A stretch of 64,000 nt of DNA, taken from contig NC_017964.1 of assembly GCF_000219915.2 (NCBI RefSeq), positions 3,162,001 through 3,226,000 of the forward strand. Reading direction: 5' to 3'. Both the position numbers and the translations under genes were made by a program. Shown piece after piece: positions 1 through 64,000 of this stretch (positions are counted from its first letter, which is position 1; every line of letters starts with the position of its first letter). Below the pieces are notes generated by a model, which ran no database searches, was not told the DNA's origin, and was given only the letters and a program-made list of their open reading frames with translations. The DNA comes from Advenella kashmirensis WT001 (lineage in GTDB: Bacteria > Pseudomonadota > Gammaproteobacteria > Burkholderiales > Burkholderiaceae_B).

Positions 1-2
1 TT

Positions 3-1019
3 TTTCACACCGGTGCAGCCTCACATGAGGTGATTGCGGGCTTTGACTATCAGCATCGCAATGCGAGTGGTCAGTGGGATTACGGCATGGCCAACCCACT
101 GAACGCCTTTGACCCGGTCTATGGCAATCCGGGCCTGAATATCTATAGCAGCGAACCGTTTGACCGTACGCTGGAACAATTCGGCATGTACTTGCAGGAC
201 ACGGTCCGCTATGGCGCGCTGACCGGCCTGTTCAGTGTCCGTCATGATATCGTGGACCTGGACAATCGCAATCCTCTGCTGAACACCAAATCGGGCTATA
301 AGGGCAGCAACACCACGTTTCGTGCCGGCTTAAGCTACGCCTTCGACAACGGCATTGCGCCCTATGCCAGTTACAGCGAATCTTTCAACCCCAACGGCTA
401 CACCGACATCAACAACCAGGTGCTGCCGCCGACCGAAGCCAGGCAATATGAAGCAGGCGTAAAATACCAGCCGAACGAACACGTTATGCTGTCTGCCGCC
501 TACTACGATCTGAAGCAGGAGAACGTTGCTGCACGGCATTCTTCGGCTACCAATTACTACGTGCCGCTGGGCGTGGTGCATTCGCGTGGCATTGAGTTGG
601 AAGCCAACGCCAATATCACCGACAACTTCACCGTCATGGCCAGCTACACCATGAACAACATGAAGCTGAAAAAAGGCGACAATGCCGGCAATCGGCCTTT
701 CCAGGCGCCCAAGCAGATGGCCAGCCTGTGGGGCCGCTACAGTATGAACAATGGCCTGGCCTTGTCGGCAGGCGTGCGCTATGTTGGCAAGAGCTGGGCA
801 GACAACGAAAACACCGTGCGGGTTCCCGCCTATACCCTGCTTGACCTGGGTGCAGAATATGATCTGGGCCGCATGAATTCGAATCTGAAAGGTGCCACCG
901 TCCGCCTGAACGTGAACAACGTCACCGATAAGACCTATGTGGCCTCATGCGCCACCACCGACTTCTGCTACTATGGAGAAAAGCGCAATATCAAAGCCAC
1001 CTTCAGTTACAAATGGTAA
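3..1019 (+). CDS. TonB-dependent siderophore receptor, C-terminal part (5' end outside window)
   Basis: The reading frame is open from base 3 and runs to a TAA at 1017-1019, giving about 338 residues of an outer-membrane beta-barrel. Seen: alternating aromatic/polar strands, a late segment with VRLNVNNVTDKTYVASC, and the typical final strand ending in aromatic residues (FSYKW). The phrase YASYSESFNPNG is characteristic of the barrel of FhuA/FpvA-type ferric-siderophore receptors. The plug domain and TonB box lie upstream of the window. The stop overlaps the start of an FhuF-type reductase, which supports a role in ferric-siderophore import. The exact siderophore cannot be read from this part. 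Confidence 0.9.
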   Translation, partial: FHTGAASHEVIAGFDYQHRNASGQWDYGMANPLNAFDPVYGNPGLNIYSSEPFDRTLEQFGMYLQDTVRYGALTGLFSVRHDIVDLDNRNPLLNTKSGYKGSNTTFRAGLSYAFDNGIAPYASYSESFNPNGYTDINNQVLPPTEARQYEAGVKYQPNEHVMLSAAYYDLKQENVAARHSSATNYYVPLGVVHSRGIELEANANITDNFTVMASYTMNNMKLKKGDNAGNRPFQAPKQMASLWGRYSMNNGLALSAGVRYVGKSWADNENTVRVPAYTLLDLGAEYDLGRMNSNLKGATVRLNVNNVTDKTYVASCATTDFCYYGEKRNIKATFSYKW

Positions 1020-1795
1020 TCCAGGAAGACCTCTCCTTCTATGAGCAATTGCAACAGGCGCTTGGGCGCCTGTTGCCTGTTTCAAAGACGCCGCTAAGCG
1101 GCCCCGCCGACCTGACCTTTGGGCAGGTGCGGCTGGATGCATTGCAATTGCTATATGACGACGTGGCGCGGCTTCATCCAGAGGCCGGGCGCCACTACTG
1201 GAACGCCCATACCTGGCGCACCTGCATGTGGGTGCCTGTATATTCGACCATTCTTGCCTACGAACATCATCGCTGCCTGGTTGATTCTCGCCAGTTGCAG
1301 CTGCATTTTTCCGAGGGTTTGGCAAAACAGGTGTATCTGCCGGAACAGGCGGTTACGCTGAATATTGCAGACGAAATGGCACCTGCCATGGCACTTGTCG
1401 AAAGTCTGGAGCAAATACGGCAGACGCTGAACATTATCACACCGGTGGCTGCCAAACTGGCAGGACGCCACACGGCAGACAGTGTGCTTGCCGCATTGCT
1501 GCTTTACTACCATGACCTGCCGCAATACAGTACCGCGCATATTCGCGCACGCGGCGATGTCTGGTTGCAGGCTATTGGCCTGCCGGCAGAAAGCGGCTAT
1601 CTGGATATTGATATGAGCCGCTACAGCCTGCCGGACCGGCTCTCACTGAACCGTCGCGTCTGCTGCCAATACTTTCGCTGCCCGAACGCCAAGTTGTGCA
1701 GCAATTGCCCCAAGATCCCCCTGCAGGAACGCCTGCCTCTATTGGCCAGCGAATGGGCAGAACATGATCGCGCACACGCCGAAAGCGACGCATAA
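1013..1795 (+). CDS. FhuF-type siderophore-iron reductase
   Basis: A 260-residue cytoplasmic protein. Its C-terminus carries RRVCCQYFRCPNAKLCSNCP, which fits the Cys-Cys-x10-Cys-x2-Cys [2Fe-2S] ligand pattern of FhuF-family ferric-siderophore reductases. These proteins release iron by reducing imported ferric siderophore. I chose the ATG at 1013 because it overlaps the TAA of the receptor gene (ATGGTAA), a translational-coupling arrangement; an upstream in-frame ATG at 947 would lie deep inside the receptor. The N-terminal two thirds is weakly conserved in this family and shows no other motif. Receptor and reductase together form an iron-acquisition pair. Confidence 0.85.
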   Translation: MVIQEDLSFYEQLQQALGRLLPVSKTPLSGPADLTFGQVRLDALQLLYDDVARLHPEAGRHYWNAHTWRTCMWVPVYSTILAYEHHRCLVDSRQLQLHFSEGLAKQVYLPEQAVTLNIADEMAPAMALVESLEQIRQTLNIITPVAAKLAGRHTADSVLAALLLYYHDLPQYSTAHIRARGDVWLQAIGLPAESGYLDIDMSRYSLPDRLSLNRRVCCQYFRCPNAKLCSNCPKIPLQERLPLLASEWAEHDRAHAESDA

Positions 1796-1930
1796 CAGCA
1801 AAATAAAGCACAACCGATCAGGGAACAAGGCCACACTTATCCGGATTGGCCTGAAAAGGCCGTAAAGTGCGCAAGCAGTGGCGTAGTGCCGCAAAACCTG
1901 TGGCACGTTCCAGCAGGACTCAATGGCTAT

Positions 1931-2836
1931 TTACTCCAGACCGAAACGCCTGAGATTTTCAAATTCGTAGGGTGCGTCTTCTGCGGGATATCTGAGCGTC
2001 GTATTACCGTTGTTTTTGGCAATGGACCAAATAATACTTTCTCCTGCGGGGATCACATCCGGCTGTTGCCTGTATAGCGGGTCAGCATAGGCAGTCTCGG
2101 GGTCAATCCATTCCCAGCCATGCGCCTTGAACGCAGCAATGATATCGGAGAGTGACTGGGCATTGATCTTGTTCGTGTGAAGCAGGATCACATGTTTGGG
2201 AGAATAGCCTAGTGTCTTTTTCCCCAGATCATCATAGTAATCTGCACGATCAAGCAAGTGCCTGATATACGCTTTCTTCAAGCGTGCAAGACTGTCCGTT
2301 TTTCCTGCCTTTTCATACGCCAGATACCGTATATTGTAAAACCAGTCACTGGCATCGATACTTACCGCAGCGGATCGATAGCCGCGATCGTTCAGCCATT
2401 GGCGCACAGCGTCGCGCTTTTGCCGGGTATCGCCTTCTTTCAAGAATGGAAACCGGTAGCGGGCCGTCCAGCCTGGCAGGGTTTGCAATTGGCGTTCAGC
2501 GCCAGCGATGCCTGCGATATAGTCTGCCACACTCACTTGCTCTTTATTCAGATTCAAGTGTCGTTCGCTATGGTTGCCAATCGCGTGACCTTGCATGCCC
2601 CATTGGGCAACCAGTTGCAGTCCGGCACTGCCTCCCAGTTTAATCAGGCTTGGGTATATGATCGCCTGAATATTGTTTTCTCCTAATTGAGAAAGCAATG
2701 CCTGGTTAATCGTGACCGCCTCCGGGTTGGTGTCCGGATTCAGGCCGTCATCAAAGCTGACAGATATCTGCTTCGCTTGTGCACAGGAGCCAGCGACCAT
2801 AATCAGCACAAAAAGAACTCTGAGAATATCAAGCAT
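1931..2836 (-). CDS. exported polysaccharide deacetylase (NodB homology domain)
   Basis: A 301-residue protein starting at the ATG at 2836. The N-terminus is a signal peptide: a hydrophobic core (ILRVLFVLIMVAG) and a likely cleavage after AQA. Carbohydrate esterase 4 motifs follow in order: SFDDGLNPDT (catalytic and metal Asp), GNHSERHLNLN (the HxxxH metal ligands), RFPFLKEGD, and VILLHTNKI (motif 5 His). It should remove N- or O-acetyl groups from a polysaccharide in the periplasm; the substrate cannot be told. The longer frame upstream to 3202 overlaps recQ and has no conserved content, so I rejected it. No strong Shine-Dalgarno is visible. Confidence 0.85.
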   Translation of the reverse strand: MLDILRVLFVLIMVAGSCAQAKQISVSFDDGLNPDTNPEAVTINQALLSQLGENNIQAIIYPSLIKLGGSAGLQLVAQWGMQGHAIGNHSERHLNLNKEQVSVADYIAGIAGAERQLQTLPGWTARYRFPFLKEGDTRQKRDAVRQWLNDRGYRSAAVSIDASDWFYNIRYLAYEKAGKTDSLARLKKAYIRHLLDRADYYDDLGKKTLGYSPKHVILLHTNKINAQSLSDIIAAFKAHGWEWIDPETAYADPLYRQQPDVIPAGESIIWSIAKNNGNTTLRYPAEDAPYEFENLRRFGLE

Positions 2837-3012
2837 GCAAATGTACCGTTTTTGGAGTGGGTGGCGCAACGCCATGGAATGTTTATTATCGTGCGCGATG
2901 GCGCCGCAAGTTTGCGGCCCTGCGAGTGGCGTTTCATATTGTCGAACCAGGATGCCGCCGCGGTGCGCAGGCGATCCTCCGGAATCACGCGGCAACATCA
3001 GGCAAGGCGCTG

Positions 3013-4842
3013 TTATTCCAGTTCGTCCAGAAACGTCAGTATCGCCTCGCCATAGGTATCCAACTTGTGTTGCCCGACACCGTTGACGGCAGCCAGATCG
3101 CTCAGCGTGCTGGGTTCCAGCTCGGCAATCTGCGCCAGGGTATCGTCCTTGAAAATCACGTAGGCCGGCACACCGTGCTCCTTGGCAATGTCGCGTCGCC
3201 ATTGTCGCAAGCTTTCAAATCGTGCTTGCGCCGCTGCCGACAATACGCGAACTTCGCGCTTGCCACGCGGCATGATATTGCGTGATCGTGCCGCAGCGCG
3301 GGCTGATTCCTTGCGCATCATCAGCACCTGCTCGCCCTTGAGCACGCTGCGGCTTTTTTCGGTCAATGCCAACGTCCCGTAACCGTCCCCATCGACCGTA
3401 ACAACGTTGGCCGCCATCAGTTGGCGCAGCACACTGCGCCAGCCCTGCTCGGAAATTTCCTGGCCAATGCCGAAGACGGACAGAGTGTCATGCGAATGCT
3501 GCGCCACCTTCTCGGTGCGTTTGCCACGCAAAATATCGATCAGATGCCCTGCTCCATAGCGCTGATCACGTTCGCGATGCAGACGATATATGGCGGACAG
3601 AATCTTCTGGGCTGCCACGGTGCCGTCCCAGGTTTGCGGCGGCGTCAGGCAGACATCACAATTGCCACAGGGTTCTGATTGCTGTCCGAAATAAGCCAGC
3701 AGGCGCGTGCGCCGGCACTGCACTGTTTCGCACAGGGCCAGCATGCCATCCAGTTGCGCCCCCGAGCGTCGCTTGAAAAATTCATCGCCCGTAGAGTCGT
3801 CAATCATCTTGCGTTGCTGTACGACGTCCTGCAGCCCATAGGCCATCCAGGCGGTGGCAGGCAAGCCGTCACGACCTGCCCTGCCGGTTTCCTGATAATA
3901 CCCTTCGACCGACTTGGGCAGATCGATATGCGCTACAAAACGCACATCGGGCTTATTAATGCCCATGCCAAATGCAATCGTGGCAACCATGACCACACCA
4001 TCGTCCCGCAAAAAGCGGGCCTGGCGCTGCGCCCGCAACTCGGCCGGCAGGCCCGCATGATAGGCCATCGCGTCGATGCCTTCACGACAAAGAAACTCTG
4101 CCGTGTCTTCGGTTTTGTTGCGCGATAAGCAATACACGATCCCGGAATCGCCCGCATGCTCCTCGCGAATAAAGCCCAGCAGCTGGCGGCGCACATCATT
4201 TTTTTCGACAATGACATATCTGATATTGGGACGGTCAAACCCTGCGACGAAGTGTCGCGCCTGCGTCAGACCCAATCGTTGCGCGATTTCATCCCGGGTC
4301 TGCGGCGTTGCAGTGGCTGTCAGTGCAATGCGGGGCACATCCGGCCACTGTTCCTGCAAGCGGGACAGGCCCAGGTACTCCGGACGAAAATCATGCCCCC
4401 ATTGCGAGACGCAATGGGCTTCGTCAATCGCAAACAGGGCAATGCGTCCCCGCTCCAGCAGGCGCATGCAGCGGTCGGTCAGGAGGCGCTCGGGAGCGAC
4501 ATAGAGAAAATCCAGCTCACCGCGTGCAAACGCGTTTTCCACCTCGCGAATGGTCTCCCATTCCTGGCTGGAATTGAGGAAGGCGGCGCGTGCGCCCAGC
4601 TCGCGCAGGGCGTCGACCTGATCCTGCATCAGCGCAATAAGCGGCGACACCACGATGGCGGTTCCCGGCCGGATAAGCGCAGGCACCTGATAGCACAGCG
4701 ATTTGCCGGCGCCGGTTGGCATAAGGACCAGCGCATCATGGCCTGCGACCAGATGTTCGACAATGGCCTGCTGCTCGCCACGAAAGGAATCGTAACCAAA
4801 AACACGTTTCAGGACAGACAGCGGGGTGTTGGAATCAGACAC
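3013..4842 (-). CDS. recQ: ATP-dependent DNA helicase RecQ
   Basis: A 609-residue 3'-5' DNA helicase of the RecF recombination and repair pathway, intact and of normal length. Seen: Walker A PTGAGKSLCY near residue 42, Walker B DEAHC, the aromatic-rich loop QWGHDFRPEY, motif VI QETGRAGRDG, zinc-binding cysteines (one in TVQCRRTRLL, then CGNCDVC), a winged-helix region, and a C-terminal HRDC domain ending near TYGEAILTFLDELE. The gene stands alone; the deacetylase downstream on the same strand is separated by about 175 bases without a clear terminator. Confidence 0.97.
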   Translation of the reverse strand: MSDSNTPLSVLKRVFGYDSFRGEQQAIVEHLVAGHDALVLMPTGAGKSLCYQVPALIRPGTAIVVSPLIALMQDQVDALRELGARAAFLNSSQEWETIREVENAFARGELDFLYVAPERLLTDRCMRLLERGRIALFAIDEAHCVSQWGHDFRPEYLGLSRLQEQWPDVPRIALTATATPQTRDEIAQRLGLTQARHFVAGFDRPNIRYVIVEKNDVRRQLLGFIREEHAGDSGIVYCLSRNKTEDTAEFLCREGIDAMAYHAGLPAELRAQRQARFLRDDGVVMVATIAFGMGINKPDVRFVAHIDLPKSVEGYYQETGRAGRDGLPATAWMAYGLQDVVQQRKMIDDSTGDEFFKRRSGAQLDGMLALCETVQCRRTRLLAYFGQQSEPCGNCDVCLTPPQTWDGTVAAQKILSAIYRLHRERDQRYGAGHLIDILRGKRTEKVAQHSHDTLSVFGIGQEISEQGWRSVLRQLMAANVVTVDGDGYGTLALTEKSRSVLKGEQVLMMRKESARAAARSRNIMPRGKREVRVLSAAAQARFESLRQWRRDIAKEHGVPAYVIFKDDTLAQIAELEPSTLSDLAAVNGVGQHKLDTYGEAILTFLDELE

Positions 4843-4939
4843 TAGAAATGAGACACAAAAATAAAAGCCGGTAATTAACTGACAAAGGTTTAAGCCGCAG
4901 CGACCAAGGGTCCGCTGTCCGGCACGGGTATAAAGCTAT

Positions 4940-4945
4940 TATAAT
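4940..4945 (+). promoter_or_regulatory. possible -10 box upstream of the small exported protein
   Basis: TATAAT lies 27 bases upstream of the ATG at 4972 and forms part of a 13-base inverted repeat (TATAA-TCG-TTATA). No good -35 box is seen at the expected distance, so the assignment is tentative. Confidence 0.35.
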
Positions 4946-4971
4946 CGTTATACCGCTACGGAGAGTTCGAT

Positions 4972-5408
4972 ATGAAAATCACACATGTGCTGACAGGGGC
5001 CATCGGTTGCCTGCTTGCCGTTGCTGCGCAATCTGCGCTGGCAAAAATCCCGGTGTACGTTTTTGGCAATACGCCCAATGATCCGATAGGCACCTACATC
5101 ACGGCGCAGATCCGCAACCAGATTGCCAACTCGCCCACGCTGACCCTGGTCAACGATATGAATCGGGCAGTTGCCCGCTTGAATCTGCAAAGCGCTGACC
5201 CCACGCGCGAGGCCGATTTACCGCCATCGCGGAAAATGTGGACATCGTCAACGCCGCTTCGCCCATCAATCCCTGGCTCAATATCCAGCAGCACATCCGT
5301 ATCTGCCTGTCAGAATCGAGCGGCAGCTGCGCCACCACCATTGTAAATGACCTGACCTCCGTGGCCCTGCAATATGGCCCGCCCCTGCAGCAAAAGCTGG
5401 GCAGATAG
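4972..5408 (+). CDS. small exported protein of unknown function (frame broken near 5218)
   Basis: Not recognised. The start at 4972 is backed by GGAG a few bases upstream. Residues 1-24 form a signal peptide with cleavage after SALA, so the product is periplasmic. One base is missing in the short T run near 5217-5219. With it restored the frame reads on through TAIAENVDIVNAASP and two cysteines (ICLSESSGSC, a possible disulphide) to a TAG at 5406-5408, for 145 residues. Read literally, the sequence stops at 5346 with a low-complexity tail unlike the first half. It sits alone between recQ (divergent) and the thi genes. Confidence 0.6.
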
Positions 5409-5586
5409 GCGCGACAGTCAGCCAATAGGTTATTGCAAGGCGCTTGCAAACGCGGCACCATGAGTCCAGATGCCGCGCAATTGCGGTGCCAGATCGCAGT
5501 TGTCCTTGCACCAGGCAAGGACAGCGATATACTGTTGCATCGAATCGAACATCACAGGGCCTGCGGGTCCGCAAGCGAATTACACC

Positions 5587-6660
5587 ATGAATATTGGCAT
5601 TGCCGGCGCCGGGCTGTTGGGGCGCATTCTTGCCTTGGTGCTCTCACGCCAGGGGCATCAGGTTTCCGTGTTTGACCCCGCCACGTCTGCACAGGCGCGG
5701 GGGGCCGCCGGCTGGACAGCCGCCGGCATGCTTAGCCCCATTGCCGAACTCGAAAGCGGCGATGCCGACGTATTCGACATGGGCTTGCGCTCCATCGCGC
5801 TGTGGTCTGCCCTGGTTCCCTCACTCAGCATGCCGGTGCAATTTCATATTCGCGGCAGCCTGCTGGTTGCGCATCGCGGCGATGAAGGCGCGGCAACGCG
5901 CCTGACATCGCTGCTGGACGCCAAGGCGCCGCAACATGCGCGCCCGCAAATGCTCACGCGCGATCAATTGCAGTCACTGGAGCCATCGATTCAGGGCCCC
6001 AGCCACGCCTGGATGCTGCAAGGCGAAGGACAGATCCATACGGTCCAGGCGATGCAGGCGCTGGCCGAATCCGCTGACAACACTACCTGGTACTGGGGAA
6101 CCCCAGTGATCAGCCTCAAACCCGGGCAGTTGCAGACGGCACAAGGCGTGCATACGTTCGACTGGGTTTTTGATGTGCGCGGCACCGGTGCCCGTGAACG
6201 GCCGCACGCCAACAGCCATCAACTGAACTGTCGTAATGTGCGTGGCGTACGGGGTGAGATTTTCTGGCTGCAGGCCAGTGGACTGACCCTTGGCCGGCCC
6301 GTGCGTCTGCTGCATCCGCGTTACCGTGTCTACATCGTGCCGCGTGCGCCCGATACCGTGGTAGTGGGCGCCAGCGAAATCGAAAGCGAAGACCGCTCGC
6401 CGGTATCGCTGCGCAGCACAGTGGAATTGCTGACCGCCGCGCACAGTGTGCTGCCCGAGCTGGCCGAAGCACGCCTGATCCACACCGAGGTCAATTTGCG
6501 GCCTGCCCTGCTGGACAATCTGCCGCGCATTGAGAATGAACAGGGCCTGACACGCATCAACGGATTGTTCCGTCATGGCTGGCTGATTGCGCCCGCCGTT
6601 GTGGAAAAGGCCCTACAATCAATATTTGAACCCGATTTCAATCTGATTCAAACGGTATGA
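5587..6660 (+). CDS. thiO: glycine oxidase ThiO (FAD-dependent)
   Basis: A 357-residue FAD-dependent amine oxidase of the DAO family. It oxidises glycine to the imine used in making the thiazole ring of thiamin. Seen: the N-terminal dinucleotide-binding motif GIAGAGLLGR, the FAD-contact stretch RGAAGWTAAGMLSP, and the C-terminal RPALLDNLPRI and HGWLIAPAV segments. I chose the ATG at 5587 because the Rossmann motif begins immediately; the frame is open further upstream (ATG at 5470), but those 39 residues are not conserved in character. The TGA overlaps the thiS start (ATGA), giving a thiO-thiS-thiG operon. No TPP riboswitch is visible upstream. Confidence 0.93.
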   Translation: MNIGIAGAGLLGRILALVLSRQGHQVSVFDPATSAQARGAAGWTAAGMLSPIAELESGDADVFDMGLRSIALWSALVPSLSMPVQFHIRGSLLVAHRGDEGAATRLTSLLDAKAPQHARPQMLTRDQLQSLEPSIQGPSHAWMLQGEGQIHTVQAMQALAESADNTTWYWGTPVISLKPGQLQTAQGVHTFDWVFDVRGTGARERPHANSHQLNCRNVRGVRGEIFWLQASGLTLGRPVRLLHPRYRVYIVPRAPDTVVVGASEIESEDRSPVSLRSTVELLTAAHSVLPELAEARLIHTEVNLRPALLDNLPRIENEQGLTRINGLFRHGWLIAPAVVEKALQSIFEPDFNLIQTV

Positions 6661-6884
6661 GCACTATTCACATTTCCGTCAACGGAACCGAACACCAGAT
6701 CGCCAGCGGCACCACCCTGGCCCAATTGATTACGCAGGTGCAGAAAACGACCGGCCAGGCGGATGACCCCGCGGCCATTGCCACTGCGGTCAATGAAATT
6801 TTTATTCCCCGACCCAAGCGCGGCGACACCGTATTGTCCGACGGCGACCAGGTATTTACTTTCAGCCCTATCACCGGCGGCTAA
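6657..6884 (+). CDS. thiS: sulphur carrier protein ThiS
   Basis: A 75-residue ubiquitin-fold protein ending in the obligatory Gly-Gly (SPITGG). The C-terminal glycine is adenylated and converted to a thiocarboxylate, which donates sulphur to ThiG. At 75 residues it is slightly longer than the usual 65-67, with a few extra residues in the middle (TTGQADDPAAI). The ATG overlaps the thiO stop by four bases, and thiG follows after 18 bases. Confidence 0.95.
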   Translation: MSTIHISVNGTEHQIASGTTLAQLITQVQKTTGQADDPAAIATAVNEIFIPRPKRGDTVLSDGDQVFTFSPITGG

Positions 6885-6902
6885 GCCGCCTGCATCACGA
6901 TT

Positions 6903-7703
6903 ATGAAACCATTTGCCATTGCAGACACATTGCTGGAAAGCCGTTTTTTTCTGGGCACGGCAGGCTACCCGTCGCCCAAAGTATTGCAGGACGCCATCAC
7001 TGCGTCGGGCGCTTCAGTCATTACTGTCGGACTCAAGCGGCAGCTCACCCCCTCGGCCTCCGGCGGGGCCGGTGCGGCGCTGGACAATTCCTTTTTTCAG
7101 ATGCTCAAAGACTCCGGCCTGCATCTGCTGCCCAATACAGCAGGTTGCAAAACGGGTCGTGAAGCCATTACGCTGGCGCAGATGGCGCGGGAAATATTTG
7201 GAACGCACTGGATCAAACTGGAAGTGATTGGCGACGACTACACGCTGCAGCCCGATCCGATAGAGCTGATTCTTGCGGCCGAAGAACTGGCCAAAGATGG
7301 TTTTGAAGTATTTCCCTATTGCACAGACGATCTGGTAACCTGCCGTCGCCTGCTGGACGTCGGCTGCCGGCTGCTGATGCCCTGGGGAGCACCTATTGGG
7401 TCCGGGCAAGGCCTGACCAACCCGCATGGGCTGCGCATCCTGCGCGCACGCCTGCCGGACGTCCCGCTCATTGTTGACGCCGGCATCGGCTCGCCCATGG
7501 ACGCCGTGCAAGCCATGCAAATGGGTTACGATGCCGTCCTGCTCAACTCGGCTGTATCGCAGGCCCACGAGCCGGTCAAAATGGCAGAAGCATTCAAGCT
7601 GGCTGTACAGGCCGGACGCCTGGGCTTTGAGGCAGGCATCATGGCCCGGCAAGACATGGCCGTTCCATCCACCCAGGTCACCGGCCGGCCCTTTCTGCTG
7701 TAA
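6903..7703 (+). CDS. thiG: thiazole synthase ThiG
   Basis: A 266-residue TIM-barrel enzyme. It condenses 1-deoxy-D-xylulose 5-phosphate, the ThiS thiocarboxylate and dehydroglycine into the thiazole phosphate of thiamin. Seen: the opening SRFFLGTAGYPSP, the Schiff-base lysine region VGLKRQ, the NTAGCKT motif, and the phosphate-binding segments AGIGSP and LLNSAV. Length is normal and the gene is unbroken. It closes the thiO-thiS-thiG operon; thiC, thiD and thiE are not in the window. Confidence 0.96.
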   Translation: MKPFAIADTLLESRFFLGTAGYPSPKVLQDAITASGASVITVGLKRQLTPSASGGAGAALDNSFFQMLKDSGLHLLPNTAGCKTGREAITLAQMAREIFGTHWIKLEVIGDDYTLQPDPIELILAAEELAKDGFEVFPYCTDDLVTCRRLLDVGCRLLMPWGAPIGSGQGLTNPHGLRILRARLPDVPLIVDAGIGSPMDAVQAMQMGYDAVLLNSAVSQAHEPVKMAEAFKLAVQAGRLGFEAGIMARQDMAVPSTQVTGRPFLL

Positions 7704-7731
7704 GCTTGCCACCCATGCGATGGTGGCGGGC
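7704..7731. terminator. hairpin between convergent thiG and azlCD
   Basis: A 10 bp stem with two G-U pairs (7704-7713 with 7722-7731) and an 8-base loop follows the thiG stop directly. It sits between two convergent transcription units. There is no T tract on either side, so termination is only plausible. Confidence 0.35.
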
Positions 7732-7758
7732 AATGCTTCGCCTACGAAGGCAGCAGGT

Positions 7759-8829
7759 TTATACCGGCAGCAGCAACAAAGCTGCCCCATAGCCCGCCAT
7801 CCCGGCCAGTACCGCAAACCCCGCGTTCCGGGTAAGCCTGGCGCACACGCCTGCCGCGACCAGACCACAAAAATAGCTTAGCACGCTGGTGGCGCCGGTG
7901 GCCTGCTGCAGATCGGAATACACCACGACAACCGTCATGGACACCAGCAGCGCCGGCCCCAGAATAACAAACCGACCCGAGGCCAGGCGGCCAAAAATCG
8001 TTGACTTGCGCATCAGCACAAATGGCAAGGCACGCGTCAGCCAGGTCACCACGGCCATGATAATAATAGCCAGCCAGAATTCAGTCTGTCCCATGAGACC
8101 TCCCCCCATATCTTTTTGCGGCGCTTCACCATTGTCTGAAAGCGCAGCCTGGTTTCCGGGCACAAAGCACAGCCAGGCGCTAACTGTCCCTGCCAGTATC
8201 GCAGGGGTTGTCCCGGCGTAGATCAGACACAGCAAGGTAATCACAGATGCAATAAGCAGCGCGCGCAGCATGGGCCGTTTTACGCTGAGCAGCGCCAGCG
8301 AAAAAAACAGGGCCACCAGGGCAAAACGTAAAATCTGGTCGACCTGCGGAAACTGTGCGGTCAAGCCTGATCCGGCGATCAGCCCGATGATGGTTCCGCC
8401 AATCCAGGACAACCATGCGGTCAGGCCCAGCCCCATATACCAGGCAAATTGCGCATTAGCCGGCTGATGCCCCATCGCATGAAAAGCGGTGGCGAACACT
8501 TCATCGGTCAGCAAAAATGCAGCTTGCAAACGCGATTGCAAGGCCTGAGGCAGCCATTTGGCGATGAGCGGACCGTAGAGCAGATGGCGCGCGTTGAGCA
8601 ATGAAACCATGGCGACAATGCCCGGCAGCGGCGTACCCAGTTTAATGGCGGCAAGAATAAAAAACTGCGAGGCGCCGGCATAGACAAATACCGAGATCAG
8701 CACCGTCTCCCAGAACGACAGGCCCACGCCCTTGGCCGCGATCCCGTATGCCATGGCCACCGGTACATAACCGAGCAGCACCGGCACACCGGCCCGAACT
8801 CCATGTAAACCATTGCGTAACACCGACAT
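7759..8829 (-). CDS. azlC: AzlC-AzlD branched-chain amino acid exporter, read as one fused protein
   Basis: One 356-residue frame holding two normally separate membrane proteins. Residues 1 to about 235 are AzlC, including FVYAGASQFFILAA and NARHLLYG. Residues 246-356 are AzlD, beginning MGQTEFWLAI with four hydrophobic helices and LTRALPF. Together they export branched-chain amino acids and analogues. A strong Shine-Dalgarno (GGAGG) stands four bases before the ATG at 8094, which would start AzlD on its own. A run of six G (8102-8107 on the plus strand as C) precedes it; one more base there would stop AzlC shortly after. The fusion may therefore be a read error (see findings). Confidence 0.85.
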   Translation of the reverse strand: MSVLRNGLHGVRAGVPVLLGYVPVAMAYGIAAKGVGLSFWETVLISVFVYAGASQFFILAAIKLGTPLPGIVAMVSLLNARHLLYGPLIAKWLPQALQSRLQAAFLLTDEVFATAFHAMGHQPANAQFAWYMGLGLTAWLSWIGGTIIGLIAGSGLTAQFPQVDQILRFALVALFFSLALLSVKRPMLRALLIASVITLLCLIYAGTTPAILAGTVSAWLCFVPGNQAALSDNGEAPQKDMGGGLMGQTEFWLAIIIMAVVTWLTRALPFVLMRKSTIFGRLASGRFVILGPALLVSMTVVVVYSDLQQATGATSVLSYFCGLVAAGVCARLTRNAGFAVLAGMAGYGAALLLLPV

Positions 8830-9055
8830 GCTGACCGCCCCTCCTGTAACAGATCGCTATTACATCACAGGAGTTGAGCATAAATCCAGCGGCAACATCA
8901 GATGCCCATAAACATGTCCCGCTCGCAGCCCGTATGGTCTTGTGAGCGCCAATGCGCATGTGTTATCACCAAACACGCGTCGACGCCAGCGAGCCAGCTT
9001 GTGGTCGCACCGGGCACGGAGCATGGCATTGGACATTATCTATTTCAAGCGTCAT

Positions 9056-9262
9056 TTATGACAGATTGTGCCGAGCCCAGAAATTATCCACCTCCTGCTC
9101 AGCCTGTGCTCGGGTCAGACCATACTTCTCCTGTAATACCCCGCACATTCTCTGCGCATCGCCGTCAACTTCGGTAATGTCGTCATCCGACAGATCGCCC
9201 CACCGTTCTTTAACCGCCTCCTTGACCTGTTCCCATGGAACGTCGTTATCGTCCGGATTCAT
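9056..9262 (-). CDS. CsbD-like stress protein
   Basis: A small acidic, soluble protein of 68 residues starting MNPDDNDVPWEQ. The start at 9262 is fixed by an AGGAGG box at 9268-9273, five bases upstream. WEQVKEAVKERWGDLSDDD matches the CsbD family signature (K-x-KxxxGKLTDDD-like, here with W in place of K). The family is linked to general stress responses, but its biochemical role is unknown. The C-terminal half (GVLQEKYGLTRAQAEQEV) is helical. No neighbour suggests a specific function. Confidence 0.8.
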   Translation of the reverse strand: MNPDDNDVPWEQVKEAVKERWGDLSDDDITEVDGDAQRMCGVLQEKYGLTRAQAEQEVDNFWARHNLS

Positions 9263-9653
9263 CGCTTCCTCCTTGCATGGCAATACTGCGATCAGGTGAA
9301 AAACCAATCTTTATACTAACCGGTTCATTGACCAGAACAAGGCCCAGTTACATACGCTTAACAAGCGTAGGTAGTCGCAATAATCGGAGCTTCCGACATT
9401 TACGCGCAAACATCCCTGCGGGGTGCAAGCGCATCGGTCATTTGACGAGACATCGCCGCAATTTGCGCCGCTGCTTGCGACGTGAAATTTACCTGTTTTT
9501 ACATATTCGGTTACACGCAACACTGCTGATTCGCATCACGACGGCCTCGCGCCCCAAATTGATTTGAGGCGCACCACCCGATGCCCGGATACGACGCGGC
9601 AGGACCTGATCGTTGTCTCTGCGTTGCGCATCGTGAAACAGGCCCGGAAAAAT
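9263..9653. other. 391-base gene-free stretch
   Basis: I see no supportable gene. A 70-codon minus-strand frame at 9311-9523 has neither a ribosome site nor protein-like composition. The only structure noted is a short perfect inverted repeat, ACGCTT-AAC-AAGCGT-type, at 9354-9368. Confidence 0.5.
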
Positions 9654-10085
9654 TCAATCTTTGTTCCGTGCGGCCACATAATTGAGAGTGCCGGCCAGGG
9701 TCGCCGCGGCCGGATCATCCAGTGGATGGCTGACCCCTTCTTCAACCGGCACAGACGGAAAATCAAACGGACTCACGCCTTCCAGACATGCAACATTCAC
9801 ACTGATTTGCGAAGGATCGAATCGTCTTCGATGGTGCGTATAGATGCCACAACGCGCGCAAAAATAATGCTCTGCGGTCATGGTATTGAACTGATAGCGC
9901 GTGAGCCATTGCCTGCCGGACTCGTAGACAATATCGCCAAGACCAGCCGTGGCCACAACGGCCCCTCTCATTGCGCAATAGGAACAATTGCAGCGCCTGA
10001 CATTGCGCAACCCATCTGCGATCCTTACGGTAAACCGGACTGCGCCACAATGACAGGCGCCGTTATGCTTGAGATCGTCATTCAA
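9654..10085 (-). CDS. GFA-family (Mss4-like) zinc protein
   Basis: A 143-residue protein with the zinc-ligand pattern of the glutathione-dependent formaldehyde-activating enzyme family: CHCGAVRF near the N-terminus, then CNCSYC, then FCARCGIYTHH. An AGGAG element lies upstream of the ATG at 10085. Most members of this family have no proven substrate, and there is no formaldehyde dehydrogenase next door, so I would not call it Gfa. It lies downstream of acnA on the same strand, but about 115 bases with a hairpin separate them. Confidence 0.85.
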   Translation of the reverse strand: MNDDLKHNGACHCGAVRFTVRIADGLRNVRRCNCSYCAMRGAVVATAGLGDIVYESGRQWLTRYQFNTMTAEHYFCARCGIYTHHRRRFDPSQISVNVACLEGVSPFDFPSVPVEEGVSHPLDDPAAATLAGTLNYVAARNKD

Positions 10086-10159
10086 TGCCCTCTCCTTTTG
10101 TCAAAGCCAATCCGGATCAGCTGTCGCATCCAGGTTCTGGCATGGCGCAACAGCTGTGT

Positions 10160-10182
10160 GGCCATCCCGCCTGGGGATGGCC
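10160..10182 (-). terminator. hairpin downstream of acnA
   Basis: A perfect 9 bp stem (GGCCATCCC at 10160-10168 with GGGATGGCC at 10174-10182) around a 5-base loop, 20-40 bases beyond the acnA stop. It lacks a U tract, so it may act as a weak terminator or as an mRNA 3' stabiliser. Confidence 0.45.
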
Positions 10183-10200
10183 TGGTGCACAACAGAAAAA

Positions 10201-13010
10201 TCATTCCAGCAAACTGCGCAGGACATATTGCATGATGCCGCCATGACGATAGTAGGCTGCCTCGCTGGGCGTATCGATGCGCACGATCGCGTCGAACTGC
10301 ACACCATCGGCCTGAACCCTTACGGCCGTGGGCGTAATGTCCTGGTTCAACGTCACGATACCGGTGATGTCAAAAGTTTCTTTTCCCGTCAGTCCGAGCG
10401 TTGCGGCATTTTGCCCATCTGGAAATTGCAGTGGCAGCACGCCCATGCCCAGCAAATTCGACCGGTGAATCCGCTCATACGATTCCGCAATCACGGCCCT
10501 CACACCCAGCAATGCGGTCCCTTTTGCCGCCCAGTCGCGCGACGAACCGAGCCGTATTCCTTGCCGGCAAGAATGACCAGGGGAATACCTTTGTCTATAT
10601 AGGATCGCGACGCCTCGAAAATGGTTGTCACCGGTTCATCACTGCGCGTGAAATCCCGCGTGAAACCGCCCTCGGTGCCTGGCGCAAGTTGATTGCGCAG
10701 ACGTACGTTGGCAAACGTGCCGCGGATCATGACTTCATGATTGCCACGCCGCGATCCATAGGAGTTGAAGTCTTTGGGATCCACGCCATGCTCAGTGAGG
10801 TAGGCTGCGGCCGGCGAGGTTTTGGCAATAGAGCCGGCCGGACTGATATGGTCGGTCGTGACCGAATCACCCAGCATAGCCAGCACCCGCGCCCCCTGAA
10901 TATCCGCGACCGGTTCGGGATGGCGCGCCATATTGTCGAAGTACGGCGGTTTGCGCGCATAGGTAGAAGCTTCATCCCAGTCGAACCGCTCGCCTTCGGG
11001 CGTAGACAAAGCACGCCAGCGCTCATCGCCGGCAAAGACATCGGCGTAGCCCGTCGTGTACATGTCGGACATGATGGCCGCATCCACCACTTCCTGTACT
11101 TGCGCGGCCGTTGGCCAAATATCACGCAGGTAAACATCTTGCCCATCGCTGCCCTGTCCCAGCGGCTCGTTAAACAGATCTATGTCCATGGTGCCGGCCA
11201 GGGCATAAGCCACCACCAACGGCGGTGACATCAGATAGTTCATCTTCACTTCAGCATGGATGCGGCCTTCAAAATTGCGGTTGCCCGACAGCACCGACAC
11301 CACAGAGAGATCATGATCCGCGATCGCCTGACTCACTTCAGGAATAAGCGGACCGGAGTTACCGATACACGTTGTGCATCCATACCCCACCAGGTTGAAT
11401 CCCAAGGCATCAAGATAGGGGGTCAAGCCGGCGCGTTCGTAATAGTCGGTCACCACCCGGGAACCGGGAGCAAGACTGGTCTTGACCCAGGGCTTGCGCT
11501 GCAGACCTTTTTCAACCGCCCGCTTGGCCAGCATCGCCGCCGCGATCATGACCGTAGGATTGGACGTGTTGGTACAGGAGGTAATGGCGGCAATCACCAC
11601 CGAGCCATGATCGATATGCCCTTGCGTGCCGTCGCTAAACGTAATGGGAATCGGCGCGCGCGCCCGGCTGTTATCTGTCGGGGCGTATTCAACATGATCG
11701 GTTGGCTGATCCGACGATGAGTTTGGTTCCTCATGGGCAGGTGGATCTGATGCTGGAAAAGACTGGTCTACAACCTTGTCATAACCATGAGGTTTTTGCT
11801 CCGGTTCTCCGATAGACGTAGCAAGTGCCCCCCGAAATGCCGGTTTCGCATCCGACAGCGCAATACGATCCTGCGGACGCATGGGACCGGCGATAGATGG
11901 AACGACCTGCGATAAATCCAGTTCCAGTTTTTCCGAATAGCGTGGTTCGGCTTGCGGATCATGCCACAGCCCTTGCGCCTTGGCGTAAGCTTCGACCAGC
12001 GCAATCTGCTCCTGCGAGCGGCCCGTGAATGCAAGATAACGAAGGGTTTCTGCATCAATGGGGAAAATGGAAATCGTCGAGCCATATTCCGGGCTCATAT
12101 TACCGATGGTCGCCCGGTTGGCCAGAGGTACAGACGCAACACCAGGCCCATAAAACTCAACGAATTTACCAACCACGCGATGCTTGCGCAACATTTCTGT
12201 AATCGTCAACACAAGGTCGGTCGCAGTCGTTCCTTCCGGTAGTGTTCCGGTCAGTTTGAAACCGACCACCCGTGGAATCAGCATGGAAATGGGCTGTCCC
12301 AGCATGGCCGCTTCAGCCTCAATGCCACCCACACCCCACGCAACAACACCCAGGCCGTTAACCATTGGCGTATGAGAGTCAGTTCCGACACAGGTATCCG
12401 GATAGCTACGTTCATGCCATCGTCATCAGCGGTGAAAACTACGCGCGACAAATGTTCCAGATTGACCTGGTGAACAATGCCGGTGCCGGGAGGTACCACC
12501 TTGAAGTCAGCAAATGCCTGCTGTCCCCAGCGAAGAAACTGGTAGCGTTCCAGGTTTCGTTGATATTCTATGTCGACGTTGCGTTCAAACGCATTAGCCT
12601 GTCCGAAAACGTCGACAATCACCGAGTGGTCAATGACCAGTTCTACCGGCGCCAGGGGATTGATCCGCTTGGGGTCGCCGCCCAGGGCGTGCATGGCCTC
12701 GCGCATGGCAGCCAGGTCCACAACCGCAGGCACGCCGGTGAAGTCCTGCAGCACCACGCGAGCCGGGGTAAAGGCAATTTCACGGTCAGGTTGTGCCTGC
12801 GGATCCCAGTCGGCAAGTGCGCGAATGTCTGCAGCCGTAATGTCCTTGCCATTTTCCGTACGCAACAGGTTTTCCAGCAGAATTTTCAGGCCGTAAGGAA
12901 GCGAGTCAACATCAAGCCCCTCCTTCTTTAACGCATCAAGCCGGTAGATTCGATATGATTGATCTCCACTTCGAGCACACTGCGGCGCCAAAACTATCCA
13001 TACTTTTCAT
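10201..13010 (-). CDS. acnA: aconitate hydratase AcnA (frame broken four times)
   Basis: Aconitase A of the citric acid cycle, a [4Fe-4S] enzyme interconverting citrate and isocitrate. Cluster cysteines are seen in [31 protein letters not shown] and a C-terminal swivel domain follow. The start at 13010 is set by AAGGAG at 13019-13024. Reading through needs one added base at about 12981 (T), 12966 (C), 12405 (G) and 10547 (C), plus-strand letters. These restore [35 protein letters not shown] and [16 protein letters not shown], for 937 residues. That exceeds the usual ~890-900 because of a linker insertion of about 50 residues (roughly 11652-11807). Confidence 0.93.
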
Positions 13011-13197
13011 GATGTTTTCTCCTTGATCATAAACTTGCCTGGTCTGCGTCCACATCGCAAATGACTGCACGATTGGGACGCGGCTGCCATTGCCGGATAC
13101 GGACTAACACAAGAGAGGCATCGCGGCGCGAACGATTGGCTCGAGCCTGTCACTATTGCCTGCTGACGACAACTGCGGCAACAAAGCTGACACATGC

Positions 13198-13213
13198 ATC
13201 AGATCGGTCTGAT
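13198..13213. promoter_or_regulatory. inverted repeat, possible operator upstream of acnA
   Basis: ATCAGA-TCGG-TCTGAT is a perfect 6+4+6 dyad about 190 bases upstream of the acnA start. The form suits a dimeric regulator; none is encoded next to it, and its target could equally be an unrecognised transcript in this gap. Confidence 0.35.
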
Positions 13214-13324
13214 ACTGACGCCTGCATGCACACTGTTCGAGTTGTCATCATAAAAAACGCAGTGAATGCTTCCCCTTTTGTTAGCCTGTCGGTTAAATCA
13301 CATTTGTTAACCACATCTATTACG

Positions 13325-13354
13325 CTGCGTGGGCAACGCTGTTTGCCCGCGCAG
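13325..13354. repeat. long hairpin in gene-free region
   Basis: A 12 bp stem with a single G-U pair (13325-13336 with 13343-13354) closes a 6-base loop. It is far from any gene end and has no T tract on either side, so it is not an ordinary terminator for acnA or the haem genes. Confidence 0.5.
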
Positions 13355-13724
13355 AAACGCTTTCGTTCCCACCTGCAACAAGCGCGCACGATGGGTGCCA
13401 TCCAGAGTGACACCCCACACAAGGATCATGCCATAACTTGCCAGGGTATACAAACCGGTCTGGCGTTTAACGCATAAAGCATGAGGTTGCTGCCTTTTTC
13501 ACAACATATAGGCGCCAGCAGATGTCAGACCACAGATCTGCTGATGGATGAAAGAATCGGAACCGGGAATCAAATGAAGAAACAGGCCAGGTATCACACC
13601 TGAAAATCACATCTGAAAATCTGACTTGGGATCTGAGCGAGAAATAAACTAAAGCGTCGTGTCAGATCAGATAAGGTCGCAGCACATGGACCGGACCAGC
13701 GGCCATGGCAGGAGGATAGCAGCT

Positions 13725-13761
13725 TCGCCCCGGCGGCATTGCGCCAGTCTTTCCGGGGCGA
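13725..13761 (-). terminator. hairpin beyond bhuV
   Basis: A 9 bp GC-rich stem (13725-13733 with 13753-13761) starts just past the bhuV stop on the minus strand. The loop is long (19 bases) and contains a small inner pairing. No U tract follows, so this is a weak terminator candidate for the haem operon. Confidence 0.4.
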
Positions 13762-13774
13762 CATGACAAGGCTG

Positions 13775-14590
13775 CTATTCCCAGACTACCAGCAACTTGC
13801 CTTGCTTGAATGGATGCGGCATGGTCTGGCTGTAAATACCATAAGTTGCATACAGGTGCTCGCGCGTCAGCACCCGTTCGGGCGTATCACAAATGACCAG
13901 CTTGCCATCGGCCAGCAGCGCAATGCGATCACAATACTGCGCAGCCAGATTGATATCATGGACAATAACCAGTACGCCCACTTTATCCTTGTGTGCCAGA
14001 TCCGACACAATTCGGAAAAACGCATGCTGATGCTTCGGATCCAGGGCCGAGGTGGGTTCATCCATCAACAAATACCGCGTCTGGCCATCATGGCGCTGAG
14101 CCAGCAATTGCACCAGCACCCGGGCAAACTGTACCCGCTGTTTTTCACCGCCGGAAAGCGTTACCCATGATCGATCAAGCAGATCATGAACGCCTGCGGT
14201 CTGCGCGGCGTGCTGCAACAATGCATTGGCCTGGCCAGGATCCAGTTCCGGAAACGGGTATAGACCCATTTGAATAATTTCCAGGATACCCAGATCAAAG
14301 GTCAGCCCGCTGCCCTGGGGCAGCACGGCTCGCTGGCGCGCCTGATCCCGTGCCGACTGCGCAGTGGCCTCATGGCCGTTAATGTAAATGGTGCCGGTGT
14401 CGTGCGTGCGAACCTCCTGGTTTTCCTGCGCCAGGATGGACAACAATGTGGATTTTCCGGCGCCATTGGCGCCCAGCAGCGCCAGCACTTCGCCTCGTCT
14501 TATTTCAATTGAAATATCACGCAGTACCTGTCGCTGACCGCGTGTTGCGCAGATGTCGCTGCCGCGCATGCATTGCTCCATCACGGTCAT
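13775..14590 (-). CDS. bhuV: haem ABC transporter ATPase BhuV/HmuV
   Basis: A 271-residue ABC ATPase that powers haem transfer across the inner membrane. Seen: Walker A GANGAGKST, the signature LSGGEKQRVQFAR, Walker B YLLMDEPTSALD, and the H-loop VIVHD. The ATG at 14590 overlaps the bhuU stop (ATGA); the frame is open further upstream, but that part is not ABC-like. It is the last gene of bhuRSTUV, the order known in Bordetella. Confidence 0.94.
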   Translation of the reverse strand: MTVMEQCMRGSDICATRGQRQVLRDISIEIRRGEVLALLGANGAGKSTLLSILAQENQEVRTHDTGTIYINGHEATAQSARDQARQRAVLPQGSGLTFDLGILEIIQMGLYPFPELDPGQANALLQHAAQTAGVHDLLDRSWVTLSGGEKQRVQFARVLVQLLAQRHDGQTRYLLMDEPTSALDPKHQHAFFRIVSDLAHKDKVGVLVIVHDINLAAQYCDRIALLADGKLVICDTPERVLTREHLYATYGIYSQTMPHPFKQGKLLVVWE

Positions 14591-15597
14591 CGCATATTCC
14601 TTTTTACCAGCAGCCAGAGAAAGAACGGGCCGCCGATCAGGCTGGTTACCAGGCCGATGGGCAGTTCCGCCGGAATCACTACCACACGCGCCAGCCAGTC
14701 TGCCAGCACCAGGGCCAGCGCACCGCCGGCCATGGAGGCAGGCAACAGATGACGATGGTTCGCGCCCATGATCATGCGCAGGCAATGTGGCACGACCAGT
14801 CCGACAAATCCGATGCCACCGGTCACTGCCACCAGTGGACCGACCAGCAGTGCAATGCCGACGATCAGGCGACGGCGCAGGTGCTTCATGGAAAATCCCA
14901 GATGCGTGACTTCGCGCTCGCCAAGCAGCAATGCATTAAGCGCGCGCCATTCCCGGCACAATAGCAAACAGATAACAAGTGTCCAGGGGCCGAGAAAGGC
15001 GATCGTGCGCCAGTTCGCAGACGCCAGGCTGCCCATGCCCCAGAAGGTCAGATCGCGCAGTTGGGTGTCTGTCGCAATATAGGTAAGCAAGCCGATCAGG
15101 CTGCCTGAAATGGCATTGATGGCAATACCGGCCAGCAGCAGTCCGGCCACACCAGCATAACGTCGCCCAACCAGATAAGCCAGCCATGTACTGAGCAGAC
15201 TACCCGCGAACGCAGCAAATGAAATGACCCAGAAACCTGCGGCAGTAAGCACAATGGCCGAGACCGCCCCCAGCGCCGCGCCGGCCGAGACGCCGATCAG
15301 ACCGGGTTCGGCCAGCGGATTGCGAAACAGTGCCTGCATGACCACGCCCGATAATGCCAGCGCCGCCCCCGTGACAATACCGAAGACAACCCGCGGCAAC
15401 CGGATATCCAGAAAGATCTGACGCAGCAGCTGGGTTTCATCACCGTGCCCGCCTGTGAGCACCGGCCACCATTGCTGCACCGGAATGACTACCGCCCCGC
15501 TGAGACTGCCCAAAATAGTGGCTGCCAGCAATATGAGCAGCAGAATGGTAAAGGATTTTCTGACCCTGCCCTGACCTGGCGCAGCGTTAATTTGCAT
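14587..15597 (-). CDS. bhuU: haem ABC transporter permease BhuU/HmuU
   Basis: A 336-residue FecCD-family inner-membrane permease with about ten hydrophobic helices. Diagnostic stretches are LPRVVFGIVTGAALALSG, FRNPLAEPGLIGVSAGAA, TGGIGFVGLVVPHCLRM and ELPIGLVTSLIGGPFFLW. It overlaps bhuT by 11 bases upstream and bhuV by four downstream, so the subunits are translationally coupled. It passes haem delivered by BhuT into the cytoplasm. Confidence 0.95.
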   Translation of the reverse strand: MQINAAPGQGRVRKSFTILLLILLAATILGSLSGAVVIPVQQWWPVLTGGHGDETQLLRQIFLDIRLPRVVFGIVTGAALALSGVVMQALFRNPLAEPGLIGVSAGAALGAVSAIVLTAAGFWVISFAAFAGSLLSTWLAYLVGRRYAGVAGLLLAGIAINAISGSLIGLLTYIATDTQLRDLTFWGMGSLASANWRTIAFLGPWTLVICLLLCREWRALNALLLGEREVTHLGFSMKHLRRRLIVGIALLVGPLVAVTGGIGFVGLVVPHCLRMIMGANHRHLLPASMAGGALALVLADWLARVVVIPAELPIGLVTSLIGGPFFLWLLVKRNMR

Positions 15598-16432
15598 AGC
15601 CGGCAGCAGCCTTCAATTGCGAAATGGCCAGACTCACCCGCGGCCCCATACCCAGTGCAAGCAAATCATCCATGACCACAATGCGATTATTTTTGACCGC
15701 AGGCGTAAAGGCGATGGCCGGGTCCGACTTGAACTTATCAATGCCGCCAGCCGCTTGCAACGAACCGTTGGTAACGATGATCATTTCCGGTTTCAGCGCC
15801 AGCAAGCTCTCTGCAGAGACAGGTTTATAGCCGCGCTGCGACTTGAGCACATTCTCCAGGCCTGCCATTTCCATAATGGCACTGGCCGTTGTGTCGCCGC
15901 CGGCCATTAACTTGGACCCGGTGCGATTCAGAATCAGTACTGTGCGCAGGCTGTCGCTTGGTCTGGCCTGCGCCTGCTTCACATTCTCCTGAATCTCGGC
16001 GGCAAGCGCCTTGCCTTTTTCCGGTACGTCCAGAGCTTGGGCAATCTGCTCGATCCGCTCGTACAAAGAATCAATTGTCGGTTTATCTGAAACGGTCACC
16101 ACTTCAACACCCACCGACCGGACTTTCTCGAGTGAGGCGGCCGGGCCGGCATTTTCAGAGGCAATCACAAGATCGGGCTTGAGCGACAGCACACCCTCGG
16201 CTGGGACGGCGCGATAATAGCCCACCCGTGGCAGTTTGGTCGCTGCCTCCGGATACAGACTGGACTGATCATCGGCCACCAGCTTGTGCTGCATTTGCAG
16301 ATCGTAAATGATTTCCGTCACCGTGCCGCCCAGAGACACGACGCGCTGGGCCTGTTGGGCGTTGGCACCGCCACAGAAAAACCCGGCAGCAGCCAGTATG
16401 GCAAGGCAACGGGTGACGGCATTTTTTTTCAT
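15587..16432 (-). CDS. bhuT: periplasmic haem-binding protein BhuT/HmuT
   Basis: A 281-residue class III (TroA/BtuF fold) binding protein. The start at 16432 gives a standard signal peptide (MKKNAVTRCLAILAAAGFF...ANA); an alternative ATG at 16462 would add a charged stretch. Seen: RVVSLGGTVTEIIYDL at the mature N-terminus, with a conserved Tyr in PRVGYYRAV, and VVMDDLLALGMGPRV at the end. It carries haem from the outer-membrane receptor BhuR to BhuUV. It lies 34 bases after bhuS. Confidence 0.93.
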   Translation of the reverse strand: MKKNAVTRCLAILAAAGFFCGGANAQQAQRVVSLGGTVTEIIYDLQMQHKLVADDQSSLYPEAATKLPRVGYYRAVPAEGVLSLKPDLVIASENAGPAASLEKVRSVGVEVVTVSDKPTIDSLYERIEQIAQALDVPEKGKALAAEIQENVKQAQARPSDSLRTVLILNRTGSKLMAGGDTTASAIMEMAGLENVLKSQRGYKPVSAESLLALKPEMIIVTNGSLQAAGGIDKFKSDPAIAFTPAVKNNRIVVMDDLLALGMGPRVSLAISQLKAAAGYAN

Positions 16433-16466
16433 TGACTGCTTCCGTTTTGTTGATTTGTGCATGCCA

Positions 16467-17504
16467 TCAGGCAGCCAGCGGTTGCTTGCAAAGCGATTCA
16501 AGCAGCTCACGCCATTGCCTGATCTCCGGTACGCCAGGCTTGCGCGCGCCGAAGAACTGCACAATTTGTTCACCATCTTCGGCATAGCCTTCGAGCGACG
16601 TCACCCAGCCATCTTCAGTAGGTTTGTTCACGATCCAGGTACTGTGGATGGCCGTGGTATTCAAATGCAGATTGAATTTCGGATCCAGAATATTAAACCA
16701 GGGGCCGGTCCGCATGAGTTTTTTGACCGGGCCCGAGTGAATCTGGATCATGCCTTTATTGCCGACAAAGCACATAATAGGCAGATCCGATTCGGCTGCT
16801 TGTTGCAGCATGACTTCGATTGCATCATTATCTACACGCTGCGCCAGATCATCGCCAGCACTTTCCAGCACCTGTACACGAGGCAGATTCCATTTTTTGA
16901 GCAGGCCTGCAAAATCATGGGTGTCGGTCATACCCAGCCAGTCTTCGCGCAGAGATTCCGGTGCTTCGCTGGCATAGGTCTTTGGTGCCGCAGGAGTCCG
17001 GTCAACCGGTGCAGGCTCCTGATGGGCCGCACGAAATTTTGCCACCAGCGCATCATATGCGGTCATGTCTGAATTGTCGGTGCAATACACTTTATGCAGG
17101 GCCATGCCTGCGCCGTCAAAAAACTGGATGCTCTTGCGGCCATTCTGGGTGACCGCCCAGGCATATTTCCAGCTGGAGAAAAACACCCGCAAGTCAAGAT
17201 CTGCGCCCAGCACCAGACCAACCGGACCATGCCCCACCTTGACTGATTCATAACGCCCGTGGCGTTCGTGAACACACCATTCATTGCGCGTGAGCAACAT
17301 CACCTCGCCCAGTGTTTGCAGCTCCTTGAAAATGGTTTGCGCTGCCCCTTCCAGCAGCGTGGCGTCAATATCACCACATTGGGCGGCGACCAGTTCCATT
17401 TCACTGACGTCCAGCTTTTCTGCCGCATTGCGTACGCGCATTTTGGGCTCATCCTGCAATAATGCATCGTAACGGGCTTTCAAATCAGTGCTCTGTTGTG
17501 TCAT
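16467..17504 (-). CDS. bhuS: haem degradation/trafficking protein BhuS/HmuS
   Basis: A 345-residue HemS/ChuS-family cytoplasmic protein made of two similar halves; these bind incoming haem and in several bacteria degrade it. Seen: LMTRNEWCVHERHGRYE in the first half, with a histidine fit for haem ligation, and VGNKGMIQIHSGPV in the second. The ATG at 17504 is preceded by AGAGAG. It stands between the receptor and the ABC genes, as in Bordetella bhuRSTUV. Whether it is a true haem oxygenase or a carrier cannot be told from sequence. Confidence 0.92.
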   Translation of the reverse strand: MTQQSTDLKARYDALLQDEPKMRVRNAAEKLDVSEMELVAAQCGDIDATLLEGAAQTIFKELQTLGEVMLLTRNEWCVHERHGRYESVKVGHGPVGLVLGADLDLRVFFSSWKYAWAVTQNGRKSIQFFDGAGMALHKVYCTDNSDMTAYDALVAKFRAAHQEPAPVDRTPAAPKTYASEAPESLREDWLGMTDTHDFAGLLKKWNLPRVQVLESAGDDLAQRVDNDAIEVMLQQAAESDLPIMCFVGNKGMIQIHSGPVKKLMRTGPWFNILDPKFNLHLNTTAIHSTWIVNKPTEDGWVTSLEGYAEDGEQIVQFFGARKPGVPEIRQWRELLESLCKQPLAA

Positions 17505-17584
17505 GAATATCTCTCTTATAGTAGCTAAACGGTTCTGACCGGGCGATCTTGCGACGGCCCGGCCAGTCTCAAATTTTTTGTCGG

Positions 17585-19909
17585 TCAATATTGATAGCTG
17601 ACTGACACCCGCACATAGCGGCCTGCTTCGGAATAATAATCGACCGGACGAGCGATGGCGGTTGGGCCTGCGGTAGGCACGTTCAGCGCATTCCAATATT
17701 TCTTGTCAAACAAATTGACCACGCTAAGCTGGAACTTTACGCCCTTCAAACCGGCCGGCGCCCACCATCCGTGTACATCAAGCGTACCATAACCGGGAGC
17801 CTGAAAATCCGCATTCGGGGCACCTGCAGCAGCTTCCGGATACTGCACTTTATCGCGTTTGCCGGCCAGTGTCCATACTGTCTCTGCGCCCCACTGCGGC
17901 GTTCTGTAGCCCAGTGCCAGCGTGCCTTTGAGCGGCGCAACCGAATTCAGATGCTGGCCGGTTTCCAGGTCTTTGCCAACCGTCCATGCAACCGTCGCGC
18001 GGGTATACAAGTTGTCGTTAATATTCCAGTAGCCCATGGCTTCTGCGCCATAAATCCGGACACGAGCACGATTGGCATAAGTGGTCACACCATTTGGATA
18101 CAGCCCTTGCTGCATCATGGCATAGAACGGAGAATCGGGACTGACTGGAACGTCGTTGTCGATGAAATCTTTGTAGCGCGTCTCAAATATATTCAAAGAA
18201 CCACCAACAATCTGCCCCCGGGCCTGAAAACCCAGTTCCCAGCCGCGGCTGCGCTCGGGTTGCAGATTGGGATCGCCCTTGCGCATATAGTTGGCGGCAG
18301 ACCCATACTGCAAAAAGAGCTCCGGTGCCGTGGGCGCCCGGTAGCCGTAACCATAGCGTGCAGTCACACGATAGACGTCCGACGCGTTCCAGGCAAACTC
18401 AAGAGAGGGAGAAACCTGATTGCCGCTGCGATTGCGCAGCTCACTCTCATACCCGTTCTGGTTGGATGCAAAGCCGCCACCGGTCTGGGGCTTGCGCGAC
18501 CAGGAGTCGTATCGCAGGGCCGGGGTCAGCTCGAACTGGCCATCGTTCCATAGGAACGCATGACTGGCAAACAGCGACCAGTCGCGGCTTTTGACTTCGG
18601 GCGTATCGCCCTGGTTGGAATGCAGAAAGTCGCAGGTGCGAGGCCCCATGGGCGCAGGCAGACCGGCGGGAATTACCGGGCAGTTGTCTAACCCCGCTGA
18701 ATATTGTTCATAGGTGTCGTCAGCAAATGTACCGGCCACGGTCCAGTGACCGCGCAACGCGGCATCGCCCCAATAGCCGCCAGCACTCAGATTGAGGCCC
18801 CAGCCTTTTTGTTCGATACTGTTATTGCGCTCGTAGGAGCCGTAGGGATAACCATATCGGTATGGATTCCCAGGAATTGCTACGGAACGCGGGTCAAACA
18901 CTTTATTGCGAACGGCTTGCTGATTATTGTCCAGCCGGGTCTTGCTCCAGTACAGCTGGATTCCAGCCTGATCCAGGGCCGAGTATGCCTGCGTTGCCTT
19001 GTAGTTATAGTCTGCCCAGATACGATCGCGTTTTATTCTCTCGGTCAGTTCATTATTGCCGATTGCATAGGTGTTTGTATTCTGCTCGTGCATCTGGTCA
19101 ATATCGCGATCCAGCCTGAAAGTGCTCGCCCCCAGGCCAAGCGTGTGGCCAGGCGCCAATTCGTGCTCGAGTCGCAGCCCCACATTCTTGCTGGTGTAAT
19201 CGGCAGGATTCATCTTGCTGCGCGCCGCACCGTAGCCGCCGATATCGCCGCCATTCTTTTCTTCGCTACCAGTACGAATGCCGTACTGAATCAGCATTTT
19301 GGTTGAGGCTCCCAGTCTGGCTGCGAATGCCATGTCGCCACCAATGCTGTCATCCAGGCCATCATGCGTGCCCTTGACCAGCAAACCGATATTTTTGCCC
19401 TCTGTCAGCAAATCGTCGGGACGCAGTCCGCGCAGCATGACCGTACCCGTCAGGGCAGCAGCATTGCCGGCACCGGCCCCACGCACCACATCAACAGCCG
19501 ACAGCGTATTGAAATTAATCGTTTCCATGCCGCCTTTTACGCCGCGGCTGCCATCATTCAACCATGGTAGCGGAATACCGTCTTCCAGAATCCGGACCCG
19601 ATTACCATCCAGGCCTCGCATATTGACGCTTTTATCGCTGCGATTGAAATCCAGCCCAGGAATCAACCGCCCCAGGTCAGACCAGTTCTGAACTTGTCTG
19701 TCGGCGATCTCGGCCGCGCTGGTAGAGGTCTCCCAACTGGCCGCCGGACCTTCCGCCTGCGCTTGGACCGCGCCCAGCTTCGGCACAGGCGGATTGGAAG
19801 CCGCAACGGCATTACCGCTTCCAGTTCCGGCCTGTCCATGGGCAACGCTGGTGCAGAGCAACGATGCAAGAAGGGTCAGGCGAAAGGACGGCAAAGAGAT
19901 TGTTTTCAT
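17585..19909 (-). CDS. bhuR: TonB-dependent haem receptor BhuR
   Basis: A 774-residue outer-membrane receptor, unbroken. The start at 19909 gives a signal peptide ending VAHGQA. The plug domain carries LIPGLDFNRSDKSVNMRG and RILEDGIPLPW, and the barrel ends in an aromatic residue (VSVSYQY). The barrel segment YRAPTAPELFLQYGS corresponds to the conserved FRAP/NPNL region of haem receptors (also GDPNLQPERSRGWELGF nearby). It imports haem from haem proteins using TonB energy. It is the first gene of the haem operon, 80 bases before bhuS, behind a Fur-box-like site. No ECF sigma/anti-sigma pair (HurI/HurR type) precedes it here. Confidence 0.94.
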   Translation of the reverse strand: MKTISLPSFRLTLLASLLCTSVAHGQAGTGSGNAVAASNPPVPKLGAVQAQAEGPAASWETSTSAAEIADRQVQNWSDLGRLIPGLDFNRSDKSVNMRGLDGNRVRILEDGIPLPWLNDGSRGVKGGMETINFNTLSAVDVVRGAGAGNAAALTGTVMLRGLRPDDLLTEGKNIGLLVKGTHDGLDDSIGGDMAFAARLGASTKMLIQYGIRTGSEEKNGGDIGGYGAARSKMNPADYTSKNVGLRLEHELAPGHTLGLGASTFRLDRDIDQMHEQNTNTYAIGNNELTERIKRDRIWADYNYKATQAYSALDQAGIQLYWSKTRLDNNQQAVRNKVFDPRSVAIPGNPYRYGYPYGSYERNNSIEQKGWGLNLSAGGYWGDAALRGHWTVAGTFADDTYEQYSAGLDNCPVIPAGLPAPMGPRTCDFLHSNQGDTPEVKSRDWSLFASHAFLWNDGQFELTPALRYDSWSRKPQTGGGFASNQNGYESELRNRSGNQVSPSLEFAWNASDVYRVTARYGYGYRAPTAPELFLQYGSAANYMRKGDPNLQPERSRGWELGFQARGQIVGGSLNIFETRYKDFIDNDVPVSPDSPFYAMMQQGLYPNGVTTYANRARVRIYGAEAMGYWNINDNLYTRATVAWTVGKDLETGQHLNSVAPLKGTLALGYRTPQWGAETVWTLAGKRDKVQYPEAAAGAPNADFQAPGYGTLDVHGWWAPAGLKGVKFQLSVVNLFDKKYWNALNVPTAGPTAIARPVDYYSEAGRYVRVSVSYQY

Positions 19910-20015
19910 AGTTGCGGCAATAGTAGTGAAGAAGATCTCGGCGTACCGAATGGGCCAAGCCAGAACCCTGGTGCCGAGATACATGTTGAAATAACTGAAA
20001 CCGAATAATACTATG

Positions 20016-20034
20016 AATGATAATAGTTATCAAT
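20016..20034 (-). promoter_or_regulatory. Fur-box-like operator of the haem operon
   Basis: AATGATAATAGTTATCAAT, about 107 bases upstream of bhuR, closely resembles the Fur consensus GATAATGATAATCATTATC. AT-rich sequence continues to about 20058, where a second half-site may lie. Iron-dependent repression by Fur fits a haem-uptake operon. Apart from this site, the 396 bases between bhuR and the pirin gene hold nothing I can name. Confidence 0.7.
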
Positions 20035-20305
20035 ACCATTATTAATTATCACTATCCAAATCATCGATCCACCACCCCTTGCTGCGCGCTATCGTGCATG
20101 CAATACAGAAAATGACGAAACGAATACAGGAAGGACAGGACAAGTCCGTGTCCAAACGCGGATATTTAATGGTACTTCCGGGCACGCGCGCCTATTAGTC
20201 GCCGTCTTCCCAACCTTGATCGACAGAAAACAACAGCTTCGCTTTTATATTGTCATTGCGCAAAGGCGCCCAATATATGAAGATAGCGATAATCAGGAGC
20301 CGCTC

Positions 20306-21196
20306 ATGGACAAAACCCCGCTTATTCATCATGCCCCTGCCCCGCATTGGGTGGGTAACGCTTTTCACGTACGGTCCATGTTCTCCTATGGGCAACGGAA
20401 CATGAATCCCGATCCGTTTTTACTGCTAGATTATGCGCAGCCCCGACATTTTCCGCCCAGCCAGGAACGCCGCGGCGTGGGCGAGCACCCGCATCGCGGC
20501 TTTGAAACCATTACCATCGCCTACAAGGGTGAAGTGGAGCACCGGGACTCTTCGGGCGGCGGTGGCATCATCGCCGCGGGCGACGTCCAGTGGATGACGG
20601 CCGGCGCAGGCATCATGCACGACGAATTCTTTTCCGACGCGTATTCTACAAAAAGGGGGAGATTTCGAAATGGTGCAACTGTGGCTGAACCTGCCGGCGC
20701 GCGACAAAATGACGCCAGCGCGCTACCAGAGCATCACGGCTGACGATATCCCGACGGTCACTCTACCCGATGAGGCAGGTACCGTACGTGTCATTGCCGG
20801 TAAGTACAAAGACCATCAGGGCCGGCGGCCACGTTCACACCAGTCAACTTATGGGATACCAACCTGACGACAGGCAGCACGACCACATTCGAGCTGCCTG
20901 CAAATCATACGGTGATGCTGCTGGTGCGCCATGGCACCGTAGCTGTAAACGACAGCGCCGACGCCGGAGCCAGCCAACTGGTCACATTTGCCCAAGGCGG
21001 CACCACGATCACCATTCAGGCCAAAGAGGCGGCTGCCCTGCTGCTGATGAGTGGCGAACCCATCGCAGAGCCGATAGCCGGGTATGGTCCGTTTGTCATG
21101 AATACCGAAGAACAAATTCGTCAGGCGCTGGCCGACTTCAATGCCGGACAGTTCGGGCGTATCGGGCAGACCCGGAACCGCTCCGCTACCGAATAA
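20306..21196 (+). CDS. pirin-family protein (frame broken twice)
   Basis: A bicupin protein of 296 residues after repair. The start at 20306 follows CAGGAGC. The N-terminal cupin has the pirin signature and metal-binding histidines ([13 protein letters not shown]) and [12 protein letters not shown]. One extra A in the run at 20650-20654 and one missing C near 20822 break the frame. Correcting both joins [20 protein letters not shown] to TFTPVNLWD and on to a TAA at 21194-21196. Pirins bind a metal and some are quercetin dioxygenases; the role here is unknown. It is divergent from the haem operon. Confidence 0.85.
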
Positions 21197-21293
21197 CTGA
21201 CCGACTGCAGGCCCGGCCATAACTGGGCCCGCCGCGAACAAAAACTGGGGCCAACTACTGTCTGGCCGCAGCGCCACAACGGGCGTTACTGGA

Positions 21294-21791
21294 TTACAGC
21301 AACAGCGCTTGCTCGGAGAGCACGATGCCATCGGCATCGCTATACAGGTACTGACCAGGGACAAACCGTACATTGCCGAACGTGACCGGGACATCAATCA
21401 GGCCCAGGCTGTTTTTACCGCTTTTGCGCGGATTGGTGCCCAGCGCCTTCACGCAAAAGTCCATGGCGTCAATCTGTTCACTGTCCCGGATGGCGCCATA
21501 CACGATGATCCCGGACCAGCCGTTGTCCTGCCCCAGCTTGGCGATCATATCGCCTACCACGGCACAATGCAGGGAAGCAGCGGCATCCACCACCAACACG
21601 GCTCCCTGGCCTGGTTCGGACAGGACCTGACGAATGAAGGTATTGTCCTCATACACTTTGACCGTACGAACCTGCCCCGCAATGGCTCGTTTACGGCCGA
21701 AAAGCCTGAACTGGGTATCGCAGGATGGCAGCGACGGGTGCTGATCCATAATATCGCAAGTGATCAGCGCAGCAAGAGGTGAAGCAGACAT
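21294..21791 (-). CDS. RraA-family protein (RNase E regulator / oxaloacetate-HMG aldolase fold)
   Basis: A 165-residue protein starting MSASPLAALITCDIMDQ at 21791, with GGAG upstream. Seen: the glycine-rich GAVLVVDAAASLHCAVVGD and GWSGIIVYGAIRDSEQI, which include the Gly-Asp and Arg-Asp pairs used for substrate and metal binding in the aldolase branch. Both the RNase E inhibitor RraA and the 4-hydroxy-4-methyl-2-oxoglutarate/oxaloacetate (HMG/CHA-type) aldolases share this fold and length. Because the Arg-Asp pair is present I slightly favour aldolase activity. It converges on the pirin gene. Confidence 0.85.
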   Translation of the reverse strand: MSASPLAALITCDIMDQHPSLPSCDTQFRLFGRKRAIAGQVRTVKVYEDNTFIRQVLSEPGQGAVLVVDAAASLHCAVVGDMIAKLGQDNGWSGIIVYGAIRDSEQIDAMDFCVKALGTNPRKSGKNSLGLIDVPVTFGNVRFVPGQYLYSDADGIVLSEQALLL

Positions 21792-21934
21792 GGCAAACTC
21801 CGGTAAAGGGTAGACTTGGACAGCCATTGTTATACCAGATCAGCGCCACTAAAAGCACCTCCTTTTGACCAACCGGCAGCTTTCGGGATCGGGCCAATGG
21901 TGTGAACAGCAACAAGACAACCGCTGCGCCGGCG

Positions 21935-23447
21935 CTAGCCTCCTGAATACAGGGCGTCAACCTCACGGTGCGTGGCAGGATGTGGCGCCAAAGCTGATCG
22001 GCCTGGCAACGCGTGAGCCGACGACGCGGACGACAACGGACCGACAGGCTTCATTAGCGAGCCTGTCGCAGCCGCCTGCTGTGGTATCTGCGCGCCCAAC
22101 CCCTGCAACAGCGCCTGGTACTCCGGATTCTGCCGCAGTGTCTGTCGACCAGCCTCAATGAGCGCGTCCACATCCTTGCGATTGACAGTGAACAGCGTGG
22201 GAATGCGCAGCAAATGCCGACGTGGCACCGACAATCCTGCGGGCGCTTCACGCAGACTGACCGGCACAACGTGCAATTGCGCATCGGGCGCCAGCAATCC
22301 CTGCAACTGGGGATTGAGCGATTTTCTTAACGTAGCCCATTGCCTGCCAGTGTCCTGCACCATTTGCATGGTCTGCGTGGTGACCCGGCCCGACGTGCTG
22401 AACATAATCGTATCAAACACATCTGACAACGTAGGCACATTTTCGCTTTTGTCGATATTGACGCTGGGATCGCGCTCGGCATTGATTACTACAAATGCCA
22501 CTTTCCTGACCGTACCCTTGCTGATCTGGCCGCGACGCAATTGACCAATACCGAGCGTGACGCGATCCATCAGGCCGCGCACGCCCAGGTTATCCGACAG
22601 CCTCCATCCACCAAATGGATATAGGGCCGATTTTTGCTATCCAGATAACCCAGCACATCCGAACGATAGGCGCGCATCCGGTAATCGCCCTGCAGCCTGG
22701 ATACCTGCTCGCGTTTTCGGGCGGAATACGCACATTGTCCGGCATAATTTTTCAGCGTCAGCGGCGACAGCACCATTGGCACGGCGGCCGAAGATGCCAC
22801 TGCAAATGACAGTGGCACCTTGCGGATGTCCGCACACATGGTCGCCAACTGATCAGGCGAAAACTCAAAACTCGTGCCCTGGGATAAATCGGTCGCCAGC
22901 ACGATCAGGTCTGCATGCGGGTTGCGATATAAGTCATCGTAGGTTTTGCCCTCATAGAGCATATCCAGTTTCTGGGCCAGCACATGGCCACGGCCGACCG
23001 CAGGCGAGACCGCAGCGGCAAAATTTGCGGACTGAATATGGCGGACACCAGACTCTGCTGGAAATCCTTGTACAGATATTCGTTTTTAAACGCGGGAAAG
23101 GTCTTGCTGCCATTGAGCGCATAATAGGCAGCCACAATGCTGCCTCCCGATACGCCACGCACCACATCAACCTGGCTGAGCAGCGTTTGGGTCTGGCCGT
23201 TCCAGCGGATTTGCGTGTCGGCCAATTCCTTGAGCACCCCATAGCCGAATGCGGCTGCGCGCGCCCCGCCCCCGGAAATGCTGACAATGATAACAAAGGA
23301 AGGATCGGTCCTCTCGGTCAGCCGCGCCGTGTCAACGCCGGTATCAGGGGTACCCGGCGGCAGTGGCGGATTGCGCCATGGCGTAAGCGACGAGCAGGCC
23401 GAAAGCGCCGACAGTAATACGATGAAGACAAGTTTATGAATCCGCAT
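21935..23447 (-). CDS. patatin-like phospholipase lipoprotein (frame broken twice)
   Basis: 504 residues after repair. The N-terminus has a lipoprotein signal: LLSALSACSS, with a lipobox before the cysteine. Then come the oxyanion-hole glycines SISGGGARAAAFGYGVL, the nucleophile motif GVSGGSI (G-x-S-x-G) and, late, the catalytic Asp of the dyad in HLVDGGLSDNLG, which is only readable when one base is added near 22600. A second break lies at about 23010-23040, where SAIFSPQ must join GRGHVLAQKLDMLYEG. It is a membrane-anchored lipid acyl hydrolase or a relative without known substrate. The ynfA-like gene ends 6 bases upstream of it. Confidence 0.85.
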
Positions 23448-23453
23448 GGCAGC

Positions 23454-23798
23454 CTATTTATGCGCAATGGTCCAGCCCGATACCATCAGACCCATACCGG
23501 CAAGCGCCAGCAGCAGACCGGTCCACTCCAGCCCCGATAATGAACTGCGGTCGACCAGATTGAGCCAGAGCACCGAGACCACCACATAGACTGCGCCATA
23601 CGCCGCATAAACTCGGCCCGTGGCCACCGGATGCAGGGTCAGCAGCCAGGCAAACAGGATCAGCGACGCCAGGGATGCGAGCAACACCCACCCATTGCCA
23701 TCACGGCGCAACCAGAAATAGAACAGATAGCAGCCGGCGATTTCCGCAATGGCAGTCAACGTGAACAGAAAAAAAACTCGCAGCACAACCGTCCCCAC
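23454..23798 (-). CDS. YnfA-family (UPF0060) membrane protein
   Basis: A 114-residue protein with four hydrophobic helices. LTLHPVATGRVYAAYGAVYV is the family hallmark. E. coli YnfA is 108 residues; some members are linked to small multidrug resistance transporters. A GTG is used as the start at 23798; a further in-frame GTG lies a few codons downstream and either is possible. It is followed closely by the patatin-like gene and may be cotranscribed with it. Confidence 0.9.
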   Translation of the reverse strand: MGTVVLRVFFLFTLTAIAEIAGCYLFYFWLRRDGNGWVLLASLASLILFAWLLTLHPVATGRVYAAYGAVYVVVSVLWLNLVDRSSLSGLEWTGLLLALAGMGLMVSGWTIAHK

Positions 23799-23963
23799 AT
23801 GGATTCGAAACTGTGCTGATCATACCGCGTAAAACCGGCTGGCGTCTTAAACCCGCTGGCATTTCAAGTTGCGGCGGCGCCAGTTGCATCACTGCGCGCG
23901 TCCGCAAGCAGCAGGCCAGCAATGGCCTGGGTAACATCAGTCACCATGACATCAGGCCTGCTT

Positions 23964-24497
23964 CTATTTAATCACACCGCATACCATGCGCCCGCCCCCG
24001 CCGCCGAGTGGTTTGGGATGGTCTGAATAGTTATCGCCGCCTTCATGAATCATGAGTGCATGCTGCTGCACATCGGACAAGGCTTTGAGCCTTGGAGCCA
24101 ACACCGGGTATGTCGATGTGCCATCGGCGGCGACAACCAGTCCCGGCAGGTCACCCAAATGGCCCTGCTCACTATATGGTCCTTCATGCTTGCCCGTTTT
24201 CTTCGGATCCAAATGGCCACCGGCAGCCTGGGCCGGCACCGTTTTGCCGTCTTTTTCAGCAGCATCACAACTGGCATTCTCGTGAACGTGAAAACCGTGC
24301 ACGCCAGGCGCAAGTCCTTTGAGATCAGGCGTCAAGAGCAAACCAAAAGGGGTCTCGCTGATGGTCACCTCGCCCATTGCCTTGCCCGTTCCCGACGTAG
24401 TGGCCTCATTCATAGTCACTTTCAGTTCGGCCGCACCTGCTGTGGATATCATTCCTGTACATAACATGCCTGCCAGTAACAATTTTTCCAATTTCAT
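23964..24497 (-). CDS. sodC: Cu/Zn superoxide dismutase, periplasmic
   Basis: A 177-residue enzyme converting superoxide to peroxide and oxygen in the periplasm. The ATG at 24497 follows GAGGAG. It has a signal peptide ending STAGA. Copper and zinc ligands are seen in [28 protein letters not shown] and [12 protein letters not shown], and the Arg of the active channel in GGRMVCGVI. The two cysteines of the conserved disulphide are present. It stands alone upstream of the liv operon, transcribed away from it. Confidence 0.96.
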
Positions 24498-24847
24498 GGC
24501 GTACTCCTCAATGAAAATCAACAAAATAAAAGGCTAACATTCAAACCGAAGCGATCAAATCAATGTTTCAATTGCTTATAACTGGATGCAAATCTGTCAT
24601 GAATGCCGACATCAATAACAGCTGTTAATGGCAACTGTCATTGCGGGCGCATTATGGCCCGCCGCGCAAAGCCAGAAAGCAGATCGAAAAAGCCAGCGCC
24701 TGGCCGCCGTACTCACCTGCCCTGGCAGAGACTATCAGAACGGAAAAGCCGGGGTTTCAAAAAGACAAAGCGTACGCTAAGGGTTTTACCTGTGTGGATT
24801 ACTGTATATATCCTGTCTAATAGCTAAAAAAATAAGGTGGGGACAAC
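24498..24847. promoter_or_regulatory. 350-base intergenic region before the liv operon, with a 12-base palindrome
   Basis: TAACAGCTGTTA at 24616-24627 is a perfect palindrome, and GCGGGC/GCCCGC at 24643-24662 forms a short hairpin. The livH ribosome site (AAGGTGGGG) lies just before 24848. The divergent sodC and liv promoters must sit here. No open frame of interest is present. Confidence 0.45.
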
Positions 24848-25753
24848 ATGAATTCGGATTTAATCCTGATCGCTTTACTGGACGGTCTGTCATACGCCGG
24901 CCTGCTCTTTCTGGTGTCGCTCGGGCTCACGCTGATCTTTGGCGTGATGGGCATTCTCAACGTCGCCCACGGCGCATTCTATGCCTATGGCGGCTATGCA
25001 GCTGCAACGCTCATCGCCGTGTATGCGCCAACCACAGAGTCGGCACTGCTGCCCTTGCTCTCGCTGTTTCTGGTGGCCATTATTGTCGGCATCATACTGG
25101 GCTCGGTTGTCGAATTTGTGCTGATACGCAGGACGCATGGCTACGACCCCATTCTGAAACTGCTGCTGACATTCGGCGCCTTTCTGATCTTTGAGGATCT
25201 GCAAAAATTCATCTGGGGCGCGCAGCCCTATACCGCCAGCGAAGTTGTGGGGCGCCTGGGAAATATAGAGATGGGCAACATCACCTATACAACCTACCAA
25301 TTATTGATTATCCCCGGCACCGCCCTCATTGCGTACGTGGTCCTGGTCTATTTTCTCAGGTACACCAGGCTTGGCAAACAGATTGTTGCCATTACCCATA
25401 ACAGCGAAGTGGCCACTGCAATGGGCATCAATGCCAGGCGCATCAGCTATTTCACATTTGTCATCGGCACCATTCTGGGCGTGCTGGGCGGGGCGCTTGC
25501 ATCGCCTACCACTTCGCTGGTTCCCGGCGTGGGCGCCGATATGGTGGTCCTGTCCTTTGCGGTGGTCGCCACCGCCGGGCTGGGGCAGATTACCGGCGCA
25601 CTGATTGCCGCAATACTGATAGGCGTCATACGGTCATTCTCTATCTACCTGGCGCCGGAAGTGGAAGTGGCTGTGCCTTACATCATCATGGTGCTGGTCC
25701 TGATATTCAGGCCCAACGGATTATTCAAAGTAGCACAGGCCAGAACAATATGA
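24848..25753 (+). CDS. livH: branched-chain-type (HAAT) ABC transporter permease LivH
   Basis: A 301-residue inner-membrane permease with about eight helices. FLVSLGLTLIFGVMGILNVAHGAFYAYG is abridged here to its hallmark, GVMGILNVAHGAFY. The C-terminal part has GLGQITGALIAAILIGVI and ends in IFRPNGLF, all typical of LivH. It is the first gene of an eight-gene operon and overlaps livM by four bases. The enclosed dehydrogenases suggest the transported solute is not a plain amino acid. Confidence 0.93.
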   Translation: MNSDLILIALLDGLSYAGLLFLVSLGLTLIFGVMGILNVAHGAFYAYGGYAAATLIAVYAPTTESALLPLLSLFLVAIIVGIILGSVVEFVLIRRTHGYDPILKLLLTFGAFLIFEDLQKFIWGAQPYTASEVVGRLGNIEMGNITYTTYQLLIIPGTALIAYVVLVYFLRYTRLGKQIVAITHNSEVATAMGINARRISYFTFVIGTILGVLGGALASPTTSLVPGVGADMVVLSFAVVATAGLGQITGALIAAILIGVIRSFSIYLAPEVEVAVPYIIMVLVLIFRPNGLFKVAQARTI

Positions 25754-26658
25754 AAATTTATATACTCAGTCTGGTCTCGGCACTGTTTGTGCTGCTCTGC
25801 GGCTACCTGGTACCCTGGACCATCACGCCCCTGATTATCGGCCTGACTTATGCCATTGCCGCGCTGGGCATTTCAGTGATGCTGCGCGCCGGCCAGGTGT
25901 CATTCGGGCATGCCATGTATGCATCGGTCGCCGCTTACAGCATTGCCTTTATCTCCCGGATGCGACCCGAGACCGATGTCATCGTGCTCATCGTGTGCAG
26001 CGTGGTGATCGCCACCTTGTTCAGCGCCTTGATCGGCATTTTTGTTGTCCGGTACCGGGGTATTTTCTTCGGTATGCTCAATCTTGCCTTAAGCATGGTG
26101 TTGTTTGCTCTCACTACCAAATTCTACGACATTACCGGTGGCACCGACGGCATCCGTGTGAGCAGACCGACCGTTGCGGGCATTGCGCTTGAGCGAAGCG
26201 CTTTTGAATTTACGCTGATGTGCATCGCCCTGGCCGGTTCATTGCTCATTGCGTGGGCTGTACAGCGCTACTTCCGCTCGGGCAACGGCCAGGCGCTGGC
26301 AGCGATCAAGACCAACGAAACCCGACTGGAGTATCTGGGGATTTCGCCGCGCCACGTACTATGGAAGGGTTATATATTATCCGGCGCCGTGGTGGGTTTT
26401 TCCGGCGCCATCCTGGCCCTGGTGCAGGGGCTGGTCACGCCCGATGTCGGCACCTGGCTACGTTCAGCAGAGTACGTGTATATCACGATTCTGGGTGGCG
26501 CTGCCCATGTTAGCGGTGCATTTATCGGCGCCGCTATCTTTGAAACCGTCAAGCTGATTTCTTCGGCCTATTTCCCTGGTTTCTGGCAGGCCATTCTGGG
26601 ACTGACGCTGATCCTGGTTATTTTCGTTGTGCCTAACGGGGTGGTAGCCAGATCATGA
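25750..26658 (+). CDS. livM: branched-chain-type (HAAT) ABC transporter permease LivM
   Basis: A 302-residue partner permease with about nine helices. It starts in ATGA overlap with livH. LivM traits are IALGISVMLRAGQVSFGHA, then YRGIFFGMLNLALSM, then the cytoplasmic coupling part ALAAIKTNETRLEYLGIS and the final LTLILVIFVVPNGVV. It pairs with LivH to form the membrane channel. Confidence 0.93.
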   Translation: MKIYILSLVSALFVLLCGYLVPWTITPLIIGLTYAIAALGISVMLRAGQVSFGHAMYASVAAYSIAFISRMRPETDVIVLIVCSVVIATLFSALIGIFVVRYRGIFFGMLNLALSMVLFALTTKFYDITGGTDGIRVSRPTVAGIALERSAFEFTLMCIALAGSLLIAWAVQRYFRSGNGQALAAIKTNETRLEYLGISPRHVLWKGYILSGAVVGFSGAILALVQGLVTPDVGTWLRSAEYVYITILGGAAHVSGAFIGAAIFETVKLISSAYFPGFWQAILGLTLILVIFVVPNGVVARS

Positions 26659-26696
26659 GAAAACACCAACTGAAGCGAGCCTGGGGAAGATAAGCG

Positions 26697-27440
26697 ATGG
26701 AACCACTAGTAAAGACGCAAAATCTCAATCTCGCATTTGGCGGCGTTGTCGCGGCCGATCAGATCAACTTTGAACTGCATGAGGGCGAACGGCTGGCTGT
26801 TATCGGCCAGAATGGCGCTGGCAAAACGACCTTCATTAACATCTGCACAGGGTATCTGAAGCCCGATTCGGGCACCGTCTACTTTGCCGGCAAGGACATT
26901 ACCGCCCTGTCGCCCCGCAAGATTGTCCGCCTTGGCATGGGAAGATCCTTTCAGCTTCCTCAGCTGTTTACCGAACATACCGTAAGCGAATGCATTCAAA
27001 TTGCAGCGGCAAGCAGAAATACCCGCCTGAGCTATTTCCAGCCATTGAGTCGTCTGGCCGACCGCCGTGAAGTAGAGGAAACACTGGAACTGGTAGGCCT
27101 GTCGCAGGATGCCGATGCGCTTTCAGTGGATCTGCCGGAGGGCAAGAAAAAATTGCTGGATGTTGCCATGGCCCTGTCGCTGCGTCCACGTCTGCTGATT
27201 ATGGATGAACCGACTAGCGGTGTGGCATCGGAAGATAAGCACAGTCTGATGCAATTGGTTATGGATGCGCTTGAACAGCGCAAGGTCACCAGCTGGTTTG
27301 TCGAACATGATGAGGATATCGTGGCGCGCTATGCCACCCGCGTTGCGGCCTGGATTTCCGGAAAAATCGCCGCCGACGGCAGCCCGTCCGAGGTCCTGAA
27401 CAATCCGCTGGTGCGCAGCGCCGTGCTTGGAGACCATTGA
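26697..27440 (+). CDS. livG: HAAT ABC transporter ATPase LivG
   Basis: A 247-residue ATPase. Walker A GQNGAGKTTF and Walker B LLIMDEPTSGV are normal, as is the H-loop WFVEHDED. The ABC signature is unusual: where LivG proteins have an LSGGQ-like LPYGxQR, this reads VDLPEGKKKLLDVAMAL. It retains the Gly, but with Glu before it and lysines after it. It follows livM by 38 bases and its TGA overlaps the livF start. Confidence 0.9.
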   Translation: MEPLVKTQNLNLAFGGVVAADQINFELHEGERLAVIGQNGAGKTTFINICTGYLKPDSGTVYFAGKDITALSPRKIVRLGMGRSFQLPQLFTEHTVSECIQIAAASRNTRLSYFQPLSRLADRREVEETLELVGLSQDADALSVDLPEGKKKLLDVAMALSLRPRLLIMDEPTSGVASEDKHSLMQLVMDALEQRKVTSWFVEHDEDIVARYATRVAAWISGKIAADGSPSEVLNNPLVRSAVLGDH

Positions 27441-28135
27441 TGCTCAGTTTGAATAACGTAAGTGTCGATCTGGCGGGCAATCAGATCCTCAGAAACATCA
27501 CGGCAACGTTCGATAGCGGGTTGACCATCGGCATTGTCGGGCGCAATGGTGCAGGCAAAACCACGCTGCTGCGCGCCATGATGGGACTGATCAAGGTGCG
27601 CAGCGGCGACATCCGTTTTGATGACGCCAATCTGACCGCGCTTGCGGGTCACGCCAGAGCGGCACTGCATATTGGCTATGCGCCGGAGAACCGGGTTATT
27701 TTCCCGACATTGTCAGTGGAACAGAATCTGCGTCTGCCGTGCGAAGTACAGAACATGAGTGCCGGCGCGATAAAAGCTCGCCTGGAGTGTGTACTGCAAG
27801 CCATACCACAGCTGGCGCCCATGCTGGACCGCTCGGGGTCGGCCTTATCGGGCGGCCAGGGCAAGATGGTGGCGCTGGGACGCGCGGTAATGATCGGCAC
27901 AAGACTACTGCTTCTGGACGAACCCTTTCAGGGCCTGGCGCCACGATTGGGCGCCGAGTATACCGAAGCGCTGAACCGGTTAAAGCAGCTTGAGCCCGAG
28001 CTGAGCATCGTCATTACAGAATCAAATATCAAGCTGCTGGGAGATATTCCAAATCAAATATGGAATATTGAACGCGGAGAAATGAGCTTATATGCAAATC
28101 AAAGGATAACTGAAAATGCCGCAAATGATTATTAA
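27440..28135 (+). CDS. livF: HAAT ABC transporter ATPase LivF
   Basis: A 231-residue ATPase with Walker A GRNGAGKTTL, the signature ALSGGQGKMVALGRA and Walker B LLLLDEPFQGLAP. The ATG at 27440 shares its A with the livG TGA; an in-frame TTG at 27437 is less likely. Its end overlaps the aldehyde dehydrogenase start by 20 bases, binding transporter and enzyme genes into one transcript. Confidence 0.92.
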   Translation: MLSLNNVSVDLAGNQILRNITATFDSGLTIGIVGRNGAGKTTLLRAMMGLIKVRSGDIRFDDANLTALAGHARAALHIGYAPENRVIFPTLSVEQNLRLPCEVQNMSAGAIKARLECVLQAIPQLAPMLDRSGSALSGGQGKMVALGRAVMIGTRLLLLDEPFQGLAPRLGAEYTEALNRLKQLEPELSIVITESNIKLLGDIPNQIWNIERGEMSLYANQRITENAANDY

Positions 28136-29548
28136 TGGACGCAAGACAAATGCAATATCCGGACAGATGCTGGATGTGATTTCACCGGTAGATGGCGCCG
28201 TTTTTACCCAGATTCCACGAGGCGATGAGGCCGATATCGACCTGGCAGTCAAGGCCGCAAGAATTGCCGCTGAAGGCCCCTGGAAAAAATTCACGGCACT
28301 CGAACGTGGTCGACTGCTGGTCAAATTAAGCGGACTGATTCTGGAGAACGCAGAACAACTGTCCCAGCTGGAAGCCAAGGATACCGGCAAGGCCATTTCC
28401 TCTGCAAGAAACGATATCCAGGTGATGGCCCGCTATTTTGAGTTCTATGGTACCGCCGCCGACAAGGTGCATGGCGAGGTGATTCCCTTTTTGAACGGCT
28501 ACTCGGTCCAGGCCATCAGAGAGCCTCTGGGTGTGACTGCACATATCATTCCCTGGAACTATCCGGCGCAAATGGTAGGCAGAAGTGTTGCGCCATCGCT
28601 GGCGATGGGCAATGCATGTGTGGTTAAGCCAGCCGAAGATGCCTGCCTGTCGGTAATCCGGGTAGCAGAACTGGCGCTGGAAGCAGGCCTGCCTGCCGGC
28701 GTATTCAATGTGGTCACCGGCTGGGCGAGGAAGCCGGCGCCAGCCTGTCCGCGCACGAAGACATCAACTTCGTTACCTTCACAGGTTCCAATGAAGTGGG
28801 TGTGCTGGTGCAAAAAGCCGCCGCCGAGCATGCGGTCAAGTGTGTGCTGGAACTGGGTGGGAAATCCGCTCATGTAGTGTTTAACGATGTCAATATGAAG
28901 CTGGCCGTTCCGGCCATTGTCAAAGGCATTATCGCCAACACCGGCCAGACCTGCACGGCGGGCAGCCGTCTGTTGATTCAGCGCGATATTTTCAACGAAT
29001 TCATCGACCTGGTTGCCGAAGAATTTTCAAAAACCAAAGTGGGCACACCAGACATGGATTTGAGCTGCGGCCCGGTGATCAATAAGTCGCAATTTGACCG
29101 GGTCAACCGCTATCTGGAACAAGGTAAAAAAGACGGCCTGAAAATACTTGCGCAGGGACAGATCCAAGCCGGTGTTCCGGACGGGGGCTATTACGTCACG
29201 CCAACCCTGTTTGTTGCCGACAACCATGACAGCGATCTGTTGATGCAGGAAATTTTCGGACCAGTGCTGGTGGCACTGGCTTTTGATACCGAAGAGCAAG
29301 CCGTGCATCTGGCAAACATTACCGATTACGGCCTGATGGCCGCTGTCTGGAGCGAGAATGGGGGCATCCAGCAGCGGGTAGCCAAGGAATTGAAATGCGG
29401 ACAGGTTTATATCAATGGCTTTGGTGCCGGCGGCGGGGTTGAACTGCCTTTTGGCGGCGTCAAGCGTAGCGGACACGGACGTGAGAAAGGCCTGGTTGCG
29501 CTTGAGGAAATGAGCACCACCAAAACAATCATTCACTATCACGGTTAA
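28116..29548 (+). CDS. NAD(P)-dependent aldehyde dehydrogenase (frame broken near 28722)
   Basis: 477 residues after one C is added near 28722, where GVFNVVTGLGEEAGASL must read on. Seen: the cofactor motif IIPWNYPAQM, KPAEDACLS, FTGSNEVG, the general-base Glu in LELGGKSAH, the catalytic Cys in TGQTCTAGSR, and EIFGPVL. It is closest in look to betaine/aminobutyraldehyde-type dehydrogenases, but the substrate is not predictable. The AAGGA upstream of the ATG supports the start. It overlaps livF, so its substrate probably derives from what the transporter brings in. Confidence 0.88.
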
Positions 29549-29584
29549 TCCCCGTCACACTCTATTAATAAGGAAGCATACAAC

Positions 29585-30337
29585 ATGGCTGTTCTGGATA
29601 AAAAAATCGCTATTGTCACCGGTGCTGGCAGCGGATTTGGCGAAGGCATTGCCACTGCCTATATCAATGAAGGCGCGAAGGTCATTGTGGCCGATATCAA
29701 CGAAGCGACGGCCCGGCGCGTTGCCGACGCACTCGGGAACAATGCCAGTGCGTTTACGGTCGATGTCTCCAATGGCGAGCAGGTGCGGGCATTGGTCGCG
29801 CATTGCGTGGACACCTTCGGAGCCCCTGATATCGTGGTCAATAACGCCGCCATCACTCACAAGAACCAGCCCATGCTTGATGTGGACGAAGCGATGTTTG
29901 ACCGGATGTTTGATGTCAACGTCAAGTCGATTTACCATATGGCCCAGGCAGTGGTTCCCGTGATGCGCCAGAGGGGCGCCGGCGTCATTCTCAATATCGG
30001 CTCAACGGCGGGGATACGCCCTCGCCCCGGCCTGAGCTGGTACAACGCGTCCAAGGGCGCGGTCAATGTGCTATCCAAATCCATGGCGGTCGAGCTGGGT
30101 CCTGACAATATCCGGGTCAATGCCATTTGCCCGGTCATGGGCATCACGGGTATGTTCGAGTTATTCATGGGTCTGCCCGACACGCCTGAAAACCGCGCCA
30201 AATTCATTTCATCCATCCCGCTGGGCCGGTTTTCCAAGCCCAAAGACGTGGCCGCAGCTGCCGTCTTCCTGGCCAGCGATGCCGCTGCGTTTATGACCGG
30301 CGTTGAATTGCCGGTTGACGGCGGCCGAACAGTATAA
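29585..30337 (+). CDS. short-chain dehydrogenase/reductase
   Basis: A 250-residue classical SDR. Seen: the cofactor motif VTGAGSGFGEG, the acidic residue after beta-2 (IVADINE), which favours NAD over NADP, the NNAA motif, the catalytic Ser in LNIGSTAG, the Tyr-x-x-x-Lys in WYNASKGAV, and the terminal GVELPVDGGRTV. It is an oxidoreductase of an alcohol or ketone, 36 bases after the aldehyde dehydrogenase and 12 bases before the zinc alcohol dehydrogenase. Confidence 0.92.
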   Translation: MAVLDKKIAIVTGAGSGFGEGIATAYINEGAKVIVADINEATARRVADALGNNASAFTVDVSNGEQVRALVAHCVDTFGAPDIVVNNAAITHKNQPMLDVDEAMFDRMFDVNVKSIYHMAQAVVPVMRQRGAGVILNIGSTAGIRPRPGLSWYNASKGAVNVLSKSMAVELGPDNIRVNAICPVMGITGMFELFMGLPDTPENRAKFISSIPLGRFSKPKDVAAAAVFLASDAAAFMTGVELPVDGGRTV

Positions 30338-30349
30338 AGAATACATGCG

Positions 30350-31474
30350 ATGAAAATCAAAGCTGCCATATTAAGGGCGATGAGCACGCAACTGCCCTAC
30401 GCGCAAAGCCGGCCATTGAGTATTGAACAAGTGGAGCTGGACCCGCCCGGCGATGGTGAGCTGCTTGTAAAAATGCAGGCTAGCGGTCTTTGTCATTCAG
30501 ACCTGTCGGTCATCAATGGCGATCGCCCCAGGGGGATGCCCATCGTGCTGGGCCATGAAGCCTCGGCCACGGTCGTCGAATGCGGGCGCGGCGTCTCCGA
30601 TCTGAAGTCAGGCGATCATGTGGTGATGGTGTTCGTGCCCAGCTGCGGTTGCTGCGCACCATGCGCCGAGGGGCGACCCGCATTATGCATTCCCGGTGCC
30701 GTCGCCAATACGGCGGGCACGCTGCTGTCCGGCGACAAGCGCCTGTCCCAGGATGGCCAGCCGCTAAACCACCATACCGGTGTGTCGTGCTTTGCAGAAT
30801 ACGCCGTGGTTTCCCGGCGCTCCTGCGTCAAGGTCAATCGCGATCTTTCTCACAGGGAGGCATCCCTTTTCGGATGCGCCGTGCTCACCGGTGCCGGTGC
30901 CGTCATCAACCGGGCCAGACTACAGGCCGGCGATACCGCTGCCATCGTCGGGCTTGGCGGTGTCGGCCTGAGCGCCTTAATTGCGGCGGTGGCCTCTGGC
31001 GCAAGAAGGATCGTGGCGGTCGATCTGAGTGACGATAAGCTGGCGCTGGCAAAAACACTGGGGGCAACCCACTGCATTAATCCCAAAGCCATTAAGGATA
31101 ATAGCGAGCTGATCGCGCAGGCCGGCGGTTGCGTAGACTATGGCTTTGACATGGCCGGTGCCGTGCAGGCGTTCGAGACAGCCTATACGCTTACCAAAAG
31201 GGGCGGGGCAACCATTACCTGCGGCCTGCCCAATCCCCGGGCCAGTTTTGCGCTGCCGCTGGCGCAACTGGTGGGCGAGGAAAGAACGGTGCAAGGCAGT
31301 TATCTGGGATCCGGCGTACCGTCGCGGGACATTGAAAAATATATAGATCTGTATGTCGCTGGAAAACTACCCGTAGACAAGCTGATGGGACAGACGTTCA
31401 CACTGGACCAAATTAATGAAGGTTTTGATCACCTTGCGTCGGGTAACGGACTGAGAGACACCATCCTCTTTTAG
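30350..31474 (+). CDS. zinc-dependent medium-chain alcohol dehydrogenase
   Basis: A 374-residue MDR enzyme. The catalytic zinc ligands lie in SGLCHSDLS and LGHEASATV. The structural zinc lobe has four cysteines in CGCCAPCAEGRPALC. The NAD site is GLGGVGLSA, with an acidic residue in AVDLSDD. It resembles class III / aryl-alcohol-type dehydrogenases. With the aldehyde dehydrogenase it could oxidise an imported alcohol through aldehyde to acid. The frame is unbroken. Confidence 0.92.
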   Translation: MKIKAAILRAMSTQLPYAQSRPLSIEQVELDPPGDGELLVKMQASGLCHSDLSVINGDRPRGMPIVLGHEASATVVECGRGVSDLKSGDHVVMVFVPSCGCCAPCAEGRPALCIPGAVANTAGTLLSGDKRLSQDGQPLNHHTGVSCFAEYAVVSRRSCVKVNRDLSHREASLFGCAVLTGAGAVINRARLQAGDTAAIVGLGGVGLSALIAAVASGARRIVAVDLSDDKLALAKTLGATHCINPKAIKDNSELIAQAGGCVDYGFDMAGAVQAFETAYTLTKRGGATITCGLPNPRASFALPLAQLVGEERTVQGSYLGSGVPSRDIEKYIDLYVAGKLPVDKLMGQTFTLDQINEGFDHLASGNGLRDTILF

Positions 31475-31502
31475 AGTGCAATAACAATCAGGAGACATAA
31501 CC

Positions 31503-32806
31503 ATGCTAAAAAAAACCATGCGGCTCATGCGACGGCGGCAATCGCCGGCCTTGCCATGAGCACCAATGCCTTTGCCCAGGAAAAGCCAGCCGAGCTCAAA
31601 CTGGGTATATCTACTTTTCTTTCCGGCTCTGCTTCAGTGTTCGGCGTACCGGCACGTCATGCGGCTGATCTGCTGATCAGCGACATCAATGCGGCCGGCG
31701 GCATTGACGGCGTCAAGATTGTACCTACCTATATTGACGAAGGCGGTGGTGGCGAAAAACTGCTTTCCGAGTATCGTCGCCTGGCAGAGAACGGAACCCG
31801 CGTTTTTCTTTCTGCCATTTCCAGCGGCAACTGCAACATCATTGCGCCGGTGGCCGAAGACCTGAAAACACTCAATATTTTGTGGGACTGCGGCACCGAA
31901 AAAGTACTGGAAGAGAAAGAGTATAAGTATGTGGTACGGACCCAGGCCAACGCCACGGCTGAAATGATTGCCTCTGTTCTGTACCTGCTCAAGACAAAAC
32001 CGGACTTCAAGACACTGGCCATTGTCAACCAGGATTACGCCTGGGGTCGTGACTCCAGAGAGATTTTCCTGGCTACGCTCAAACGCTTCAAGCCTGACGT
32101 GCGTGTGGTGGCCGAAATGTTCCCTAAATTTGGCGCAGCCGATTTTTCTACGGAAATCAGCCGTCTGCAGGCACTGCGACCGGATGTCATTCTGTCCACA
32201 TCCTGGGGCGGAGACCTGGACAACTTTGTACGCCAGGCCTCGCAGCGCAATCTGTTCAAAAACTCCACGTTCGTGCTGCCGCTGGCAGAAAGCTCGCTGG
32301 AACGCCTGGGCAGTGCCCTGCCGGAAGGCGTGATTGTCGGCGCCCGTGGCGACCACTACTTCCTGCATCCGGAAACCAAGGATGATCCGAAGCACCAGGC
32401 CTTCATCAAGAAATTTCGTGAAAAAACCAATGCCTATCCCATCTACTCGGTGTACCACATGGTGCAGGCGATCCATGGCCTGAAAGCCGGCTACGAAAAA
32501 GCCATCAAGGACAACGGCGGTAAATGGCCAAGCACCGAACAAGTGGCCGCGGCCATGCATGACGTGCAATTTACTGGCTTTGGTCGCAGCCTGAAAATTG
32601 ATCGCCCCGACGGCCAGGCTTATGAGGCGCAATTGCTGGGCATTACCAAGAAAGTACCTGATTATCCGTTCGCGGTGCTGGACAAGATGGTTATCTATTC
32701 TGGCGACAAACTGACCGCACCGGCCGGTAAAAAATCCATGGAGTGGATCAGCACGGTCGATGCAGCCGCGCTCAAAGCGGAAGAAGGCAAGCAATACGAT
32801 CATTGA
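31503..32806 (+). CDS. livK: HAAT-family periplasmic substrate-binding protein (signal peptide frame broken at an A run)
   Basis: 434 residues after repair. The ATG at 31503 has CAGGAG upstream. A run of eight A at 31508-31515 needs one more A; then MLKKNHAAHATAAIAGLAM leads into a cleavage after NAFA. The mature part is a Leu/Ile/Val-binding-protein fold: LKLGISTFLSGSASVFG, GGIDGVKIVPTYIDEGGG, FGAADFSTEISRLQALRPD. The ligand is unknown; receptors of this family bind amino acids, amides, aromatic acids or glycols. Unusually, it is the last gene of the operon. Confidence 0.88.
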
Positions 32807-32888
32807 CATCCGCTGCCGCAATAGTCAGGGCGCGCAGAAAGCTTTTCGTTTTTAACGCCCTGACAGCAATTGGCAGCAAGCCACAACG

Positions 32889-32936
32889 CTGCGTCCCATC
32901 GTCATGAATATCATCGACGCCGGGGCGCAGTTTTTT
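32889..32936 (+). terminator. rho-independent terminator of the liv operon
   Basis: CTGCGTCCC (32889-32897) pairs with GGGGCGCAG (32922-32930) and six T follow at 32931-32936. A second stem, GTCAGGGCG/CGCCCTGAC at 32824-32864, lies just upstream and has no T run. Confidence 0.7.
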
Positions 32937-33013
32937 ATGTTATGCCGGGCGCTTGAAGCATGGCGCAACACATCGGTGCATGCATGGTAAAGGCACCTGT
33001 GCTATATACGCGT

Positions 33014-34210
33014 TTACTGATCGCGCACTTTCGTGCCGCGTGCATGCGGCAGAAAATGCCAGAAAATTGCGGCCGAGATAAAACCAAAGCCGCCGGTTAG
33101 TGCGATGCCGGCACCCAGCGATACCAGCGCGGTCATGCCGGATAGCAGAAAGGGACCGGCACTGCTGCCCACGTCGCTAATCAACCGCCAAAGGCCCAGA
33201 AACTCGGTGCGTCCATGATCGGGAGAGGCATCTGCCCCCAGCGTCATGTTGATCCCCGAACCAAAACCATTGCCCAGCCCCAGCAGCATGGCAACCACGA
33301 TAAAGGAGAATACGGTAGTGGTAAATGGCATGATCACAAGTGAAATACCCATGATCAGGGTGCAGGGTAAGGCAACCCATAGCCGCCCCCATTCATCCAT
33401 GATCTTGCCGGCAGGATAGAACATCAGCATATCCACCGCCGAGGACAAGCCAAAGATGACCGAGGTCGCAGTCGGGCTCAGGCCGATATAATCGGCCCAC
33501 AACGGGATCACAATCTGCCTTGCGGCACGCATGGCACTGATCAACAAGACGGCCAGGCCCAGTGACATGAACACGCCGGCGTGCTCACGGGCAATACGCG
33601 CCATGCGGGGTTTGGCTGCCGACAGGTTCTGCGTCCTGGGCTCGATCTTCAGATCCGGCATATAGTAGGTCAGCACCGTTGAGGCGATCAGCGCAGCCAG
33701 CCCCACCCAGTAGGCACCGGACAGCCCCACAAAGTGCATCACCCCTGCCCCCGCGAACGGTCCTGCAAACATGCCGATACGGTTGACACCACCCAGAACC
33801 GAGAGCGCCCGGGCCCGCATATAAAAAGGCACGGCCTCGATCATATAAGTTTGCCGGGCAAGAAAGAAGACAGAGGTTGAGACGCCGATCAGCAGTGTTG
33901 CCAATGCCAGTAGCAAGACATGGTTGGCAAATATGCACAGCAACAGGGCAATGATGGTGATGGCCGATGCCCCCAGCAGCGCGCTTCGCTCGCCCAGGCG
34001 CGAAGTGATCAGCGCAGCGGGAATATTGGCCAGCAGCGACCCCAGGCCGATCAGCGCAATGATCAAGCCTGCCAAGGCAGGCGTCGCACCCAGATCGCGG
34101 GCGCTCAACGCGATCACCGGTAAAATCGCCCCGTTGGCAAAACCGAAAAGCAGCGAAGGACCGTAAGCAGGAACGGCAATGCTTTTTAAACTGAAACTGC
34201 TGTCCGCCAT
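33014..34210 (-). CDS. major facilitator superfamily transporter
   Basis: A 398-residue protein with about twelve hydrophobic helices. The MFS loop 2-3 motif is present in variant form (ALITSRLGERSALLG) and the mid-region FFLARQTYMIEAVPFYMRARALS resembles drug/sugar exporters. The C-terminal domain has YPAGKIMDEWGRLWV. The substrate is unknown. It lies alone, convergent with the liv operon. Confidence 0.88.
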   Translation of the reverse strand: MADSSFSLKSIAVPAYGPSLLFGFANGAILPVIALSARDLGATPALAGLIIALIGLGSLLANIPAALITSRLGERSALLGASAITIIALLLCIFANHVLLLALATLLIGVSTSVFFLARQTYMIEAVPFYMRARALSVLGGVNRIGMFAGPFAGAGVMHFVGLSGAYWVGLAALIASTVLTYYMPDLKIEPRTQNLSAAKPRMARIAREHAGVFMSLGLAVLLISAMRAARQIVIPLWADYIGLSPTATSVIFGLSSAVDMLMFYPAGKIMDEWGRLWVALPCTLIMGISLVIMPFTTTVFSFIVVAMLLGLGNGFGSGINMTLGADASPDHGRTEFLGLWRLISDVGSSAGPFLLSGMTALVSLGAGIALTGGFGFISAAIFWHFLPHARGTKVRDQ

Positions 34211-34378
34211 GCGGGTGTCCTTCGTAACGCTTGATGATGTTCGCTATTTTACCCGGCGCAAGGGTAACCGTTGCGGTAATGCGCGTCTTTGAACGCATGG
34301 GCAGGCGCTTGCGGCGCCGTCGCGGGCTGTGACGCGGTCCTTTCCCCAACTCGCTCTATGCTGCCTGTGAGACCAGCC

Positions 34379-34501
34379 TCACTTTAACAGGAACGATTTT
34401 GGACGCTGACCAGACCAGGAATATGCCCACCACTCGGGGTGACAGGCGGGCAATACACGCTGCAATTGACCACTGCGCAGATCGTCGTTAACCAGCCATT
34501 G
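34379..34501 (-). pseudogene. C-terminal remnant of a LysR-type regulator
   Basis: On the minus strand from about 34501 to a TGA at 34379-34381 the frame reads QWLVNDDLRSGQLQRVLPAC and then a short tail ending FLLK. The WLV-D-L-SG-L-VLP pattern is the usual end of a LysR effector domain. Upstream the frame meets a stop, and no helix-turn-helix or remaining domain exists between here and the tRNA terminator. About 40 of some 300 residues survive, so this is a true gene fragment rather than a single frame error. Confidence 0.65.
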
Positions 34502-34576
34502 CTGCTATTCGTTATACAAGACAGAAAGTGGAGCTGCGGCCAAGCAGTGACCGGGGCTGCAGCACGTTGTAGAGTC

Positions 34577-34618
34577 AAAAAATAAAAAAGCCGCTACTCC
34601 ATTTTCAGGCTAGCGGCT
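34577..34618 (-). terminator. rho-independent terminator of tRNA-Lys
   Basis: On the minus strand an 8 bp stem (34611-34618 with 34589-34596) is followed by T6-A-T6 at 34588-34577. It lies about 30 bases past the tRNA 3' end. Confidence 0.85.
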
Positions 34619-34644
34619 AAGATATTCTTTCTACAAGATTTTCC

Positions 34645-34720
34645 TGGTGGGCTGGGCGAGACTCGAACTCGCGACCAATGGATTAAAAGTCCACTGCTCT
34701 ACCGACTGAGCTACCAGCCC
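34645..34720 (-). tRNA. tRNA-Lys (anticodon UUU)
   Basis: A full cloverleaf of 76 bases: acceptor GGGCTGG pairs with CCAGCCC, D-loop AGCTCAGTCGGTAGAGC, anticodon stem TGGA/TCCA around CTTTTAA, T-loop GTTCGAGTC, and an encoded CCA. The anticodon TTT is at 34685-34687. A strong terminator follows. It carries the wobble uridine that MnmC-type enzymes modify; mnmC lies about 2.5 kb away. Confidence 0.98.
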
Positions 34721-34828
34721 AGGAAAGAAAAAGATTATGAAGGAATTCGAACTTGCTGTCAATACTATTTGCATAATTGCGACAAAGAAATTACTTTTTT
34801 TCTTTGTCGCAACAGGCACAACTACTTT

Positions 34829-37025
34829 TTACCGCTCGCGCGAGATACGCACTTCTGCGCCACGGCGTTTTACTTCGAGACCATCGGACTGCAGAATCTT
34901 CAGTCCTTCCAGGCCTTTGATATAACTGGAACCCTGCATCTGCATGACGCGAATTTTGTTGCGCATCACAACCGGGTTATGCATGGGCATGCCGAACATC
35001 CAGACTTCGTCCAGGATACGCGCCGAGTTGAACTCACCCATATGTCGCAGGACGGGCCCCAGACACAGCATATGGCCCTCACGACCAAAGACCGGTACCG
35101 AGTCCAGCCCGCACTCAACCGTGAGCACCTGCCCGCCCTCATAGCGTTGGTTCAGGTTCAGATCCCACCACGCATCGCCCTCAGGCAAATAGACATTCAC
35201 CGACGAACCCGGCTGCAGCACAGGCGCACCAGCAGCGCCGGGCCCAGCATGTATTGCTGGTCCCAGGCACGCGCTTGGCGTCATCAGGGTACGCCAGCGC
35301 CATCATTCGCTGCACCGGCAGGCCGGTGCGTACGGAATCTTCAATGACGCCATTAATGTACGGAATCAGGCGATAGCGCAGTTCAAGCAATGTCCGGATC
35401 TTTGTCTGCAGGTCTTCCGGATAGGCGCTGGGCAAGAGTGCCGGCGCGGCCTGAAAGGCAAACCCGGCAGAAAATACACAAAGACCCAGCATGCGCAGGT
35501 AGATCGTCGCATCCAGCGGCGTGTCGCCATCCAGCTGCTCGGGATTGCCCAGATCATGCGTGACCGCGATCGCGCCGCTGGCCTGGATCGACAGCGCCTG
35601 CCGCAACCACTGCGTCAGGCCGTCCCAGTCATTGGCAGATGCCGGCGTTTTTTGCCAGGCAACGCGCTGCACGGCCATGATCAGATCGGCAGAAGGCACC
35701 ACGCCTTCGGTAGGCGTCTTGTTCATGGAAACCGCATCGAACAGCGCACGGCGCAGCAACAGCGGATACAGCTCTCTGAGCAGCGCACCGGATTCGCCAT
35801 TGCGTGCACTGACCGCATCGGGAATCTCTACCGGAAACGAACTGTGAAAAGCGCCGACGCCTTCGTCGACCAGCTGATGATGCCGCTCAACCCAGAACGC
35901 ATAGGCATCCTTGTAGGTCAGGTCCAGCAGACCAAACGGCACATTGCCGTTTTCCGGCACACCGTCAAAGACATAGGCATTGCCATCGTCGCTGGTCAGC
36001 AGCCAGCCGCGATCTTCCAGATCGTCAAACAGGACCGATTCACGCGGCACACCCGGAAAGGACGGCACACAGATTTCAAAAAACTTTTCGCGCAACGCGC
36101 CGAGCGTACGGCGCGCATCATCCATGCGACTGTGATCCCACTCCAGTACCAGCTTGTCTGCCTGGAACTGCACCATGGACGGCTGGGCAAAATCCAGCAC
36201 GTCCAGTGAAAACTGGGCCTGCCGCAGTGCTTCGGCCTGCTCAATAAAGCCGGGTGTAGACTGGCCCGGCTGCTGCTTGAGCCATGCACCCATGGCCCAC
36301 AACGGCGGCTGGCCGGCACGGCCGGTTAGCGCGGAATACTGGTTGAAAATTTCAGGCACATCGCCGGCAAACAGGAACAGGTCGAAGACCGGGCCATCAA
36401 TGAAAATCTGGTAAGTGCCCGGGTTATCTTCCGTACCGGGATCGTGCATGACCCGCTCCAGCGAGTTCACGTATATTCCCCAGCCCCTGGGATTCCAGGC
36501 CAGCGGCAAATAACGGAAGTCATTCAGGTCGGACACAATTTCCACGCCGCGGCGGTTGAAGTCGCCAGCGGTTTCGCCAAGCCCGAAAACCGGTTCATTG
36601 TCCGGCAGATCGAACATGACCGACCAATGGGCAGGCTGCCCTGCTTCGGACTCCATGACCAGCGGCGTCTCAAAGCCATCATCAGTGCGCAAAATACATG
36701 TTTCGCCACGAAATAGCGACATCTTCAGCGGACTGTTGCAGATTACCAGAGACACATCGCCCTGAGTGAAACGCCAGCCGGACTCATGAATCAGAGATTC
36801 GGTGAGCATCTCACCGATGCACTCTTCACGAGCGATGGTCAGTGCCTGGCGTTGCTTTTGGCGCGCGGTTTGTTTTTCTTCGGAAAGCCTGTCGGGCAAC
36901 CCTGCCAGGATCCTGAATACGCCCGGGCTATGAGCCTCGACACGCAATAATAAATCAGTGTCCGTAGAAAACTCGGCATGCGTTGCATGAGCGGACTTGA
37001 ATACAAGACGATCAAATTGAATCAC
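34829..37025 (-). CDS. divergent glycoside hydrolase family 31 protein (frame broken twice)
   Basis: 732 residues after adding one base near 35268 and one near 35227, which rejoin DQQYMLGPALLVAPVLQPGS. The order matches GH31: N-terminal beta-sandwich with PVFGLGETAGDFNRRG, the barrel (PPLWAMGAWLKQQ), and the C-terminal YLPEGDAWWDL. However, where GH31 has the nucleophile Asp in a KTDFGE-type motif, this has AFHSSFPVEIP (residues 392-402), and the WINP-type strand reads CVPSFPG. The THDLG segment near 490 is kept, and ND at 465-466 may hold the acid/base. It may be a non-catalytic relative. It has no sugar transporter nearby. Confidence 0.8.
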
Positions 37026-37184
37026 GTGAGTTCTTTTCAGTGAGGGGAAAATACCGGAGCATGGAAACGGGCAAGAGATTCCCTAAAAACGCTTATTTTG
37101 ACTCATTTACCACACAAAATAAAATCAATTTCGTGTTTTGGCTAAAAAACAAAGCAGAGCCGACCGTTTTTCATGCGATTTTTT

Positions 37185-39166
37185 TCAGCGCGGCGCCACC
37201 GCCTGCAGCAAATCTCGCTCCAGCGGAACCGGCTCTGCACCCAGCATGGCTGCGATAACATCACCTGCCAATGCAGACCAGGTCAGACCATGGGAGGCGT
37301 AGCCACAGGCCAGCCACAGCCCTGGCGCGTGGCGCATTGGACCGAATGCAGGCAACCGCCCCCGAATAACCGCCCGGCTGCCGGCCCACCCGGCAAATAC
37401 CGCGGCATCGTTATGCTGTGCCCCCTGCGCGCGAGTTGCAGCTGCCTTGTCCCCGTTGTCGCCCACCTCGCCTAACGAGACCGGTTGCCGTGATCCGGCA
37501 TTGGGCACCGTCACCGCCATGGCATCGATAACCGGCTGCAAGACGGCTGGCGCAAGCGCCGGCGCCAGTTTGTTCACAATCTGCTGCTGACCGTGGCGGG
37601 TGCATCCCTGCCCGGCCGGTTCCCGTTCATAGGTACTGCCCAGCACGCATTGCCCCTGTACCGGAGGCAAAAAATAGCCTTCTGCACCAATGACGCTGGC
37701 CGGCACCTGCGGCAACAGGGTCGCCGGCACATGCATGACCTGTCCGGCCAGCACATCCATGGACATGATCGCCGGCAGGGTCGACTGCCGGCGCCTGACC
37801 GCAGGGTATGCTGGTCCAGGCCACTCTTGGCCAGCAGCGCCGGCGTATGAGCCGCAGCGGCCAGGATAACGGTATCGCATTCGGCCACAATCACGGGTTC
37901 GTCATTCTGATGAGAACGCAGTTGCCAGCCTTGCGCCCCTTGACGCAGCGAATCAATCTGCACGCCATGGCAGACAATATGGGGATGGGACAGCAGCTTG
38001 CTGATCAGATTGGGCGGTGAAACCGTCATGCCTTTGGCAAAGTACGCACCATGCCGTGCGACACCGACTCCGGCGCACGTGGTAGCCTGCGCTGGCGCGA
38101 TCAGACGGACCCACCCTTCAGGATAGGCCATGGCCTGCACCGCCTGCAACAGGTCACGAGCATGTCCTTTGCTGCGCGCCAGTTCCAGCGTGCCGCTACG
38201 CGCGACAATGGTGTCGGCATCAAAATCCGCCCAGCGCTGATGGGCGCGATACACGCCTGCCCGGCTCAGTCGCGCCTTGAAATTATCGTCAACGGAAATA
38301 AGCGGCGTGAGGGCAGCGGCAAGATGGCCTGCCTGAGGACCCCGCTGACCATGGGCCAGCGCCGGATCAGTCACGTGCACCTGCCAGCCACGCAACGCCA
38401 GCGCATAGGCCACGCCTGCACCGGCCAGACTGCCGCCCACCACCCAGGCTGTGCGGGTGGACGCGGCCGGCGGCTTGGCCGGTTTATGCAGTTGCACCAG
38501 CAACACCCGCCATGCCTGTGCCAAGGGATGTACAGTCAGCGCCCTTGACCCCTTGTTTCTGATCGCCTGCTGCAATTGCTCAAGCACCGGCTGTGGCGCA
38601 ACCACGGCCAGATCAGGCGCTGCAATGCGCAACACAGTGTCGGCATAGTGATCAATGCCGGCGACCCGGTCGCTTGAATCGACCAGCACCAGATCCACAA
38701 CAGCAACCAGCTGCGCGAACGTCTGCGTGATTGGCCCGATCAGGCGCGTCACCGTGAGCCGGTGCGCCGGCGCATCAAACCGATGCACGCCGGGCAGCAA
38801 CGGCACCCCGGTGTCATCAAAGGCCGCCAGCAGTGCGGCCAGAGTCGCACGTGCGCCATCCGCTTTTTCTGCTAACGGATGCGCTGGCGCAGGGACAGGA
38901 TCCGATGCGCCGTCAGCCACACTCCTTGTGTCTGACGAGGCGCTTGCGGCATCTTCAAAAAATACCAGATGCAGCTGCGCCTGAGCCGGCGCATGGCGTT
39001 GCCAGTGCGTCAGCAAGGTCGCCGCAACATGGGCGCCATCGGCGGCCAGCACGAGCGCTGTATAGGCGTTGGCCTGCTGCGCGCTTTTTTGCAGATGCAC
39101 AATCGCCTGTTCCAGCACCACACTGAAGTTGTCCAGCGCCCCACCCATCAACCCGTCTCCTACCAC
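37185..39166 (-). CDS. mnmC: MnmC-like tRNA modification protein, C-terminal FAD oxidoreductase (frame broken near 37799)
   Basis: 660 residues after adding one C near 37799, which joins HTLR to RRRQSTLPAIMSMDV. The C-terminal part is the MnmC oxidoreductase: AWVVGGSLAGAGVAYALALRG (FAD motif), GPQAGHLAAALTP and, at the end, ACGYASHGLTWSALAGDVIA. It turns cmnm5-U34 to nm5-U34 in tRNA. The N-terminal domain should be the methyltransferase, but its SAM motif (GFGTGLNF type) reads ALVLAADGAHVAATLL, so methylation looks lost. The gene is divergent from the phosphatase gene. Confidence 0.82.
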
Positions 39167-39280
39167 TACTTAACAAAAACCAATGCGCCCAAGGCAAGCC
39201 AGCAGGCATCGCCGTCGCGCCATTTACACAAAGAATACCCGGTTTTGCCGCAATGCGAACCCGGGCAAAGGTATTCATTT

Positions 39281-39302
39281 TATAATCTCCCGATTATCGG
39301 GA
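39281..39302 (+). promoter_or_regulatory. -10 box and adjacent palindrome before the inositol phosphatase gene
   Basis: A perfect TATAAT (39281-39286) is followed by TCCCGA-TTA-TCGGGA (39288-39302), placing a dyad over the expected transcription start. No clear -35 box is seen 17 bases upstream. The dyad could be an operator or a 5' hairpin in the mRNA. Confidence 0.45.
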
Positions 39303-39349
39303 TTTATCCCGGCTGCTGTTCCGATTCAAATCCAGACGGAGTATCACGC

Positions 39350-40200
39350 ATGTCATCTTCCCTCATCGACTTCGGTATTGCGCTTGATGCCGGCATCAAG
39401 GCAGCCCATGCGGGAGCCTCTGTACTGCAGGCCTATTCGCACCGCCGATCCGACCTGATTATTGATCACAAAGCCAGAAATGATCTGGTTTCCCAGGCCG
39501 ACAAGGAAGCCGAACAAGCCATTCTGGACGCCTTCGCCCAGTTGACTCCCCACTTTGGCATTGTTGCTGAAGAAACCGGCGGCAAACCCGAAGGCGTTGC
39601 CACCTGGTATATAGATCCGCTGGATGGTACCACCAATTATCTGCATGGTATTCCGCACTATGCCGTCTCGCTCGGGCTTATTGCCCATGCCGGCACGGTG
39701 CTGCCACAGGCAACCGAGCCGCTGACATGTGACACACCGGTCGTTGCGATTGTGTACGATCCCAACCGCGAAGAGTTGTTTACCGCCGTGGCAGGTACCG
39801 GCGCCTGGCTTAATGGTCAGCGTATCTCCTGCTCAAAAACGGCTACGCTGGCCGATTCGCTGCTGGCTACCGGCTTTCCCTTCCGCGACTTTTCCTTCGA
39901 AGATCAATACACTCCCATCTTTGATACCGCGATTCACACCACGCGCGGCCTGCGCCGCAATGGGGCCGCTGCGCTGGACCTGGCCTGGGTCGCCTGCGGA
40001 CGCTTTGATGGTTATTTTGAAATGGGCCTGGCACCCTGGGATGTCGCCGCCGGCGCCCTGCTGGTGCGTGAAGCACACGGCCATGCAGAAGATATGTACG
40101 GCAAAGACCCTGGCCCATCAACGGGTTTGTGGTCGCCGCAGGTAACGGCCTGTTTCCGGCACTCTCGGCCATGATCAGCCCCCACCTCAAACCGCGATAG
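39350..40200 (+). CDS. inositol monophosphatase family protein (frame broken near 40115)
   Basis: 283 residues after adding one C to the C run at 40114-40116, restoring GPINGFVVAAGNGLFPALSA up to a TAG at 40198-40200. The ATG at 39350 follows CGGAG. Metal-binding motifs are in order: VAEETGG, WYIDPLDGTTNYLHG and LAPWDVAAGALLV. It dephosphorylates inositol or related sugar phosphates; SuhB and CysQ-like enzymes share these motifs, and the NYLHG form fits the SuhB branch. mgtE follows after 21 bases. Confidence 0.88.
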
Positions 40201-40221
40201 CCTAACACGGTAGTTACAGTC

Positions 40222-41701
40222 ATGGCGCAACAAAATCAGCAACCGTCCGAAGCCGTCCTGGTCCATGTGCCGCGCAGACTCGATACCGAGGATGCGCAGC
40301 TTGCGCTCGAGCGTATTCAGGAGCTGTTGAAAAAGCACGCCATCGTCGAACAGCTGGTGCATCGCCAGGAAGCCGGCGATGATCAGTCTACGCTGGTCGA
40401 AGGCCTGATCCGGCGCAGCATGAAGCCGAACTGAGCAATACCCTGAATGCGCTGCACCCGGCAGATATCGCGTTCATTCTGGAGTCGCTGCCGACCGAAG
40501 AGCGCCAGCTTATCTGGGGTCTGGTCAATTCCAAATACGACGGCGACATCCTGCTGGAAGTAGATGACTGGGTCCGGGAGTCGTTGATTGCATCCATGGA
40601 TCGGGCCGATCTGCTGGCTGCTACCGAAGACCTGGACGCCGACGAACTGGCCGACCTGGCGGCCGATCTGCCTCCGGACATTGTGGCCGAGGTACAGAAA
40701 GGCCTGACCGATGCCGAACGGGCGCAACTGCTCGAAGCGATGGGCTACCCCGAGGGTACGGTCGGCGCCATCATGGACTTCGAGATGGTCCGGGTGCGCG
40801 AAGACGTCACCCTGGAAGTGGTGCTGCGCTATCTGCGCCGCCTCAGTGAACTGCCCGATCATACCGACCAGATTTTCGTGGTAGATCGCGGCGATCAGAT
40901 TCTGGGTGTGCTGTCTGTGTCCCGCCTGCTGGTGAGCGACCCCGATACCATCGTGAAAGACGTCATGAATACCGACTATCTTTCACTGGGTCCGGATGAC
41001 GAAGACCGCGAAGCGGCCAGTGCGTTCGAACGTTACGATCTGGTGTCCGCACCCGTGGTGGATCAGCAAAACCGGCTGATTGGCCGACTGACCATTGCCG
41101 AAGTGGTGGATGTAATCCGCGAAGACTCGCAGGAACAGGACCTGTCACGCGCCGGTCTGCAGGAAGAGGATATTTTTGCCCCCGTCTCCAGCGCGATCCG
41201 TAACCGGCGCCCTGGCTGTTCCTGAACCTGTGCACGGCGTCAGTCGCTTCCTATGTGGCTTCGCAGTTTGAAGAAACCGTCAGCACCATTGTGATCCTGG
41301 CTTTTCTGATGTCCATAGTGGCGGGCATTGGCGGCAACTCAGGCAACCAGACAATGACACTTGTCATTCGCGCCCTTGCCATGGGCCGTATTACGTCAAA
41401 TAACGTGAAGTCGCTGCTGCGGCGTGAGTTTGTAGTGACATTTCTGGTAGGCATTTCAGGCAGCCTGGTCGCCGCCGCCTTTGCATGGCTTGTCTCGCGC
41501 AGTATTTCCATTGCCGCGGTGATGATGGCGGCACTGGTCTGCAACATGCTGATCGGCGCCATGCTGGGCGTCCTGATCCCATTGACACGGGACCGCTTCG
41601 GCAAGGATCCGGCCATGGGATCATCGGTGCTGCTCACCTTCGCCACCGATTCGCTTGGCTTCTTTGTCTTTCTGGGGCTGGCAAATCTGTTTCTCATCTA
41701 G
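40222..41701 (+). CDS. mgtE: magnesium transporter MgtE (frame broken twice)
   Basis: 493 residues after adding one C near 40416 and one near 41211. Repair joins LIRRQHEAELSNTL and SAIRNRRPWLFLNLCTA. Order: an N-terminal helical domain (LNALHPADIAFILESLP), a CBS pair (VVDRGDQILGVLSVSRLL and SAPVVDQQNRLIGRLTI), then the five-helix membrane domain with IGGNSGNQTMTLVIRALAMG and AMGSSVLLTFATDSLGFFVFL. It is a Mg2+ channel gated by Mg2+ binding to the CBS domains. It is probably cotranscribed with the phosphatase. Confidence 0.93.
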
Positions 41702-41765
41702 CATGCGGCAGCCCCGCTAGCCGGCAAAACGCGTCGCCCTGATTATTCACGTTCATCCGCATAAC

Positions 41766-41803
41766 AAAAATCCCTCGCAGTGTTAAGCCGCGAGGGATTT
41801 TCA
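41766..41803. terminator. bidirectional terminator between mgtE and secA
   Basis: A 12-13 bp stem AAAAATCCCTCGC/GCGAGGGATTTT with A tract on one side and T tract on the other, lying between two converging genes. It can serve both strands. Confidence 0.85.
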
Positions 41804-41946
41804 TTTATGCATGCCATCCGAAGACATGGCATTTATTTCAGTGGGCATAGGCTTGCGCCGTCAGTTTATACCGTCAAATCCGTAAACTTGCGCCGCCCTG
41901 CACCGAGAACGCCCACGCGGCTCGTGCAAGGCGCAGGAGACGTTGA

Positions 41947-44696
41947 TCAGCTCAGCTTACCGTGGCAATGCTTATATTTTTTACCGCTGCCACATGGGCA
42001 CGGGTCATTGCGACCCACTCTGCCCACCATGTTCTTGACGGTGATACCGCCCGCTGACACATCGCCCTGTTCATTGATTTCGGCATTGGCCAGCGCTTCA
42101 TCGTAGTCAGAATGATGAAACTGCATATTGGACACATGAGATTGCGCGGCATCGGCTTCAGCCTCTTCAACCTGTTCCGGTGACTGGATCTGTACGGTCA
42201 TTAGCACGCGCGCGGTTTCATTGCGAATGCGCTCAAGCATGCCGGAGAACAGTTCGAAGGCCTCACGCTTATATTCCTGTTTCGGATCCTTTTGCGCGTA
42301 ACCGCGCAAATGAATACCCTGACGCAGGTGATCCAGCGACGACAAATGTTCACGCCAGAGCGTATCGATGGTTTGCAGCAGGATGGCGCGCTCGAAAGAG
42401 ACCCATTGTTCCTTGCCGACCAGCGCCACTTTGGTTTCGTAGTTCTCTCGAGCCTGTGCCAGCACCGCTTCCACGATATCCTCGTCGCCCATGTTGTCGT
42501 TTTTTTCGAGCATTTCAGTCAAGGGGACCCTAACCTGCCATTCGGCTTCCAGCGCCGTTTGCAGCGCAGGAATATCCCACTGCTCTTCCATGCTTTCTGC
42601 CGGTACATACGTACGCACAAAGTCGGTAATTGCCGCATCACGCAGGTTGGCGACCAGCGGTCCGGAATCGGCCTCTTCCAGCACTTCGTTGCGCTGACCG
42701 TACAGTACTTTGCGCTGGTCATTGGACACATCGTCATACTCAAGCAACTGCTTGCGGATGTCGAAGTTGCGACCTTCCACCTTGCGCTGCGCCGATTCAA
42801 TGGAGCGCGATACCATCTTGGCTTCTATCGGTTCGCCATCGGTGCCCAGGCGGTCCATAATGGCGCGCACACGATCGCCCGCGAAAATGCGCATGAGCGA
42901 ATCATCCAGCGACAGATAAAAGCGAGATGAACCCGGATCGCCCTGGCGACCGGCACGGCCTCGCAATTGGTTGTCGATACGACGCGATTCGTGTCTTTCA
43001 GTACCGATGATGCGCAAGCCACCGGCCTGCTTGACCTGTTCGTTAACCGGCAGCCATTTTTCACGGATAGCGGCAATACGCTCTTCTTTCTGGGCGGGCG
43101 TGAGCGTATCGTCTGCGCGCACCAGGGAAATGGCTTTCTCTATGCTGCCGCCAAGCACGATATCGGTGCCGCGGCCAGCCATGTTGGTCGCAATGGTGAT
43201 TTTGCCCGGTTTGCCCGCTTCGGCAACAATTTCAGCTTCGCGCGCATGCTGCTTGGCGTTGAGTACGTCATGCGGCAGGTTTTCTTTTTTCAACAGCTCG
43301 GACAGCACTTCGGAGTTTTCGATACTTGTGGTACCCACCAGCACCGGCTGATTGCGTTCGTGGCAATCGCGGATATCCTTGATAATAGCGGCGAACTTTT
43401 CCTGATCGTTCTTGAAAATCTGGTCGTTCTGGTCGTTCCTGACCATGGGCAAATTGGTCGGAATAATGACCGTTTCCAGACCATAGATTTCCTGGAATTC
43501 GTAGGCTTCGGTATCGGCCGTACCGGTCATGCCGGCCAGCTTTTTGTACATACGGAAAAAATTCTGGAACGTGATCGAAGCCAGCGTCTGGTTCTCGTTC
43601 TGGATCGCCACGCCTTCCTTGGCTTCCACGGCCTGGTGCAGGCCATCGGACCAGCGGCGCCCCGCCATGAAACGTCCCGTGAATTCATCCACGATCACGA
43701 TTTCGCCATCGTTGACCACATAATGCTGGTCGCGGAAAAACAGATTGTGGGCACGCAGTGCCACCATCAGATGATGCATCAATGTGATATGACGCGGCTC
43801 GTACAGCGACTCGCCCTGTGGCAGCATGCCCAGGCGAGTCAGAATCTCTTCGGCGTGCTCGTGCCCGGCTTCGGACAGGTAAATCTGCTGGGATTTTTCA
43901 TCCACCCAGAAATCGCCTTCCGGTTCCGGTTCCTGCGGCTTGGGCTCGGACGCATGCGCGTGAGCATGGCCGGCACCTGGTTCATCTTGACATACAGTTC
44001 AGTATTGTCATCGGCCTGGCCGGAAATGATCAGCGGCGTACGGGCTTCATCGATCAGGATCGAATCGACCTCATCGACAATGGCGTAGCTCAGTTCGCGC
44101 TGGCGCCGGTCTTCGGCGCGATATTCCATATTGTCGCGCAAATAGTCAAAGCCGAATTCGTTATTGGTACCATAGGTAATATCGGCGCGATAGGCCGCGA
44201 CCTTCTCTGCATTGTCCTGCTCTGGCACCACCACACCCACGGACAGGCCCAGAAAGTTATACAGTCGACCCATTTGCTGCGCATCGCGGCGCGCCAGGTA
44301 GTCGTTGACCGTGACCACGTGCACGCCCTTGCCAGACATGGCATTCAGATAGACCGGCAGTGTACTCATCAGCGTCTTGCCTTCACCCGTACGCATCTCG
44401 GCGATCTTACCGTAATGCAGGGTGATGCCGCCGATCAGCTGTACATCGAAGTGACGCATACCCAGTACCCGACGCGAAGCTTCACGCACAACAGCGAACG
44501 CTTCGGGCAAGATGGCATCCAGATCTCCGTCCTGCTGATAGCGCTCCTTGAATTCCTGGGTTTTCGCGGCCAGCGCTTCATCGGACAGGGCTTCGACGGT
44601 TTTTTCCAGACTATTGATTCTGGTGACCAGTTTGCGATACTGCTTCAGAAGGCGATCGTTACGGCTGCCAACAATTTTTTTGAGTAAAGAAATCAT
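41947..44696 (-). CDS. secA: preprotein translocase ATPase SecA (frame broken near 43968)
   Basis: 916 residues after adding one base near 43968. The motor of the Sec pathway. Seen: Walker [25 protein letters not shown], Walker [44 protein letters not shown], and the C-terminal zinc segment [15 protein letters not shown], which binds SecB. The repaired linker reads [20 protein letters not shown], an Ala-His then Pro-Glu stretch between the nucleotide domain and the cross-linking region. The gene is essential, so the break must be a read error. Confidence 0.95.
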
Positions 44697-44779
44697 TCTG
44701 CTTTCAGAGTAATCAGGAAGACTTCAATGGGTGTTCTTCCTGACAGGTTAGTGAGTCATCACGAGAAAATCACGATAGT

Positions 44780-45859
44780 TTAACGCATACGAGGCCGGGT
44801 AGTGATTCCGGAAGGCAATCTGACGTGCTCTTTTGTATCCGTGACGATTTTGCTACTGAGCGCTGCCGCTCCCACCTGCTCTGCCCGTTTAAGCAGACTG
44901 TCCGGTGCCGTGCTGGCCACTGCGGTGGACGAGGACATCTGGCTCAGGAAGGCGATCGGGTCGGTTGGTTCACCATCGACCCGCACTTCGAAATGCACGT
45001 GAGCACCGGTGGAACGCCCGGTGCTGCCAACCTTGGCGATAACCTGTCTTTTGGCTACCAGATCACCTACCTTGACCAGCAACTTTGAATTGTGCGCGTA
45101 GCGCGTGACCACACCTTTGCCATGATCAATGTCCACGACGTTGCCGTAGGCGCTCATCCAGCCGGCGGCCACTACAATGCCGGCAGAAGCCGCGTACACG
45201 GACGTACCTGCAGGCGCGGCAAAATCAACCCCGCTGTGCAGCATATGACGTCCGGTTACCGGGTTCTTGCGCCAACCGTAAGTGGATGAAATTCGTGCAT
45301 TGTTCATAGAAACCGGAATGGCGGTGGGGGTACGCTGCTGCTCTGCACCCTGCAGCTGCATCGCCAGATCGGCCGTTTTGAGCATATCATCGCCGCGCGA
45401 TAAGGCAACCTTCAGGCTATCGAGCTCACGCCCGAGTTCCTCGGCAGACATGACGCTGCTGTTTTCCGGCTCCAGATCTTCCATCGGCTCGTCACTGGCC
45501 AGGGCGTTCTGGCTGAGCAGCTTGTGCAGTTCAGACGTTTCGGCATCGGCGCCAGTACTCACGGCCAGCCGTTCACCCAAGCGGGCGATGGTATCTACCT
45601 TGGCCCGCAACTGCCCGATCTGTGAGGCCATCACATTCAGATTATGATGAATCAAGGCTGCATCACGCAGCGCTTCGGGTGTAGACTCCACAGAAGCGAC
45701 TTGTTCGTGCATGGGCAGCGATGGCAGCCCAAAATGGCGTTCCAGCAAGGCGCCGGCAGCAACCGCCAGACCCAGGCTGAGCATGGACACGCTAAACGCC
45801 CATACTTTCTTTGTCTTCACAGGAGTGGTATTCTGCGAAGCATGTTGCTCTTCTTTCAA
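44780..45859 (-). CDS. M23-family metallopeptidase (cell wall endopeptidase type)
   Basis: A 359-residue protein with an N-terminal membrane anchor (VWAFSVSMLSLGLAVAAGALL), a helical/coiled region to about residue 175, and a LytM domain. Zinc ligands are HSGVDFAAP and HVHFEVR, and SSTYGWRKNPVTG precedes. These enzymes, or degenerate relatives, trim peptidoglycan cross-links or activate amidases. It lies between secA and the division genes; only about 20 bases separate its start from the divergent DUF721 gene. Confidence 0.92.
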   Translation of the reverse strand: MKEEQHASQNTTPVKTKKVWAFSVSMLSLGLAVAAGALLERHFGLPSLPMHEQVASVESTPEALRDAALIHHNLNVMASQIGQLRAKVDTIARLGERLAVSTGADAETSELHKLLSQNALASDEPMEDLEPENSSVMSAEELGRELDSLKVALSRGDDMLKTADLAMQLQGAEQQRTPTAIPVSMNNARISSTYGWRKNPVTGRHMLHSGVDFAAPAGTSVYAASAGIVVAAGWMSAYGNVVDIDHGKGVVTRYAHNSKLLVKVGDLVAKRQVIAKVGSTGRSTGAHVHFEVRVDGEPTDPIAFLSQMSSSTAVASTAPDSLLKRAEQVGAAALSSKIVTDTKEHVRLPSGITTRPRMR

Positions 45860-45879
45860 TTTCGTACCTGTTTAAAATA

Positions 45880-46383
45880 ATGGCTCTGTTTTACAAAAAA
45901 AACGGTGCTTCGCGCCGCGATCGAGGCGAAGGTAAAACGGCCGCAAATTGGTTGGGGCATGACTCCCGCCGGGGCCGGTTGCTGGAAACAGCAGAACAGT
46001 TCAACCTGATACAGGGACTGATTGCACAGGCTCTGCAACTTCCCGTGGGTCATGCGTGTCGCGTGGTTGGGCTGGAAAACGGCACACTGATTATTGCCGT
46101 TCCCAGCGCTGCCCACGCAGCAAAAATCCGACAATTGACCACAACTATACATCAGCTGCTGGTCGCTAAAGGGCAACGGGTGGATCAAATCCGCATAAAA
46201 ATCCAGGCCGGGCTCAAAAATACCGCAATAACGGCGGCTTCACCACCGCCGATCCACATGCCCCCTTTGGGTGAACAGGCCCGTGGCGCCTTGCTTGAAC
46301 TGCAACAAACCACAGACAATCAGGGGCTGGCTGAAACACTGGCCCGGATTCTTGAAAAGAATCAGGCTAAACGCCAATCCTGA
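45880..46383 (+). CDS. DUF721 / DciA-like protein
   Basis: A 167-residue protein. Residues 35-105 form the DUF721 domain ([20 protein letters not shown], followed by [13 protein letters not shown]), followed by a proline-rich linker and a helix. DciA-type members load or assist the replicative helicase DnaB; the assignment to DciA rests on domain family only. The ATG at 45880 was chosen because the preceding frame overlaps the divergent M23 gene. Its end overlaps the end of lpxC by 22 bases on the opposite strand. Confidence 0.75.
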
Positions 46384-47285
46384 CTCACGGCATCGGCGGC
46401 TGCCGCTGCGGAATCATAGGTAATGATTTCGTAGGCATCCGGCTGCGATAGCAGCGTACGCGCCAGCTTGTTATTTAACGCATGGCCGGATTTGCAGGCC
46501 ACATAACGGGCCAGCAACGGATGGCCGATCAGATACAGATCGCCAATAGCGTCCAGGATCTTGTGCTTGACGAATTCGTCATCGTAACGCAGGCCGTCCG
46601 AATTCAGGATCCGGAACTCATCCATCACAATGGCGTTATCCAGGCTGCCGCCACGCGCCAGACCGTGGGCGCGCATGGCTTCCACTTCCTGTGCAAAACC
46701 GAAGGTGCGCGCACGGGCGATTTCCCGGGTATAGGAATCGCGTGCGAAATCCACTTCGGCAAAACTGGCCGTCGAATCAATGGCCGGATGGTGAAAGTTG
46801 ATCGAAAAGGCCAGGGAGAAGCCGGCATAGGGTTCAAGGCGGGCCCATTTGGCGTTTTCTCCTTCGCCATCCTGCACTTCAATGGTTTTCAGAACGCGCA
46901 AAAAGCGCTTGGGCGCATCCTGCTCTTCGATACCGGCCGAGCGCAGCAGGTATACAAAGGTCCCCGCGCTACCATCCATAATAGGCACTTCTTCTGCGTT
47001 CAGATCGACGTGAATGTTGTCAATGCCCAGGCCGGCCAGCGCCGACATCAAGTGTTCTACTGTTGACACGCGTACATCGCCGTTCTGCAGCACGGACGCC
47101 ATTCGGGTATCGCCTACCTTGTCCGCAACGGCGGGCAGGTCCACCACCTCGGGGGTGTCTACCCGATGGAAAATAATGCCGGTATTGGCTTGGGCAGGTC
47201 GTAAAGTGATCTCAACCCTGCGACCTGAATGCATGCCGACGCCGGTGGTTTTCACCAGATTCTTAATGGTTCTTTGTCGTAGCAT
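46362..47285 (-). CDS. lpxC: UDP-3-O-acyl-N-acetylglucosamine deacetylase LpxC
   Basis: A 307-residue zinc amidase for the first committed step of lipid A synthesis. Unbroken. Seen: [20 protein letters not shown] at the start, the zinc ligand His in [14 protein letters not shown], and His and Asp in [16 protein letters not shown], then [12 protein letters not shown]. Length is normal. It follows ftsZ on the same strand, as in many Gram-negative bacteria, but here a terminator sits between them. Confidence 0.97.
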
Positions 47286-47666
47286 CGTATTCTCAACTTA
47301 CAAAAATGTAACAATATTCATGGAAGCATCCGTTAAAGGATGTCGTGGCTGGCGGTTCACGTTCACCAACAAAGCGGGGAGCAAACTGCCTGATGACGGT
47401 ACCAGACACACCTGTGGCGCCGTCCTTTGAATGTGTAGCAGCAAGGTTCGACGCGCAGTGAGTGGCGGCCTGTAACAAACATGGCGCCAATACTGCATTG
47501 CAGCCGGTTTGTTGCTTGCACCGGGCTGCCAAAGCCAATCTTCGTACACTATGTCGGCAGACACGTGTCGTTTCCGAGTATTTTACTCTGATTTGCGCTT
47601 AAAAACCCTTGATCGACAGCGCAACTGTTTCAATTGGCATCTGAACCCGGATCAGCAGGAAAGACG
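47286..47666. other. gene-free stretch between lpxC and the ftsZ terminator
   Basis: About 380 bases without a supportable gene; two overlapping minus-strand frames (81 and 88 codons near 47293-47564) are Cys/Ala-rich and lack a ribosome site. The lpxC promoter must lie here, but I see no clear -35/-10 pair. Confidence 0.5.
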
Positions 47667-47691
47667 AAAAACGACCCCGAAGGGTCGTTTT
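47667..47691 (-). terminator. rho-independent terminator of ftsZ
   Basis: A 10 bp stem AAAACGACCC/GGGTCGTTTT around a tetraloop (TTCG on the minus strand) with T residues following. It lies about 80 bases beyond the ftsZ stop and ends the dcw transcript. Confidence 0.88.
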
Positions 47692-47773
47692 GGCTGACTG
47701 GCGCCATTTCATAGGAGCAAACGGGTCCGGACCGGGCAGCAGCCCGGACACCGTGTTGGGAAAAAAACGGCGA

Positions 47774-48994
47774 TCAGTCGGCTTGTTTACGCAGGAACGC
47801 CGGAATGTCGAAACGCTCGACGCCCGAAGATTCCATTGCACGAACCTGCTGTTCAAATTGGGCCTTGTTAGGCGCCGCACCGCCACGACCAGAACGAATC
47901 ACGGTAGGCGGCACAGGTGCGCGGCCACCGCTAGGCTGATTCAGGAAGCTGCCACCGTACAGATCGGTGTTGCCGCCATGGGTTCCAGTTAATGCTTCAA
48001 ACTCCATATCGGAGCCGTTATTGACAACCAGTTCCGGCTGTTTGCGACCCAGACCCGTTGCGACAACAGTGACACGCAACTCATCGGCCATATCGTCATC
48101 GTAAGCGCTACCAACGATAATCGTAGCGTCTTTGGCTGCGTAGCTGCTGATGATTTCGTTGATCAGACGGGTTTCGCTCATTTTGAGTGAACGGCTGGCG
48201 GTAATATTGACCAGCAGGCCACGCGCACCATTGAGGTCCACGCCTTCGAGCAGCGGGCAGGCGATCGCGTTTTCTGCTGCGATGCGCGCACGATCCGGAC
48301 CCGAAGCAACGGCAGTGCCCATCATGGCCTGGCCATGTTCACCCATGATAGTTTTCACGTCTTCGAAGTCGACGTTGATATTACCCTGAACATTGATGAT
48401 TTCTGCAATACCTGCGCAGGCGTTGTACAGCACGTTGTCGGCTTCCTTGAAGCAGTCGTCCTGGGAAGCGTCGTCGCCCATCAGTTCATACAGTTTTTCG
48501 TTCAGAACCACGATCAGGGAATGGACGTGTTTGGACAAATCTGCAATGCCTTCTTCGGCAGCGCGCAGACGTTTGGTTCCTTCGAACGAAAATGGTTTTG
48601 TAACGACACCAACGGTGAGGATACCCAGTTCCTTGGCCACTTCAGCCACAACAGGACCTGCTCCCGTTCCTGTACCACCACCCATACCGGCGGTAATAAA
48701 CACCATGTTTGCGCCATTGAGCGCGGCGCGAATTTCTTCGCGTGCTGTTTCTGCAGCTGCACGACCCTGTTCAGGTTTGGCGCCTGCACCCAAACCACTG
48801 CGGCCCAGACGAATCTGCACCGGTGCTTCGGTCGCGATCAGCGCCTGCATGTCTGTGTTTGCGCAGATAAAATCCACGCCCTTGAGGCCGGCCCGCATCA
48901 TGTGTGAAATGGCATTGCCACCTGCACCACCTACGCCAATCACCTTGATTACGGTACCGCTGTTACTGCTATCGTCCAATAATTGAAAGTCCAT
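47774..48994 (-). CDS. ftsZ: cell division protein FtsZ
   Basis: A 406-residue tubulin-like GTPase that forms the division ring. The ATG at 48994 has AGGAG upstream; the frame open to 49234 is non-coding in character. Seen: GVGGAGGNAISHM, the GTP signature GGGTGTGAGP, the T7 loop NVDFEDVK, a variable linker rich in Gly/Pro, and the C-terminal peptide FDIPAFLRKQAD, which binds FtsA. It is one of the few unbroken genes in the dcw cluster. Confidence 0.98.
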   Translation of the reverse strand: MDFQLLDDSSNSGTVIKVIGVGGAGGNAISHMMRAGLKGVDFICANTDMQALIATEAPVQIRLGRSGLGAGAKPEQGRAAAETAREEIRAALNGANMVFITAGMGGGTGTGAGPVVAEVAKELGILTVGVVTKPFSFEGTKRLRAAEEGIADLSKHVHSLIVVLNEKLYELMGDDASQDDCFKEADNVLYNACAGIAEIINVQGNINVDFEDVKTIMGEHGQAMMGTAVASGPDRARIAAENAIACPLLEGVDLNGARGLLVNITASRSLKMSETRLINEIISSYAAKDATIIVGSAYDDDMADELRVTVVATGLGRKQPELVVNNGSDMEFEALTGTHGGNTDLYGGSFLNQPSGGRAPVPPTVIRSGRGGAAPNKAQFEQQVRAMESSGVERFDIPAFLRKQAD

Positions 48995-49319
48995 ATTCCC
49001 AACTCCTGTATTCCGAAACGTATTAACGAAAAGTGCCACTGCGTTTTTCGGAAACCGTCTCAAAAACAATGCCAGCGCCTGTCTCGCATCGTACTTGAAC
49101 CGTCTCCATGGCCACCTGCCCGGCCATTGTCTGGCAGTTGATCCGCCCTGCCCGGCGGTACATCGACAACCTTTTGCTGCTTTACTGCACTGCTGTCGCG
49201 GTGTTGTGCAAAGTGCTGCACATCGCGTTAACAAAACACCTTAATAAAACACCATAAGGGACATGAAACACGCCCCTTTTTGCAACGGCTGAAACAAACG
49301 TCTTAGCCTCTTGCGTATT
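48995..49319. promoter_or_regulatory. 325-base spacer between ftsA and ftsZ
   Basis: The rest of the dcw cluster is tightly packed, so this gap is a likely site of an ftsZ promoter. The ftsZ ribosome site (AGGAG) is at its left edge. A repeated AAAACACC-type word occurs twice near 49230-49255. No gene is seen in it. Confidence 0.5.
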
Positions 49320-50548
49320 CTAATTCATAAACCACTCTTTCATGCGGGAAATAATATCTTTTAGCGTTCCATTTTGTTGCTTAATCTTACCACCACGCAA
49401 ACGCTGCACGCGTGCTTCGGTCAACAATCCCATCACCGTTGAAAACCGCGGGTTGCGGACCATGTCGGCAAGACTGCCGCGATAGTCGGGCACGGCAACG
49501 CGCACCGGTTTGAGAAAGACGTCTTCGGCCAGCTCGACAATGCCGGGCATAAGCGCTGTGCCACCCGTCAATACGACGCCAGAGGCAATCAGATCTTCGT
49601 AGCCGGAGTCTCGCACAACCTGCTGCACCATCATGAACAGCTCTTCAATACGCGGTTCGATAACAGCACCCAGGGTCTGCCGCTTGACGCGACGTACATC
49701 GCGATCGCCCAGACCGGGCACTTCGATAAGCTCATCGGGGTTGGCCAGCACCTGCTTGGCAATCCCATAACGCAATTTGATTTCTTCGGCATCGGGTGTC
49801 GGCGTGCGCAGCATGGCTGCGATATCGCTGGTCACCTGATCGCCCGATACCGGCAATACAGTCGTATGACGAATGGCGCCACCGGTAAAAATAGCGATGT
49901 CGGTCGTGCCCGCGCCAATATCGACCAGCACAACACCCAGTTCCTTTTCATCATTGGTCAGGCAGACCATGGACGAGGCCAGCGGCTGCAGAATCAGGTC
50001 CTGCACTTCCAGGCCACAGCGGCGTACACATTTGACAATATTCTGCGCAGCGCTGACCGCGCCAGTCACAATATGCACGCGCACTTCAAGCCGGATGCCG
50101 CTCATGCCTACCGGCTGGCGGATGTCTTCCTGTGAATCGACGATAAATTGCTGGGTCAGTACATGCAGCACCTGGTGATCGGTGGGGATGTTAACTGCTT
50201 GGCAGTCTCAATCACGCGCGCCACGTCGGCTTCCGATACTTCCTTGTCCTTGACCGCGACCATGCCGCTGGAATTGAAGCTGGTAATGTGATTGCCGGCA
50301 ATGCCTGTATATACTTCACGGATTTTGCAATCGGCCATCAGCTCGGCCTCTTCAAGGGCACGCTGAATGGAATTGACCGTGGATTCAATATTGACCACAA
50401 CCCCTTTGCGCATACCCTTGGATTCATGCTGTCCAAGTCCGATTACTTCAAAGCGCCCTTCTTCAGGCAAAGCTTCAGCCACCACTGCCACCACTTTGCT
50501 GGTGCCTATGTCTAAAGCAACGATGAGGTCCTTTAGGTCACGAGTCAT
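49320..50548 (-). CDS. ftsA: cell division protein FtsA (frame broken near 50198)
   Basis: 409 residues after adding one base near 50198, restoring ETAKAVNIPTDHQVLHVLTQ. It is an actin-like ATPase that tethers FtsZ to the membrane. Seen: ALDIGTSKVVAVVAE, the phosphate-2 motif VLVDIGAGTTDIAIF, VLTGGTALMPGI, and the C-terminal amphipathic helix ending RMKEWFMN. It overlaps ftsQ by four bases. Confidence 0.96.
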
Positions 50549-51354
50549 TTTTTCTCTTTACTATCCGATTGTGTTGTCGCTGCCGGCTCGAAGGTGATGG
50601 CAAAACCTTTGGTATAACGCAAGTCCACCTGGGCGATCTGCCGGCCAGCTACCTTTTCTTTTAAAACGGGCCACGCCTGAACAAAACGTTCAATCGTAGA
50701 TGCGAATGATACCGCACCCTGCCCGCCGTGTGGGTTTAATGCATCGGCCCCGGGATCCCTGCCCAATACCAGTTTGGTATTATCGTTCAATTCTACACGC
50801 CATGCATAGCGATCACTAAGCGTAATCTCATCTACGCCCAAATTTAGCGGCGCCAGCCAGCGCACCAGTTCGGCATAACGCTGTACTATCAGCATTTCAG
50901 ATCCGACCGGTCCGTTAAACTGTGGTAAATCCGCATCCTCGGGCAGTTCCGCCTGGTTGGCAGTAAATACTTCACCCCAGGTATTAATCATCTGCCGCTC
51001 ATTCCAGTAGGCAAACGGTTCCTGCTCTTCAATCTTGAGCAGCAGGCCGTCGGGCCAGACGCGGGTGATATCGGCATGACGCACCCAAGGCGACTGCTCG
51101 AACAGTTTTTTCGATTCGGGCAGATTAATGGTAAAGAAATTGCCCTTCAACTTGCCCGCAATGGTCTGCTGGATACTTGCCGGCGAAACATATTCAAGCT
51201 TGTTACCCTTCATCGGCTCGATCACGATGCGGGTCAGGTTGAACATGGGCCGGTGAATCAGCCAGTAGCCGCCCGCGCCAAGCAATACCACTACCGCCAG
51301 CAACATAACGAGGTTGGCGACAAAGTTGGTAATGCGGGCGCTTGGCGTAATCAT
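50545..51354 (-). CDS. ftsQ: cell division protein FtsQ
   Basis: A 269-residue bitopic membrane protein of the divisome. One N-terminal helix (FVANLVMLLAVVVLLGAGGY), a POTRA domain (NLTRIVIEPMKG to about FTINL), then the beta domain with VRHADITRVWPDGLLLKIEE. Unbroken. Its ATG follows the ddl TAA directly (TAAATG). Confidence 0.94.
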   Translation of the reverse strand: MITPSARITNFVANLVMLLAVVVLLGAGGYWLIHRPMFNLTRIVIEPMKGNKLEYVSPASIQQTIAGKLKGNFFTINLPESKKLFEQSPWVRHADITRVWPDGLLLKIEEQEPFAYWNERQMINTWGEVFTANQAELPEDADLPQFNGPVGSEMLIVQRYAELVRWLAPLNLGVDEITLSDRYAWRVELNDNTKLVLGRDPGADALNPHGGQGAVSFASTIERFVQAWPVLKEKVAGRQIAQVDLRYTKGFAITFEPAATTQSDSKEKK

Positions 51355-52316
51355 TTACAGTCCTGGCTCCGTCACAGGTTTGGTGCGCTGAATCTTGCAA
51401 CTGGCCTGCGCCAGGATCTGCACGCACAAATCGGCATAACTGACGCCTTCAGCCTTGGCGCCCATAGGCACCAGCGAATGCGGCGTCATGCCCGGAGAGG
51501 TATTGACTTCCAGCAGGAAAAAGCGATTGTCATTATCCAGCATCACATCGACTCGCCCCCAGCCTTCACAACCTACGGCGACAAATGCCTGCTCGCAGGT
51601 CTGCCGGATGCTGGCGGCCAGATCCTGAGGCAGGTCCGCCGGACAATGGTATTGTGTCTCGTCCGAGACGTACTTGTGCTCGAAATCGTATTTGCCATCG
51701 GGCGCCACGATTTCGATAATCGGAAACGCCCGTGCCGTATCGCCCTTGCCCAGAATGGCAACAGTCAGTTCGCGCCCGACGACAAATTTTTCGGCCAGCA
51801 GTTCGCTGTCAAACTGGCACACGTCTTCAAAGGCAGCAGACAGATCCTGCGGACCGGTCACTTTACTCAGCCCCAGCGTCGAACCCTCGTGCGGTGCCTT
51901 AAGAATAAAGGGATAGCCCAGCATCTGGCTGGCGCCATCCATATCCTGACGGGTTCGCACCTTGCAATAAGGCGCTGTAGGAATGCCCTGTTCAATCCAG
52001 ATACGCTTGGTCATGATTTTGTCCATGGCCAGCCCGGAAGCCATCACGCCGCTTCCGGTATACGGAATGCGCAGCAGTTCCAGCGCCCCCTGCAGGGAAC
52101 CATCTTCGCCATACCGGCCGTGCAGGGCTATAAAAACGCGATCAAAACCGGCCGCAGCCAGTTCCGCCAGCGAATGCTCGGCAGTATCAAACAGATGGGC
52201 GTCAATGCCTTTGCTGATCAGGCGTCGTATACGCCCTTGCCGGAAACCAGCGACACTGGCCGCTCTGCGGACTGGCCGCCATACAATACACCTACCTTGC
52301 CAAATTCATTGCTCAT
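51355..52316 (-). CDS. ddl: D-alanine-D-alanine ligase Ddl (frame broken near 52221)
   Basis: 320 residues after adding one base near 52221, restoring [18 protein letters not shown]. It joins two D-Ala for peptidoglycan. Seen: [19 protein letters not shown], the serine loop [10 protein letters not shown], the omega-loop Tyr in [13 protein letters not shown], and EVNTSPGMT with the metal-binding residues. The N-terminal motif, normally SAEREVSL, reads SAERPVSL: the Glu that helps fix the first D-Ala is a Pro here. The ATG at 52316 overlaps the murC end by 11 bases. Confidence 0.94.
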
Positions 52317-53721
52317 TGCGCTCTCCCAACTGCCCCGGCACCTTGTTGATGGAGCCGGCACCCATGACGATGACCACATCACCGTCGCGAACAAAGTTGA
52401 TGATGGTCTGCGGCAGTTCGGCCACATCTTCGACAAAAACCGGTTCAACTTTGCCGGCCACGCGCAATGCACGCGACAGCGCCCGGCCATCGGCAGCCAC
52501 AATGGGTTGCTCGCCGGCGGCATACACTTCGCTTAGCAACACCGCATCGGCGCGACTGAGCACATTGACAAAGTCTTCGAAACAATCGCGGGTGCGTGTA
52601 TATCGATGAGGCTGGAAAGCCAGGACGAGCCGGCGTTCGGGCCAGGCGCCGCGCGCCGCCTCAACAGTGGCGGCCATTTCAATGGGATGATGTGCGTAAT
52701 CATCAATCAGCGTGTAGGTACCGCCGCCATGATCCTGCGGCACCGCAAAGTCTCCGGTGTAGGAAAAGCGGCGTCCGACGCCGTTAAAGCCAGCCAGCGC
52801 GCTCACGATATCGTCGTCGGCCAGCTCCAGCTCTGTAGCCACGGCAATGGCGGCTAGCGAGTTCAGCACATTGTGACGGCCGGGCAGATTGAGCACGATA
52901 TCCAGGTCGGGCAGGCGCTTGGCCGGGGTAATCCGCCGCTCAACGGTAAACGCCATGCGCGTTTGCCGGGCCTGCACGTTAACCGCCCGATACATCGCCT
53001 CTTCACCAAACCCATAGGTCACCAGCGGGCGCGAGATAAACGGAATAATGTTGCGAACGTTGCTGTCGTCTACACATACAATGGCGCTGCCGTAAAACGG
53101 CATGCGCTGGGTAAACTCCACAAAGGCGCTTTTCAGGCGTGTCATATCGTGCCCATACGTATCCATATGGTCCGCATCAATATTGGTAATGATGGACATG
53201 ACAGGCAACAGATTCAGGAACGAGGCATCCGATTCGTCAGCCTCGACCACAATATATTCGCCCTGGCCCAGCCGCGCATTGGCGCCGGCCGAATTCAGGC
53301 GCCCGCCGATCACGAAGGTTGGATCCAGGCCGGCAGCGGCCAGCACACTGGCCACCAGGCTGGTGGTCGTGGTTTTGCCGTGCGTGCCGGCAATGGCAAT
53401 GCCGCGTTTAAGGCGCATTAACTCTGCCAGCATGATGGCGCGCGGCACCACGGGAATGCGCTTGGCCCGGGCCGTAAGCACCTCTGGGTTGCTATTGGCC
53501 ACGGCCGTGGATGTAACAATAGCGTCAGCCTCGCCGACATTTTCGGCATGATGGCCGATGAAAATCTGCGCCCCCAACTCTGCCAGGCGACGGGTCACCG
53601 CCGACTCCTGCAGATCCGAGCCGCTGACTTTGTATCCGAGATTCACCAGAACTTCGGCAATACCGCTCATACCGGAGCCGCCGATACCGACAAAGTGAAT
53701 GTGTCTAATCCGATGTTTCAT
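52306..53721 (-). CDS. murC: UDP-N-acetylmuramate-L-alanine ligase MurC
   Basis: A 471-residue cytoplasmic ligase adding L-Ala to UDP-MurNAc. Unbroken. Seen: [17 protein letters not shown], the P-loop [21 protein letters not shown], the DYAHHP motif and [16 protein letters not shown]. The ATG at 53721 overlaps the murG TGA (ATGA); the frame open to 53748 adds only charged residues. Confidence 0.97.
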
Positions 53722-54801
53722 GTTTTCCCTGCGCTCGCGCGCTCGCAAATATCTGCAATGGTCTGTGTGGCCTGCGTCCTGGCGCAGGCTCTGGCAGCCA
53801 CTGCAGTCTGCATCAATTGATCACGAGTACGACTTTGTATCCATTCGGCCAGCCAGGCAGCGGTAAATTCGCGCTGGGGCTGCGCCCAGGCCGCATTGCG
53901 GCTGGTCAGCCATGCCGCATTTGCCGTCTGGTGATCATCAATGGCATGCGGCAATGGCACAAACAGCGCGGCTACCCCGACCGCCGCCACTTCGGCCACC
54001 GTCATGGCGCCGGCACGGCAGATAATCAGATCGGCCGACATCATGGCCGTGACCATATCGTCAATGAAAGGCAGGCATTCTGCGCTGACATCCGCCTGTT
54101 TATAGGTATCCTGCAGGCTGGCAATGTGCTGTTCTCCGGCCTGATGCATGATTTGCGGACGCTGCTCTGGTGCAATCAGCGCCAAGGCGGCAGGCACCAC
54201 AGTGTTCAGGGCCTGCGCCCCCAGACTGCCGCCCACCACCAGGATACGCAAGACACCGTCGCGCGCCCCATAGCGCACACCGGTTCCGGCGTATTGGCCA
54301 ATTCATTGCGCACAGGATTGCCCACCATCTGCCCGCCCGGCAGCACGTCTGGAAAACCCGTCAATACAAAAGCCGCCATTTTAGCAAGCCAGCGGTTGGC
54401 TGTACCGGCGACGGCATTCTGTTCATGAATTACCAGTGGAATACCGACCAGTTTCGCCATCAAACCGCCAGGCACGGCCACATAGCCGCCCATGCCCAGT
54501 ACGACCGCAGGCCGGCACTGCTTGAGCGCGCGTCGCGCCTGCAGGCACGCTTTGCCCAGCATGAACGGCAACTTGAGCAGCGCCACCGGCCCCTTGCCAC
54601 GCAGACCGGCAAAGCGCAAAGGCAGCAATTCAATTGCCGCAGCCGGCACCAGGCGACCTTCCATTTTGTCCGGATTACCCAGCCATATAACGTTCCAGCC
54701 CCGCGCACGCATTTGGGCGGCCACGGCCAGACCGGGCATAATATGCCCGCCGGTCCCCCCAGCCATCACCAGCAACGTACGTGAATCGGAACGAGCGCCA
54801 G

Positions 54802-54805
<4 letters not shown>
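53718..54805 (-). CDS. murG: lipid II synthase MurG (frame broken near 54280)
   Basis: 362 residues after adding one base near 54280, which joins NELANTPEP to [21 protein letters not shown] peripheral membrane glycosyltransferase that adds GlcNAc to lipid I. Seen: the first G-loop [29 protein letters not shown], and then [12 protein letters not shown] and [16 protein letters not shown] in the donor domain. ATGA-type overlaps exist at both ends. Confidence 0.95.
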
Positions 54806-57543
<2,738 letters not shown>

Positions 57544-57547
<4 letters not shown>

Positions 57548-58712
57548 CGCAGTTTAAGTGTTGCCAGTCCGAGCAGAACCAGCATCATCGTAATAATCCA
57601 GAACCGCACCACAACCTGGGTTTCTTTCCAGCCACCCACTTCAAAATGATGATGCAGCGGCGCCATGCGCAAAATTCGCCTGCCGGTACCGGTCTTTTTC
57701 TTTGTGTATTTGAACCAGAACACCTGGATCATGACCGACAGCGTTTCAGCCACAAATACGCCACCCATGATAAAAAGCACGATTTCCTGGCGCACGATCA
57801 CGGCGATTGTGCCCAGCATGCCGCCCAGCGCCAGCGCGCCCACGTCGCCCATGAACACCTGGGCCGGGTAGGCGTTGAACCATAGAAAGGCCAGGCCGGC
57901 GCCGCCCAGTGCTGCGCACAGCACCAGCACCTCGGAGGCGCCTGGAATATACGGAAACAGCAGGTATTTCGAATAATCCACGCGGCCAACCACGTAGGCA
58001 AAAATGCCCAGCGCGCTACCAACCATGACGGTTGCATAATGGCCAGGCCATCGAGTCCGTCAGTCAGATTCACGGCGTTACTGGCCCCGACAATAACCAT
58101 CCAGGTCAATATTACAAAACCGAATACACCCAGCGGATAGCTCACGCTTTTGAAAAAAGGTACGATCAGGTCAGCACGGGAAGGCAGCGGCATGGTAAAG
58201 CCGCTACTGATCCAGGCCCACATCAGGCGAAAAATGTCGGCATTGGCAGGCGCCGAGACGGCAAACGTCAGGTATACAGAGGCGATCAGGCCAATAATGG
58301 CCTGCCACATGAATTTTTCGCGCGAGGACATGCCTTCCGGATTGCGATGGACTACCTTGCGGTAATCGTCAACCCAGCCGATGGCACCAAAGCCGAAGGT
58401 TACCAGCAGTACAACCCAGACGAAACGGTTGCTCAGGTCTGCCCATAATAATGTGGTCACACCGATGGCAATCAGAATCAGCGCACCGCCCATAGTCGGC
58501 GTACCGTTTTTGACCAGATGCGTCTCCGGCCCGTAACTGCGCACAGCCTGGCCAATTTTAAGTTCGGTCAGCTTGCGAATGACGTGCGGTCCGGCCATCA
58601 GGCCGATAAACAGTGCCGTCGCGCATGCAAACATGGCCCGCAACGTAATGTATTCAAAAACACTCAGGACGGAAAACGTTGGCGAGAGCCAGCGGGTCAG
58701 TTCATATAGCAT
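57544..58712 (-). CDS. mraY: phospho-MurNAc-pentapeptide transferase MraY (frame broken near 58033)
   Basis: 389 residues after adding one base near 58033, which restores [17 protein letters not shown] ten-helix membrane enzyme forming lipid I. Seen: [39 protein letters not shown], and the family signature in [18 protein letters not shown]. It overlaps murD (ATGA) and the end of murEF (11 bases). Confidence 0.96.
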
Positions 58713-61500
58713 GACCGTCCTCGTTCTTTTCTGACCAGGACAACAAGTCCTGCACTACCCGTTCCATCCGCATCGATCTAGAGCCCTTTACCAATATGCT
58801 TGCGGGCTGTCTTGCAACGACCCTTTCTGCGATTTCATGTATATCTGTCATATGTTCTGCCGTCGGGCCACCCGCCCGCGCGGTCAGCGCGCTGGCATTT
58901 CCATATGTAAACACATATGAAATGCCTTTTTTACGGGCGTATTGTCCCACTTCCTCATGCATTTGCGGCCCGTTCTCGCCCACTTCGGCCATATCGCCCA
59001 GAACCAGCACGGTCGGCGCAGGCAGCGCAGCCAGAACGTCGATTGCTGCAATTACAGAGTCCGGATTCGCATTATACGAGTCATCGACCAGCGTGAGGCC
59101 GCCGGACAGGGTAAGGCTGCGCATTCGTCCCTTGACCGGGGCAAACGCCTGCAGACCGTCACGGATGTCTGTCAGACTAATACCCGCGGCATGGGCGCAA
59201 GCGGCAGCGGCCAGACTATTGCGGACATTATGGGTGCCGGCGATGGCCAGGCGCACATCAATCTGCCCGACCGGGGTTTTCATGACAAACGAAACGCCAA
59301 GTGCACCGGGAACCACCGACTCGGCGTAGAAATCGGCATCCGCCGTCTGCCCGAAAGTCAGCACCCGGCGTTCGCCGGCCAGCTCCCGCCACAGCTCGGT
59401 GTAAGGCTCATCAGCGGGAAAAATTGCGGTCCCGTCGGCTGGCAGTGATAAAAATACCTGTCCATTTTCAATGGCCACGGCCTGGACTGTGTGCATGAAT
59501 TCCTGATGCTCGCGCTGGGCATTGGTTACCACGGCGATACTGGGCTCACACAATGCAGCCAGTTGCTCGATTTCACCGGGATGGTTCATGCCCAGTTCCA
59601 GCACCGCCATTTGATGCTCGGAGGTCAATTTAAGCAGGCTGCGCGGCACACCCCATTGGTTATTCAAATTGCCTTCAGTCGCGAAGCGGTGTTCAACGCC
59701 GACGCCAGCGGCCAGCACGCAGGAAATCATTTCTTTGGTCGTGGTTTTGCCATTGCTGCCGGTGACGGCTATCAGCGGCAGCCTATACTGGCGACGCCAG
59801 GCATGGCCCATGCTCATCAAGGCAAGCGTAGTATCGGCAACCAGAATTTGCGGCAGATCCACCGCCGGATCGCGACGACTGACCAGTGCAGCGGCAGCGC
59901 CGGCCTGCCGGGCAGCACCGATAAAATCGTGACCATCATGCAGCTCGCCGCGAATGGCAATAAACAAGCCGTTTTCCGGAACATGCCGGGAATCGGTTGA
60001 AATCTCGGGCCGATCGCGCAGCAGCAAGCCCAGCCGCGACCATTCCAGATCATCGAAAGGCTGGCGTTCGTGGTTGATTTCCTGGTAGGTCTCGTGCCCC
60101 TTTCCCGCCACCAGCACCACGTCTGCTGCAGCCGCCTTCAGGATCATTTCGATGATCGCGCAACCGCGATCGGGCTCGGCGCGAGCGCCTTGCGGCATTC
60201 CCCTTAGAATATCGTTCAGAATATCGCCAGGCACTTCAGTGCGCGGATTATCGCTGGTCACCAGCACTTGATCGGCCAGACGCGCGGCGATCTGCCCCAT
60301 GATCGGCCGCTTGGACTTATCCCGATCGCCCCCGCAGCCGAAAATGCAGATCAACTTACCGCCACGGGCTGTCGCAACCGGCTGCAAGGCCTGCAGTGCG
60401 CGCTCCAGCGAATCGGGGGTATGAGAGTAATCGACCACAATCAATGGGCGCTTGTGACCCGCGTCGGCGCCTGCCGGCGTGACGGTCTGCAACCGTCCCG
60501 GTACTGGCGTGAGCAACGATACCAGCCCGGCGCTTTGGCGCAAATGAATGCCCAGGACATCCAGCACGGCAACAACAAGCAGTATATTGGCAATGGAATG
60601 CTCACCCAGCAGCCTTGTGGTCACTTGCGCATCGCCGCCGGGCGAGCGCAGCGTAAACACCAGGCCATAATCGCGAAACTCATGTTCGACTGCCGTGAAC
60701 GTCGCCTGCGGCGCGGCCTTCAGCGAATAGCCCGCCCTGGACTGCGCCGTGGTTTTCGCAAAAATGCGTTCGCCGGCCTCATCGTCCATATTCACAATGG
60801 CATGACTGAGCCCCGGCCACACAAACAAAGCGGCCTTGGCCGCCTCATAGCGTGCCATGCTCTGATGATAATCCAGATGATCCAGCGTCAGATTGGTAAA
60901 TGCAGCTACTTTGACCTGCAGCCCGTCCATGCGGCCCTGCTCGATACCGATGGAAGAGGCTTCCATGGCGACATATTCAATGCCGGCATCGCGCATTTGG
61001 GCAATTTGCCGGTGCAGCGTGAGCACGTCGGGCGTGGTCAGAGAGCCGCCCAGATTAGTCCCGTCTGGCATCACCGTTCCCAGTGTGCCAATGGTCGCGC
61101 AGGATTTACCGACAGCGTTCAGCGCTTCGGCAATCCAGGTAACGCAAGAGGTTTTCCCGTTGGTGCCTGTGACGGCAATGACCGAGACGGCTGCCGAAGG
61201 ATGGCCATACCAGCTATCAGCAATATCACCCAGATAGGCGCGCAGGCCGACCACCGGCAGTACCGGCACGGCATGTCCGGCATCCAGCAATGTCTGGCCC
61301 TGCTCCGTGTTCGCAACATCGGCGATCACTGCCGCAGCGCCTTTTTTGATGGCATCGGGAATATACGCAAGGCCGTTAACGACGCTACCTGTACAAGCAA
61401 CAAAGACATCCCCTTTCTGGATGTCTCTGGAGTCTAGCCGCAAATCCGCTTTATCCGTGACATGGCCGGCAAGCCATTGTGCTATCTCTCGGCTATTCAT
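58702..61500 (-). CDS. murE: MurE-MurF bifunctional ligase (one unbroken 932-residue protein)
   Basis: Two Mur ligases in one frame. Residues 1 to about 495 are MurE, adding meso-diaminopimelate: P-loop TGTNGKTS at 111-118, [12 protein letters not shown], and the DAP-recognition DNPR at 417-420. From about 498 follows MurF, adding D-Ala-D-Ala: [20 protein letters not shown]-loop [10 protein letters not shown] at 580-589, and [11 protein letters not shown]. The MurF half lacks some 20 usual N-terminal residues and runs straight on from MurE ([17 protein letters not shown]), with no linker or ribosome site at the joint (about 60010). A murEF fusion is known in Bordetella, so this is real. Confidence 0.96.
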
Positions 61501-63315
61501 CCCTGACTCCTCTTGGGTACGGTATTTCGCGCCTCAAGAGGAGCTGGTTCGATCGGCGCATCGGGTGGGACGGCCAGATATTTCAGCGTATCTTCAATAA
61601 TGGAAGCCGCCACCGGCCCGGCAATCACGCTGCCGTAGTATCCGCCCTTGCGCGGCTGATCAAGCGTGACGGCCACGATAATCCGTGGCTTGGAAATAGG
61701 CGCCATGGCCACGAATGAGCCTCTATAGTCTTTGCGACTATAACGACCATCAATAATTTTACGAGCGGTGCCGCTCTTGCCGCCGATCCGGTACCCCATG
61801 ACCTTGCCCTGAATCTTTGTCCCTTCAGAGCCGGCCGCATCTTCCAGCATCTGACGCACGGCGCGCGCAGTTTCCGGTTTATAAATCTGGATGCTCGTCG
61901 GATTGGCCCGATTTTTTACCAGCGACAGTGAAATCATATCGCCGTTGCGGGCCAGCGCCGTGTAGGCGTGCGCCATTTGCAGCAACGAGACGGACAGGCC
62001 GTAACCATATGCCATGGTCGCCCGTTCAATGGGCGCCAGCGCTCCCACGGACGTACACGTCCGGAAGCGGCACCGGGAAAGCCCATATTGGGCGCCTGCC
62101 CAAAGCCCAGCGCATTAAATACCGTCCACATTTGATCTGAACGCAAACGCTCGGAGATCATGGTCATGCCGATATTGCTTGAGCGACGGATGATGCCGGC
62201 CACGTCCAGCACGCCGTTGCGCGTACTCACGTCTGTAATGGTTGCGCCTGGTAACGATAGGTGCCGTGTCCGGTATTGAATTTGGTTTTTGTGGTTACCA
62301 CCCCGGCATCAAGCGCCAGCGCAGCCACCAACGGCTTCACGATAGAGCCGGGTTCGAACGTATCGGTAATGGCCCGATTGCGCAAGGCAGCACCCCGCCG
62401 TTCCTGTGGATTGTTCGGATTGTATGTGGGCAGGCTGACCATTGAAAGGATTTCACCATTCTGCGCGTCCACAACCACTGCCGCGCCAGAAGACGCCTCA
62501 TGATCGGTAATGGCTTTTTGCAGGGCCTTGGAAACCAGAAACTGCACACGGCTGTCAACGGTCAACTCCAGATTCTGTCCGTCGCGGGCGGGCTCCACTT
62601 CCTGCATATCGCCAATGATACGACCCAGGCGATCACGCAGCACTTTGCGCAGTCCGGGCTGACCCGATAGCTGCTTGTTAAACTCCAACTCCACCCCCTC
62701 AATACCGCGATCTTCGATATTGGTAAAGCCCACGATGTGTGCCATCAATGAACCTTGCGGGTAGGAGCGACGGGTTTCAGACAGCAGTCCGATTCCGGGA
62801 ATTTTCATTTTCTGAATTTCAGTCGCCGGCTCCATCGCCACCTGACGGCGCAGGTAAACAAACGTCTTGTCCGAACTGCCCAGGCGTGTCGTCAAATCTT
62901 TAAGCGACATGTCCAGCAACTTCGCCAGGCGCACCAGCTGTTCAGGCGTAGCACTTCGAGTCTCTTCAGGCGAAGCCCAGACTGCTTTTGCCGGAATACT
63001 GGTTGCCAGAAACTCGCCATTGCGGTCCAGCACACGCCCGCGATTGGCCGGCAGCACCAGCGTACGTTCATAACGCTTGCCGCCTTCGGCCTGCAGAAAA
63101 TCGTTGTTCATCGTCTGCAGATAAAGCGATTTGGCAATGACGGTAGTAAATCCCAGGCTGATCACGACAAACAGCAAACGCGCACGCCACTTGGGTATCT
63201 GCACATGCAGCACCGGGCTGCTGCTGTAGTAGTGATGCTGGGACGGACGCTTACCTGGCTGGTAACCGCCGCGTGATGTTTTTTTTGACTTGAGCAAATC
63301 CAGATTCAGTTTCAT
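61497..63315 (-). CDS. ftsI: septal peptidoglycan transpeptidase FtsI / PBP3 (frame broken twice)
   Basis: 606 residues after adding one base near 62247 and one near 62031, restoring YRYQGATITDVSTRN and RWRPIERATMAYGYG. A class B penicillin-binding protein. One N-terminal helix (ARLLFVVISLGFTTVIAKSL), then the dimerisation region with NRGRVLDRNG. Catalytic motifs: S-x-x-K in FEPGSIVKPL (Ser 324), S-x-N in RRSSNIG, and K-S-G in RIGGKSGTAR. It overlaps murEF by four bases and ftsL by four. Confidence 0.96.
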
Positions 63316-63655
63316 TGCGCTCCCCTTGGCGCCGGTGCGGCAGCAGATTTTTCCGTGGCAGTTGCCGCTCGGGCAGTGCCTGCATTCATTTCTGATTCTT
63401 TGATGAAAACGGTTTGATTAATCTGCGGGGTCTGCATATTGAGCTTCTCGGACATCACCCGATCTATATTGGCGCTGGTGGTCAGTTGCGCACGCTCTAG
63501 CAGCAGGTGACGCCAGTCAACCTCCAGCTCACGCTCGGCGGCCTGAGCCCGACCAATATCGATATAAAGTAAACGTTGCTGATAGCGGCTGGACACCAGG
63601 GAAATGCACTGTACATGAAAAAACCGATCAGAAATATCAGTGCGAGGCGGGCCAC
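63312..63655 (-). CDS. ftsL: cell division protein FtsL (frame broken near 63605)
   Basis: 114 residues after adding one base near 63605, which joins the membrane helix ([15 protein letters not shown]) to [20 protein letters not shown]. The GTG at 63655 is used as the start because it includes the whole helix; an ATG inside it would lose half. The rest is a coiled-coil-prone region ([19 protein letters not shown]) and an Ala-rich tail. It links FtsB/FtsQ to FtsWI. It overlaps rsmH upstream. Confidence 0.85.
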
Positions 63656-64000
63656 GATCCTCTCCTTTTCTGTGTATCCATGCCGGGCAGCGCCGCGCGG
63701 ATCGCATTTTCGTGCGCCTGGTTCCAGGCCGCATCGGTGCGTTCGGCAACGCGCAGTACGGCAGAGCGCGAGCGCGGATTTTCGCGAACCTCACCCTCCT
63801 CGGCCAATACCCTGCCCAAATTCTTCAGAACCGGTTCGGGCATTTCACTCTCACGCAACGGCATACGGGCAAGCTCGGGCGGCAGCGACGAGGCTGCAGC
63901 AAAACACTGCTTGACCATGCGGTCTTCAAGAGAATGAAAACTGATCACCGCCATTCTTCCTTGTGGAGCAAGTACCTTCAGAATTGACGCGAGGGTGTCC
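63637..64000 (-). CDS. rsmH: 16S rRNA (cytosine-1402-N4) methyltransferase RsmH, C-terminal part (5' end outside window)
   Basis: The frame is open to the window edge. About 120 residues are seen, including [18 protein letters not shown] and [15 protein letters not shown], which are family hallmarks. A tail of about 25 residues extends beyond the usual end (to a TGA at 63637) and overlaps ftsL by 19 bases. RsmH methylates C1402 of 16S rRNA and is the usual upstream gene of ftsL in dcw clusters. Confidence 0.93.

Follow-up and report, generated by a model that had tools for sequence, protein, structure and literature searches.

The frame breaks that interrupt many genes in the chromosome of the soil bacterium Advenella (Tetrathiobacter) kashmirensis WT001 (CP003555) are best explained as consensus errors of its Ion Torrent PGM assembly, a reading to which we assign a probability of about 0.96; they are almost certainly not a real biological feature. 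The window, a stretch of 64,000 nucleotides from this chromosome, had been reported in a first-pass annotation to contain some 29 single-base frame breaks in 18 genes, attributed to flow-type sequencing. The platform agrees with that attribution, because the methods published for WT001 describe Ion PGM sequencing at 37x coverage and assembly with MIRA (PMC3669393).

Frame breaks in the window

We aligned 48 open reading frames (ORFs) from A. incenata to the window, a set that includes a few antisense ORFs because the third-position divergence filter described below was not applied to it. Sustained frame breaks were evident at 27 of the 29 sites; for the remaining two, 12966 and 12981, run comparison and alignment showed one extra base at each in all four relatives that align there. 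All 29 breaks are thus present, spread over 18 genes and each found at most 18 bases from the position first given for it, and there is an additional one-base loss near 26647 that was absent from the earlier list. The proposal that every site but 20652 needs an added base also held when it was checked against close relatives, which carry the extra base at 28 sites, while 20652 is a one-base gain. The same 48-ORF test detected 30 breaks in the WT001 window, but only 1 in Advenella sp. FME57, 5 in S44, 2 in W13003 and 2 in G006 (which we take to be, probably, A. mimigardefordensis), with fewer ORFs alignable in the last three genomes. The affected genes are:

4972..5409, + strand, 145-aa gene with no family match; one-base loss at ~5211-5218; end approximate
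10215..13047, - strand, acnA (aconitate hydratase); one-base losses at 10547, 12405, 12966 and 12981; bounds approximate
20243..21222, + strand, pirin family; one-base gain at ~20647-20652 and one-base loss at ~20819; start approximate
21935..23447, - strand, patatin-like phospholipase, named by description only; one-base losses at 22600 and 23020-23026
25750..26685, + strand, ABC transporter permease; one-base loss at ~26647, the additional site; end approximate
28068..29548, + strand, aldehyde dehydrogenase family; one-base loss at ~28721; start approximate
31503..32806, + strand, ABC transporter substrate-binding protein; one-base loss at ~31512-31529; start approximate
34829..37025, - strand, glycosidase, alpha-xylosidase-like (below the curated cut-off); one-base losses at 35227 and 35268-35274
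37185..39166, - strand, MnmC-like / FAD-dependent oxidoreductase; one-base loss at ~37793-37799
39193..40200, + strand, inositol monophosphatase family; one-base loss at ~40108-40115; bounds approximate
40220..41701, + strand, mgtE-type magnesium transporter; one-base losses at 40416 and 41206-41211; start approximate
41947..44696, - strand, secA (NF009538, TIGR00963); one-base loss at ~43953-43968
49320..50548, - strand, ftsA (TIGR01174 on the window piece); one-base loss at ~50198
51355..52306, - strand, D-alanine--D-alanine ligase (ddlB position); one-base loss at ~52221; A. incenata ORF intact, 360 aa; start approximate
53718..54805, - strand, murG (TIGR01133); one-base loss at ~54280
56019..57547, - strand, murD (TIGR01087); four one-base losses, at 56193-56204, 56709-56716, 56840 and 57344
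57544..58712, - strand, mraY (TIGR00445); one-base loss at ~58033
61497..63315, - strand, ftsI-type penicillin-binding protein (best families PBP2/FtsI, below cut-offs); one-base losses at ~62031 and ~62247
63312..63655, - strand, ftsL (cell division; TIGR02209 on the A. incenata ortholog); one-base loss at ~63605; bounds approximate

Eight cell-wall, division and secretion genes in the window therefore carry one-base losses. Of the 26 sites assignable to a run, runs of 2-4 bases account for 21 (19 in G or C) and single bases for five, and the run never exceeds four bases in A. incenata; the range of two to eight bases first proposed was too wide.

Break rates along the chromosome

Three sampled regions of the WT001 chromosome, comprising 477 kb of coding sequence, contain 239 breaks that affect 176 of 438 genes, compared to 20 breaks in 18 of 224 genes for the control FME57. 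Before counting, we discarded ORFs in which third-position divergence fell below 1.7 times the average for positions 1 and 2 (likely antisense), ORFs aligned over less than 60% of their length, breaks lying no more than 24 bases from either end of an ORF, and clusters of indels within 45 bases whose total is divisible by three; as only ORFs open in the reference were used, breaks in the reference itself are uncounted. The rates per kb of coding sequence were 0.52 in the region of the window, 0.47 in that of base 1 and 0.48 at 2.10-2.22 Mb, versus 0.08 for A. incenata ORFs aligned to FME57 and 0.04 for the reverse comparison. One-base losses number 132 over 314.7 kb of WT001 coding sequence and 7 over 240.2 kb in FME57 (p ~2e-24), with 0.35-0.42 losses per kb in WT001. 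Counted in units of 20 kb, these losses are over-dispersed, with a variance/mean of 1.96 (without correction for alignable length). A change of coverage along the chromosome was considered as a driver and rejected, because break rates are alike at the three places.

Outside the window, rpoB, gyrB, mutS and mutL carry breaks in WT001 but are uninterrupted in nine out of nine congeners; the rpoB break and one of the two breaks in mutS are one-base gains. A protein search with A. incenata MurD retrieved no intact MurD from the same species among the best 120 of 7764 matches, and the closest of the four best matches that we compared shares 86-94% identity with the WT001 pieces.

Base, run-length and context spectrum of the losses

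The losses are specific to G/C, occur mostly in runs of 2-4 with a G before the C-run, and nearly spare A/T runs. Coding G/C runs of 2-4 showed 88 losses and a single gain, and these 88 losses in 24,990 runs compare with 5 in 15,994 A/T runs (odds 11, p 1e-13). A G lies 5' of the C-run in 48 of 52 CC/GG losses (p 4e-10). In the strict coding set, 36 of 47 losses are in G/C runs of 2-4 (32 in runs of 2-3) and 9 at single bases, and losses exceed gains by 47 to 3, or 269 to 41 in the loose set. Intergenic G/C runs of 2-4, although few, lose bases (2/813 strict, 11/1856 loose) with no difference from coding runs (36/8932 strict, 88/24,990 loose).

This spectrum bears on the earlier attribution of nearly all breaks to homopolymer undercalling. 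The PGM is a flow sequencer and, with loose flanks, G/C losses do climb with run length (55/79,564, 52/23,865, 52/4,031, 9/492 and 5/68 for lengths 1 to 5), and to this extent the attribution stands. Yet A/T runs of 2-4 are hit 11-fold less, A/T runs of 5-8 lose a base in 13/640 cases with loose flanks (natural indels included), strict coding runs of at least five bases show no loss (0/218, of which 197 are A/T and 21 G/C), and the strong effect of the 5' G is not a matter of run length. Ordinary undercalling of the flow signal that rises with run length is hence an unlikely main mechanism; it overlaps with the explanation that we prefer, both being PGM errors.

According to that preferred explanation, many PGM reads would drop one base at a subset of G/C runs, typically CC or CCC preceded by a G (or the reverse complement), and where the drop became the read majority the 37x consensus would lose the base. 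Such losses would land blindly on all genes, making about 4 in 10 look frameshifted. The raw reads would contain the base drop, and the real chromosome would have intact genes.

Selection and decay

One-base losses are distributed evenly among conservation quartiles (30, 22, 27 and 24, starting with the most conserved quartile; p 0.59). The FME57 breaks, in the same order, number 1, 3, 3 and 12 and track divergence (p 0.0007), the quartiles being defined by the divergence between FME57 and A. incenata, a definition that biases this control towards such an order. The ratio of divergence at positions 1+2 to that at position 3 is 0.127 both in 89 broken and in 134 intact genes. Genes with in-frame stops amount to 19 in WT001 versus 15 in the control out of 223, and to 14 versus 9 out of 213 with FME57 as reference; these counts use ORFs aligned in both genomes, whereas the rates above use all ORFs aligned in each. 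By class, stops appear in 12/89 broken and 7/134 intact WT001 genes, and in 9 and 6 of the same genes in FME57. With a flat loss rate, breaks in essential genes and unchanged codon constraint, the WT001 breaks seem never to have been exposed to selection. The earlier choice of sequencing error over decay, which was argued from gene essentiality only, is supported by the flat rate and the unchanged constraint.

Loss of mismatch repair is expected to target long runs of any base. Long mononucleotide runs were not those hit most in the strict coding set, and mismatch-repair slippage was rejected as the cause from the base and run-length counts. A real and recent genome-wide pseudogenization following the loss of DNA repair, termed "genome implosion", is very improbable on wider grounds. 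It is true that the deposited sequence has broken copies of mutS and mutL, as decay would predict, although by the very type of break under dispute, and that the proponents report a re-inspection of their reads and a coding density of 85% (PMC3669393). Nevertheless, the losses ignore selection, while decay should spare essential and constrained genes: rpoB, gyrB, ftsI, mraY, murD, murG, ftsA and secA are all interrupted in a free-living autotroph. Decay should likewise add in-frame stops and relax codon constraint, but stops are little raised (19 vs 15) and constraint is unchanged, a pattern that a very recent onset would equally leave. The scarcity of losses in A/T runs of 2-4 and their absence from strict runs of at least five bases are also contrary to this account.

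The plasmid

The plasmid genes for which there is a usable DNA relative, about 10 kb in all, showed no clean one-base breaks, where about 3 would be expected at the chromosome rate; there are two larger non-triplet differences with respect to the most distant relatives. As a test, this shortage is suggestive only, and a higher coverage of the plasmid, if real, would explain it. A 508-aa VirB4-type ORF overlaps, in another frame, a 310-aa ORF that matches no family, and both may be one split gene.

Also on the plasmid are umuD and a Y-family polymerase gene whose reading frame is open. Y-family (DinB/UmuC-type) polymerases have a deletion hotspot at pyrimidine runs with a G on the 5' side, which resembles the G-CC context of the WT001 losses and could make these real one-base deletions. 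However, a living cell would not be expected to have rpoB, gyrB and the genes of the cell wall all broken together, and the plasmid, equally exposed, is the least hit of the parts examined. We consider this origin even less probable than pseudogenization, and attach no greater probability to G-CC mutations by such a polymerase in a culture that tolerates broken essential genes, e.g. by efficient frameshift suppression.

The published account of WT001

Ghosh et al. (2013) interpreted the WT001 breaks as pseudogenes of a "genome implosion" affecting 578 of 4452 genes, stated that every such site was rechecked in the reads and error rejected, and reported no plasmid pseudogenes (PMC3669393). That read recheck, the plasmid without pseudogenes and some one-base gains are points against error, as are the few A/T insertions, the prevalence of gains in PGM errors at large, the slightly commoner stops in WT001 and especially in its broken genes, and the over-dispersed losses. 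In a search of open-licence literature, the only study among those considered that touches the WT001 frameshifts lists this genome with 925 and suspects error in many of the frameshifted genes that it surveyed (PMC6403173); in the parts of it considered here, WT001 is not tested and the implosion paper is not discussed.

The breaks are the main evidence for the portrayal of WT001 as a "pathogen in the making" with a collapsing genome (PMC3669393). Should they be errors, that account would be left without foundation and about 4 in 10 WT001 gene models would be incorrect; pseudogene counts, studies of gene loss and metabolic models could not safely be based on this reference. The earlier warning against annotating these genes as pseudogenes extends from the window to the whole published paper.

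Comparison with known systems

Our analysis and the genome implosion paper deal with the same genome, the same type of break and the same interrupted repair and essential genes, and differ in that the breaks were taken there as biology, whereas we favour error. The share of broken genes found here (176/438) is about three times that of the paper (578/4452).

Among the closest known systems are the high-frequency indels (HFIs) of the PGM, in which a large fraction of the reads gain or lose a single base (Bragg et al. 2013; PMC3623719). Their commonest types are A/T insertions or C/G deletions; just 29% of all HFIs are in homopolymers, but 82% of the strand-asymmetric ones are in homopolymers of 2-3, mainly as C/G deletions. 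They occur about once per 1000-2000 bases and mostly fail to recur between runs of the instrument, with frame-shifts noted in assemblies, and among PGM errors overall gains are commoner than losses (PMC3623719). The WT001 data were likewise made on a PGM, the losses are mostly in G/C runs of 2-4, and the rates (0.47-0.52 breaks and 0.35-0.42 one-base losses per kb of coding sequence) are similar. In contrast, A/T insertions, common among HFIs, are few in WT001 (3 gains vs 47 losses in the strict set), and the WT001 breaks are known from a finished consensus, HFIs from reads. The G 5' of the C-run derives from our WT001 counts; it does not appear in the parts of PMC3623719 considered, and our search of open-licence literature found no prior description of this context in PGM data. 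If it holds in other PGM assemblies, it would be a simple flag for such genomes. On balance, the WT001 losses fit the HFI class better than general homopolymer undercalling.

Frame breaks in the window

The nearest relatives of Advenella (Tetrathiobacter) kashmirensis WT001 among those compared, A. incenata DSM 23814 and Advenella sp. FME57, each ~90.6% identical to it over the window (chromosome 3162001-3226000), were used as references; the other congeners aligned were S44, W13003 and G006, which is probably A. mimigardefordensis. When 48 A. incenata ORFs were aligned to the window and to the genomes of four congeners, WT001 showed 30 sustained frame breaks (28 one-base losses, one one-base gain and one two-base gain) vs 1 in FME57, 5 in S44, 2 in G006 and 2 in W13003. 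A first-pass annotation, made from the sequence alone, had listed 29 single-base breaks in 18 genes; all 29 are present, 27 of them among these 30 breaks and the other two (12966 and 12981) visible in the run table and in the alignment. The list overlooked a one-base loss at 26647, close to the 3′ end of an ABC transporter permease gene. At site 52220 the aligned ORF was antisense; the sense gene there encodes, by family, a D-Ala-D-Ala ligase, and A. incenata carries it as an intact ORF of 360 aa. Across window positions 1-64000, WT001 departs slightly in run length from A. incenata at 26 further places off the listed sites, 26647 included and genes and gaps pooled.

The broken genes of the window include ftsL, an ftsI-type PBP gene, mraY, murD, murG, ddl, ftsA and secA, most of which are generally required for the life of a walled bacterium. 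Neighbouring murC, together with ftsW and murE-murF as named from their position, showed no break in the 48-ORF alignment. Elsewhere on the chromosome of the deposited WT001 sequence, four genes that are intact in 9/9 congeners are interrupted, with one-base gains in rpoB and mutS:

mutS, 2970666-2973239, interrupted
mutL, 1431572-1433265, interrupted
rpoB, 4312569-4316643, interrupted
gyrB, 3295-5705, interrupted

The block of ABC transporter and aldehyde dehydrogenase genes at window 24848-32806 aligns in A. incenata and FME57, partially in G006, and not in S44 or W13003. Although labelled A. kashmirensis, W13003 shows just ~81% identity to WT001 here, in agreement with the ANI of 78.7% given in the published data available (PMC3907720); by usual limits they are different species.

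Base and run length at the losses

Among coding runs common to A. incenata and FME57, with 3-base flanks identical in all three genomes (n=66,803), WT001 had 47 losses and 3 gains. Of these losses, 36 were in G/C runs of 2-4 and 9 at single bases, and none was found in the 218 coding runs of at least 5 (197 A/T, 21 G/C). Applied to FME57, this coding test found one larger change besides 1 loss and 2 gains; applied to A. incenata it found no changes. With looser flanks, and natural indels counted in, losses numbered 269 and gains 41 across 194,016 runs: 52/23,865 lost at CC/GG, 52/4,031 at CCC/GGG, 9/492 at G/C length 4 and 5/68 at G/C length 5, vs 14/14,136 at AA/TT and 3/3,975 at AAA/TTT. The losses are thus G/C-specific and grow with G/C run length; most nevertheless occur at short runs, G/C runs of greater length being rare. 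Among the CC/GG losses, 48 of 52 had a G 5′ of the C-run (p 4e-10, odds ratio 11), as did 29 of the 36 strict G/C losses; a T after the C-run was likewise favoured.

Extent across the chromosome

We compared 404 kb of WT001 surrounding the window, window included, with both references. With A. incenata as reference, 90 of the 223 genes aligned in both were broken in WT001, with 121 breaks that include 103 one-base losses, vs 17 in FME57 (19 breaks, 7 one-base losses), whereas in-frame stops occurred in 19 vs 15 genes. Reversing the reference (213 FME57 genes), 87 were broken in WT001 vs 8 in A. incenata, with stops in 14 vs 9. Over all aligned genes, the density was 0.515 breaks per kb in WT001 (162 breaks, 290 genes), 0.083 in FME57 (20 breaks, 224 genes) and 0.042 in A. 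incenata against FME57 ORFs (10 breaks, 215 genes). Densities were similar in WT001 around base 1 (41 breaks, 79 genes, 0.468 per kb) and at 2.10-2.22 Mb (36 breaks, 69 genes, 0.481 per kb); the three regions sum to 438 genes, 176 broken, with 239 breaks. Extrapolated to ~3.7 Mb of coding sequence, WT001 would carry roughly 1,800 breaks, natural differences included, more than the 578 pseudogenes (PMC3669393) or 925 frameshifts (PMC6403173) already published.

Losses and gene conservation

The 223 genes were ranked by conservation into quartiles of 60.1, 64.5, 60.3 and 56.8 kb. From most to least conserved, WT001 one-base losses numbered 30, 22, 27 and 24 (p 0.59), vs 1, 3, 3 and 12 control breaks in FME57 (p 0.0007), a gradient that should be expected of real changes, although the quartiles are themselves defined by FME57-A. 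incenata divergence. The divergence ratio of codon positions 1+2 to position 3 was 0.127 in the 89 broken and in the 134 intact genes alike. Stops in the original frame occurred in 12/89 broken and 7/134 intact genes; in FME57 the corresponding counts for those genes were 9 and 6.

Genuine decay as an improbable alternative, and the plasmid

Ghosh et al. (2013, PMC3669393) described the breaks as pseudogenes of a genome implosion and, in the text available, considered errors very unlikely after looking at the reads. High-frequency indels (HFI) of the Ion Torrent PGM occur in many reads of one run, which may be why that check exposed none. The same text gives WT001 a chromosome of 4,365,995 bp and a plasmid of 57,884 bp (CP003555/CP003556) and reports 0 plasmid pseudogenes; in ~10 kb of comparable plasmid genes we likewise found no clean one-base breaks. 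These points, the gains in rpoB and mutS and the scarcity of A/T insertions speak against error, but they do not save real decay, because a mutator should strike the plasmid too, and we consider such decay very improbable. At 6918-9298 on the plasmid (L141), a 508-aa VirB4-type ORF and a second ORF of 310 aa, in a different frame, overlap and may be one split gene despite the published count. The plasmid's umuD and Y-family polymerase genes (17353-19169) are free of frame breaks and share ~90% identity with their counterparts on plasmid 24p of A. mimigardefordensis.

Comparison with known PGM errors

The reading of the breaks as sequencing error, already proposed in the first-pass annotation, is supported by platform, by spectrum and rate, and by losses that are blind to selection. 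From the assembled sequences and the published platform, we put at roughly 96% the probability that the breaks are assembly errors of a known class of instrument and no biological feature; a published evolutionary claim would then have taken an artefact for biology, and we found no printed refutation of it in the part of the open-licence literature searched. According to the sequencing details available, WT001 was assembled with MIRA from Ion PGM reads (316 chip, 37x); scaffolds were built with SOLiD reads, and gaps were filled with capillary reads (PMC3669393). The portion of Bragg et al. (2013, PMC3623719) drawn on here gives PGM HFI a frequency of about one in 1000-2000 bases, the commonest forms being A/T insertions or C/G deletions, with 29% in homopolymers; in strand-asymmetric HFI, C/G deletions dominate and 82% are in homopolymers of two to three. 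They are mostly unrepeated from run to run, and a source of assembly frame-shifts. The original description as homopolymer undercalls had the direction right but was too general, since the losses are G/C-specific and fit PGM HFI better. WT001 losses resemble HFI in rate, base and run length, and differ in that the A/T insertions of HFI are missing or scarce.
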